Shown here piece by piece: positions 1-64,000 of a DNA stretch of 64,000 bases (the first letter of the stretch is position 1; each line of letters starts with the position of its first letter). The position numbers and the translations under genes were made by a program. Below the pieces are notes generated by a model, which was not told where the DNA came from, did no database searches, and was given only the letters and a program-made list of their open reading frames with translations. Location: NCBI RefSeq assembly GCF_030704535.1, contig NC_081819.1, positions 17,952,001 to 18,016,000 on the forward strand, in the 5' to 3' direction. Source of the DNA: Vitis vinifera. Taxonomy: Eukaryota; Streptophyta; Magnoliopsida; Vitales; Vitaceae.

Positions 1-733
1 AGGAATTCCTCAAACATTCTTCATTTAAATTGTAATTAATGGAAAGTTTGTTCTCAAGATTACTAAAAGTAGACAATCATACAAAAATAACCAAACCGAT
101 TCTTCCCAAGTCTTTTAAGAGAGACATATATGGTGTGAGCTGTGGAAGAATGAAATTAGGAAAACCATGATTTTGTAATTGAGAAGAGAATTAGGCAATC
201 CTGTAATCAAAGGCATCTGGTGTAATTAGATTAGAAAAGTTCCTAATTTTTGGTGCTAGGAATTTTTGTATATATGTGGGTCTCTTTACAGGTTGAAAAT
301 TAAGGAAAATAATTTTATACCTTTTATTCCTTCCATCTCTCTTCTTCTACATGGTATCAGGCCTTAAAGAAAAGAATTTAGCATCTTTTATTCCCTCCAT
401 CTCTCTTTTTCTTCATGTGCTATTGGTGCTTGATGATCCTATGCTTCATAGTTCTTGATCTAGTTGTCTTGAATTGGTTGGAAGGTCCAATTGTGTATCA
501 GCTCTGTTCAAACTTGTCTCACAATAATTATGCCGTATTATGTAGTACAATAACATCATGATGGGTGGATGCTATCATGATGACTGATATGCTGTCAGTA
601 ATTCATTCATTTGTAAATATTTATGTTCTAATTACATTGATACCATCCATGATTCTTCAAATTTTAATTTTTAACCATTTACTAATTAGCCTATTTCCTA
701 GAATGACCAAATTTCTTTTCTTCCTGTATGCAG
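1..733 (+). other. Intron of the ARK kinesin gene with a copia-type LTR remnant
   Basis: No coding exon was recognised before the acceptor CAG at 731-733. Near 317-361 a pyrimidine-rich stretch runs into ACATGGTATCAGG, the usual junction of a Ty1-copia LTR end and an initiator tRNA-Met primer-binding site (TGGTATCAGAGC). The match here is TGGTATCAGGCC, so it is diverged. The segment around 318-350 is repeated imperfectly at about 385-417. No internal retroelement protein is visible, so this is at most a solo or truncated LTR. Confidence 0.5.
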
Positions 734-3700
734 GGCCCTGGGGTGTCTGGTGCTGAGGAACTTGCAGAGGTAAAAAAGTTGCTTCAAAATGAAATTCATC
801 TAAGAAAAGCTGCTGAAGAGGAGGTTGACTATCTTAAGAATCGGTTAGGGCAATTTACACAGCCAGAGGTATTGTTTTGACATGAATTATGAAGTATATT
901 TGTATCCACATTTTTTAAAAAATTTTTAGAATAGGTGGTATATAAGGATTCTTTGGGTGCACTAGGCAGGTGGAAATTCAGAGATTCTAAAGCTCCGCAA
1001 AAGTCTTGAGGATGAAGCTCACAAAAAAAAGAAGCTTGAAGAAGAAATAACAATACTACAAAGTCAGCTGTTGCAATTAACATTTGAAGCTGATCGGGTA
1101 TTTTTTTTCAAGTTCTATTTGTTATTCATACAATCTATGGTATCTTTTGAAATGGTATTTGAGCTTCTGATACTTCACATTCTTTTACCACAGGCTGAAA
1201 AGTGGCCAATAAAAATCTAGGGTTAGGTTAGTCATAATAACTAGGACAAAAAATGTGAGCAGATATCAGGAAAGGACACCTATATTTACCCAGACTCTTG
1301 CTTTCCCTCCTACAATTTCTTTCTTTTCTTAGTTATTTGAGGTGTCAACAGTACCTCTCCCTTCTAGACTACTAGTACTTAAATAGGCATGAGTTCAACT
1401 ATACCTTTCCCTTCTTAGGCCCCACCAGACAAGCATAAATACACTTGCAAAGGTTAACCCTATTTAACTTTCATTTTGTGTTCACAGATGAGAAGATGTC
1501 TTGAGAGAGGAGGATCTGGAAATGCTTTTACCGGTCTTGATTCTCTTATGTCTCAAGTTGGGCATTTGCACCTTAAAGATGCAGGAAATGGACAGAGGGC
1601 ATCGATTGCAACACTCTCTGAACAAGGTACTAAAATGTTCTGCATGAACTAATTTTACTTATACTATTCATTGCTCATAGTTTTCCTCTCCATAAATCTG
1701 ACAGTTGGATTGCAAAAGGTCTTGTCACTGCTTGAGTCAGAAGATGCTAATGTACGGATTCATGCTGTAAAAGTTGTGGCGAACCTAGCAGCTGAAGGTA
1801 GTTAATTCTTTCCTTGAGAGATTATGATTAGATATCTGCTCCTTCATACTGTGTATTTCTTGCTGTATTGCAAGCAAAATCTTGATCATCTTCATATGCT
1901 TGTATCGTTTTTGTTCTTGTTGGTGGTGGTGGTATGTTGAAAACACTGAGGGCAATCATATTTTAGGGAGCTGAAAGAGCTGTATAAAACATTGACTTTA
2001 TGGATGATAATGCTTATATTAAAACCAATCTATGCATGTAGCCTGTAATGTCAGTTGAACTGTGATCAATTCAAATAGAAAAATAACTCTTTTAAGTCTT
2101 AGTGGTTCATTGGCTGTATATGTTTGGTTTCTTCTATGAAGTCATGGTCCAGCTTTCAATCAAGTTCATGAATATTAGGAAGGAATATTGCTTGGCTAAC
2201 TATTGCCTACTATTTTTTTAACATTTTCTGAGAATGGTGTTGTGCATGCCATGTGATATGCAGAAGCCAATCAGGAAAAGATTGTAGAAGCTGGTGGTCT
2301 CTCTTCCTTGCTGATGCTTCTTAGAAGGTTTGAGGATGAAACTGTACGCAGGGTAGCAGCAGGTGCAATTGCCAATCTTGCAATGAATGGTAAATACTCG
2401 TGGGTATTATCAATCTTTGAAGGGCCTAGGATTCCTCTCTTTCTATTCTGGGATCCAATCTTGTGTCCAGTATAAATATCATTTTTGTGTGGTGACTTCT
2501 TTTTCTGACCTAGCAGAAGCCAATCAGGAACTCATTATGGTTGAAGGGGGAATTAGTTTGTTGTCAATGACGGCAGCTGAGGCTGAGGATCCTCAAACTC
2601 TACGCATGGTTGCTGGGGCCATTGCTAATCTATGTGGCAATGGTATGCTGCATTCTCTACTTTGCTTTCTCTGTTTCATTGTCATTTTTCTGTTACTCAT
2701 ATTATCAAGCTGCTGAGGAGGTTGCTATTTGTGTTGAATGAACCGGAAAGGATTCTTTGATGTCCAACAGGATGTGGAATATGTTAAACAGAATAAAGTT
2801 AAGTTGCATTAAATGAGAAGATAATGTCCTCAGCATTATTAGATAATCAGTTTATAATGATTGATTGCTTTCTCCGATGTCTTCAAATTTTTAGCTAAAA
2901 TCCCAGTGCATAATCGCTACTTTACTAAATATATTTCACTATTTTCATTTTCCTAGATTTTTGTTCACTGAAAACTTATTCTTAGTTTACTTCCTGAAGC
3001 TTTTAAGCAAAAGCAACAGAGTTTGAAAGAATCCATTAGGATTTTCTTGGTTAGGTCTTTTTGCCTCTGGGCCTGTTTTTCAAGTTCAGAGCAAGACCAG
3101 TTAGAATTCGGTCTTTATGATTCTTGTCATGGATGTTAGTCTCTTAATTCAATGACACTTTGTATCAAGGCTTAATGTAAAGCACTTGACCTTTTCCAGA
3201 TAAGCTACAGATGAAGCTGAGGTCTGAAGGTGGTATCAAGGCTTTGCTAGGAACAGTGAGATGTGGGCATCCAGATGTTCTCTCTCAAGTTGCACGTGGA
3301 ATTGCGAACTTTGCAAAATGCGAGTCTCGAGCATCTAGTCAAGGTAAGCATCTCTTTCAAATAAATATTTATATTGGGTATTTGAGTGTTGAAGCAACTT
3401 GGCATGTTGATGCATGCTTTATAATTATCATTTTAGGACTGCTTGGTAAATGGGTTGGTTTTTGATCCAAATATAATGAATGGTTTCATGAATTCATCAG
3501 CATTCAGTTACACTGTGTCATTGAATACTATTAATCTAGGATATTTAATTTGAAAGTGTTTGTTTCTGCAATTTTAATTAAACACATTACTATAATAATA
3601 TATTTGAACTGCACTTTTGTGCTTGTAATCCGCCTTGGTTGTTCCTTGACTCTCTTTTTTATGTTACTTCCTGTCTGCCTTCGATGCACTACTTCCTGTG

Positions 3701-4289
3701 TGCCTTTGATACACTATTTCTTTGGCGCTTGTTCATAATATTTGCATCATATTAATTAAAATATTACATCTTTACCAAAAAGGATCATTGGTTCATGTAT
3801 CCCAACTGCATCAAAAGTATACATGTATACATCTTGAGAGAGAACCATTTATGTCAAAATAGGTGTCACATCTTTGTGGTCCAGCCACTAATTTGCTACC
3901 CCTTTCTACAGGGACAAAAACTGGAAGATCTTTTCTGATAGAAGATGGTGCACTGCAATGGATTGTACAAAATGCCAACAATGAAGCATCACCAATAAGA
4001 CGCCACATCGAGCTTGCACTCTGCCACTTGGCTCAACATGGTAAGTGGACCTCAACCTTCCTGCTGAGAAAGCCTAAATTTTCTGGCAACATGTTCCTGA
4101 AGACAACTTTGAATCTTTTAATCTGCAGAAGTGAATGCAAAGGACATGATCAGTGGGGGTGCCCTCTGGGAGCTAGTGCGTATCTCACGGGACTGTTCTC
4201 GGGAGGATATTAGAAATCTTGCTCATCGGACTCTAACTTCCAGCCCCACCTTCCGATCTGAACTACGCAGGTTACGAATAGAGTTTTAA
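734..4289 (+). CDS. ARK2: Armadillo-repeat kinesin, C-terminal part (ARK2/KIN-UB type), 5'-truncated by window edge
   Basis: Plant-specific microtubule motor of the ungrouped KIN-U/ARK family, which has an N-terminal kinesin motor, coiled coil and C-terminal armadillo repeats; ARKs act on microtubule dynamics in root hairs and epidermal cells (family knowledge). Only the tail is here. Exons by GT-AG and phase: 734-868, 966-1097, 1488-1626, 1705-1797, 2264-2389, 2517-2642, 3200-3343, 3912-4040, 4129-4289. They encode 394 residues in frame to TAA. The first two exons are charged coiled coil (AEEEVDYLKNRL; KKKKLEEEITILQSQLLQL). ARM repeats follow, recognisable by VRIHAVKVVANLAAE, VRRVAAGAIANLAMN, LRMVAGAIANLCGN and VARGIANFAKCES. 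The C terminus reads SREDIRNLAHRTLTSSPTF, as in Arabidopsis ARK2/ARK3. The motor exons must lie upstream of position 1. Assignment to ARK2 rather than ARK3 rests on neighbouring genes (BIG and PPR). Confidence 0.93.
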
Positions 4290-7200
4290 TCCAATCCTTG
4301 ATGGGTTTCCTTGAATCATTTCTCCAGTCTCCAGCAGGCGGTAAACATCAATCAAAATTTTTGTCGAATCAAGGGGGCGTTGATCATTTGATCGGCTGGA
4401 TTCCTCTTGGAAGTTTTGTGTAAAGGACGCAGCGCTTGGGTTTGAAATTCCTTCGTCTTGTAGCTGAACGAATATCATCAGTCAGTCCCATGTATTCTTC
4501 AACCCCTATTCAGCTTTCTTAGTATCATTTTTGTATAAATTGATTTATTAAAGCAATGAAATTTATCATTCTTTTATCAAAAAGATGGACAATGCGTAAC
4601 ACCATGAATGCATTAAATTTGGTTGGAAAACTAATACTGAAAAAATCAAAAGGCTGATGTGATATTCTCTGGAGACGTGTTTAATTTGGGAGACATCCAA
4701 ACAACGAGTCCATTTCTTTTGAAGAAATCATACCCGCTTTTAACATATGATTATCTTGTGGATGACATTTTACATGACCAACATGTGTTTCCAAATTAAT
4801 ATTGCCATGTGAAGCACAATGCAGTTAAGAAAAGGAAATCGTCACACCAGTGTTTCTATGGATTCCACCTAATGAAGCTTCAAAAAGGCATAATAATTAA
4901 GATGGAAATTAGGAACCAAGTTGAAGGCTTAGGCGTGTGTGTGTATATAATTCAAGTAGGGCCAGCTTTGATGTGGCCTCACATCCCAGATTATTGTAGT
5001 ATTATAGTGGAGAAAAAGATGGAAGAAAATAATAAGTAGGGCACATTGTTCATGCCCCCTCTCCACCCACCACTTTCCTTGTTTTCCTTCTCAGATTTTC
5101 TCCGGGTGGCGGGGCTTTTGGAAATTATCAATTAATTGAATGCCACTAAAATCAAAGAACCAACCAATAAGTGTGCGTTGTTCCAGTTTAAAGAGTAGGA
5201 AGATGCCCTTTCCTTTTTCGTTGGACTCCAATGTTCGTAGCATGTCTTATCATCTGATTTTTTCTTTTTTTTTTTTAAAAAAAAATTAGGATTATCGGTA
5301 TAAAAGCTTAACATGAACAGTTTAAAAAACCTTTTATATAATTAACAGAAATTCATACGTATGAATAGAATCGTACATCATCTTTGATATTATTTTGTAA
5401 ACGTATCTATATGATTACAAAAAACCATTGCTCGTATATATAGTACTAGAAATTTTTTCCTTTGTATGATCATACGGTGTTATTTTAAGATAAGAGAGAT
5501 CAATTCATTCTTATTCATTAATATTTTTGTATCGTACTTTAGAATAAAAATATGAATAAAAAACTCATTTAAAAACGAAACTAAATTTTACTCTAACTAT
5601 TATTCATCCTCTTTCGCATTCTATTTCCATATACTAAACACACCCATTCTTATTTCCATATGCTAAACACACCCTCATCAAAGTCTGGATGTGAATTATG
5701 GGCCTTTTCTTGGGGGATAAGATCATGAGTATATCGTATGAAACATGAAAATTGATTAAAAACCAATGCATGAAGCCAATAAACTGAATTAAAGGGCCAG
5801 TTCCATGAAGAATGAGGGCATGAAAATTCTGATCAAGGACTCGTACAATTACTAGCTTGAATCACTCATGACAAAGAAAGTGAAAGAACCTGGTTTTCGA
5901 TTTTGAAATACTGGTTCAAAACTAGAATGCAATGGGATGGAGGGGGCACTGAGCTTTAAAAGTGATGAGTTTGGCAGCTCTTTTCCACAAGGAAAAGGAA
6001 GCAAAAGATTGGAATCTTAATATTTTATACACCCATAATCACTAGGATTGAAGTTCAAAAATTTTTTTTTGAGTGGTGTTCATGATGATGGACTAGAAAG
6101 GAGTCATGCAAAAATTCAAAACCTGCCAAAACAAAATTATCTCAAGCACAGGAGACTGTCTGCTCAATAATTACAACCATGGTGGACTACCATATCTAAG
6201 TCATGGATACTAATAATATTGTTTTAGGATGAAAACCTTTTCCATTTCAAGTTTGCAATCACAAACAGTAAAAGCCCACATGTCTGGCTAGATGTGTATG
6301 AAATTATTGGACTGCAATCAAATCAATAACATTGGATCATAGGATGACAGAAGTCCTAAGATTTTCTAGGAAAAAGATGAATTTAAGAATGAAAAGATGG
6401 GCATAGGAAAAAAACAACGAATTTAGAGCTGAAACCATATAAGTTGGTGTGTTTAATTAATTAGGAATAGACTGTAACTTCCATTTCAGAACTTTCCAAC
6501 TTAATTTAGCTATCCTAGGCAAGAATTGAGCACTTTTTAAGGAGGAGAGGGGTAAAGAACAAAAGAAGTCTGAGCAAACCCTAGAAAAGTAGAGAAGTTT
6601 CCTGCTAATATTCATCAAGAATGATCTCCAAAACCAACCAGAGATGATATGGACGAGTATAAAAACCATGTAAGAACACAAGTCAGAGGAAAAGAAGTTC
6701 AGAAATTAGGTATTGGAGTGGAGTTGAGTGCAGAGCAGCAGAGGTTGCTAGGGTTTTGAGGTAGCTAGAGGAGATGAATCCTGAATCCAGACAAAATGAT
6801 TTCTATATAACTTACCTCACTTTGTCAGTCATCTCCAACCCTTTACTTCTCTAACCCCGGAAAGAGATAGAAAGCGAGAGAGAGAGAGAGAGAGAGAGTA
6901 CATTTAACGCTTGAGCTCTGTCTGTTTGTCTTGGTTGTTGCCTTTATATGCAAGTATTGTTTGCCTCGAAAAGGAGCTTGTTCAGAGCAGCGCACGTGTA
7001 AGCCAGTACCCAATGCTCATGTCTGCTCTCCCATAATAATAAAACCCTAAAACATTCAAAAAATAAAATAAAATAAAAAGAAAACAAGGTAGCAAGAAAA
7101 CCCTATGCCCATACCTCCCAATCCATCACCCATTTGCATGAAGTACAGGTTTTGCCACCTCTCTCTCCTCCCCCACTCATCTTGAAAAAACAGTCACTAA

Positions 7201-7913
7201 ATTGAATGAACCTGCTTTGATTTCATTAGCCTTTTGACAGATAATAATAACAACAATAATGTCTGAGAGTGTGTGAAGTGAAGAGGGCTGTCTGCTTATT
7301 ATGATGGCCGTTGGAAGAAAGAAAGAAAAAAAAAAGATTGGTTTTTTGAGTTATGTTTGTAGTTTCAATGAGTGAATACTAAGGAAACTGCTAAAAAGTT
7401 CAAATCCATCCAATGGAAATGTATAATTTAAGTTCTTTTTCTAAGTTTTTTTCTTCAAGAGTTTGGATCATGTACCAGAATTTGAAACTTTTTTCACACA
7501 CGATTAAGAAAGAGAGAGACCCCTAAAAAATGGTTGGCCTTTTTTCTTTTCTGCAAAGAATGACTGAATAATTTTCAGACAAGTTACCAGAATTGCAACA
7601 GAGAAGAAAAATGAGTAGGGAGAGGAGGGTGGCCATCTATCTTCTTCATCTAGTTATGACCACTGATCAATGAATGGTGAATTGCAGGATCAACTCTGAT
7701 GAAATAAAATAAAATCAAATCAAACCCACCAAAAATTCAAGAATTTGTACATCCTTCTTCAATTAAAGGCAGACGAATATCGCGCTGGATTATCATCTTA
7801 AACATAACTAATAAAAGAAGAAGAATGAAAAAGGTGACAGGAGAGTGAAAACAAAGGAGCGAAGAAAAGAAAAGAAAAGAAAAATAAAACATAGTTTCTG
7901 TTTTTTCTGGTTG
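4290..7913. other. Intergenic region, ARK kinesin 3' end to AHL22 3' end
   Basis: The first ~280 bases are the likely 3' UTR of the kinesin. The last few hundred bases are the likely 3' UTR of the minus-strand AHL gene. In between I see no conserved protein. Content: A/T homopolymers near 5260-5285, an approximately 27-bp tandem duplication around 5621-5675 (TTTCCATATRCTAAACACACCC twice), and a (GA)n tract at 6875-6898. Open frames here are short and lack recognisable domains. Confidence 0.7.
6875..6898. repeat. (GA)n microsatellite
   Basis: Uninterrupted GA dinucleotides downstream of the AHL gene. It lies beyond the likely transcript end, so no regulatory role can be assigned. Confidence 0.9.
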
Positions 7914-8816
7914 CTAATAGGGTGGGCGAGCAGTTCCCCAATAGGCCTCAGCAGGTAATTGGCATGAATTGAGAAGATTTGGAGGTAACCCTTGAAAAAG
8001 AGATGCGTTAGGATCTGGCAAAAGCTGTTGCTGCTGCTGCTGCTGTTGCGGCTGTTGTCCCACCATTCCCGGAGATCCAAGAGGGCCGCTTCCGGGAATC
8101 GGAACCTGCGGCTCTTCATCCTCCAGAGGAAGCCTCTCGTATGCGGCATTACCAAATGAAGCAGCCATGATTACCACTGGACCCGAGGCTAGTAGCGGCC
8201 CAACCACGCTACCACCCACCACCTGCCCCTGTCCGCCGGCCAGGTATATGGTTAGCCCCGACGCAGCGGGCGGTGCTGGAGGGGGTAGAAAAGAGCCGGA
8301 GAGCGATAAGATCTCAAATCTTCCGTGTAAGGTCACAACTGCACCGGGGGAAGCGGGTTGCCTTAGAGTGACATTGGTCACAGTTCCGCTGCCGCTTAAA
8401 ATGCAAATCCCCCTCTGTCGCCGCCGAGCAAAGGTGTTTAGACTGTCCATGATATCGCATCCGGTGGCAATTTCCATGACATGGGATCGGAGGGCGTTGG
8501 CACTGTCTCGTGTTATAATGATGGGAGGTTTGGGCTTGTTCTTGGAGCCAGCTGGTCTGCCTCTAGGTCTTCTCGTGATCTCTCCATCGCCACTGGATGT
8601 GCCGAATTCTTTGCCGTCAATCGGACTAGTGTTGTTGGTGGCGTTACTTTCATCGCGATCACGCTTCTGTGCTCGGTTTAAGCTGCTGCTGCCACTTTGT
8701 TCATCTTCAGAATTGGCTTGTGGGTGGTGTTGATATTGGTGGTGGTGGTGCAGCTGAAGATCTCTGGTGTGGAAAGGAGGAGGAAGAGGACGACCATGGG
8801 CTGTAACTGGATCCAT
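7914..8816 (-). CDS. AHL22: AT-hook motif nuclear-localized protein (AHL22-type, clade A)
   Basis: DNA-binding nuclear protein that binds AT-rich DNA and matrix-attachment regions and forms AHL complexes through its PPC domain. Arabidopsis AHL22 represses FT and affects flowering and hypocotyl growth (family knowledge). The single exon encodes 300 residues. Visible features: His-rich N-terminus (H23-H31), one AT-hook at residues 82-98 ([17 protein letters not shown]), and a PPC/DUF296 domain at ~103-230 with the GRFEIL hexapeptide at 165-170. A run of eight glutamines follows at 257-264. The C-terminal block [19 protein letters not shown] matches AHL22 better than other AHLs I remember. One AT-hook, the GRFEIL PPC type and no intron fit clade A. 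The ATG at 8814-8816 gives MDPV, the usual start of this subgroup. Confidence 0.95.
8030..8056 (-). repeat. Glutamine-codon repeat inside AHL22
   Basis: A CAG/CAA run encodes Gln 257-264 just after the PPC domain. CAG triplets are mostly uninterrupted, so length polymorphism between accessions would be expected. Confidence 0.85.
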
Positions 8817-9197
8817 TTCTTTCCTTTTGTTTTGTTTTTTGTCCGAAACCCTATTTACCTCGAGGCATAAAAATACCCAGGTGAAGTAAATTGAGAGACA
8901 AAGAGGGAGAGCTTCTTGGGGTATGATCAGTCTTTGCTTTGCTTCTTTTGTGGCTTTCTGAGGTGGCTTTTTGGGTGTTTTGATGAATCAAATGCCGCTA
9001 ACCTTCACCAGAAAAGAGAGGAGAAAGGGCTTTTGAGCATCACCCACCAAATTTTCAGCTGAAACAGCTGAATCAGCCATCTTTCTACTCTCTAACCTCA
9101 TGTGAGAGTTGTTTTTCTTTTCCCCTCAACTGTTGAGCTTCTCTCTTTTGTTTGCTGTTGGTGAGGGTTTGGGAGAAAATGAAGAACAAGGGGGGGA

Positions 9198-9207
9198 TAG
9201 AGAGAGA

Positions 9208-9241
<34 letters not shown>

Positions 9242-9253
9242 GAAGGAGAGGGT
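9198..9253. repeat. (GA)n with embedded (GACA)n
   Basis: Purine-rich simple repeat about 0.4 kb upstream of the AHL22 start codon, probably in its leader or proximal promoter. Confidence 0.85.
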
Positions 9254-10560
9254 GTGAGTGATGTCCTGGGGTTGGGTGGTGTTATGTGTTTTGGATATAG
9301 TGTTGGGTTAGGGTTAGGTCAAGGCATTGGATCGATGATGGGGTTTGGTTTTTGGTAAGCCAGCGTGCGCATGGGCGGTGGATGGGCCCTACTCTTTTCT
9401 CTCTCCATTGCCCAATGGGTCCCCAACTACACATCTCATTTTCTCTCTCTCTCACCTTTTTTTTTTCCCCTGCAATATAAGTTCATCTTGTCTCCTTCAT
9501 TTCCTTTCTCAAACCTCTCTTCTTTCTCCTTCTCCTCCTACCCTTCTTCGCCACACCCTTTCTACATGAATTCCCCTCTCTGGTTTATCCCTATGATCCA
9601 CTCGAAACAGAAACATTAACAGGCACTCTTCTTCTCCATAAATGCTCAACAAAAAACATGGACAAAGGTCAAAACTTCAATACCCATTCATCTTCATAAC
9701 AATTCCTTTAATGGGTTTGTCTTGTTTCACTACTACTGTTTCATACTATCAACCATCACCCCCACGCATTAAAACAACAAATAACACATACCATATAACC
9801 CATTGGAAGTGTATGCATACGAAGAAGGACTTCTACTTCTACTTCTACTTCTTCCTTTCCATAAAACCAAAACCCATTGATCTTTTCAGCGATTCTTCAA
9901 TAGGGAAATGATTCAGAGTTCAAATTAAAGTAACACAGCATTATCAGAAACAACCGCATACTGTTGATGACCTAGAAAAACCCATGTCGGGATCCAGCTT
10001 CCTTCACATTTTTAACATCCAAAAATGAGGTGAAAGGCTGCGAGAGCTGAGTTAGTGAGGAGGAAAATGACAGGAGAAAATAACAGAAACTGAAGAGCTT
10101 TGACGTCCATGGATTTGTTCTTTGCTACTTAAAGAAATAAACGTTACAGCCCAGAGAGGGGTCAGTTACTACTGTTACGGTCCTCCTCATCATCAAAGCC
10201 AGAGAGACTGAGAAGTGGCAGTCCCGTAAATAAAGCCAACAACAAGGGCAACAGAAACAATGTGCGTGTCCCAAGAATCGAGTCGCCCTTAAGACGCGTC
10301 CTGACCCACATAGTTCGGGTCCGCTCCAATTCCCCATGATCCACATGCCTCTTTCTCTCCCTCTCTCTAGAAATTATTTGCTCTCTCTCTACATGTTAAT
10401 GGTTGTGGGGCCTACCAGCTGCTCCTTCATGAGACGTGTCTCTTCCCTGCTCCTTCCGACTCTTATCTTATCACCTATGACTCTGTCACCCCTCCCCCAC
10501 GCTCTTCCCATCCACGCGCCGATGTGCTTTCGCCTTATTTTAAATAGGCGAAGTAAGGAA

Positions 10561-10597
10561 ATTCGGATTCCGATTCGGATTCGGATTCGGATTCGGG
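10561..10597. repeat. (CGGATT)n hexanucleotide repeat
   Basis: About six copies of CGGATT with one variant unit (CCGATT). It is followed by AT-rich DNA and has no gene context. Confidence 0.85.
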
Positions 10598-12076
10598 TAT
10601 GTGAATGGAATTTATGCCCTAAAAGCACATCATCTTTATCTTTATATAAAAAAGAGAAGAGGGTTAGAGGTTTGCGATTGAGAATTTGTATGGTGTTGGG
10701 TATTGAAAAGACAAGACCATTTAGTAACACTATTATAAGAAGAATTAATTTAGTACATTTTGATCAATATTTTTATTATAATTTCTAATTAATGTTACAT
10801 TATTTATTAAATTGGTGATATATCAACATCATGCATTTATACAACATTGATTTTGGCAAAAGATGATTAGAGTTTGATCTGGTTAAAGGAAGATGACATC
10901 AATATTTTTACCATATTATAAAATCACTTCATTTATTAACCTCTTAAATTTACTTTTAAAGATTGGAATCTTAAATTTGATTAAGTGCACTCTTTGCCCT
11001 ATCTACATGCATCATCATATTTTACATTCAAAATTTAATATTTTGCTGTTACAATTGACTAATGTTATTCTAAATTTAATACTTTGATTGATTATTATAT
11101 TTTTAACCATGTTTGGTTTTGGATCATTTATTTTTGAATAATATGAAAAAATAGGAGTCATATTTGTTTTGAAAACTGCTATTTTGAGGTTTTTTAAATA
11201 AAAGTTTATTTAAAAACTTGAAAATTTTTTATCTATTTTTAAATATGTTTTAAAATTAATTTTTATATTTAGTATTTTACTTTTAATTATTTTATTTGTA
11301 TAATTATTTTTTAAAAAAATAAGTAAAAATAATTAAAAAATATTATTTAAAAAAAACCTTAATTTTTGTTTTTAAAGATAGAAAATAGAAAATAGATCTC
11401 TAACTGCCAAGCACTTTTTTTTTCTTTTTAATTTTGGAGAACATGTTCTTGAAAACTAAGTCCTTACTTTCTTTTTCTTTTTTTTTCAAAATTTTTAAAA
11501 TGAAATATAATCTTGAGTCAAGTTAAGACACAAGTTTTACTACTATGAAAAATAATTGTCATCTAAAAAAATATATGGTATGTGACAAACAAACTTTGAG
11601 GATTAATTATTGGGTTTTGAATATAAAATAAATAAATTATGAAAAATAATGATAATCAAGTTGAGGAAGCATATTTAACCCTCAATATTCATACAATTTC
11701 TCATTAAAAAAAATAATAAGAAAAATGAAGAACAAGGTCTCAAATAGGAAGATGAGGATGAGGGAAGGGGGGCAGTGAGGGCACGTGCATGCAGGAGAAG
11801 CACGCACATCCATGCAAAAGGAAGGACAGAATATTCCCCTCATGGGTGATGATACGTCCCTCTCCCCCACTCTCTCTCTCTCTCTCTCTCTCTGTCTCGC
11901 TTTACATTCAAGTACGGATTCCCCCCCTCCGGTTTGTAAGGGCCGGGGGTGGGGGTTGGGGGGGCGTAGCTCATAATTGAAGTGACTCCCCTCCCATGCA
12001 TATTCTCTTGTCATTTCATTCGCCCTTTTCATTTCCCTTTCAATTCCCTCTTTCATTAATTTTCACATGTTATATC

Positions 12077-12080
<4 letters not shown>

Positions 12081-12106
<26 letters not shown>
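12081..12106. repeat. (TA)n microsatellite
   Basis: Uninterrupted AT dinucleotides, 26 bases, in AT-rich intergenic DNA. Confidence 0.9.
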
Positions 12107-12107
<1 letters not shown>

Positions 12108-12553
12108 TAAAAATGCTTACTTTTTCTAGTTAGATTGTGCATGTTTTTTTTTTTTTTTTAAAGAATTTTGAGATTTTATTTTAAAGTGATTTTAATTCAA
12201 ATATCATTATAGGCTTGCAGTTTCTTTTAAAAAGAAACTAAAAATAATACTAAATCATCATGACTTTGGTTCGTATTTATAATTATATTTTTTTATATTT
12301 TAAGTGTTTAATCAAACTTAATATTCAAAGACTTAATTATTAAGTTATTAAATTAATTTATCAACATCTTTTTAAATTTTAAATTACAATATTAACTCAT
12401 TTTATCTAACATATTTAATATGTTTAAAAACTTAAATTAAGTTATTTAACTAATATTAAAATGTATGTGATAAAACTTAATATTTATTATTTAATGATTT
12501 AACTTAACTTTAAGTTAAATTATTCTTAAATTATTGACTTAAAAGCTTATTGC

Positions 12554-12558
<5 letters not shown>

Positions 12559-12606
<48 letters not shown>
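12559..12606. repeat. (TA)n microsatellite, 48 bases
   Basis: Uninterrupted AT dinucleotides inside the possible fold-back element at 12300-13010. Confidence 0.9.
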
Positions 12607-12609
<3 letters not shown>

Positions 12610-15598
12610 GGTTATTTAATAAACTTAACTTAAATTTATTCTCACTCATATTTATTTTTATTAATTTTAAATAATAAATTTATTTGTGAAATACCTATAT
12701 TTAAAGTATTGTATATACATGTGATCATTATAAAATATTTATTATAAAAAATGAGTCATAATTTTAAAATATATTCTCGTTAGTATGGATAAATAATGCA
12801 AAAGATATTTGAGATTAAGAATTAATTAATTATTTTGACTTAATATTTAAAGTTAAAAATAACTTTAAGTTATAATATTAAGTTATTTTATCTAACATGC
12901 TTAATTTATTAATTGACTTAAATTAAATTATTAAGTCACATTAACTCATTAAATTGATTTATTAAACATGCTCTAAGTCATTAAATTTCTTTATAAAACA
13001 CGCAAGTGAAATTAAACAAGAATGATGAAATAAACTTATAAATAATTTTTAAATATCAAAATCTTTCTTAAATCTATCCAAACACATATTAATATGTGAA
13101 TGTTTTTATTAAATTTAATATTTAACCTTTGACATCCAAAAAATTAATTAAAATAAAAAGATTCAATGCAAGAATTTTTTCATTTTAAAATTTTCAAATA
13201 TTTTTTTTTTCTAATTATAATAGTCTTACACATGGAAATTATATGATTTAAGTATAACTTCTTAATATATATATTCCAAATTCTATCGATTTTCAATATC
13301 AAATTCTTTTTATTGATTGATATAACTGCTAAATAATAAGATGGAAAATTCTTAAATTACAAAGATAAAGACAATAAAACCTTTATGATAAATCCCCAAT
13401 AAAATAATAATCTTGATTAAATAATAAAATCTTCTTATTTTAACTCGGGTTAAATCTGGGTATAAAATAATAATTTTTTTAAATCATCAAAGACTTAAAA
13501 AAATATAAATTAATAATTGATCAAATCTATATAAAAAGAAAAGGAAATAAAACTTCATAATATTATACTTAGTATTAACTTTTAACATCTCATTTCTTCT
13601 TTTAGGAGTCTCTCAAGATTATTATTTCATTGGTTTTATGTTAATATTTCTTGTTAAAAAAAAAAAAAGGAAATTAAGGATAGAAATTGAAGCAGAGGGG
13701 TAAAATGGGGAAAGATAAATTAGATAATAGAAAACACCGACATGGTTTGACTGCATCGTCCAGAGTGTAATTTGGGAGCGTGAAAGAGAAGCGTGGGTGG
13801 CGCTGACAGTGACAGTGACAGCGTGGCTCAGTTTAGCATCACCCTCTTCTCTCCACGCTTCTATGCGCCGTGGTGTTCATTCAACTTTCACCAACCCCAC
13901 ACTCGCCACTCAATCACTCCATCATATCTCCACTATTTACACTTCTGCCATTGTCACCCTTCATTTACTCATTATTTTCCATAAATTCACCTATGTTTAT
14001 ATTCATAAGGCTGCTAATTGACAGTATTAAGCACTGAATTTAAAATATTTAATTATTTATATAATATTTTTCTCAATATAAAATTAAAAAGGACACAAAG
14101 AGGATAATAATTACAAATAAAATTCCTTGTTAATGTATTAATTTGAATAATTAATGTATGTTAGAGTGTTTTAAAAGACTTTAATGTTCATCAAGACTCT
14201 ATTTAATAATATCATATTAAATTACTAATCTAATTAAAAATTTTAAATTAGACATACTCTTAGATTGTGAAGTCTGAATCAATTTTGTTGCGTTTTATTC
14301 AACATACCAATATAAGTCAAGTTCCCTGGTAAGTTCGAGAGGATTGAACTATTTGATCAACTTACAGGATTGAAAGGGGTAGTGTCACTTAGAGAATTTT
14401 ATTTTTTTTGGTTAATTAACGAGTTTGCTTATATTATATATTTAAACGTTTTATATTTAGTGTTTTATTTTTTAGAAAGTATAGTCACAATTGAGAGATA
14501 TTTTTTTAAAATTTCACCATTATAACTTTTCTTTTTCGTTTTAATTAGTGGATTGTTAAATATTAAGGTACTACATGAAGGTAAGTAAGGATTATATTTA
14601 TCACTGAACTACGTTAAAAATCTTTATCTTTTCCTTTATTTTCTGGTCGTGTATGATTTGGTTAACACATACATTGCCCAAAATTATTTGATTAAATCTA
14701 AAAATTCATAGAATCCAACTTCAAATCTTGCCAAAAGAACAGAACAGTAGCATAATATTATAAAATATATATAAAGAAAAAAGAAAAAGGGAGGGGGTGC
14801 AAGTGGGAAACCAAATTCAGCATGATGGCAGCACCGAAGAGAAGAGAGAGGGAAGATGATGAGACTGCAGAAACACTACTTCCAAAAACAATTTTAGGTA
14901 ACTGTGGACTGTGTGGAGCATCTGCTAAGTGCCCATATACTTGCTTACATGCACGTGTGGCTATTTTTAAGATTAAAAATGTTTTCATTTTTTTTTTCTT
15001 TTTTTCTTTTTTTTTTATAAGTGGTTTGTGTGTGTGCGCGTTAGGTTTTCATCAGACTCCTTTCAATCAGCTGATAAGAGAGAGAACTTCAACTTTACAA
15101 CTAATTTATAAGTTGCCTACTGATGAGTGATGGCCACTACCTAAAGCTAGGCAATGGGAAGGGTCTTTAATTAATTCAAGTAATTATAGGCTATAAAGTA
15201 GGGTTTAATTAGTACATTAATTTGCCTAAATGATGGAATATTAAGAGTCCCACGGCTAATGCTTTTAGAGAGCACTTTTAACATAAAAAGTGCTTTTTCT
15301 TTTTAGAAAACAAAATAAATCTAGTGAAATTTAACAAATGCTTTTAAGTAGGAAAATGGGAGTGTTTTCTAGGAAAAATAATTGATTGGCAATTTTCACA
15401 AAAACACTTTTACTAAGAGTATTTTGATTATATATATAAATAGTATTGAGAAATATGTTTAAAAGTGATTTCAATGAAAGTGCTTTTAATTGTAGCTTTT
15501 GGATCGATAATGCTTTGATTAGTAACGTTTTCATTAGATATGAATAAAATATATATAAACTCGATTTTTTAATAATTGTTTTAAATGATTCCTTAGAT

Positions 15599-15896
15599 TA
15601 TGTGTGGTTCCCGAAGCTTTGAAGGAAAATGTGAGAAAAAAAAAAAATAGAGAGAAAAATTAGAATAAAAAAAAATAAAAAATAGATTTAAAGTTAATAA
15701 ACCATTTTTATATATCACTTCAAACTTTTTTTAAAAATTTAACTCTTTTATATATAAATTAAATAATTTAAAAATATACAAATTTCTTAATAATTTTAAT
15801 TATATATCATTTTTAATTTTTTATAGTAAAACTAAATATAAGAAAATCATTTTTTTTAATTTTTTTTTCATGATCCTTTTTGGGAACCAAACATGG
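15599..15896. mobile_element. MITE-like element with TGTTTGGTTCCC-type inverted ends
   Basis: The left end ATGTGTGGTTCCCGAAG pairs with the right end TTTTGGGAACCAAACAT in inverted orientation, with a few mismatches. The interior is A/T-rich and non-coding. No clean target duplication is seen, so the superfamily is uncertain. A similar element lies at 50383-50646. Confidence 0.6.
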
Positions 15897-18800
15897 TAGT
15901 TTTAAAAGTAAATGGGAAAATTTTAAAAAATTATTAAATGCCCACTTTCCATAAAGATTTGATATTTTAAAAACCATTCTTTTTTATATATATAAAAAAA
16001 AAAGAATATTAGACAAAAATGCTTAATTAAAAGAAGTCTATCCCAATGATTCAAATTAACACATCAATTAAGTAGCTAGTTACAATAATTCTAAAAAAGC
16101 ATTTTTCAGAGATATTAGTACTGTTGAACGGAATCCAAGAACTGCACCATTCTTAATACAAGATGGTATTAATGGACCTGCAAATCGTATTTTCTTACTA
16201 GTATACCAAATGCATGGCCATGGCCATGGCCACGGCCGTGATGCTAGCATCTGCTTTAAGTTTATATTATCCCCCATAAGGAATCAAGCATGTTCACCAT
16301 CTATCAAAGTAAACGATAGAATGGGGGTTGGTGTATATGTAGGGGGATGGAGAAGAAGGAGAATCTAAAATTAAAATTCAAATAGTTGGGGCTGTCGCCG
16401 AGAAGACCGCTCCGCCTTCTTCTGGACTTCACGTTCCTTTCATCCCTCTCAAAGTCTCATCGGATATAGCCGGCTGTCTTGCTCACCCCCCAAATAAAAA
16501 AGAAAGAAACCATGTCGCTTTCAACAACCAACCAAACAAGATACATAAAATATGCAAGTGCATTGTTGTAATGCAACAAAACCATCGTTTTCCAGGGTGG
16601 TCAACGCTCCCCCTGCCTTTACCCTCTCCTCCTAGGTACCCCAAATCCAAGTCTTCTTCTTCTTCTTCTTCATCACCATTGCCTCTTCTAAGATCTCCTT
16701 CTTTGTTTTTTCCATTTTTAGTCTCACTATTCAATTTCTTCATTTTTGGCTCATTTCTACCTTGCCATTTATTTATTTATTTATTGTTTATTTATCCTTT
16801 TTCCTTGCCCTAAAGTGGGTAAAAAAAAAACAAAGGAAAGTGACCCAATAATTTGATTGGTTGTATCATATATTTTTGTTCTGGTTCTAAATGGTTATTT
16901 TGCATGGTGCCCAGTGAATGGTCTGAACACAATTGGTTAATGACATCCACATGCTGAACTTTGATCGATATGGACCTACTGGCATCCATTAGTAGGGAGA
17001 TCCTTCCTCATTAATTCCATGCAAATGCATGAACAACTCCAAATTTGGACCCCTTCTTCAATGAGTTAGGTAGGGTTTTTCCTAGAAACTACCACTTCAT
17101 GGAGGGACTACTTCTTCTAATTGGCAAGCAATTTTTTAATTTGCAGGAAGCCCTAGATGAAAGGGACTTTGAGAAAGAAGAATTTAGTTTCTATTTTGTA
17201 TCCTAATTTATTTCTCTATCTTACAGTATGTTATCTTAATGACAAAAGTCTTTTCTAGTTCATTGAATTTGCCTTTCCAATTTCACCATTGTCTTGCTAG
17301 GCTTCATCAATGCTGTTTCAATGCCTTGAGTTATTCACAAGTTGGTTCCATTACCAAGACTGATCTGCAGGCTCACAAGTCCTGTGCACCCAATTGCAAG
17401 CAACATTAAGGCTCACTGTCGGTCAAAATAACCATCGTCCCTTAAAAAATGTTGATGTGTTTGGTCTGGTGAGTACATTAGAGGTTGGGTCTTCAAGGAG
17501 GACATAGTCTTCCCTATAGAGAGAAGAAGAAAGGGATGCAAGCTTAGAAAAATCCTATGCAGCTGTGGTCCTAGGGCAACATTAATAATATTTTGATATC
17601 CTTATCTTAATCAACTCCTTTTTAGTAAACAAATCAAGTCCATTACCTTGTTGAAATAAACAATTATTTGAGTAAAGCTAATCCACAGGGAGGGTGTGGA
17701 CCACTCAAGAAAACACTATTACTTCCATGTGAAGAGCACCAATAGCTTCGAATCTAGCATAATGTTGCATGTTCTCACTTTCTCAGAAGCCATTTTTTCT
17801 CAAAGTGGCTTGAGACTGTTGCACACCATTTCTTATCCTCTGAAGAAGACCAATTGGAAGCTTTCAATTTGGATTAATTAATCAAATTTGCATCGAGCAT
17901 TGCGAATATTTTACGGACTAAACAGCCGACCAAGTTGAGGCCGCCACGTGATCGATAGCGATCTATTTGGAATCATTATAGTCATCCCTTCACCTGCTTG
18001 TTCTCCTCTTTCAAATGAAACAATAGCTCAATTGGCCAGCTACCATTATGTCAACGAGTTCTTTTCACATTGCTAGGGTTTCATTGTGTCTAACCCTAAA
18101 TTGTACTGTCCACCTTTAACCCTAATTGCATGCTTTCATTGGTTTATGCCCTTGATCAATCTTCCCATCTTTCTAAGAGGACTTTTCTTAAAGCAAACAT
18201 CATGTGGGAAGAAACAAACCACAACCCACTTTGAAACAGTTTCATTTAAAGCAGATTGATTGAACAAGATATCCAAACCCTAGTTCTAGGAACTCTAGGG
18301 TTCTTATTTTCCTGCAATGAGATAGTACCAGAAAATATATTCATGACATGATCCAGGGCATGATATTTTTAACTTCCTTGGGATCCTCTTTAACCAACAA
18401 AATGGAGACATAAACATTATCCATATCAACATATGGGGTTTTTTTTTTAATTAGGTTTTTAATGCAACAGATAAGCTAATAATTGTTAGTACTATGGCAT
18501 TCATATAAAAAATTATGTTCCTACCAATTTGGAAGTGTTGATTATTTGTAGGAAGCTTCCATTTTAAGATTTCGATGGTAACAACTAATTAATTTGTCCA
18601 ACAAAAAGTAATTTTTAACAAGTTTAATTAATCTAAGAAAGATTGCTAACAGACATCAGTGTGATGCCTCGATCGATAAATAAATTGCATCCTATGACTA
18701 AGTGCTAAATATAATGATAACTTTGAGGAATAATATATGGTTTCTTTAACATCTCAAAAGCTTTGAACTCAAAGAATTGTTTTCTTTTCCTTCTCTAAAA

Positions 18801-19913
18801 TTGCCATTGACAGGCATGATATATGATATGACTAAGGAAAACCATTTCTTTAATAACAGCAAAGAGAACAAAATGATTGCAATCAACAATTTTATTGCTA
18901 AAATATGTTCTACAGAAAGTGTAGTAATCTTAGGTTTGTGCATTCACTGTAGGTTAACTCATTAAACAATGGATCAAGCAACTTGGGAAATAAAAAACTA
19001 TGCCAATGGATTATGTTTTGTTGTAGACATAATATTAAGAAGGTGATCGGTTAAGATTACCGAGCAAGATTGCTAAAGCTTTCCTTCTTTATATGATATC
19101 ATTAGCCAACTTGCATAAATAAAATTGTGTGACTGGATTGAAGCTTGTATGATATGTAACAACCATGAAGAAGAGTGTTGTTTAGTAAACTGAAGCTAGT
19201 GAACTGGCATTTTGTTTTTATATATCATGTGTTAATTAGTTTCTTTATTCGAATAATTATATCGACAATGCTTCGAAAAAGTTGAGCAGCTTTAATTTTG
19301 AAAGCTTTTTCTTAATCATACTCATGATCAGCAGTTGCAGCATATGAAAATGAGCTGGTTCTTTGATGCCAACAAGGCTACAAACCCTAGTTTCAAATTA
19401 CTAAATAATTGACCTTAGTATACTGGTTGTGCCTGGGATTCTTGGTGGGCTAATGGCCCAATAGATGAGCTATTTTCCATGAGAGGCCCATGCAGTTAAG
19501 ACCCTTTCCCTGGTGTGCAAACTACAATTTTTTCTCCTCTACAACAAACAGAAATTTCTCTGCTTAAGGTGGGTTGTATCTGTAAGCCCACCTCTCCAGG
19601 CTTTGGTTTGGGTTTTTTGGTGGGTGAACTGAGCCCGGCCATGCTCAATGGCCCAAATTCCACGAACGGATATGGAAGTCTTGGGCCTAAATGATTTGGG
19701 GGGAATTGGGCTTTTGGAATACAAAATGAGAATGAGTGGTTTGAAGGGCCTTATCAACTTTTGTCTGCCTCGATGACCCACTGAAAATTGCCTTCAAAGG
19801 TAAAATTTTCCATGTTATAGCACATGGGCTAGCTTTAGAGTAATTGGCTTGTACATAACTTGATCGTGTCGTAAATGACAATATTGTACTTGTTCTCTTG
19901 TACTGAATATGTC

Positions 19914-20240
19914 TGGGAGGTGGCCAGACCATGCTTTTGGGAGATTCCCTCCAAATGATGCTTGCAAAATGTGAATATATTGTCTTGTACATTCAGTGCA
20001 ACTATATTGTATACATATGCAAGGGGATTGTACATGTCTTAATGGCATTCCCAATGATTGTCCTCTCTCCCCCTCTATTGCATATTTTTGGGAGGTGGTT
20101 AGATCATGGTTGAGAGGCTTGTAGGTGTATTTCACAATTATAGATATTGAACATGTCTTATATATAGATTCAATGCAATTGTTTTGTACATTGATCAATC
20201 TATCGCAAATAGATTGTATGTTGCCCCTATGATGCTATAA
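19914..20240. repeat. Diverged tandem duplication of a ~180-bp unit
   Basis: TGGGAGGTGGCCAGACCATG at 19914 recurs as TGGGAGGTGGTTAGATCATG at 20089. Downstream, TTCAGTGCAACTATATTGTA near 19990 recurs as TTCAATGCAATTGTTTTGTA near 20170. Spacing is about 175-185 bases. The origin is unknown; no protein is encoded. Confidence 0.55.
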
Positions 20241-20508
20241 ATAACCATCTAGATGCCCACGACCTTCATTTATGTTTGCATGATGATATTATTATGCTTA
20301 GGAGGTCCTCTCTCCATGAGATGCATTGCATGATTATAAACATTGTACGTTCAATAAGCATTACTTCATAGAAGTTAATGAGACCAAGGTATGAAGGAAT
20401 GAGACTTAAATACAAACTATTGTGACTAAGGTGCATGAGAATGAGATTTAGGTACAAATATATGGAACTAAGGTTTGAAGATGTAAGATTAAGGTGTAAG
20501 CAAAAAAG

Positions 20509-21097
20509 CAATGTTTTTAGAACTGGATCAGTCAACGAACCAGAAAAGTTACTGATTCACAGTTTAATGGTCAGACCAATGGTTGAACCACGGTTGAATT
20601 GATGACGTCATAAAGATATAATTTATATTTTATTAAAATTAAAAATAATTTATATATATATAATTAAAAATCAATAATATTTATTTTTTTCATCTTTTAT
20701 ATAAATATATTAATATTTTAAAGTTTATTAAATAAAACATATATAATATTACATATGGAAAATGGAAGTGTTTAAAAAAATATTAGATAAATGTTGATTG
20801 TTTTCTGTTAGACTTGTCATGTCCCACATCAGAAAAGCAAGAGCATAAAAATACCTTTAAAAACCTCATTCAAGTGCTTGCATCCTGATTGACTGCTAGT
20901 TATGGTGGATTGGGTCGTGCATGGGTGTGTGGCCCTGGCTATGGTGGGTTGGGCTGTGAATGGGTGTTTACCATTGGTAAATTAAATACTGTTTTGACCC
21001 AAAAACCTAGATTCTTAGTTGAATCCAACCGGACCAGGGTCTGATCGATGATTTGACTAGTTCAACCGACCGGTCCGATCCGGTTTCTAAATCATTG
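20509..21097. mobile_element. hAT-like non-autonomous element, 589 bp
   Basis: The left end CAATGTTTTTAGAACTGG and the right end CCGGTTTCTAAATCATTG are imperfect inverted repeats. Subterminal inverted motifs rich in ACCGG, GACC and GGTTGAA extend the fold-back. It is flanked by the 8-base direct repeat CAAAAAAG (20501-20508) and CAAAAAAT (21098-21105), which differ at one base. An 8-bp duplication with CA...TG ends fits the hAT superfamily. It has no transposase. Confidence 0.72.
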
Positions 21098-21450
21098 CAA
21101 AAAATAAGAGGTGAAAGATGAGGTTTTTCCACTCAAAAGTCATTTCCTCCTCTTATCCATGTAAAAGATGAGAAGTAAAAGACAAGTTTTTAAAAGAGCT
21201 TTAAATATTTTGGGGGTTTTTCATAAATCTCTTATGTTTTCTAGTTAAATGATTTGAATTTTAAGGATTTTGAAATGGGAAATGAGGAAAAAGGTTTGTG
21301 ATTATTATAATTTCATTTACATGAATTTTTCCACAACCCTTGTACGCAAATTTCAAACTTTAATAGAGCTCTATAGTTTTATAGGACATAGTTTTTGTCT
21401 CAAATGTGTTGCTTCTATAGAGTTTCTCTATATTCCTATGGTAGTGTTAA

Positions 21451-21508
<58 letters not shown>

Positions 21509-22742
21509 ATGATTTCATAATCAGGTCATTGAATAGAAAAAATTATCTATTCACATAGAGTTTGACATTTTGGCACTAATATTATATTGTAAATTATGCT
21601 TGTTAGGTGTTAGGTCTTCATGCTTGAATTAGCTTATTTTTAGAATAAAACTATGAAGAGTTGGTTGGAACGACATTTTACAAAAGTCACATCAAATCTG
21701 AGCAAGGAAATTTGCCTTTTTGTTTTGAAATGATTAATTTCAAGAATAAACCTCTTATGTAGCAGCTGTAAAGGCAGTCCCTATTGAACTCCTCTCTGAT
21801 CGGTCTTTTCCTATTCCCTTCTGATGGGGTTAGGGCACTTGTGCCTTAAGAGAGTGTTTAGCTTTCTTAGAACTTTAGGGAGTGTTTGGCTTTCCTATAA
21901 TTTTCTAATTGTAAAACATATTTTTCTTTGTTCAAACAAAGCCTAAAGCTTTATTAGATGGGGCTTGAGGTACAAGAAGATGGGCAAAATGGTAACTTGA
22001 ATCATATCCAAAGCTTTTAATTACAATTCAGGGTTGGAATGGAAGGTTTAGGTCTCATCAGAGAGGATGGATCTGGATGTTGAGTGTGGGAGGAGACTTT
22101 TCAGTTGACAATTAAGTCACTGAAATAAAAGAAATGAATGAGAAGATGATAGAGAGGTGAAAATGATGAAGTCATGCTTGTTTGCATCTCCAATAGCTTG
22201 TTCATAGTATCCCTTTGGCTGTATAAGGAACATCTTATCGTTTAGTCCTTTCACAGCCACTCATCCATATAAACAACAGGACAAACCATTGATAACACAT
22301 CTCTGTCAATCCTGGGCTCCATGCTAAACATGTGTCTGTTTTTTAGCTAAAGATACGAAGACATTTACTTATAATAAAATTCGTTTAAAGCAAGAAGACA
22401 AGAGAAGGCTAGCCTTGTGAGGACAGAGTAGTATCCTTCTTAAAACATTACAAATTTTTCTTAATTGCTTCTCAAGGGATTTAGTGACATATTTCAAAAT
22501 CAGAAGCATTGCAGGCACTGAGTTTATTGAAAAAACAATTCAACTAAACCTAATTGAAAGGGGAAAAAATGTCTAGAATCAGTCTTTCTAGTTTCTTCCT
22601 GCATGAATCCCACATAGCTTCCTTGCCTAGCTTGATGAAAACTTATCTCCAAGAAGCAAAGAAGAACTTCTGGTACTTAAATGCTTCTTCTTCTTCTTCT
22701 TCCCTACAAAGCTTGTTGAATAATCGAAATCCAGGGTCAGCC
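21098..22742. other. Gene-free region between the MITE and CML 3' end
   Basis: Contains a 52-base (AT)n tract at 21455-21506. The last several hundred bases probably include the 3' UTR of the minus-strand CML gene; a TTCTTC triplet run lies near 22685. No coding exon recognised. Confidence 0.6.
21455..21506. repeat. (AT)n microsatellite, 52 bases
   Basis: Uninterrupted AT dinucleotides, among the longest in the window and a good candidate polymorphic marker. Confidence 0.92.
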
Positions 22743-23357
22743 TCATATAGCTTTAGTACTAGCACATCCTGTCATCATTGATCTAAATTCTTCAAAATCA
22801 ACAAACCCATCGCCATCTTTGTCGACTCCCTTAATCATACGTTTACACTCTTGGAGGCTGCACTTAACGCATCCAAGGCTGATTAGAACACGCTGCAACT
22901 CTTCCGCGGATATCACTCCATTCTTGTCAGAATCGAAAATCAGAAAAGCATCCATCAGACCATCATCACAGGTGCTGCTGCTACCAACTGTGAAGTCAGT
23001 ATTCATGACGCGCATGAACTCGTCCAAGTCGATGAACCCATCCCCGTTGCAGTCCACTTCTCTGACCATGCCTTCAGCTTCCTCGACGGCTGTGGACTTC
23101 TCCTGTCCTAGCCACAGGAGTACTTCACTGAGCTCGAAGGAGGATATTTTGCCATCCCCATTTGTGTCAAGGAGCCTGAATACTTGTTTCAGCTGGTTGG
23201 ATACTTCCATAGCAGTGAAAGACGAGGTTAACAAATCAAAACCCGAAAACAATCTCTTATGCTGTCTTCGCTTGCATCGATGGAACTTGTCCAAGACCCT
23301 GACTTGCTGAAGAACGGTTCTAGCAGCAGCAACAGGCCATTTGAAGCAAGTCAACAT
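22743..23357 (-). CDS. Calmodulin-like protein with four EF-hands and N-terminal extension
   Basis: Calcium sensor of the plant CML family. The single exon encodes 204 residues. Four canonical 12-residue EF-hand loops are visible: D64-E75 (DTNGDGKISSFE), D102-E113 (DCNGDGFIDLDE), D142-E153 (DSDKNGVISAEE) and D179-E190 (DKDGDGFVDFEE). All have acidic first and glutamate twelfth residues, so all should bind Ca2+. The core starts about residue 50 (MEVSNQLKQVF). The first 49 residues are basic and hydrophobic (WPVAAARTVLQQV, CKRRQHKR) and may be a targeting or membrane-associating segment. Either M1 (23357) or M50 could be the start; I chose M1 because the longer frame is intact and such extensions occur in CMLs. 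The CML number cannot be assigned. Confidence 0.93.
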   Translation of the reverse strand: MLTCFKWPVAAARTVLQQVRVLDKFHRCKRRQHKRLFSGFDLLTSSFTAMEVSNQLKQVFRLLDTNGDGKISSFELSEVLLWLGQEKSTAVEEAEGMVREVDCNGDGFIDLDEFMRVMNTDFTVGSSSTCDDGLMDAFLIFDSDKNGVISAEELQRVLISLGCVKCSLQECKRMIKGVDKDGDGFVDFEEFRSMMTGCASTKAI

Positions 23358-25207
23358 GGTGTGAAAGAGAGGAAATGATGGTGAAACAGTGGGCAGACTG
23401 AAAAAATGGTTGGGGGTAAGAAACGATTATTAACAAGATTGGAAGAATAGAACAAATAATTGGACACTTGAATGAGAAGAGAAATTGTGGGGTTTACATT
23501 TGTTACGGCTCTTTGGAAGCCTTTTGTCACCTTGCAATAATTGCAAGGACCATTGGTGCCCTACACACAAATACACGACATTCCCCCTTCAACCATATTC
23601 AATCAATCTCAGCCGGGTTTTTTCACAGGCACAAAAGGTAGAAACCTTTTGCGATAATCTTCATTTGAAGCTTAGAAGTCAAATGAAATAATCCGAGTCT
23701 CTCCCTCTCTCTCTCTCTCCTCCCTCCACGCACAAGCGGGATTTGGCGTGTAGTCAAGACTTTAACTTGGTGCTGATGGAGCCTTGCGGGGCGGAGGCCA
23801 GCCGAATTGTAAATTACAAGTGCCGGCACTTTGTTTTCACGTACCCTTTATTTTGCTTTCCAACCAATGTAGACTCCGCAACTAAGGCCGCCTTTGGCTT
23901 GTTTTGTTGGTAATCACGGTTACCGGTTCTAGTGTCATTAGTCAACCTAAACCTTTCTTTTGTTCTATCCTATTAACATCATGATGTGTTTGATTATTCT
24001 CCCAATGAATGGTCCAGTCCAGTCCACTCACTTATCCAAAAAGACGTCATTGTATCTTTCAATTTCAAATAAGCTACCCCCCCCCCAATGTGTCAATCCT
24101 TAATTCCTCAATAACGGTCTGGCGATTAACTAATTTTTACAAGGAAAAAGAAATTCTCCTGAATCCCATCAACCTAAGATTTTTCTTTTTTCTCGTTTCA
24201 AACACCGTGCCCGCTTCTTTGAAGATTCCAAATAATAATATTAAAGCACTAAAATTCAAATTCTACCAACTCGTCCACAATCCCAGGAACATATATCCAA
24301 ATCCCACTACCCTCCGGATTCCCATGATACGTAAAACCTGAATGGGAAGAATGATACAAGTTGAGAAGATAAACATGCCTAACATTGCTGGACCTAGAAA
24401 TAATACTAGTATTTGTTGTGGAGAGATCTCTTTTTAAATAAGCAAAAACAATACTTCATACGTTATTCAATATTTCAATAACTTATTAAATAGCATATCA
24501 TATTTTCATCTAGGTGAATTTTATTGAGCATCAGGGCAAGGCTTTCCCAAGAATTCCAGATGTCTAGTAAACTAGAAATTCCATGAATATGTAGGCATCT
24601 GACTCATACAAAGCTAAAAAAATGGTTAAGGAAAATAAGACGCCTAAAGCTAATGACCAATCAGTATTTACTATCATAGTTGCATTTAAAAACCAAGAAT
24701 TGGGTGATGAAATTTAAACACTTCACCTACTCAAGCTACCTCATTCGAGAATAAGTCAGGACACAAATGTTGGAAGTCATTATCAGCGTCTGCCAGAGGA
24801 AGAATTGTCCTCCATCTCCAAGTGCATTTCCAAGTCAGAAAAAGAAAACATTTGCCTGCAAAAGAAAACCACAGCATAACCAGAGAAAATCTCTGCATCT
24901 ATGCTCAATAGGCAATTTTTACATGAAATTTTTGTTAGAAACTCATTTTGTAACACTCTAGCAATACAACATCAAAACGCCTGATAAAATCTTGGGATTC
25001 TGAATGAGCTATGCCCCCGGAATAAACTACATAAGGTTCAGAAGCACTAGGCAAATCAAAACCAATGGTAACTCTTCATACGCTATCAAACTAAATTTCC
25101 AATAACAATATTATTATAAGGCAGGAGAGAGAAGAAAATAGAAACTGCAAGACTTGGATAGAAATATCATACATATCAAAATGGGGGCCAGGTCTTGCTA
25201 ACCAATA
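23358..25207. other. Intergenic: CML promoter side and BIG 3' UTR side
   Basis: The left part is the promoter and leader of the minus-strand CML gene and contains a CT-rich tract at about 23699-23721. A C9 run lies near 24078-24086. The right few hundred bases up to 25207 probably hold the 3' UTR of the minus-strand BIG gene. No protein recognised. Confidence 0.6.
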
Positions 25208-28200
25208 TCAACATGACCTTAGCAAAACAGGACCCACTGACGAGCGCAGCATTTCACTAAGGGCTACCTGAACCTCATTTGACCCATGTTCACAGCCTAT
25301 TAAACTGGAAAGTAGTGGGAAGAACTGAGCCAAGTTCCTCTCAAATGATGTGTCTCCCAAACCACAAACAGCCTGGAGAGTTACCACAACAAGAGGTGCA
25401 CGGGTAGCCAATTCCCTTCGTTTCCCAGAACCCAAAGGGATCAGCCATCTGGGCTGCACACCTAGAGATGATTCGGGTATCTGTCCTGAGCGTGCAGTTT
25501 CAACATAGAATTGTAGGACCTCATGGCAAAGGTCAACCAGGTAGGACTCCACTTCAGCCTCTTCATAACTCGGAGGTCTGTCCAGTATAAGATTCTGTAA
25601 GAGTGTGAGGCAAATCTGGTAGGACTCATTCTCAAGGCGTAATAATGGGGGATCTTGCATCTGTGTCATGGACCCTAGCTCCTGTAGCTTTGATCTTAGT
25701 ATGGTATTGCTGTTTATCTTGTGAGCATGGGATGCCACATCATGCATCGCATTGAAGAGGACTATGATATTTTTTGCTGAAAGTCGAGGCCTATACATGT
25801 TGTAGATCTCCATAACCGCCTGTCAAATTTAATTAGAGAGTTTATATTCATGTTGAGAAAATTGAAACAGTAACATAAATCGTAATGCGGTAAAATTGAA
25901 ATATATAGTATAGCTAGTAAGATATTCTCTCCTTGGATCATTACAAGTTTCTCCAAAATTCAAATAAATATTTATAAGGCTAAAAAAGACCAACTTATTA
26001 TGAATGTCAGACCTTTATTCCTGTCATTCTCATTCAGGAGGCTTCTTATCACTTCACTCATTTCATCAAAAGCATCTTGCCCAGGAGTTCTATCGATATT
26101 ATTCTTGTCTTTGTTTGTAAGGATCTAACTCCAGAATAAAAAATGTCTTACAATGAACTTGACACCATTTGGCTTACCCCAATAAGCCAATATGTATACC
26201 TTCTAACTAGGTAATAAAGCATAAAATTAGCGAGCTCAGACATAATTGGCAAGCTAACAGAACATGCCTAGGGGTGGCAATTCATGTTGGTGGGTTGTGT
26301 TAAAGTTCAAGTAGTTAACTAAATAGATTAACCCAAACACGACACAAATAATAATTAGGTTAGAAACAGAAACTCAAGTACTGTTTAATTATTTAACAGG
26401 AAACATGTCATCTAACTCATTTAACCCATTTAATAATCAAGTCATATTTAATAATTAAGTCAAGTCTTTCATGAGTTTATATGATTAACCTCTCAACTTG
26501 ACATGTTTATAACTCAATTGATCTATTTATTCAAAATCAAATTTTAAATGAGTAATATATGAATTAAATAGATTAGAATTATAATGAGCTAATCAACGTG
26601 ATTATTAAATAGGTAAAAATTCGGGTCAAATTCATGCTACATAGGTTGATCCAAAAAACAACCAATTTATAAAATAGGTTACATAGGTCAACAAGAATTT
26701 GACCCAAACACGATTACACTTAACCCAAACCCACAAAAAATGTGTTGGCTTCGAGTCATGTTGGTGAATCGTATCAAACTTTTCCACCCCTAAACATGTC
26801 ATACATATTTGCTATAAATTCATCATAGGAAAAAGGACATAACATCCAAAAAAAGAAACCTACCTGAATCAGTAAAAGCTGAACAGCAGCTCGGCACTTG
26901 GCATCAGAAACAGCAGCATAAAGACGGTGTGACTTCAGACCCTCTGAATCATCATCAGTAGTACCAGACCCAGCAGACTCCCCATTACTTTGCCTACTTG
27001 AAGATTCTTCAAGATTCTGGACCATGCCGTCTCCATTAACAATATAGGAGAAATCCGGAAGTGTTGCATTGGCTGCTTCTTTTAATGACAAAACCACTTC
27101 TAGCCATTTTTCATCAGAAAAGAGATCCCCAGCACTACTCATCAAACGGACAAATGCAGCAATTCCAATACCAGCAAGGCTTTGGTGAGGACGCTTGATG
27201 AAACTAACCAACAGCATCATCACTTTCCTCAAAAGTGGATTGACAGTATCATAAAATTTAACAAAAAGATCTACAACTAATTGGAGGGCCAATGTGCATG
27301 TCTCATAAAGCCATGCATCTTGATCAAGCTCACCACTGTCACCATCAAGCTGCCCAGACATGTTCCCCCCAGAAGGATCAATAGCATGCCGAACATAGTC
27401 AAATATTGGAAAAAGGACTGATTCAAACACTCTTTCCCACAGAGGAAGAGAGAAATGATGACCATGGTTGCGTAAAGTGTCAAACAGCACTTGTAGGGCA
27501 CTCTTTCTGATTTCAGGCCTTGGGTCAAAGCTCAGTTCTGACAGCCCTGCACAGAGAAAAGACAGAAAGTATCTGATTATAAAGAACAAAAAGAAAAAGG
27601 CAAATGACTGAAGATTTCATACAGCATGTGTACTCAAGTCCAAAGAACAGGTGCATTAAAAGGTATTAAGCATGTAATCCAGTTTGAAAACTTGAGCTAT
27701 ACAGAAAAATGCTTTCTACCATGCAAATGCCAATTTATGCATTTTCTTTACCAGCCAACAGGGGGAACCAAAAATAGAGATGATCATCCCTGTCTGTCAA
27801 CTCTCCATTGTCATGTTTCCGATCTTTTCCTGCTTGAGGTGAAGATGGAGTAATTTTCCCAGGAGCTTCCTTGTCTCTGTTCCTTGATGAGGAGCCAAGA
27901 TCACCTTCTGCAAGTTTTGCCGCACAGAACCGAAGAAAAGCAATAGCATTCAGACTAATCTCTTTGTTGAATCTACTATTAGTGAATGCAATTAGGCAAT
28001 TTACACAATCAGTGAATGTCGTGGTCTCAGTTTCAGTAATGTAGGGGAAGTAGTCTCGCACAATCTTCTCAATTATTTCAAAGGCCAGGAGTACTATGTT
28101 TTTATGATCATCATAAGCTGCTGTTGTGAAGACCTGAAAAAAATATTCACATTAATAATCTGTTAACATAGCCATTCACCAAATAAAATCAATGATGAAA

Positions 28201-31200
28201 TCAAATTGAAGAACTAAAATCACTCCCTCACTTGCATATTCTTTAATAGAAAACTACAGATTGGACAGATTTCAATACCATGAACATGCTCTTCCATCCT
28301 GATTTAACGTTATTGACACGGGATAAAACCATTTGAGAGACACATCTGATGATTAATTCTCGGATTTCAACAGCACTACTCTTACGCATAACAATGACAA
28401 AAGGCTTCATAAACTCATTCTGAAAATTATAATTTGCCAACTCTTCCCTCTCTAGGAATTTCATTGATAACTGGCGTAAAGAGTCCATTGCAAAAATGGC
28501 AATTGAAAGGTTCTCTGAACAGCCAATGGTTACAAAGAAATCTGAGAGTACATGCCAGATGCTTGACCACACAAGCCTGATACGGTTCATGTTATAGTGC
28601 CTGTGTAAAAGAAAACAAATCACTTAGAATTTTAGCAAAATTTTTAATAGCAGCTGACAAATATAAATAATAAATGAAGCACTAATATGGTATGCTAAAA
28701 CATGAACAAGACAAATTGAGAATGATTCATACGCAATCTCAACAATCTTTGTAAGGCTAAAAACTCTTGGATCAGATGCAGATCGCAATTCTTCTATAGA
28801 GACCTTGCAGAGAGCCTTAACAAAGTCAATTATTGCCTCACTATTTAATTTTTGACTTCGTGTGAATATCCGATTCATTTCAGAGCTTCCAACTTGTTCC
28901 AACATATTTAAGTTGGAGACCAAATTATTCATCTGTTCAGATGTAACCACCCCAGAAGCATTGCCACCAATACCAGCACTATCATATGAACCCCTTCTCA
29001 CAGCTGCGGCAGCATATTGAATCTTTCCAGGTCCCTTCTTTTTTAGAACTGGAAGGATGGTTGACTTGGCCTGTTTTGATTTCTCTAAATCATTCTGAGG
29101 GATTGCAAAGAAAGTAGCATCTGGGGGAGCACCCTCTCCCAAGAGATGCAAATGCTCAAACCGAGACACACATGTCAAAATATGTTCCCAGGCCTCCTGT
29201 AAGTAGTTCCCATCTTCATCTGCAATAGTAACTATTGCCTGTACAAACAAAGTAGAATGCCAAATCACAATCACAACTTCAGATTTAAAAGCAAATGGTC
29301 ATTTGCTTAAAATTCAAGAATTTATCGCTCACACCATAGTAAAACCAAATTATAAATAGCATATATGTCATCACTTGTTAAAGATCTCTTAACACAAATC
29401 ATAAAGAAATAATTCTTTCTCCATTATAAATGTTGAGGGCATGGGTCTTAATACATTTATTATCTACATAAGTAACTCTCTCTACTGGTAATTTCAAACA
29501 CGCCAATTGAAGAAAACAATTACCTGGCCAGTATTTGCGTTAGCCATGTTCAGTTCCCATTCATTCGTGGACATTAATTCATTTCCTTCCACAATTTGTC
29601 ATCTATCATACAAATCTATCCTATTCCCTCCCTTTTCTCAAGTTCTTAAAGTATCAGTTGGTTTTCCCTTTTTCTTCTTTTTAGCCTGGGCTCTCACTAT
29701 ATCAGTTGCTTCCAGCACAATATAGCATGCTATTTCAGCTGAAGTAGTGCACACTCTTTTCCTTAAGATAACAAATCTTTTCTATGAGGGAACAAATTCA
29801 AATATGATTCAATTTCCAGAAGACCAATAAATTGATTGGCCACTACCCCATAATAATGCCTTTTCCAAAAGATGTTGCTAGAAAGCAAAAGGGAGCCTGT
29901 TAGATGTCGATAGCTGGCCTAATCATGAAGATGAATCAACAAGATGGTTATTAACCATAACATGCAGCATAATTATAGAGTTTTTATCCTATTAATCCAG
30001 TGTTTATTATCACCTTTGTATCCATCTCTATCCAAACAAAGTAGTGTTTATTAACTTCAGAATATGGAACAAAGGATGTCCAGATTTTTTGTAGCAGGTC
30101 TCAATTCTGAACAGAGTAATATTCATTAAAGTGTGCCTCAACTTCAGAATAGGAAAAGAAAAAAGGATGCCAAGATTCTTATAGGTTGATATGATAGCAG
30201 TATGTTTAGTATTCATAGCAGTATGTTAAGTGGTAGTAGAAGTATGGTCAGTGGTTGCAGCAGTATGTTAAGAAATATAAGTAGCACCAGCAGGATATTT
30301 AGTAAAAACAGCAGCAGTATGTTAAGTAGTAGCAGCACTCACTGTATGTTTAGTAGTAGTTTACTGAAAACTGCACAGGTGGTAAAGGGTTGGGAGCATG
30401 GAATAGGTTTCAGACTGCGGAGTTTAGTCATGTAAGCTTTTCAAGCATTGTGAAGTTAAAACAGAAGCAATGTTACTGAATATACAGAAATTGGCTCTAA
30501 TCCACTCTTCTAAGGCATGCTCAGATGACAGGGGATTGAGGAGGGAGCGGGGAGGTTGCAGACAGTAAGCTTGTCATAAGGTTCAGTTTGGCCATGTAAG
30601 CTTTTGAAATTTTATGGCTGGATCATAAGATTAACAGATGAAAACTAAGAGAGAAGTGATATATTATATAAAAAAGTGGCTCACAAAAAAAACCAATATT
30701 AATAATTCCGATAGCAGTAGTAGTAATGGGGAGACCTTGATGTCTGATCTTCTGTACCAAATATATCTCAAATAAAATAATGACTATTGATGGTTTAAGC
30801 CTAGTTGGCTCAATATACATTGTTGTCCTATTACCTAATAGCTTAGGCTTTTGGGTCAAATTAGTAGCTCAACATGGTATCAGAGCATTGAGCCTCAAGG
30901 GCTGATGAGTTCAAACCTCAACCTTGTTTGCCAAAGGCAGGCTGCCCATAAGGGTGTTAGGGCTTTATGACAAGTTCTTAATATACATTATTAGAACATT
31001 ACCTAAAAGCTTAAGCTTCTAGGTCAAACTGGTAGATGAAAAGTAACAAAAACTACAACAACGATATTAACATTCTACACTTTGGTATAAGAGAAGATGG
31101 TAGTGAATGTATAATTTTCTACCTCTTTTTTTTAATTTGCTCAGATTAATATAACCTTCTATTTCCATGCAACACAAGCAATTTTCATTTACTATGAAAA

Positions 31201-34200
31201 GAAATCAATGATAAATCAAACCTCTTAACAGAAAAACTCAAGTAGGACCGCTAACTAATTCAATTTTAGCTTATTCCCAACCTCTACAGCATTTAAGATA
31301 GAATGTAACAAGAAACTAACCTTGATGGCATCTATGTTTTTTTGTTTGATATCAGCAGGTGAGTGGAGGGAGGTAAACTTTGCTAGTGAAGTCACAAAAG
31401 CATCTCTATGAGTCTTCATGGACATTACTGCAGTAACATGGATTGCACAACGAATGCCTTCAAGACATTGGGCTATCACTATTTCGTCATCACTTTGGTC
31501 AAGCGGAACACTGAAGGCAGCCAACATGGGAGCCCAGCATACTTCAATCATGAATCTAAGGATCACTACATCTGTTGCAGCATAATAAACTGACCTACAA
31601 ATTTTCCAAAGCAAGTAAACATCGAGAAGAAAATCCAAAAGGTTGCTCACACAGCCAGCATACACAACTCAACTTAGGGCATGTAAAACAAAAGATTGAT
31701 GACTGCACCAGCATGAAGTGACCTGGCTTAATTAAGCCATGCTGCAAAGATAAGAGGTGACCAAAAAGTATTCTTTTGCAGTAGAGAGGGAAGGACTCAT
31801 GGCCTCAGTATTACCATCATACATGGAGCAGAAAAGCAAAAAAAAATAATTTCTATAGCCAGTCCCTCATAAACTAGAATAAACTGAGTTCAGTTCTAAG
31901 CTCTGCTAAAAATAGAATTTTCCACTGGTATCCTAGGGCACGAAAAGCATTTGTATTTTGTTTTTGTTTTTTTTTTTATAAGCAGGCAAAGCATTTATAA
32001 CTGAAGCACAATAATGCATTATTGATCTTACTCAGATTTGCGAGCTTTCTCTTTGAACTGTTCTTGCATGTGCCTAATAAGATCATCGCTGGTCTCCATA
32101 TGATTGTCTTCCCCTCGCTTACGGATCACAATATTTAGAATACTGTCCAGGCCTAAAATTCTGTTTGCATTCATAGACTGCTTCTGTTGAGGAGCCAAGT
32201 CATCTTCTTTCATTTTAATCTCATTTCTTGATATCCGTTCATACAATGATCTCATATAGTCCTCAGGTAAATCTTTTCCGTCATCTATGCCACGATTGTT
32301 TCTTATAAAATCATCAGGCGACATCTGCATATTTTAATGACCAAAAAAAAATTAATAATAAACAGAAATTCAGCAAGTTATGATATTAAACATCTCATAA
32401 CTTCAAATTAAATTTTTGAGTATACCTTATTCTTAACCATCGGGTTATGAGCATCGGTATTCAGCATAATAACAGAATAAGCAAGGACATAGGCTGTGTC
32501 TGCACTAGTGAAAGCCTTTGGATTACATTTGCAATAGCGTTCAGCAAATTTTTCCATAATTCTATCAATCTTCTGTGCCTCACCAGGCAACCTAAAGCCC
32601 TGTAGAAAAGTTCTGATTGCCTCATCAAACTCCATATTTTGAAAATCAAAGGAATCCACATATGCATGCATCACTTTCAAGGATAACTCTTCCCTTTCCC
32701 CAAGATAATCACCAATCAAAGTCTTATTCAAATCAGATGCATTTTTAAGGAAAGCTGCTATCTCCTCTGGTGTGTTTCCCACCTTATTTGCATTAATAAG
32801 GAACTCAATTCCTTTTTTAGGCTTCCGATTGAAAAGAGCTATACCTTCCTGCCAGGAATTTTACATTAGATTCCATGAGAACTGGGTAATTGAAAGAACA
32901 GAAGATAGTACTGCTTGCACCCAAAAGGTTGCCTTGCATTTACCTGAAGTTCGAGCTTGTAAGCCCGTCGTTGCTCAATTGTTGAAACATCAGAAACTTC
33001 ACCTGAAGCTTCAGAATGAGAATCAGATCCTTCGGCAGGCTCATCCCCATTCCCATTTGCCACAGGAAGACTTCCAGGTTCTGGGCTGTTCTCAACTGCT
33101 TCAATTTTCTTTGTAGAATGAGGATCAGGAATGCGCAACTGTTTGTTCATCCAGTCTCCCATTGATTTCAAGATAGCAACTAGGCATCTCATAGCTTCAA
33201 GTTTCATGGTCACTTCTTGAGGTGGTAACAGTGTAGTGGCAACGCCTGGAGGGACACCTTGAGCAGTTTTAAGAAGTCCATTGACCATTCTGGAAGTAAC
33301 AATAATGAAGTGAAGGACACCAACCCATATAAAAATTTAAACCTTAGCCAACTCAACCATACTCAAAACCATTAGGACAGAAGAAAAACATTGTAACAAA
33401 GAGCTTTGCCACCAACTGAAATTTTTTACAACCAGAAGTGCTTTTGTATAATTGAATATTTGTATCAACAAAAAAAACCAAACAGGACATACCTCTCGAA
33501 TATGTTTGATGAATTGACATCACAATCATAATTGATGAATATGTCTACTAAAATCTGTGAATCAACACAGAGTTTCTCTAGAAACCGAAGCACTATCATC
33601 TTCTGCTGAAAGTTTGGTTGAGCAACATTTTCCAGAACTCTTAGAACAATCATAGGAAAAAATACTCCAATTTCTGCCTTCAATCCAGCTCTAAATCTTG
33701 ACACCAGACTAATGAAAATGGAGCAAGAAAGCTGGAAAACAATCATAAGAGTCGAAGCGCTGTTCTTCAACAATGATAGACACAAATACTGCTTAATGGC
33801 ACCTAAGAATCTGTGTTACCACCAGCATATCCAGGAGACCATGATTAAAATTTGAGGACTCCATTAATAGAAAAATAATTCTAAACTAACAATAAGGAGC
33901 ACATTTAAAGAGCAAGAACTTTCAAGAAATATAGCATTAAATAAAATATAGAAGTCATATCGAAATGTATGCTATTGTTCACTATAGGCACATGAAATGA
34001 TAAGATGGACATACTCAAAAAAGAAACGCCACGAACCAATCTATTGCCTACCAACTAAAACAAATTTCAGTAAAAACAAATTTGTACAATTTTCGGTCCG
34101 TAGTACTACTAGTGATTGAAAACTTATTTTGAGTTGAGCTATCAATTTTCTTTTTTTTCTTTTTTTTTTTATAAATAAGAGAGTGTATTAATTAGCGTTA

Positions 34201-37200
34201 ATAGCATACAGAAGTACATAGGTTGTATACAATGAGCACCAAAATGCTAAACAGAAAAGAGGGGAACAAAAAATGCTCCCTCCCTCAACAATGACCCAAC
34301 CAATCTATGAAAAATAGATTCAACCAGGCATCAATCAACTAGGGAAAGACAGGGAACCTACATCTTCACAATAAATAAAGCAAAACCAGGCATGACAAGT
34401 TAAAGGAATAGCAAAGAATAATAAGATTATAATAGCATGCAACTCCGCATCACTGAGGATATTAACATCTATCAGAGTTATAAAAAAACAAAACCATTCT
34501 CTCAATATTACACAACAAAAATTCAACCCTTCTTTCAGCAGAAAAAAAAAAACTCCAAATTTACTTTTTAGTCTCTATTAAAACTTTAAAAAGAGATATT
34601 TTAATTTTTTTTTCAATAGAATACCAAAAATCAAAAGGCAAATCTACTTTTTCCAAAATAAATCTCACTTGAATCAACAATAATTTTTTTCTTCTATTTT
34701 AGTTTTTTTTTTTTGGACAATATACTAGGAAGCACCTAACAAAAAGGGAGCACACTCTACGTACACAGGTGGCATACGACAGGCAAATGAATAGAAAAGA
34801 AAACTAAACTAAACAAGCCAGCCACCATTAAAACCCACTGATCAACAATTAAGGCCCTGTAAAAACGTCCAACAATGTACAATTCTCCATTTCTACTGAG
34901 GCATGAGATCATTCCAATAGGAATTTAATGCAGATCTACTTCAATCTCAAATAAGGCAGCTCTTCCGCATTGAAAATCCATCTATTACATTATCTTCACG
35001 TTCATCAATAGAATCATAAGGTGGCCATGCACCAAACGTCCTCTCAACTCTTGTCCAAAACCCCAAGCTTCTGCCCAATAGATCTTCCACAGAAAATGGA
35101 AAAGTCCACTACATCTTAGAAATTGCTTATGATAAATTCCACAACTTTCTGGTTTTATTACAATGGATTAAAATGTCATTAGGTGATTCTTTTTCTTTTT
35201 TTCTTTTTTTTTGATAAATATATGTGATTGGCTGATTCTTCACTTACCATACAAAGGCTATATCTATAAACCATCATTCATCCTCTCCTTATGAGAGTAT
35301 CTATAGTTCGAATCTTCCCCTATATTGCTTCAAGCAAGTCCTCATATAGCCATGAGAACCCCACATTTCTTTGGCAAGGAAGAGGTCATTATTCTCAGCA
35401 TGTAGGAATTGTAATACGATTTTTCACCTGCAATCATCCATTCTTATCTTTTTTTCCACTGTATGTTGTCCATCCCTGCTTCTTGTATCGGCTCTTTCTA
35501 GGGCCAACCTATGGCAAATTCCTTAAGGTCACCTAGAGGGAGCCAAGGTGCCCTTTCCAAGTCTAGGTTGTGTCTCTTGAATCTTTTAGAGGGTCGGCCC
35601 AGTGTTTTTGGGACCATGGTTAAGAAATCCCTAGAAAGGTTTCTGAGATCTCCTGCTAGTGGGGCTTCTAATAACTCTTTGGTGTACTTTTCGTCGATCC
35701 CTTCCTAAAGGTGACATGTTTAGGTCGAACAAAGTGGGTTTCAGGAGTTGATGAAGCACTCATGGCAGAAGAATTAGGTTTCAAAGGTTGGTTTTCAACA
35801 CCACCCCACCTTTTCTCCTCCTTTTTCTCCTACTGGGTCGCACGATCTCAATATCGTACTAGCATGTTAGTTAAAGCTAAGGCCTTTGGGCTTTTGGTTT
35901 TTGGTCGTGAAGAATGATACTCCAAGATGGAAGGATGTTGGATCTTACGAGCACTGTTGCAAAGGGGTCCTTTGGGTAAGGAATTGGTGGTCAAGGCTGA
36001 GGCAATGGAGGCCTCTAAAGCCATGGAGGCTTGTTGCATTTCGGTGGGGAAGGAGCTTAGCTTTGTTAGCCTTCCCAATAAGTTTGCCAATCTCAACAGA
36101 TTTTTGGAGTTGCCAGTGGCAAGTTTTGAAAAGGAAATTAGTACCCTTCTAAGAAAGATGGAGTCAAGAAAAGATTGTAGGGTTAAGGTCACAGGGGGAA
36201 AGAGGAAAATATTCTCGTCTACTCATTTGGACTGCGAAATCCGAAAACTAGAATGCTCGGTTAATTACAATTTACAAGTGCTCTCCTCTCTCAGTCAAGG
36301 GAAGGGGCAGGAGCAGTGGGTTTCCAGCTCTTTCAATATGAGCTCACTTCTTTGCTCCTAGCTTGGTTGAGGGGTTTTCATTGCAAAAGGGCTCATGGGT
36401 GTTTTCTATTCCTACCTAGGCTTTAGATGTTTCTTTTGGTATTGGTTTTGGTTGTATTACGGTCTTTCCTGCCAGCGATAATTCAGTTTTCTAGAGTGTG
36501 GTGGTTTAGTTGTTGGTAGCATGGATGAAAATTTCGGAAAAAATCGACAAAATTTCGTAAAATTTCGTGTTTTAGTGACCAACGATACAAAAAAACAGCA
36601 TGAAGAAATATAGGAAAAAATCGGCAAAAATTGCCAAAATATCAGCTGGGTCTGATTAATCGGCGAAATTCTCAAAAAATCGCCGACAATTGCAAAAAAT
36701 CACCAAAATTTCACCGATTTTTTCAAAAAAATCAACCTTCAAAATTCAAATTTTGAATTGCAAGGCGCATGACTCAAACCCTCACCCAGCTGCCCAAACA
36801 AGACTTTAGAGATCCCCACTCACCATTGGACTACCTTGCCATTTATGACACGATGTGCACTAGAATTAACATATACAAATACCGTGATAAAAACAAAATA
36901 TTTTAATAAACAAATTAATTTTAATTATTTTATTTTTAAATTTAATTCAATTGCACACTAAAAATATAAAAATTATGGTGATAATTGTCTTAACTTTTTT
37001 TTTATATCACTTATATATTAATTAAATATAAGATATATAAATATCAAAAACAATTATACATATATATCATTTATTTTATATCATTTAATACAAAATTGAA
37101 TTAAATAGATCATAATTTTAATATTAAATATATTTTAAAATTAGACATATTATAATTAAATATCACAATATTATTATGGAATAATATTTGATGTAATTTA

Positions 37201-40200
37201 ATAATAAATGTACTTTTATAAAATTCATATTTTTTTATTGACGCATACGATATTATTATCAAATATGATAAAGTATATCATACATATATCAAATTTTTTA
37301 ACATAACAACTTTAAAATGTCTACTATACTTCCAATTACATTGTTATGATATTTTTCTTACATTTTCATGAGTTTTGATCAATTTTTGGTTAACCAAAAA
37401 ATTTTTCCAAAATATCTATTGATATATCTCCGATATATCCGTAAAATCAAAGTATCAATATATCCGTGATTACCGATATTTTCATCAAAGGTTGGTAGGG
37501 TGGTTTGTTTTCGCTTTTCCCTTGCTTCCCTTTTCTCCCTAGCTAGCCTTTTGGCCTTTTTTGTATACTTTGTGTGTACTTTGTTGCACCATTTTGTCAA
37601 CATTTTTTAATATATTCTATCATTTACCTATAAAAAAAAAATCCCTACTTTTTGTACCTTCACAAAATGATTTTTTTTTCCTGATAAACAACAAGAGCAT
37701 GTATTAAGAAGCACCAAAAAGAGGTGTATAAAGGCTATAAACACAAAACATCACAACACAAGCACCAAACAAATACAAGGTTAGCCTATAAAAACAAGCC
37801 AAGTTATCCACAAGGAAGAGCATCTGAGAAATCCAAATAGAGGGGTTCTTTATTTCTAATGGACCATGAGGCCACTCTAATAATAATTTAATTAAGAACT
37901 TCTTCATTCTTTGATCTACGAGCTCTTCCTCATTGGAAGTCCTTCAATTACATTATTTCCAAATATACCAAAATAAGCAAATTGTTTTTAAAAATAGTTT
38001 TCTACTCTTAAAAACATAAAATTGTTATCTAGATTCAAAAACACATTCAGTAATTTCTTGATAGGAAACATATTTTTGAGAACTTATTTTGAAACAAGCG
38101 GTCTTTTTTAGAACATATTTTAATTGTTTTCAATTGTTTTACTTTTTTTTTTAATAAATTGTTTTCACTTGTTTTCGTTTGTTTTCTAGTGGACTGTTTT
38201 AAAATATGATTGTACAAATATGGAAAATTATTGAAAATAAAATACCATGAATAAAAGTTATTTTTAAGAATATTTGGAAATACAAAAAACAGGTTGAGAA
38301 CATTCAAAGTTCCCAAACAAATTTCTGATCTAGAACACATCAAAGAACTGTTTTTGAAAACATTCCCAATCAGGCCACAGTATCTTCTATCATTCTCTAA
38401 TATAACTAAGAACAAGTAACGACCAGCTTCCTTTTGATGCATTTCAATCTTGAACCATCTGTCATAGTCCTTCATTTCTCCCTTAATCAGTTTTTCCCCC
38501 TCCACTTACACTAGAGATCAAGGGTCTCCCAAAGCCATCCTAATACCCCTCTTTTCATCTTCATCCATCTCTGATAGCCTTCACCTCTTTCCACCATCAG
38601 CACCCCTACTTGCCCCTTTACCCATATGGAGCGAAGCTCAAAGGACTTAGAATCAGTAATGATCACCATCATGCTCTCCATACTCTCTCTAATGCAAATT
38701 TAAGATCCTAAACTGTCTTATCCAGAAATGTGGTATATTTTGTTTGTTTCCCTTTCAACAACCTGATCTTTCACCTGCTATGTTTCTTTTATTGCTCTCA
38801 AGAGCTTTCATTTTCTATCAAAATCAAAACAAAAAATAAAGGAAAAAACTCCTTAGAGACCTAAAGGGTCCCATTTTTGCCAATGCACAACCATCATATT
38901 ACCATCAATGTATTGAAGATGATCCACAAAAACCTACCCATCAAAAGCTTATAGATTCAATACCTTTCATAATATATCATGTATTTACATGCCCTATATA
39001 ATAGGCATTTTTATTGCTAAAAGCAATCATATTAAAAGCGCCTACCAAAGGGTGCGCAAAAGTATACACGGTGTATACAAGGCGCCTAAGGCCAAAAAAG
39101 AAGAAGGATACACAAAAAAACAACTCCTTACAACTCAATCAAACAATAAAAGAGGTTGATTACAATAGTAGATTTGCAAGACTTTAAGATAAGATTCAAC
39201 AAACCAAGACTTCTCCATGTCTGTGAACATATCTAAAGGATTCATTTTTCCACCTTAATAGCTTCTCTACAACATGAAGATTAAAACAAATCAATGAACA
39301 TTTTCCACATATGACATCTAAAAACAGCAATAAACCTAACATAACCAAGATCAGCCAAAAGTCCTCATTTCTAACTAACAAACTACCTATCATTCCAGTA
39401 AACCAACAGGCATCAGCCTCCCTTAAAATTCCTCAAAGACAAAAAAATCTTTTCCATACAAAACCTTGTTGCAAGTTTCTTTGTGAAAATTCTACTTCTA
39501 TCAGCCCAAATGCAGAATTACCAGCACCTCCTGAAAAATAGAATACCATCTTATTTTCTTTGGGTGGAGTGTAGAACATCAATTTAAGGAAGGGAACTAT
39601 CTACTTAATTTCTGCCAAAAAAATGCACTCTTCCAAATAGCATAGGCTAAAAGGCAATTATCGAAGATTTCAGGAGGTTGTAACCTGGCTCACTTGACTT
39701 CTAGCACAAAGTGCAAAGGGAAAGGCACTTCTAGCACAAAATTCAGAGGGAAAGGCATTAGTAAATTCTCATTTCTCTAGAGCATTTCATTAAAAGTCAC
39801 CTTCCTATGGAAACTCTGATTAAACCAAATGTTATCCCTGTATATGAACCTTGGATTTCATAAACAAATTCAAGGAAAAAGAAAGTTCATGCCAGGAACT
39901 TTGATTACAAAATAGCAAGTTTCCCAAAGAATCAGAACAACACATAGAAAGAGAAATTCAAGACTGCACACAGAAGCTTCAAACTTTGTAGCATAACGAT
40001 TTAGCTAAGTGCAAAGACAAATATTAACTAATCTCTAGGTTAAAGATCTAACTGAGAAGTCAAAGACAAATGTTAACTATTCTTAGTTGACCAAAAGGCA
40101 GCTCTGTTCATGCAGCCTCTCATTCACAGTGAGATAATTCAATAATCATAAAGTTGGATTCATTAGTGCATATCTACTCTAAAGAGAAACAAGCTAACTG

Positions 40201-40586
40201 CTAAATGGAGCCATAATGCACCAAGGATATTTCTAGATCAAAACAGCACACTGTTATCTGTCACCATTGCATCTAACTCCACCTAGCAACTTTGGCTACT
40301 TTTTACATGAACTAGGTCAATAAATTTATCCTTACATTTCACTACCTGCCCACCATTTGCCTTTACCTCCTCAGAGCCAAATTGTTGATTGCTCTCAGCA
40401 ACTTTTTGCTCCCCTTGAACCCAATCTCCCCACTCCCATGATAACGTGCTAACCAAAAGAAATAACTTCAGAACAAACTGATATATGCCCAAGAACCCAG
40501 AAATGAGAGTATGCTAGTACATTGACAAACGACAGGATTATCTTTTTCTTTCTTTCTTTCTTTCTTTTTTTTTTTTTTTTGATAAG

Positions 40587-40619
<33 letters not shown>

Positions 40620-42366
40620 AACAAACAAAAAGGATTTACAGAAAGAGATACAACAAAAGCACACCAAAGTACATAGGAAGTATGCAAAGGATACTAATCA
40701 AATAAGGTTGACAAACAACAGGTCAAATCTTCAAATCTTAAGATTCCCATTTAATTCCTAAAATGGCTGATGTTAAATAACGCAAACAAAACATTGAGGA
40801 CTTTTGATTATGCCAAGATTTTCCCATATGTAATCTCTACATTTATTTCATCCAGAGGAGGAATTAGATCAACAATAATACATATATAATTACATACTTG
40901 TAAAAAATATTGATGTGCAGGCTATAAGTTGAGCGAGAATACATATACAATTATGTACTCCTAGAAAAAAGTATTGAAGCATAGGCTGCTGCTTCTCAAT
41001 GGTTTAAAGGACCACACTCATCACAAATTTAACAATAAACTATTGAGAATTGTCAAACAGAGGAAATTCACGTACAACTAGAGAATTGAAGGCTAAATAA
41101 AAACCCTAAAATGCAATCTATAAGCATAAAGGACAAAAGCCACGGAAATTTTCAAAGGATAGAGCCATAGTTAAGATTAACAAACCTTTCACTGGTCCTA
41201 AAGATAGCACCAGCATTCTCCAACAAAATCTTTAATAACTCCAAAGCCACTATCTTCCCTCGCATCAATTGAGGATCTGCCAAGGCCTCCTTGGGAGGCG
41301 TCTTCATGGAAAGCTTACATAGCGCCCTAAACACCAAAAAAGCATCCCTCCGCAACTTATTTCCAATCTGAACTTCCAATTCATCATCTCTCTCCCCCTG
41401 AATGTCTGCCAACTCACCTTTCCTCCCTTCCAATGCTGTCTTATACATACTGATCTCCCAATACTTAGCATCCAACATATCCTTATCTGTTGAATCCAAC
41501 AAATCAGCGGGATTCGTCGTCTCCACTGTCGTAGTCTCGAACGCCCCATCATGGGCGCCCATTGCCCCCTTCCCTGGTGTCGCTGGATTCAAAACCACGT
41601 CAATGTCCTGCATAATCTTGGTGATAAATCCCTGTACAAACTGAGTCATGGAGCTGTCCGCATCCGATTTTTCTATCGGTTCCATCAGCTCCGCCACTAC
41701 GATTGGTTGAATCGGAACAGTGGACGAGTCCGCCTCCATTCTCCTGAACACAATCACCAGCATTTGAATCAACGATGCCTTGGCCGTAGTTTGATTGACA
41801 ACGTTCTTGCTCCCCAAGTAAATATCATAACAAGTCCTCACAATCTGCAACAAGCAATCTCCATGAATTCTCAGCGACATGGACGTAACCGCCGATAACA
41901 GAGTCTTCAACACCGAAAGCTCAACTCCATCGTCGCCCAAATCGTGACATTTACACACTGATTCAATCAATTTCGCAAGGAGATTTGATTCGGGGCCGCC
42001 GGAAGGGTCGGCCTCGCCACGTACGTAGCCGTGCACGATCAACTTCTGAAAGCAGTCGAGGGCCGGATCGGCGATCTTGAGGACACCAGAGGAGGCAGCG
42101 GCAATGAGCGGATTGAGAATGGATTCGGACTCGGCGAGTGAGTAATGAAACGGGCCGCTATGAAGCGGTCCGGGAACGGAGGCTTCGGCATCATCGGAGT
42201 CACCGTCGGCGGTGAGGGACTTCTCAGGAGAAGTGATTCGTTCGAGAACGAATTTACACTCATTGACGAGCTTCGAGTGCTTGCGCCAGGAGCCGTTCTT
42301 GATGATCTTCTCTAGGGCTGGAGAAATGACTTGTCCTAAGCGGGAATCGGCTTCCGAAGAAGCCAT
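25208..42366 (-). CDS. BIG2: Large ARF guanine-nucleotide exchange factor, BIG2/BIG3 type, 11 exons, complete
   Basis: Sec7-domain ARF-GEF that activates ARF GTPases at the trans-Golgi for post-Golgi and vacuolar traffic (family knowledge). Exons in transcript order: 42366-41186, 33810-33493, 33289-32944, 32848-32426, 32324-32032, 31594-31321, 29238-28733, 28600-28279, 28133-27752, 27546-26864, 25819-25208. They sum to 5340 bases and 1779 residues with every phase closing; Arabidopsis BIG proteins are of similar length. N-terminal DCB region in exon 1 ([19 protein letters not shown]). The HUS box NYDCD is at 487-491. The Sec7 domain spans ~605-800 with [12 protein letters not shown] (catalytic glutamate finger E705). 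Y739, S740, D747 and M757 are the residues linked to brefeldin A sensitivity. HDS domains follow, ending [15 protein letters not shown]. Intron 1 is 7375 bases and full of transposon debris. It cannot be split into BIG2 versus BIG3 from sequence alone. Confidence 0.95.
26279..26792. mobile_element. hAT-like MITE in BIG intron 10, 514 bp
   Basis: The ends TAGGGGTGG and CCACCCCTA are perfect 9-base inverted repeats, extended by further subterminal similarity (CATGTTGGTG on one side and its complement on the other). The 8-base flanks AACATGCC (26271-26278) and AACATGTC (26793-26800) differ at one base, typical of a hAT target duplication. The interior repeats AACCCATTTAA and GGTTGATCC-type motifs and has no coding potential. 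Confidence 0.8.
30190..30360. repeat. Degenerate minisatellite, unit about AGCAGTATGTTWAGTAGT
   Basis: The phrase CAGTATGTTTAGT or CAGTATGTTAAGT recurs near 30196, 30217, 30259 and 30315, with decayed variants (AAGTATGGTCAGTGGT, CACTGTATGTTTAGTAGT) between and after. Unit length is irregular. It is intronic and non-coding. Confidence 0.6.
30811..31037. mobile_element. TRIM/copia-like relic with primer-binding site
   Basis: The 12 bases TGGTATCAGAGC at 30875-30886 exactly match the complement of the 3' end of initiator tRNA-Met, the copia/TRIM primer-binding site, and are preceded by an LTR-like end ...GCTCAACA. A second copy of the preceding segment lies downstream: AATATACATT...ATTACCTAATAGCTTAGG at about 30811 versus AATATACATT...ATTACCTAAAAGCTTAAG at about 30980, roughly 44 of 56 bases alike. 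A TGTTAG, the usual LTR start, sits at 30955. The short span between the repeats suggests a terminal-repeat retrotransposon in miniature, old and eroded. Confidence 0.55.
34150..34290 (-). mobile_element. LINE 3' tail (minus orientation)
   Basis: Read on the minus strand it is ...GTATACAACCTATGTACTTC... followed by ...AATACACTCTCTTATTTAT and an A-tract. This resembles the 3' end of plant L1-type LINEs in this window (compare 37560-37640, plus strand). Only the tail is evident; 5' truncation is usual for LINEs. Confidence 0.5.
35270..36519 (+). pseudogene. L1-type LINE remnant, ORF fragments before the endonuclease
   Basis: Broken open frames on the plus strand (about 35511-35708, 35711-35917, 35927-36361) read as one degraded retroelement protein interrupted by stops and shifts. 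Its end, [23 protein letters not shown], recalls the linker before the endonuclease of grape and other plant L1 LINEs (from memory). No endonuclease or reverse transcriptase follows. After the inserted element at 36520-37490 the LINE resumes only as a 3' tail. Confidence 0.55.
36520..37490. mobile_element. hAT-like element, 971 bp, nested in the LINE remnant
   Basis: An exact 8-base direct repeat GTTGGTAG flanks it (36512-36519 and 37491-37498). The ends CATGGATGAAAATTTCGG and CCGATATTTTCATCAAAG are imperfect inverted repeats. Subterminal repeats of AAAATCGGC / CCGATATAT type are also present. There is no transposase frame. A tRNA-like segment lies inside at 36771-36845. Confidence 0.75.
36771..36845 (-). 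repeat. tRNA-like / SINE-like segment
   Basis: On the minus strand, TAGTCCAATGGTGAGTGGG resembles a polymerase III A box region, and GGGTTTGAGTC about 55 bases later resembles a B box (GGTTCGANTCC). It lacks a full cloverleaf, so it is not a tRNA gene; a tRNA-derived SINE head is possible. Confidence 0.35.
37499..37645 (+). mobile_element. LINE 3' tail, plus orientation, with poly(A)
   Basis: TTTTGTATACTTTGTGTGTA...AATATATTCTATCATTTACC followed by TATAAAAAAAAAA is the typical 3' end of plant L1 LINEs. With 35270-36519 it forms one internally deleted LINE split by the hAT-like insertion. Confidence 0.6.
39006..39115 (-). mobile_element. LINE 3' tail (minus orientation)
   Basis: On the minus strand: GGCGCCTTGTATACACCGTG, then GCGCCTTTAATATGATTG and a short A-rich end. 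It matches the tail style of other LINE ends in this intron. Heavily truncated. Confidence 0.5.
40549..40690 (-). mobile_element. LINE 3' tail (minus orientation) with long T/A tail and (TA)n
   Basis: On the plus strand a (TTTC)n/T20 tract precedes GATAAGCACG, a (TA)n tract (40593-40619) and AAGTACATAGGAAGTATGC. Reversed, this is a LINE tail ending CTTATC plus poly(A). The (TA)n tract expanded inside it. Confidence 0.5.
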
Positions 42367-42830
42367 TCCCGAGATTAACTGGCTAGGGTTTCAGATCCGA
42401 AATCGAAATTAATGAGAATTTGATTTCCTGAGCTCACCTGCCTCGTCAATGCCGTATCTAACCAGCGAAACGACGTCGTTGCAGTGTTCCCAACCCGCGG
42501 AGCTGTAGTGGAGAAACTCAGAGAACAGAGTGGAGACGACAAAATGGGCTGTAGATTTAGATCTTGTAAAAGTCCAAGTTTACTCTGTATAGTGAAATGA
42601 CCAAAAGGCCCTCATCTATTGGCGCAATGGCAAAGTCTAGAGTTATGTTGATTTCAGGGCTGTTCCATGCTGCCTACTGACAGTGACAGTGACTTTAAAG
42701 GTAGATGGCAGAATAGTAAGAAATTGTAAATGATAGTGCTATTTCAGGTATTTAGAGTTCCATTTTTTAATAATGCCCCACAGCTATTAAACGACGTCGT
42801 TTATATGCCGACGACGTCGTCTCTGCTTTC
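42367..42830 (-). promoter_or_regulatory. BIG 5' leader/promoter with repeated ACGACGTCGT palindromes
   Basis: Upstream of the BIG ATG there are three palindromes with the core ACGACGTCGT: 42470-42479, 42791-42800 and 42811-42820. The first two sit in AAACGACGTCGTT. The ACGT core is the target of bZIP factors (known); AAACGACGYCGTTT also occurs upstream of the LBD19-type gene at 60803-60816. Function is inferred only. Confidence 0.5.
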
Positions 42831-45562
42831 GGTTACGTCCCCGGTTCATCGATGACGGTTATCTGCAGCAATAGCATCATTAGGTGTCCCCCAATGAATT
42901 TGTTTGAAAATATGTTGTTTTAAATTTTTAATCAAACTGTTTTAGCAGTCGATGTGATAGAAGGAAGAAAAGGTCTAAAATTGTGGTGGTATGATAAGCC
43001 AATGCTTACTTCCAAATGACAAGTGGGAATATATTCATATTTATTAATAATATCAATAATTAAATCGTTTTTTTATAAATTTGTTAGAGTGTTTTTAAAA
43101 TCTTATTATTCAATTATGTGATATTTTAACTATTTTATAATTAAAATTATTAATTTAAATATAATTATATTGTAAATAATCATTTCATTAAATGTAAAAA
43201 AAAATGATAAAGGATAAATGTATCAACAATCCATCTAGGTACATTCATTATCTTCAAACTCCCATCAAATGGGTGGTTTTATTAACTTCAAACTTTCAAT
43301 AATTACTGTTAGATTCCGAAGTTCTAATGGATTTTTACCAAACACCTTAAGTAATCCATACATATATAAGATAAATAGTATCAACCTTAGTGGTGAACAT
43401 ATGATTTAAAGTTTGGGGAGCAATTGGTAAGTACGTGTTATTTTTGCTATACTTATTTTGTTCACTATGATTATACATGTTAATTAGGTTATCTGACAAT
43501 TCATTGACAATGGATGGCAATCGGAACAACAAGGGGGTAGTGGGTAGGGGCAAGTCGAGAAGAGGGTTGGGAAAGGGATTTTTAGAAGCTTTGTAGAAGA
43601 AGTTTTTAGGAGATTTTTTTTTTGTTTTTAAAAAAAAAACCTACTTGACATCACCTTATTTTCTTTTAGAATAAAGAAAGGGATCGACAATTAGAAAGAG
43701 ATGAAGTGACAAGATTTTTCACTTTTGTATGTATAGGTTACTGATAGTCCTAGTAATTGAAAATGGAATATACGAGAAAAAATAATAATATACATGAGAC
43801 TTTGGGGGGCCCAGATGTATATATTTTTTAATGTTACCTATAAAAAAAATACATGAGTTGAGGGGGCCATGGCCCCCTTTGTCCCCCTCTACTTAACCTT
43901 ATGAAGCAAGGTAAGTTCACAATAGAAACTATGATTGACTTGAAGGTGCATTGCAAATTAAGAATATAGTAAACTTGAAAGAACTTTGAATGGGAAAAAT
44001 GAGTATGTAAGTAATTGAAATTTTTGTCTCTCGATCATAAATGTTCTTAAAAACCGCAATAAGTCAATATATAGGCAAACGACAAATAAATATAAGAATT
44101 GGCAATTTGGATTTAACCGACAGAGCAAATAGCTTGATTGATTCATTAGTTGTTGTACATCAAATGCATATGTAGGTGATCAATGGGAATCTATATGTCA
44201 ATTGATTAAAAAAATGTTATTTGAAGTCTAAAGTACACAAAATGCACCTCGACAGATGAAATATAGTTGGTTCAATCAACTACATTGTAATTACTAAAAA
44301 CCAATCTAGATCAAGGTTGAGAATCTTCAAGAAAAACGTCATTAACGTCATATAAATTATTTAAAACATACATTGAAATAATTAAAGTTAGTTGGATAAA
44401 AAATAAGAAATTGTCCAAATTTATAAAGACGTGATCAAATTAAGGTTAAGAAATGATGATTTTCGTAAAAGTTTAAGTGCATAAAAAAATTTAATGACTA
44501 AGTGTACCAACAAAGACAAGCTAGTCTTTATAAGAACGTGTTTAGTAGTGATTTTATAAAGTATTTTTAATATTTGAAAATTTTTATTTTTCAAATATTA
44601 TAAATATTATAAACACTTTACAAAATTATTGTTAAATACACTCTAATTTCTCTAATACTTGAAAAAAAAATTTTAAAGTATTAAAAATGGACACTTTATA
44701 GAATCATTGTTAAACATACTCTAAGAATATGTTTGACAGTAATTTTAGAAAATGTTTCTACATTTTTTTTGGATTTGAATGATAAAAAATTTTAAGTATT
44801 AGAAATATAAAAATACTTTATAAAATTACTATTAAACAGACTCTCAATATTTATATATATTTATTTTTATTTTTTTCTTATAAAATAGTTTTATTTTTAA
44901 AAAGCTAAAAAAATCACAAATTTCAAATATTTTAATTTTATTATACCTTAAACAATTATTATTTAATAAGCATCTTTTTTATTTTTCCATAATTTTTCTA
45001 ATTTTTTGAGAAATTTTATATCCAAATTTATTTCTAACATATCCGTAAAATCCGACTATCTGTACCCCGAACGTGCGTGCAGTAGAGTGAAGAAGAATCC
45101 ACCAATCAAAACCCTAGTTATCCTTTTTGTTTGCTCATCTGTCTGATAAAATTTTCATCTGGGTAGATGAGAATCAATTTTCCCAGATACTTTACATCAG
45201 AAAAACCTAGAAAATCTATCTTTCTACTTGTCTGACTGTCCGAAAAACCCAGAAGAAAAATCTAATTTATCAGCATTTTTTGACATAGTTTTCTATTTCA
45301 GCAACTGTCATCTGCTTGCCCTTTTGATATAGAACCCATTTCCCCATGTATTAATATTGATTAGATTCCAAACGACTAAATTAGTTACAGATTCATGATA
45401 CCCCCCTCAGTGAGTCTTTTACCCTCTTTCATGTTCTGAATTTGATGTTACCCTTGTTCAGATTTGCAATTTTAGTGGTCGCCCCATTGTTAGTTTCTCT
45501 GAAAACGTCAATTTGTTAACCTAAATTTGCTTCTGTATGTGTTTGGATTTTTTGCTTTCTTC
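42831..45562. other. Intergenic region between divergent BIG and PPR genes
   Basis: AT-rich with no gene recognised. It contains a GC-rich palindrome GGGGGCCATGGCCCCC at about 43863-43878 and a cluster of fold-back MITEs at 44537-44850. The last ~450 bases are probably promoter and 5' UTR of the PPR gene (CAAAACCCTAG near 45110). Confidence 0.6.
44537..44850. mobile_element. Cluster of small fold-back MITEs
   Basis: GTGTTTAGTAGTGATTTTAT at about 44539 pairs with ATTATTGTTAAATACACTC near 44627 in inverted orientation. A related end (ATCATTGTTAAACATACTC) lies near 44684, and another pair GTTTGACAGTAATTTTAGAA (44732) with AATTACTATTAAACAGACTC (44824). At least two, probably three, copies of one family sit side by side or nested. 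Confidence 0.6.
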
Positions 45563-48500
45563 ATGGGTTCTTTTGCTTGTATTATGCTGTCTAATTCATA
45601 CCCAAAGTGTTCATTCGGTGATGAAATTACAAACACCCTAAACTGCCATTTCCCAGAAAAGTTTTTCTTTCAGACACCAGTTAATGTTGGCCATTCCAGG
45701 TTAAATTTTGGACCAGTATTGGTTGGAAGCAATGTAGAAGAGAAGGGAACAGTAGAGATGGGAGAAGGGGAGAAGAAGAGGTATAAGTGGATTGAGATAG
45801 GCCCTAATATTACAGAAGCCCAAAAAATGACCATATCTCAAATCTCGCTGAAGATGACCAAGAGATGTAAGGCCCTAGTGAAACAGATTATATGCTTCTC
45901 CCCTGAAGAGAGAAGTTTATCTGATTTGTTGGCTGCATGGGTGAAGATCATGAAGCCAAGGAGAGCTGACTGGCTCTCAGTTCTTAAAGAACTGGGGAGG
46001 TTGGATCATCCATTGCTCCTTGAGGTGAATTGTTTCCTTGTTAGTTGCAAATTCCTATTGAATGAATATAGCTTAGTTAGTTTTTAGTTGAGCTTTTCTC
46101 TTTCTAAATGGTAATTGAAGTTTTTAACATTATATTCTCGCCTGTATATTGTGTTTGGCTTTCCATTTGAACATTATGATTGCTGTTTGGTGAACTTCCA
46201 TCGCTGCACCAAAACCACGATACCGTTGTGCACTGTATGTGGTACAAGTTTTATCCTATGTTAGTTGGATTCTCTTTTCAGAGTTTGAGTTGCTTGTATC
46301 CATTACTTGAATTCATCTCTATTTTACATGAAATTTGATTAAGGAATACGTATTGTCCTTTTCTTGTTAAGAAACCTATTATCCAGTTCATCATTTATCC
46401 ATATGGTTCTTTCATGTATATACACATACCTAAACTTATAAATTATATTTAGAAAATTAACAAATTTCCACACGCACCATTGAACTATCCTTTTGTTGAC
46501 TTAGAGAGCTGTTGTTTCCAAAACCCTGTTCTTCATGGTGGAGTACCAATCCAGTGTCTGTTGAATAAATTACGACTTTTTTTTCATTGTTTATGGAAAC
46601 AATTACCCATTTCCCCAATATCTTTTGGCGATGTTCAATTTTGTGATGGGACACAATTGAGCATTCCTGTCCATCATGTTTTTATCCATACCTTTTTCTT
46701 GTCTGCATGTTTCCTAATCTCATATCTATAAAAATGGCAGCACCTATTATTTCTTTCTGCTTCTGCCCCGCTATTAATAATTGCAATTGATTATTTCAAT
46801 CATTATTGGATGGATCAGGTTATCTGAGAGGTCCTGTTCATTAAGAGTATATTGTTAGACTAAATAATTCCCTAAGGTTTTGATTGTTTTTGGACGAGAA
46901 CACTTTCATGAACAAACGCATCTCATAATTATATTGTCAAATTCAGTCATTTGGTTTCTTGCCTAGCAGTAACTGGTACAATAAGTTTGTATTTCATAAT
47001 TCCTGATATGCTGGACTTATTTTGTGGATCGCTTCTTCTTTGTTTCAGGCTTCAAGATCTTGTAATTCAGTCTAGGTGGTCCAAACAATGTACATGCCCT
47101 TTAGTACTTTAGGAGAGTCATATGATGGAATCCAGCTTCGATTCCTTGTTAGGGTGTTTGAAATGCTGTCGAAGGACAGACAAGCTTCTCTATCAGCTAT
47201 GGGTAGTTCTATACCTTTTGGTGGTTCCTCATTGCCACTTTCATTCATCTACCATGTCTAATTCCATCTCTGGGCCCTCATGATTCTAAGCATCATTTAG
47301 TCTATGATATTCCCCCAGTTTTGTTCTCTTTCCTCACCTTCCTTCAATTCTCACATTCTTCTACCAGTAGGCTTTCTGTCAGGTTTTATATGTTTGCCAC
47401 TGAATCAACATGACTTCTTACTACACCAAGGGCAGCAACTGACTTTTTTAAACCCACAGAATAAATTAAAATAAAAACCGGAGTTTTTCCCCTCCCAAAG
47501 GGCCTCTCGAATCTGACATGGCTGTTTAAGAACATGGGTTTTATCTGAAGGGCCACTGGAACATATAATTTTAATTGCAACACTCTACAATTATAAATGA
47601 CTTGATTACCCATCCTCCGCCCTGTATGAGTTGACAGTTCAAAAACCATGTCTTCAATTAACACTAGAAATGTACATGCCAACTTTACATTCGAATTCAT
47701 TACCTTTTATGCTTCACCTATCTGCTCACCTTTCCATGCAATTTCTTTCTGCCTTCAAACTAACAACCAATTTTTACTCCTGGATTAAAAGAAATATTCA
47801 AGTTCTTTTGGAAGTTTACCAGTTGGGAGGCTGGTTCCTCTTTATTCTGTGGCTAAGGTCTTTGACAATAGCTTGTTTGCCTTATTCTTCATTCATCCAT
47901 AGAATGCAGATATCCCTACTCATTAGGGGCTTAATGTGGTTAAGCGAACTGCCATTGTAGAGAGTTTGACATCTCACAGTTTGGAAGCTTGTTCCACCTG
48001 GGGTGTCCCTGTTAAGTAATTAAAAAACATCAAACTGCTCATTCTTGTCTTTGGAATGGGAAGGAGAGTATTTGGAATTGTGAATTCACTGAAATCCTTG
48101 TTAAATCTTTATTCTAAAGGAGAAGATTGATAAGCCTGTAACAGCCATGGTTTTTTTCCATGCTCATCTTCTGTAATATTCGGCCTCCTATTATTCCTAA
48201 GACATCTGGACTTCTTTGGATTTAATCATACTGAGGTGTCTTGTCTGGTGGTAAATACGATGTGCAATTGCAAACAAGGACTTAGGCAGAATTGGTCTAT
48301 ATGGATCATTTGAGCAATGTGCTTATTTTTACTCATTTCTTCACTAGCATTTTTATTTTAAAAATTTTTGTTAGTTGACTATTTTTCTGTTTCACATGAA
48401 TAAGGTCTCACAGTGCCATTGAGCTGCATTAGCTTCTGCTTATATGTGAATTGATGTTTTATCCTTCTTTTATTTCAAGTTTCTGAAAATTTCCAAGAAC

Positions 48501-49817
48501 TAGTTCTACTTCCATAGGTGGTTGATGCTGTACCAAAGAGCAAGTTATACATGCAAAACAGGATATTAGAATGTGTTTCTAGAAGATGCAAATGATTAAC
48601 ATTTCAAAACCAAAAGTTGTTAGAAATATGCACAACTTTGGCAGTAAATCTCAGGGATGCTTGGCAATCTATGAATAAGTTTTCCATGAAACATTTTTGT
48701 TTTCAACTAAACAATGTTCATGAAGAGAATACTTTAGTATTTTTGCATAGCGACACACTTTTTCATGATAGTTTTGGAACTATGAACTTGGGCCTAGAGA
48801 CATCTAAGCAGCAGGTAAGGATTCAGGTTTTCATCCCCAAATGATTGGGACATATAGCTTTATGTTGATATTCATGAGGTGTATTCCAAGATCAATATCT
48901 AATAGATGGAGCTTTGAAAGTACTAAATTCTTCTGAAATAACTTTTTGTTTATTCAAATGAAATACTTTGTATTATTTACCTCTTACTACCTGAACTGAA
49001 GTCATTTTATTGGTGCTTCGATTAGGTGGCAGAACTGGCCCTCCTAGAAGAATCTTTTGAAGCCAACATTCGAGACTATACCAAGATAATTGATGGTTAT
49101 GGAAAGCAAAACAGGCTGCAGGATGCCGAAAATACCCTATCAGCCATGAAAAGAAGAGGCTTCATCTGTGATCAAGTAACCCTGACTGCCATGATTAACA
49201 TGTATAGCAAGGCTGGAAACCTTGAGCTAGCTGAAAAAACATTTGAAGAGATCAAGCTGCTTGGCCACCCATTGGATAAAAGGTCCTATGGTTCAATGAT
49301 AATGGCCTATATCAGAGCTGGAATGCCTGATCAGGGAGAGATTTTAGTGAAAGAAATGGAGGCCAAAGAAATTTATGCTGGAAGGGAAGTTTACAAGGCA
49401 TTGTTAAGAGCATATTCCAATACCAGTGATGCTGAAGGGGCTCAAAGGGTCTTTGATGCTATTCAATTTGCGGGTATTTCTCCTGATGTTAAGCTGTGTG
49501 CTCTCCTTATAAATGCCTATCGAGTTGCAGGTCAAACTCAAAAGGCCCATGTTGCATTTGAAAATATGAGGAGATCTGGTCTCAAACCTAATGATAAATC
49601 TATTGCACTGATGTTGGCTGCATACGAAAAGGAGAACAAGCTTAACAAGGCATTGGACTTTTTGATAGATTTGGAAAGAGATGGTATTGTTCTTGGGAAA
49701 GAAGCTTCAGAACTACTGGCCGCCTGGTTTCAGAGGCTAGGGGTGGTGAAAGAGGTGGAACTTGTACTAAGAGAATATTCTGCAAAGGAAGCCAGTTGTG
49801 AAGTTCACCCTTCCTAG
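45563..49817 (+). CDS. Pentatricopeptide repeat protein, P class (At1g01970-like), two exons
   Basis: RNA-binding PPR proteins act on organellar transcripts; the target of this one is unknown. Exons 45563-46024 and 49026-49817 encode 417 residues; the intron (3001 bases) is phase 0, between LLE and VAEL. I chose the first ATG, 45563 (MGSFACIM), because the frame upstream has no ATG. Six 35-residue PPR motifs lie at about 170-203, 204-238, 239-273, 274-308, 309-343 and 344-378, e.g. LTAMINMYSKAGNLELAEKTF. The conserved pre-PPR block WVKIMKPRRADWLSVLKEL is in exon 1. No E or DYW tail, so it is not an editing-type PPR. The N terminus could be organelle-targeting but is not a clear transit peptide. 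Similarity to At1g01970 is from memory and agrees with gene order next to BIG. Confidence 0.92.
46025..49025 (+). other. Large intron of the PPR gene
   Basis: Donor GTGAATTG and acceptor GATTAG. Open frames inside are short and show no PPR motif or other domain, and joining the flanking exons gives a continuous family-like protein, so I place no exon here. Confidence 0.8.
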
Positions 49818-51817
49818 CTCATCTCCAAGCTCTTTGATGACGCATCTCCATCAGGACCAGCCTCACCCGTCCATGCATTCTTTGTTTTTTTGGCTAAACT
49901 TGGTAAGATTCTCAAAATAATTTCCCTATCAGCTTGGTAGATATGGTCAAGAAAAACAGCAATCAGTTGACAAGTTTACTAATGTAACTGGGGTTCTCTT
50001 CTTGATGCAGAACTCTAGGTTTTGCCCCTGTAATTTTTGTAATCATTTTTGTTCCTCAACATTTGCCCAGTTAAAGAGTACCAACAACCTGTAGGCTTGA
50101 GCTTTGTAAGGAGAACTCTACGGCTATGCAAAAGTACTTATTGTTACATGAAATGTAAAGTGCTTCTGTCTATTTTTGGTTTAGCAGTTTTCCTCTTCTG
50201 CTTACGCAGTTTTGCATATGAAAAGCCATTCAAAAAAATTTGCCCCTTTTGCTCCCATTGCCTATGTACGCGCTTTTGTAAATGGCATTATGGGCCTATT
50301 AGAGTTCGTTTGGGCCTACAATTTGTTAATCCAATCTTGGGCCCAATTGCAAACATGCACGCCCTTACCAAGTTTTAGGCTATGGTTGGTTCCTAGAATG
50401 TACCAAGAAAAAAATGTTAAGGCAAATAGTTTTCTCTTGTTAGATTTCACTATAGAAAATATAAGAAAAAATAAAATATGATTAAAATTAATTAAAATTT
50501 TATATATTTTTAAATTATTTAATTTTTATATAATAAAGGGAAATAAGTAAAATGAGTTTTAAAAAATATATAAAAATAATTTATTGAATTTAAATATATT
50601 TTTTATTTTCCTTTCATCTTTTTTTTTTTTCAAAAACCAAGCATGGTGTTAAAGTAAGAAAAGGAAATGAAGGAGAAGGAGAAGGAGAATTAGAATCATA
50701 AGGAAATGGAATGTGGATTGAATAGAAATTAAAATTAAAATTTTAATTGATTTTTTTTTATAAAATTAACATGATGAAAATGATTTTTTTTTGTGTTATT
50801 AATTAATTATAAGAAATGATAATGAGTTTTCTACATTTATCATATCATTCTTCTAAAAAAACTATATTATTACTTTTAAATTAATTTTTATTTTAATATT
50901 ATATTAATATATAGTAAATGATATTAAATATGTAATTATGAAAACATTTATTAAAAAAAATATTTTTAATATTGACCATTCTTTAAGAAACTAACTAGAT
51001 AGGAAAATGCTTAAAGTTATAAATTGTCTACAAAAGTTTAAAATTCTAATTAGTGATAAATTTTTCAATACGAAACAAGAATGGTAGGTGGTGTTTTTTT
51101 TTTAGTTTTTTATATTAAGTTAAAAGTAACTTGCTAATATCGATTAATATAACTAAATCAATTATATTAATAACAAGTTTACTTTAATTATGTTATTGAT
51201 ATAATATGTTTTTTTTTTAGGTAAATATAAAAAGTCAAAATATGTAGCATTTTTTATTTTAAAAAAATACAAACACCATTGTAGTGAGGAGAAAAGTTTA
51301 AAGGCATTTTTTTTTTCTAAAATTCTTGTATAATCCCAATCGGAAATGGTTTTTCAGGTCTACCCGATCAAACCAAATTTTTGAAAACGATTGAAAATTA
51401 CTTCTATTGAATTCATTTTAAGATGAAGAAAAGAGCCCAATAACAAGATAGGATTGTTACATATTTTAGAATTATGGTGTAAAAGTAATAACTTTGTTAT
51501 AATTGGGATTGAAAATTCAAATTGTTAAGAGTTTTAAGCAAGGGTTTAGAAATAAAAGTTTGGGTTACAATATAATTTAATTCCAAATAACTAAGCATAA
51601 TTAAAAATAACTCAAATATAAATGTATAACCTAATTTTGAATTTCACTAGGGTTTAAAAAAAGGAATAAATAAAAGGACAAAAAAAATATATAAATATCA
51701 GTTATACCAATCACTCGCCCCATTGGCAATAAAAATTATGAGAAGAAAAAAAACCTCACTCAGTGGAACCCGAACCGCATTCGATTCCGGGGCAAGTACC
51801 AGTTAATCGGGTCAGTC
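49818..51817. other. PPR 3' UTR and AT-rich intergenic DNA to LBD18
   Basis: The first few hundred bases are the probable PPR 3' UTR. A MITE-like element lies at 50383-50646. From 50460 to 51700 the DNA is AT-rich without coding features. The end of the stretch is probably the 3' UTR of the minus-strand LBD18 gene. Confidence 0.6.
50383..50646. mobile_element. MITE-like element, same style as 15599-15896
   Basis: The left end ATGGTTGGTTCCTAGAA and the right end TTTTCAAAAACCAAGCAT form imperfect inverted repeats. The interior contains AAAATAAAAT and TATATTTTTAAATTATTTAA blocks also seen in the 15.6-kb element. No clear target duplication. Confidence 0.5.
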
Positions 51818-53364
51818 TCATTTCGAAATAGATGGAGGCATCGAGGATTCAGTGCACGGCACGTGACCCCCCAATGCAGAGCTATGTCTGTGGAGGAGCT
51901 CACGTGCCAACGCCTGAAGGTCACCGCCGCCCGATCCTCCGGCGGTCGAGGGGAGGTCGGTCGGACCTCTGGAGCCACCGAACTGACGAGGGTCTATTTG
52001 ACGGTGCTGCTGCATGGGCCATGATGAGGGTTGCACCATTGGGTCGAAGAGTGAGGAGAGATCGTAGGTTGGGGGCATGGAGGAGGCGGAGGGGAGGTCG
52101 GAGATTGAGAGTGAAGGCGGCGTTACCATCACCGGAGGTGGCGGAGGCGGGGGAGGCGGCGGTGATGGTAGCTCCAAGGTTGCCAGATGGGCTTGTAAAT
52201 ACGAAAGCTCCGCTTGTAAATTCACCACCTGAGTTCATTCACAGTCCCAATAAATTTTAAAAAATAAACAATAATTTAGTTCACTAATTCCTCAATATTT
52301 TAATTTTAATTTTTTTACAATTTCTTTAATTTAATTCTTAAACTCTACTCAACATGTCCAAATAGTCCAATTTTTTAAGCCAACTAGCCCTTCCACACCA
52401 GTAAACCTAAACCCATCTTCCTTAGCTGGAATGGGGAACACTGCAATAATATTTCAAATTTCCTATGACCCCTAAACCAAAAGGCCTAGTTGGAAGAAGA
52501 AGGAAACCGACCATCCCCTCAATAACAGCAAAATTTCGAGAAAAGCACAGAAAAAATTGTACAATGTGGGACACCATTGTAGGAGACGCCGACCACATTA
52601 TATGTTAATGAATAAAGACCTCTAGATTTCAGTAACGCATATAACTGTTCCCCTTTGTTCCACATCATGTCCTACACTCTCCCCTTCCCTTTTCTAATTG
52701 TAGGACAACCCTCTAACCTTTGTTGCCTCTGAACCCAACTCATTTCTTCTGTATACAATCCAATTTATAACCATGTCTATGGGCCACAGAGGTTGGGTCA
52801 GTTGAAGTGGAACCAACCAGGCAACCATATGTGTAGGACTTTAAGGACGCATAGATGACCTTGTTCCAGACCAGGATCAGTCATGATGTAATTGAACTAT
52901 GGTGGCTTGTTGGGGCAGTGAATGAATTTGGAGGGTAGTGTCCAAGAGTGATGAAAGCCGAATATGAAAAAGAGGTTAATTTGGATGAGGATGAATGTGT
53001 TTTGATTTTAAGTATATACCTGTTGCTGGAGGGCAAATATGTGGGCAACACAGCCGTAGACAGGGTCTCTGAGCCGAGCTTGAGCCTCGTAGCAGATAGT
53101 GACCACCGCATCGAGGCGTTTGTGGACGGGGATATGGCCAAGCAGCTTGGAAACATTGCTGGCTCCGAACACCTTGTGCACGGCCGCAAAGTGGGCTGCT
53201 CCTTGCTCCGGATCAAAATAAGGTGCAAATATGCATCCCACCACACACTTTCTCCTTAGAAACTTGCAAGCCCCACAAGGCCCACCACCACCGCCTCCGC
53301 CGCTGGTGCTTCCACCGCCACCGCCACCACCACCGCCACCGCTGCTACTAGTGTTTGCACTCAT
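51818..53364 (-). CDS. LBD18: LOB-domain transcription factor, LBD18-type (class I)
   Basis: Plant LATERAL ORGAN BOUNDARIES DNA-binding factor. In Arabidopsis LBD18 is auxin-inducible and acts in lateral-root emergence and tracheary differentiation (known). Exons 53364-53020 and 52228-51818, phase-0 intron after LQQQ; 251 residues. The Gly-rich N-terminus (9-28) precedes the LOB domain: C-block C30-C33-C40-C44 ([14 protein letters not shown]), GAS block around F66-GAS69, and a leucine-zipper-like L112-L119-L123-L130 (LX6LX3LX6L) that spans the intron. The C-terminal region has ten prolines in a row, then [21 protein letters not shown] and [12 protein letters not shown], both matching LBD18/LBD30. 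The LBD18 name follows similarity and the adjacent LBD19-type gene; LBD30 is the alternative. Confidence 0.94.
52229..53019 (-). other. Intron of LBD18-type gene
   Basis: 791 bases, GTATAT...ACTCAG. No embedded gene. The position after the LOB-domain QQQ is shared with the LBD19-type gene. Confidence 0.85.
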
Positions 53365-53440
53365 CTTAATTACTGTTTCTGGGGCGGTTTTGGTTAGTTG
53401 TTTTTCTTCACATAATTAGGGTTTACGGGAAGGAGAAGAG

Positions 53441-53471
53441 GAAGAAGAAGAAGAAGAAGAAGAAGAAGAAA
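53441..53471. repeat. (GAA)n trinucleotide repeat
   Basis: About ten AAG/GAA units directly upstream of the LBD18 start codon, probably in its leader. Confidence 0.9.
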
Positions 53472-53675
53472 AGGAGGGGTGGGTTTAGGGTTTGGTGGGG
53501 GTGATATTGGGATTGGGATTTAAACAGTAGATAAAACCTTTAAAGCCACGCGATGCAGCAAACCCCATTTAGCTGCTTGCGTGAAGCAAACATGCGATAA
53601 GCCTTAGCTATTCTCAACTGCCTTTTTTATTATCTTCCTTCATCTCGTGAATTTATCTCACAAACCTCATGCCCT

Positions 53676-53702
53676 TCTCTCTCTCTCTCTCTCTCTCTCT
53701 CT
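53676..53702. repeat. (CT)n microsatellite
   Basis: 27 bases of CT followed shortly by a TATATATATATATATA run, about 310 bases upstream of the LBD18 ATG, near where the promoter would be. Confidence 0.9.
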
Positions 53703-55813
53703 TCATATATATATATATATAAGATTGCTTTAGCTGTATCTGAATCTACCTTGCAAACAAAAAGAATGGATTTAAAGAAGTGGAAACGTGTCAATGGCTC
53801 TCTCTACATTTGCCACTGCGTGTTTCAAGCTGCGTAGAGGGCAAAAGACGCCAACTCTCTCCCTCTCCCTCTACGTTGAAAACGACTCAGCTTTTCTTCT
53901 TTGTAAAAGCCAAAACGACACCCTAGTTGAGTTCAAATGACACCAGTGCCCATCAATATTCACACAATTTAATTAACATTCAATCCACTCGAGACTGTCC
54001 AAAGGCTATACATGGATGGGGTTTTCAGTCTGAGAAATGGGTCTTTGCTTTTTGTGTAAAAAAAGAAACAAGAAAATGAGGTAAGATTTGGACAGTTTGG
54101 AGTGAGGTGTGGCATCACGCTTTGTAAATAAGTAGGAGAAATCGCATTTGTCCTTTATATAATTGATGACAAATGTAGCAAAATCCATGTGCATGCATTT
54201 TATCTTCCGTTTCAACTCTAGAGGTGGTGGGCATGCTGAGGATCCTTGTGAGATCCTCTTCTTTTAGTTTAGTTTTTGTTACGAAAAAAAAAAACAATTA
54301 TATATGTAGGAAAATAGTATAGGATTAAATTGCTTTATTAATAAGAAAATACCAATATGTTATATATATTCTTATATTATAAGTTTTGTTTTCGTCTTCA
54401 CAACTCTAGAATCATTGAAAATATACCATTTATATATAGGGGATAACTTAGACTTTGACTCAATATTGTTGCCTCAGTGCACACGTTTCTAAAGAATTTG
54501 AAATTTAAGGAAAGTTTGCACAATATAAAACATATCAATAATAGAAGAAACAACTTGGTCCATTTGCTTAATATTAAAATCTTTATTTAAATATAAGAAT
54601 TTTGCCTACTTATGGAAACACACACCACGATGAAACACCACTCTATATATTTATCTATTTATGGTACATTTTTCTATTTCATATTTTTAAGTAACATCAT
54701 GCTTTAGTGAAGGTTTTCGTTACCAAAAACTATATTATATACCTATTTTTTTAACATTTTTATAAAGTTTTTTTGTACTTAATTTTACTAAAAGGAGATT
54801 TTTGGAGTCATAAATATTGATTTTATTTTGTAGGGTAGTAATAAATAAATTTACCATCGAGGCAGTTAAAAAGCGGTTAGCATTTGTGATTGTAGTGAAA
54901 TGAGAGGGGTAATTTCGTCATTGTCTAGCTGTAGAAATTCATGTCTTAGCGTGGCAATCGAAGTCAAACCCCAAGTTCGGCGTTCAAAGCAGAGGAGCGA
55001 GGCACTCGTGGGACTTCCCCAATGATAATTCGCCACGTAACAGTCGGTGAGTACCAAGCGTAACGGCCGGGGAGATGATGACCTCATCGTCCTCAGCGGG
55101 TCCCACCCGCCGTTCATTTGACACGAAATCAACGTTGCTACTCCTCCTCCCCCACCTTCCTTTTCCTCCCTTCCCAATTCCCGAAAAACGAAATTATTAT
55201 TTAATTAATTAAAAATAAAAAAATATCAAATAATAAAATAAATAGACTGATTTAAAAAAAATAAAAAAATCAACACACTCTAGTAACAGTTGATAACGGC
55301 GCAACGCCGCGCCGTCCGGCTCTTGTCCAATCCGTGTGGTGCTGAAAGGAAGCAAGGACGGAGACTTCAGCCTCATCTCCAACCGACACGTGTCCTTGTC
55401 TATACCTCTTACTCTACACCTTCATGACCACCTGCATACGTTATAACAGTGCCTAACGTCTCATACTATCATTTATTTTCATTTATTATTTCGCCTTTTT
55501 TTTTCTTTTCTTTTAAATACTAATTTAACGTAATTTTACTAAGAAAATTATTTTGAGATAAATATATTTTGTAAAATTAATATTAAAATATCCAACCAAA
55601 GCTAATGAAGTCTAGTACGAGGAGGTAGGAGTTAGGACCCATGTGAATTCTTCCACACGTGTGGTCAAATTAAACCTAGTAATCGTAAAACTAAATATAT
55701 TTATAAATTATATAAAGATCTTTCCGGATTATCTGGTAGGAAAAAAAAATTGTTTAAAATTACAGGATGTCTCCTCACCATAAGGCAAAGTACAATTAGT
55801 TTTTAATTAATTT

Positions 55814-55816
<3 letters not shown>

Positions 55817-55857
<41 letters not shown>
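55817..55857. repeat. (AT)n microsatellite, 41 bases
   Basis: Uninterrupted AT dinucleotides in the region between the two LBD genes. Confidence 0.9.
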
Positions 55858-55860
<3 letters not shown>

Positions 55861-58800
55861 AAAGAAAGTGAAAAATAAAAAAAGAGTCAAAGATGTGTTT
55901 GGATCATACTAATCATGAAATCAAAGAATATTACATTATTGCTTGATAAGTCTCTTGTTAGTCAAACCATCTATAGGTTATTTTATTATATAAATATTTA
56001 AAGACTAGTAATTTTAGTCACGAATATTTTATATGATTTGGGTTAAATAAAGGTTTGTGGTCTTGTTGGTTAATTGTTTTTTAAAACAAATTTAAAAAGT
56101 AATTTTTTATAATAATTTTTGAAAAATATTTCATAAAATAAAAGTCTATTTGAGAATTTGAAGTATTTGCAACATATTTTTTAGTATTTTTAAATATATT
56201 TTAAAAATAATGCTTATGTCTAAACTTTATTTTTAATCACTATATACGTTTGAATAATTCTTTTTTAAAGCAACTTTAGAGAAATAAGTGAAAAGTTTTC
56301 TTGAAACACTACTTTATATTCTTGAAAATAAAAAAACATCAAATAGTTTTATAATTGTTAAACGTGTTTTTTAATTTTTTTTAAAAAGCAAAATCGAGAA
56401 TTGTTCTCAAGAACGATTGCCACCCTTAATTTTTTATTTTTAAATATGTTATTGTATAATCACATAATTTTACTAAACCATCATTCGACATAACTTTTAA
56501 AATGCATAAAACTCTATCTAATCGTTGGTGCAATGTCAACCAGATTGAGTCCGTTTAACTTTTCTAGAGTTATACGGACTTCTTTTCTACACAAAATGAT
56601 GTCTAGACAAACAGTTCAAGCATGCCTCTTCCAAACTTAAGTTATAAAATAATAAAAACGGGTCTAATTCTTTCGAATAACTTTGTATGTACATACCTTT
56701 TTCATGCTTCTCGTGTGATTTTTATAGAGCGGATAACACCATCATCATAATGTTGATGGTGCATTCATGCCTTTTTTGTGATAATGATTGTCGTTAGGGT
56801 GGAAATCAAGCCTTAGCAATAGAGTCAAAGTCATCATCGCTGCATGGATTGGGCAATCATATCAAACAAAATCCGCTGACTAGTGTCATTAACTAGGTGT
56901 CGAGTAAGAGTCTCGGATCATGTAGTTGACTATGTATTTATGTTTGGTCAATATCGCTAATTCCACATAACAATAAATAAATATTGACTTTTAGGTGTAA
57001 ATGACGTTTAGGTCGTTGTTCAAGTACTGGGTGTGACTATCCATTTGTTCAATGCTTGAAATCTCCGACTATATTGGTTGGTCTGTTTGAAAATCTTATT
57101 TGTCTTGATATGTCTATTTTGTTTAGCATTCAAAAATGAGGAAACTTATTTATTCTTGCATTAGAGGGAACTTGTTTTGGCTTATACGGATTGATCTTAA
57201 ATGGATCATCTGTTTATCTTGAACAAACCAAGGATTTGTCATTTGAGGGAGGACACGTGGAGGGAAATCCCCAACACCAACTATCTAATTATGTGTTCAA
57301 TTATATATTAATACATTTATATGAATAATAATTATGACGGTTCATTGTGATCATAACTCCTATTATTAAATTAGTATGATACAAAAAAAAAAGAATTAAA
57401 AATATATTTTTTTAATTAGGCTGTTTTTAAAAAATATAAAAAAAATCATTTTTTTTTAGGAGAACACAAAAGCTGAATCTCTTAAAAATGATATCACTTT
57501 TGTTCATATCACTTGAGTACTGATGTTTGAAAACACTTTTTTATTTTACAATATCTTAAAAGATATTATATTCAGTTAATAAAAATAAATTTTTATTTTA
57601 ATATTTAGATATGTATCTAAAAAATTATATTGGTTATTAAAAAAAACTATGAAATGTCTGTCATATCTAAGTATTATTTAAAAAAAATTATATTGATTTT
57701 AATTATATTCATAATTGGGAAAATTAAAATCAATAAATAAAAATGTTATATTATATTGTTTAATATATATAAATATTTTGTATATTAAATAATACATATA
57801 TCAATATTAATTTATATATATATATATGGAACTATAATTTTAATGTTTTAATTTATTTTTTTATACAAAATGACTAAAAAATTTAAAATTTTAATTATTT
57901 AATTATAATAAACTCCAAAATTCAAAATGTACTATGACCTCTAATATATTAAAAAAAGTAGAGTGGAGACTATTCCATGTGTTTTGCACAGTCATCTACC
58001 TTGGTTCCACAGACGAATAGGGTGCTTTTTTAGAATCCACGTGTCATGATTGTATCTATGATAATTAAATTTAGGTAGCTTTGATTTTGGTGCTGCCCAT
58101 AGGGCTTGACAGGGGATCCTGCCATCATAAAAGATGGATGGGCGAGTCGTTGGACGCTTTGGACTAACCATTAAAAATTTAAATTAGGGTTCTCTTACGT
58201 TAACAAAAGTTTTCTTTTCATGGGCAAAATGCTTGCACATGGTGAAGTTTACATACTTACCATTGAATGTGTGGTCAAATCTACATTGACAAAATTACAA
58301 ATAATTGTAATTAAGATATGAGATACTTAAAAATAAGATACGGGAATGAATAAATGAGATCTCGAAATGCCACATGACACCGATGAAATGTTGTATTTTC
58401 GATATCACCGAAAAAAAAAAATCATTTAATTTCTTAAATCAAATGCAAAAGATGTTTAAAAGGCATCAATAGTTCAATTGTAATTTCATATGTATATTTT
58501 CATGTCTCATGACATTATATTTGAATGTTATTCGATTGTACTTTAATATTTTGATTTTATTTGTTTGCATTTTCTTCGAATAACCTAATACCTTTTTTTA
58601 TTGAATGTGGAGTAGATATCATTTTTCATGCATTATTTGTATTTATTTTAAAAAAATTAATTATTTTACAAATCACTTGGATTCATTATTTAAGAGTAAA
58701 ATCTATCAAACATGTATACCATAATTCATTGTATTTTATTGTGCTTTTTAAGCTTGTTCCCAAAAAAATAAATAGAGAATGACAAAAAATGGGTAGAAAA

Positions 58801-58996
58801 TAAGATAGAGAAAAAAAATAAAAAATAAAATCAAATATAAGAAAATCATTTTTAAATTATTTTTTTTATTTTGTTATTACTTAAATCAAACATTACATTA
58901 AGCCTTTTTTTCATGAGTTAAATTTTATATTCATTAAATTCCCTTTTTAAAAAAATACAATCAACACAACTTGTACACACCTTAAGCCGAAGACTA

Positions 58997-59274
58997 AGGT
59001 GGTATTTGTTTTTTTACTTAATTCTAAATAGAACCTTAATATTTAATAGTATTAAATATTAGGTTGTTTGTTTTTGTAGTATTTTATTTCTATTAAGTAT
59101 TAAAAAGTAAAAAAAATCATTGTGTTATTTTTTCTATTTAGAAAAAGCCACATATTTTGACTTTTTCTATTTAGTAAAAAGTTTATAATAAGTTATGAAA
59201 AAGTAAAAAAACAAATAACCTAAATTCTAAAACTAAATGGTTTTCAGCAAAAAGCCAAAAAAACAAACACCACC
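58997..59274. mobile_element. MITE with GGTGGTRTTTGTTTTTTT ends, nested fold-back
   Basis: AGGTGGTATTTGTTTTTTT (58997) and AAAAAAACAAACACCACCT (to about 59275) are inverted repeats with one mismatch in 19. An inner pair, TTAGGTTGTTTGTTTTT (about 59060) and AAAAACAAATAACCTAA (about 59208), suggests a second copy nested inside. A target duplication is not clear. Confidence 0.7.
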
Positions 59275-60850
59275 TAACTTTTAAGAATGAAAAGACTTTT
59301 CTACCCTCAATAAAATTATTTAATTACTACTTTTTTTAATTTACCATTTTAACCCCAACATTAAGAATGAGAATTAAGTGATGTATGAAAGTGGATTATG
59401 ATGAGATTTAGAGAGAGGGGTAGGACCAAAAAGATAAAAAAAAGTCACAATCAATTAAAAGGAAGGATGGGACACACACATTCATTCAAATATCCACAGT
59501 GGGGAATGGGACTGTGACTCTGCGACTCTCTGACCCTGGTCAGTCACTCTTTCAAAATTAAAATTAAAAATCCTTCTTGGGAATCTTGGGTCTCCATTGA
59601 ATGCCCATCAATCTCGCTTTCACACCACAATTCACTTCCTCGACGTCTTATTTTACACGTATAAAGGGTACGCTTTTAAGGCCTTTTCAGACGCCTTTGT
59701 TTTTGTTTTCTAATTTGTCCTTTCAAAATTGTCATGTTTTTTTAAATTGGTATGAAATTTGTAGATATGAGATTAAGGTAAAAGTGTTAAAAGAGTATGA
59801 TATAGATCATCAACTAAAAATTTTATAGTAATTGACATTTTTTTTTGTTTATTTGTTAGATAGCACGAATATCATACCGTAATGCGAGGAAGAGTGTTAA
59901 AATTATATCAAAATTTTGTCTATTAGATTAAATTTTTAGGAAAATTGATGTTTTAACAAAAAATGAACTGATCATGAAACTATATAATAAAAACACACGA
60001 TAAACTCGTTTTTTGAAATGCAAGAGCAATATAAAATTCTTTAGTGTATAAAACAAATTTATCTTTTTAAATGATAAATTCAATTTAAATAGCGAAGTGT
60101 AAAAAAATATATACTATATTCATTTTTTATGTGAGATAAATAGTTTTAAAAATTAAAATTTCAATAACTCTTTGGTAAATCACTTCATGTAGTGCTCAAG
60201 TCATAGTGATGTTGAACTATCAATTTTTTTGAAAGCTTAAAGTTATAGGATTTAAACTTAATATAAGTAAATAAAATTTGGGTTAAAAAGAGGATAAAAT
60301 TTGGATTAATATCTAATAACTAAATATGAGAAATTGCAAAGAGATGATCGAATTTGAGACTTTCCGTCAAATCAAGATTTGATATTATATTAAATTACTA
60401 ATTTTTTTAAGAATTGAAATTCATTGGATTTGAACATAATGTGCACGTCATGCTATTAAGAAGTGATTATTAGTATTATACATTATAAATAGTTTAAAAA
60501 AAGATTAAAAGAACTATTTTTTATTTATTTTTTGTATTTATAAACATGGAAGAAGAACAAGTGGAGTAGGCGCTCACACCTTTTTTTTCTCTGAAATGGA
60601 AATGACAAGAGAGAGGATGATTGGATAGGATGTTTTTGTCCCACGTGGGGGGTCGCACGTGGCCACAACTGCGGCGGTTGGAAGTTGATCATTTTCGTAA
60701 TTCATATATTCAGGACTTGAAGTCTGCCTGAACCTCCATCTACTTCTACTTCCACTCCCTTTGCTTCACGCAAACCCACTACTGCTTCTCTCTTCCCCTA
60801 TCAAACGACGCCGTTTCTACTTTCTACCCTCCCTCTCGCTGCAGAGGGAG

Positions 60851-63313
60851 ATGACTGGAAGCAAGGGAGATGGTGGTGGGCCATGCGGTGCCTGCAAGTT
60901 TCTTCGGAGAAAGTGCGTGAAAGGCTGTGTTTTTGCTCCTTACTTTGACTCCGACCAGGGCACCGCCCACTTCGCGGCCGTGCACAAGGTGTTTGGTGCC
61001 AGCAACGCTTCCAAGCTTCTTACCGGGATTCCCGCTCACAAGCGGCTCGACGCGGTGGTTACTCTCTGCTACGAGGCTCTGGCTAGGCTTAGAGACCCTG
61101 TCTATGGCTGTGTTGCTCATGTTTTCACTCTCCAACAACAGGTATATTTCTGGGTTTCTTTCTATTGCTAACTTGCGCCGGGGCTGTTTGGAGTTTTGGG
61201 TTGTTGGTCCGGCTCACCGTCCAGTGGAGACGTGGAATTTGTAACACCCTTTTTTGGTATATGGTTTATGGACTATAGTGGGTCTGAAAAAAATGGGTTG
61301 AGGAGTGCTACGCTAACGTGCGCCTAAGTCTGGTAGTTTTAAGCAGTGATGACTTTACAAATCAACTCCAGGGTCTAACCTTTCGTTAGGAAGTTTTAGG
61401 TGTCAGCTCTCAGTTCGTCTTCTTCATCCTCCTCTTATCTTGTTCTTTCCTTCTTTTTTATTTTTTACTACAAATGACGGTATGCTAAACATGAAGATGA
61501 CAACCATGCATGCTAACTGAGCTAGGTACGGTGTATAATTGATCGAAGTGGGTACGTGGATTCTCGGGAGACCTGTAGAATTAAATCCAACAAGAAAAAC
61601 TATTTACTTTAAATCATGAATTTGAAAAAAAAAAAAAAAAAAAACTGAGATGTCATGCTAACATGCGCCTGTCTGGGTTAACACAGTAAGCCAAGCTTTT
61701 CCCCTTTTTAGATTAGGGTTTGTGAATTTCTATTTTGTGTTCTCATATGCGTATCCATGTTAACATGCACCACGCCAATAGTTATGGGTTGCAAGTTTGC
61801 AACCATCAAATAAAGCATTCAGTCAAGGCCCCTGAACTTCTTCCTTTTGGAAATTCAGCTTTTATTTGATGGTTCTTGGGTAGTCAATCTTTTTCCACCA
61901 AAAAGGATTAGGGTTTCCACTTTCCACTCTTGGTCTACCCTCGGTTTTCCCAAAGAAAATAGTGGGAAAACTCATGCTAACACACGCTGGGACGAGTCAC
62001 CGAGACAGAAAGAGCCGCCATATGTTAGTGGTTGTGGGTCTTGTTGCTTGCCGGAGCCACCAAGCAAACTTGGCAGCTCGAGGATTATTCAAGTGTTTGT
62101 AGTTTTGACTTCTGCGAAGAGATCCAAATAAAGTAATACTACTGTATTTATCCCCTATATATATATATGTACTGTGAATCAGCAAGTGGGTGACCGTGCG
62201 AAAGAGTTGTCTTCTGTCATAGGGAAAAAAAATAGTAGCCATATTCATAGCTTGAACAAGGCATAGATGGTTGGTTGACTGGTTCATCCAAATATAGTAA
62301 TGCTACTGTATTTATCGCCTATATATATATACTGTGAATCAGCAAGTGGGTGAGTGTGCAAAAGAGTTAGTCTTCTTTGATAGGGGAAAAAAATAGTAGC
62401 CATATTCATAGTTTGAAGAAGGCATAGGCGGTTGGTTCCTCTTCCAATTAATATGATAGCTAGGAATGATTTCCCGAGAAAAGTTTATATATATATATAA
62501 AAGATATTTGAATTATTAGATCGGTTTTGATCATTTTATCTAAAAACCTTTTATGATATTCGACATCACATCACACTAGCGTACTCTAAGAGCCATCATT
62601 TGGGTGACTCGTCTCAGGTTTAAGAAGGGCATTATTGCGTCCCAACATGTGTAAACTCTCCTCTTAATCATATAGACTCTTAACCATATAAACGTGTTTA
62701 ATACCCCTATTATAAGGATGACATAGTTGTTCCCAGTTGCCCAGCAATTTCAGACATGCTGGGGTTTCATGGCAGACCAAGCTGAAAAAGCGTCCTCCAT
62801 GTTTCATGGTCTGTCCAAATCGGTGCCCTCACTCCATTATAATATATAGCACAGTTTTAGACCTTTTCGAAAGGACGTAGTCACCATTTGAAAATTGAAA
62901 CTATAAAGAGGTAGCTGTGCTTACAGTTATATTATAGCAAATTAATAGTCTTAAGTCTTATTACCTATCAGCAAGCTAGGGCAATGACTGACTGATAATG
63001 GTTTGGTTTGTGATTACAGGTTATGAATTTGCAGGCGGAGTTGGCCTTCATTCAGGCCCGTCTTTCGACCTTGCAGCGCATTCCTTCTCTGGCACCGCCA
63101 CCCCTACTGCCTGAAAGTGCACCGCAGCCCAATCTTCAGTCTGACTTTTTTAATGTTCCTCTACAATCACACGAGGCGTCGATGGAAGCTGCGGACTTCT
63201 GTAATAATTCAATGGACAGAGAGCTCGAGGATGGTGATCTCCAAACCCTAGCTCAAGAATTTGTCTCTAGATTCTTGCCCGGAGTAAAAGTCCGGGATTC
63301 GAGTTCTAACTAA
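60851..63313 (+). CDS. LBD19: LOB-domain transcription factor, LBD19-type (class I)
   Basis: Second LOB-domain DNA-binding factor. Exons 60851-61141 and 63020-63313, phase-0 intron after LQQQ, 194 residues. The frame runs on upstream but has no ATG before 60851 ([10 protein letters not shown]), so that is the start. LOB domain: C12-C15-C22-C26 ([16 protein letters not shown]), GAS block to S51, and zipper L94-L101-L105-L112. The exon 2 block [20 protein letters not shown] and the C-terminal [17 protein letters not shown] resemble Arabidopsis LBD19/LBD31. LBD19-type genes are developmental regulators; the exact role here is unknown. It is divergent to the LBD18-type gene, and their LOB domains are closely similar, so they are local paralogues. 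Confidence 0.93.
61142..63019 (+). other. Intron of LBD19-type gene, 1878 bases
   Basis: GTATAT...TTACAG. Contains an A20 homopolymer near 61625-61644, several copies of a GCTAACATGCGCC-like motif, and a ~164-bp tandem duplication (62124-62438). No internal coding exon recognised. Confidence 0.85.
62124..62438. repeat. Tandem duplication, unit about 164 bp
   Basis: Copy 1 from CCAAATAAAGTAATACTACT (62124), copy 2 from CCAAATATAGTAATGCTACT (62288). Both contain CTGTGAATCAGCAAGTGGG and AATAGTAGCCATATTCATAG. They differ by scattered substitutions and small indels, so the duplication is not brand new. Confidence 0.88.
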
Positions 63314-64000
63314 AAGTTTCTGTTGCTCACTTGCATTAAGTTTCTTCTAACTTTTTCTGGCAAATCTCAGTTCATCATGTATGGATTCAATAGTCTAATT
63401 CAATAGCCATGCCTTCCTTTTTATCACCACAACATCGACTAGAAACCTTGTTGCTTTCTATACTACTGCATGCCTACACCTCTCTGACTGATCAAATTAG
63501 TTTTGAATCCTGAATAATGGGCCTGTAATTGCATGTATCGTGTGTGCGATTAATAAATGGGCTCCATCAGAACCAAAACTTGGGCCGAAGAGCATGTTTG
63601 GCCAGCCCACTGAATATTTGGGCCATTAGTTGTTTCTCTTTGATCTGCATTAATATCTCCAGAGCCCAATATAATGTTATGTCGGTTATACAATTTCACA
63701 GCCCAAATTTTTCTATACATGGCTAAAAAAATTAGAAATAGTGGTGGTTTAATAAGTCTACATATTATTTTTATCATAATTTTTTTAATTATTTTTATAT
63801 TTTCTAATTTTACAATTAGTTTTAATTCTATAAAATATAAATTATATATTTATTATTAGCTTAAGGCTTTCCTTGATTATGTTTTCATGATAACAAAAAG
63901 AAGTTAAAGTACTAATGCTTTTAATATTAAAGTCAATGTTTTAGTTTTTAAGGAAATTAAAATAAGTCAAGTACCTTGATGGCTGAATTGGGATTGATAA
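63314..64000. other. LBD19 3' UTR and downstream AT-rich DNA
   Basis: The likely 3' UTR follows the TAA; possible polyadenylation signals are diffuse. From about 63720 the DNA is AT-rich without recognisable features to the window end. Confidence 0.6.

Follow-up and report, generated by a model that had tools for sequence, protein, structure and literature searches.

Gene order in a 64 kb grapevine segment probably reflects one unduplicated block with four differently thinned counterparts in Arabidopsis

The gene order in this stretch of Vitis vinifera DNA (64,000 nucleotides, below termed the window) raises the question of whether it preserves an ancestral block whose members are now divided among four Arabidopsis chromosomes. 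A first-pass annotation had claimed seven gene types in a fixed order, and Pfam domains and the frames of the open reading frames (ORFs) bore this out: from left to right, the C-terminus of an armadillo-repeat (ARM) kinesin, an AHL gene, a CML, a BIG, a PPR gene and two LBD genes, of LBD18 type and LBD19 type (Table 1). Of the 65 ORFs of at least 90 amino acids in the window, 18 have no overlap with any of the seven genes, and none of these 18 reached a curated Pfam cut-off; three of them gave E-values below 0.1 (Rhabdo_matrix, 0.085; Shadoo, 0.033; ABCC10_N, 0.016), with scores about half of the cut-off, and these matches were taken as chance. A tRNA search of the window, run with the bacterial code, found no tRNA genes, and no Rfam family matched the window at its gathering score.

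Table 1. Positions and identifying features of the seven genes in the window
Feature	Position	Strand	Basis and remarks
Armadillo-repeat kinesin (ARK type), C-terminal part	707..4420	+	Exon ends approximate
AHL, Type-I/clade A, intronless, 300 aa	7914..8816	-	PF03479, E 1.9e-24
CML, four EF-hands, 204 aa	22743..23357	-	PF00036 in four stretches
BIG-type ARF-GEF, many exons	25208..42366	-	DCB-HUS-Sec7-BIG2_C, start codon; partial exon model
PPR protein	45563..49817	+	PPR_2, E 1.4e-31, in ORF 49026-49817
LBD18/LBD30-type LOB gene, 2 exons, 251 aa	51818..53364	-	LOB, E 2.2e-34; splice model
LBD19/LBD31-type LOB gene, 2 exons, 194 aa	60851..63313	+	LOB, E 8e-33; splice model

The kinesin was recognized from five joined ORF pieces, which together carry the C-terminal repeats of an ARK (PF00514 Arm, E 1.7e-16), while two of its ORFs scanned singly gave no Pfam match; the motor domain would lie upstream of base 1, outside the window. 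The BIG gene has the complete domain series of a BIG ARF-GEF (DCB, E 4.6e-37; HUS, E 9.2e-12; Sec7, E 2e-64; BIG2_C, E 5.8e-41), and a Mon2_C match (E 2e-10) falls in its ORF 26774-27616. A VipE match in one BIG ORF is at chance level (E 0.083). ORF 45503-46087, in which no Pfam match was found, would be the first exon of the PPR gene. Both LBD proteins have the C-block and leucine zipper of Class I, defined in PMC5698300 as CX2CX6CX3C and LX6LX3LX6L; the splice model of the LBD19/LBD31-type gene places its intron at 61142-63019.

The window is very probably a segment of Vitis chromosome 15, to judge from the size of its CML and the strands and spacing of its LBD genes. The computed values for the CML (coding sequence of 615 nt, protein of 204 aa and 22.89 kDa) agree with those published for VviCML109, VIT_215s0048g00790 (615 nt, 204 aa, 22.9 kDa, 4 EF-hands; PMC6963546): the two correspond in the size of the coding sequence and of its product and in their number of EF-hands. 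A custom EF-hand pattern found three loops in this protein, against the four stretches found by Pfam. The LBD18/30-type gene corresponds to grape Vitvi15g00735 (LBDIa3), termed an LBD18 ortholog in PMC5698300, and the LBD19/31-type gene to Vitvi15g00736 (LBDIa2 LBD19). A published table gives this grape pair strands (-,+), gene bodies extending over 11,849 bp and a gap of 7,028 bp; the window pair has the same strands and a closely similar layout, measuring 11,496 bp from stop to stop and 7,487 bp from ATG to ATG. Grape loci VIT_15s0048g00780 ('DNA-binding protein'), 00790 (CML) and 00830 (LBDIa3) are numbered in an order that agrees with that of the window. The same chromosome 15 locus series contains SCL6, a CCA1-like gene and PRR9. 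The Arabidopsis relatives of these three genes presumably lie within or near the four matching regions.

Those regions were identified by adjacency in published locus numbers or statements, one of them by its LBD pair alone, and orthology with the window was judged from names, locus numbers, sizes and domains. On chromosome 1, At1g01950, listed with MRH2 and At1g12430 as the Arabidopsis ARM-kinesins in PMC2031828, adjoins BIG3 (At1g01960) by locus number. On chromosome 3, BIG2 (At3g60860) likewise adjoins AHL18 (At3g60870), and on chromosomes 2 and 4 LBD19-LBD18 and LBD31-LBD30 have been published as adjacent pairs. The exact locus numbers of these four LBD genes are our assumption. The PPR gene of the window is a candidate counterpart of At1g01970, putatively a PPR gene, although none of the sources consulted names it as one. 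The Arabidopsis neighbourhoods proposed in the first-pass annotation agree with published data for At1g01950-BIG3, BIG2-AHL18, both LBD pairs and the locus of AHL22 (AT2G45430). Published data do not support a pairing of AHL7 with the AHL gene found here.

AHL7 had been placed beside LBD31-LBD30 as a fourth copy of the AHL-LBD linkage. The AHL clades are defined by motif and intron in PMC8056045 and PMC4209074, and the features of clade A (Type I) are present in the AHL of the window: one Type-I AT-hook, with a single RGRP core followed by GSKNK, a PPC domain beginning LRSH, and a single ORF with no intron. A motif check of the window protein found neither FTPH nor RKY, so that with no FTPH and no introns it lacks the features of the AHL7 type (clade B). 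The clade letters are swapped in PMC6977275, which classes AHL22 with the intronless genes and AHL7 with those that have introns. AHL7 (AT4G00200) has been placed in a clade-B subclade with AHL1-4 and AHL6, and with this clade mismatch the LBD30/31 pair is the one link left between the chromosome 4 segment and the window; the AHL was accordingly dropped from that fourth copy and the LBD pair retained. Gene order is a further argument against AHL7 as the AHL of the block, since by locus numbers that are partly assumed it adjoins LBD31, the LBD19-like member, while AHL22 adjoins LBD18. With AHL7 excluded, AHL22 and AHL18 are left as candidates for the block's AHL copies, and by position the window gene is a candidate member of the AHL22/AHL18 subgroup of clade A. 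A clade-B AHL immediately to the right of LBD19 in grape, beyond the window, would, if present, give AHL7 a different explanation.

The explanation we favour, at a probability of roughly 0.85, is that the window is an unduplicated grape segment corresponding to four Arabidopsis copies thinned in different ways. Grape is not known to have undergone any whole-genome duplication after the hexaploidy common to the core eudicots, and the seven genes would for this reason still stand in one run. In the Arabidopsis lineage the copy of this segment would have been duplicated twice, by beta and then by alpha, from which the four segments presumably derive; the assignment of individual pairs to either event, like one-to-one orthology, is inferred. 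Each copy would then have lost different genes: chromosome 1 may have retained kinesin-BIG3-(PPR), chromosome 2 LBD19-LBD18-AHL22, chromosome 3 BIG2-AHL18 and chromosome 4 LBD31-LBD30. The chromosome 15 identity, the publication of LBD18 and LBD30 as duplicates in older blocks and the one LBD18/19-type pair named in grape are consistent with this part of the first-pass annotation; its inclusion of AHL7 was wrong, and the At4g00 segment is left with the LBD pair only. Compared two by two, the four segments form six pairs, three of which (chr1-chr2, chr1-chr4 and chr3-chr4) have none of the seven genes in common, so that a fourfold relation depends on presumed synteny over a wider region.

An alternative, which appears unlikely, is that some of the Arabidopsis segments date from the older hexaploidy (gamma) and are closer to other grape chromosomes, the window then matching two or three. 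It is favoured in that LBD18 and LBD30 are placed only in 'older' blocks, not necessarily beta, and that without AHL7 the chromosome 4 link is one LBD pair. However, it predicts a second LBD18/19-type pair elsewhere in grape unless this was lost, and among the 50 LBD genes published for grape one such pair appears by name, compared with two in Arabidopsis; a second grape pair may have been lost, and LBDIa6, of the same subclass and adjoining LBD16 on chromosome 7, carries no Arabidopsis name in the published table. A further reading, quite improbable in our estimation, is that more than chance has kept the AHL22-type, BIG and LBD18/19-type genes closely linked, through long-range regulatory elements in the AHL-CML and LBD-LBD gaps. 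The AHL-CML interval is gene-poor and extends over 13.9 kb, and the divergent LBD start codons are 7.5 kb apart; such elements would keep these developmental genes linked, and the two LBD genes would have stayed paired in two of the Arabidopsis copies. By chance, a member of BIG1-4 is expected next to an ARM-kinesin ~0.001 times and next to a clade-A AHL ~0.004 times; for an LBD of any kind the expected number is ~0.05 next to a clade-A AHL and ~0.09 next to an AHL of either clade. These are rough, after-the-fact figures that assume a number of clade-A AHL genes and a gene total; by the last of them, the AHL7 adjacency alone means little. Coincidence among large gene families is therefore very hard to credit for the Arabidopsis adjacencies as a whole, for although the LBD and AHL families are large and AHL7 may be an instance of it (or a different block member), the two BIG adjacencies are each unlikely and all of the adjacencies converge on one 64 kb window.

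Within grape, the window resembles the VIT_15s0048g series (about 00780-00830) in CML length, mass and EF-hand count, in LBD strands and spacing and in the position of the CML before LBDIa3. The Arabidopsis pairs LBD18-LBD19 and LBD30-LBD31 likewise place an LBD18/30-type gene beside an LBD19/31-type gene, whereas the window has a single, divergent pair with 7.5 kb between its start codons. The phenomenon is ordinary and already known in kind, and the grape block by itself opens no new question; it offers a clean case of differing gene loss after duplication, legible in a single grape segment. In grape-Arabidopsis comparisons, one grape segment corresponds to up to four Arabidopsis segments (1:4 synteny), and the present case shares with that pattern the single grape run, the interleaved losses in several Arabidopsis segments and the LBD duplicates of old blocks; it does not differ in kind. 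In the present case the LBD pair alone represents the fourth segment, and for the CML of the window there is no named Arabidopsis counterpart.

Pfam directly named six of the seven gene types from the window ORFs in this plant DNA (64,000 bases, 0 N; G+C 23-41% in 4 kb steps). Two left-end kinesin ORFs gave no Pfam match when scanned singly; five joined pieces matched armadillo repeats and also solved armadillo structures, and the motor domain would lie beyond the window edge. Gene types and order were as the first-pass annotation described, confirmed by Pfam and the joined kinesin pieces. Outside the seven genes, none of 18 ORFs of at least 90 aa had a Pfam match at the cut-off, including all 12 that lie wholly within the gene-poor stretch. 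The 195-nt inverted pair could represent copies of a small transposable element.

Features of the window, with genes from left to right and then repeats and other stretches
Feature	Position	Strand	Description
Kinesin C-terminus	707..4420 (left end)	+	Armadillo repeats in five joined ORF pieces (Pfam)
AHL	7914..8816	-	PCC/PPC domain (Pfam)
CML	22743..23357	-	EF-hands, four stretches (Pfam)
BIG ARF-GEF	25208..42366	-	DCB, HUS, Sec7, BIG2_C (Pfam)
PPR protein	45563..49817	+	PPR repeats (Pfam)
LBD18-type	51818..53364	-	LOB domain (Pfam)
LBD19-type	60851..63313	+	LOB domain (Pfam)
AHL to CML	8817-22742		13.9 kb, gene-poor, 32% G+C
Inverted pair	15650-15844 / 50437-50631		195 nt, 75% complementary, intergenic
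Two LOB exons	53014-53295 / 60866-61147		282-nt inverted repeat, 79% complementary
LBD19-type intron	62122-62437		Tandem duplication, 161-bp unit, 1.9 copies, 88% matches

The window was taken as a segment of Vitis chromosome 15, because CML size and EF-hands, LBD strands and layout, and locus-number order agree. The CML (CDS 615 nt; protein 204 aa, 22.89 kDa) can be set beside VviCML109 (VIT_215s0048g00790.1; 615 nt, 204 aa, 4 EF-hands, 22.9 kDa), whose V. amurensis counterpart (615 nt, 204 aa) is 99% alike (PMC6963546). The LBD pair has the same strands as chromosome 15 LBDIa3 (minus, 14983081-14985200; ortholog LBD18) and LBD19 (plus, 14992229-14994929) (PMC5698300). ATG-to-ATG distance is 7,487 bp versus a 7,028 bp gap between grape gene bodies, and stop-to-stop distance 11,496 bp versus a total grape span of 11,849 bp, differences of a few hundred bases for which UTRs would allow. 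VIT_15s0048g00780 is labelled 'DNA-binding protein' (PMC3923830), which would suit the window AHL. Published grape locus numbers follow window order, with 00790 (CML) then 00830 (LBDIa3).

Locus numbers in Arabidopsis follow gene order along a chromosome; At1g01970 we take to be a PPR gene, and the exact loci of LBD18, LBD19, LBD30 and LBD31 are likewise our assumption. The segments comprise kinesin, BIG and presumably PPR (chromosome 1), LBD19, LBD18 and AHL (chromosome 2), BIG and AHL (chromosome 3), and LBD31 and LBD30 (chromosome 4). Each repeats or complements the grape run, as would be expected if a single ancestral segment had been duplicated twice and its copies thinned to differing subsets. 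Named loci are At1g01950, an ARM-kinesin like MRH2 and At1g12430 (PMC2031828), BIG3 (At1g01960) and BIG2 (At3g60860) (PMC6539719), AHL22 (AT2G45430) and AHL7 (AT4G00200) (PMC8056045), and AHL18 (At3G60870) (PMC7084884); the passages of PMC3276173 name At1g01950, At1g01960 and At1g01970 as BAC-end matches only, leaving adjacency unsupported there. LBD31 adjoins LBD30 and LBD19 adjoins LBD18, LBD30/LBD18 being located in older duplicated blocks (PMC2721968). The Brassica rapa orthologs of AT2G45410 and AT2G45420 are within ~10 kb of one another on A04 and A05, as are those of AT4G00210 and AT4G00220 on A09, and the table passages show the AT4G00220 ortholog alone on A02 (PMC10341433).

The core of the first-pass proposal, an ancestral block split over four Arabidopsis chromosomes, appears to hold through neighbour genes on chromosomes 1, 2, 3 and 4, with one wrong member, AHL7. 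The window AHL (one RGRP core with GSKNK, PPC start LRSH, intronless) is by its motifs clade A, Type I, as defined in PMC8056045 and PMC4209074. AHL7 belongs to clade B alongside AHL1-4 and AHL6; the PPC of that clade starts FTPH (PMC8056045). AHL7-LBD31-LBD30 was therefore rejected as an AHL-bearing copy, and only the LBD30/31 pair links the chromosome 4 segment with the window. By locus number, with LBD loci assumed, AHL7 flanks LBD31 (LBD19-like) and AHL22 flanks LBD18; AHL22 and AHL18 are assumed from position to be the nearest clade-A relatives.

For chance adjacency, 15 clade-A AHL genes and 27,000 genes in all were assumed. Literature inputs were 3 ARM-kinesins (PMC2031828), 4 BIG1-4 (PMC6539719), 29 AHL (PMC8056045) and 42 LBD. 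Expected chance neighbours, calculated after the fact with some inputs assumed, were ~0.001 for BIG-kinesin, ~0.004 for BIG-AHL (clade A) and ~0.05 for LBD-clade-A AHL, jointly leaving little room for coincidence. Any LBD beside any AHL is expected 0.09 times (gene total assumed), and the AHL7-LBD31 adjacency is weak evidence.

Duplication of LBD18/19 after the lineage split is favoured over the older hexaploidy, because the 50 listed grape LBD genes include one LBD18/19-type pair by name versus two in Arabidopsis; LBDIa6, on chromosome 7 beside LBD16, carries no Arabidopsis name in that list (PMC5698300). The two window LBD proteins have 82/100 residues in common from the first LOB cysteine, which, with the LOB-exon inverted repeat, fits an old divergent local duplication.

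Arabidopsis relatives of SCL6, a CCA1-like gene and PRR9 presumably lie in or near the four segments. The same grape locus series includes SCL6 as 00270 (PMC3825586), and the CCA1-like transcript (printed 'CAA1') as 02410 and PRR9 as 02540 (PMC3923830). Three of the six segment pairings (chromosomes 1-2, 1-4 and 3-4) have no common gene among the seven, so the fourfold relation is not established by the window alone; this and the assumed AHL subgroup slightly lowered confidence. A grape run set against four thinned Arabidopsis segments is the best reading, at a probability of roughly 0.85, with gene-by-gene orthologies as candidates. Grape is the textbook unduplicated reference for Arabidopsis, and the phenomenon is already familiar in kind.
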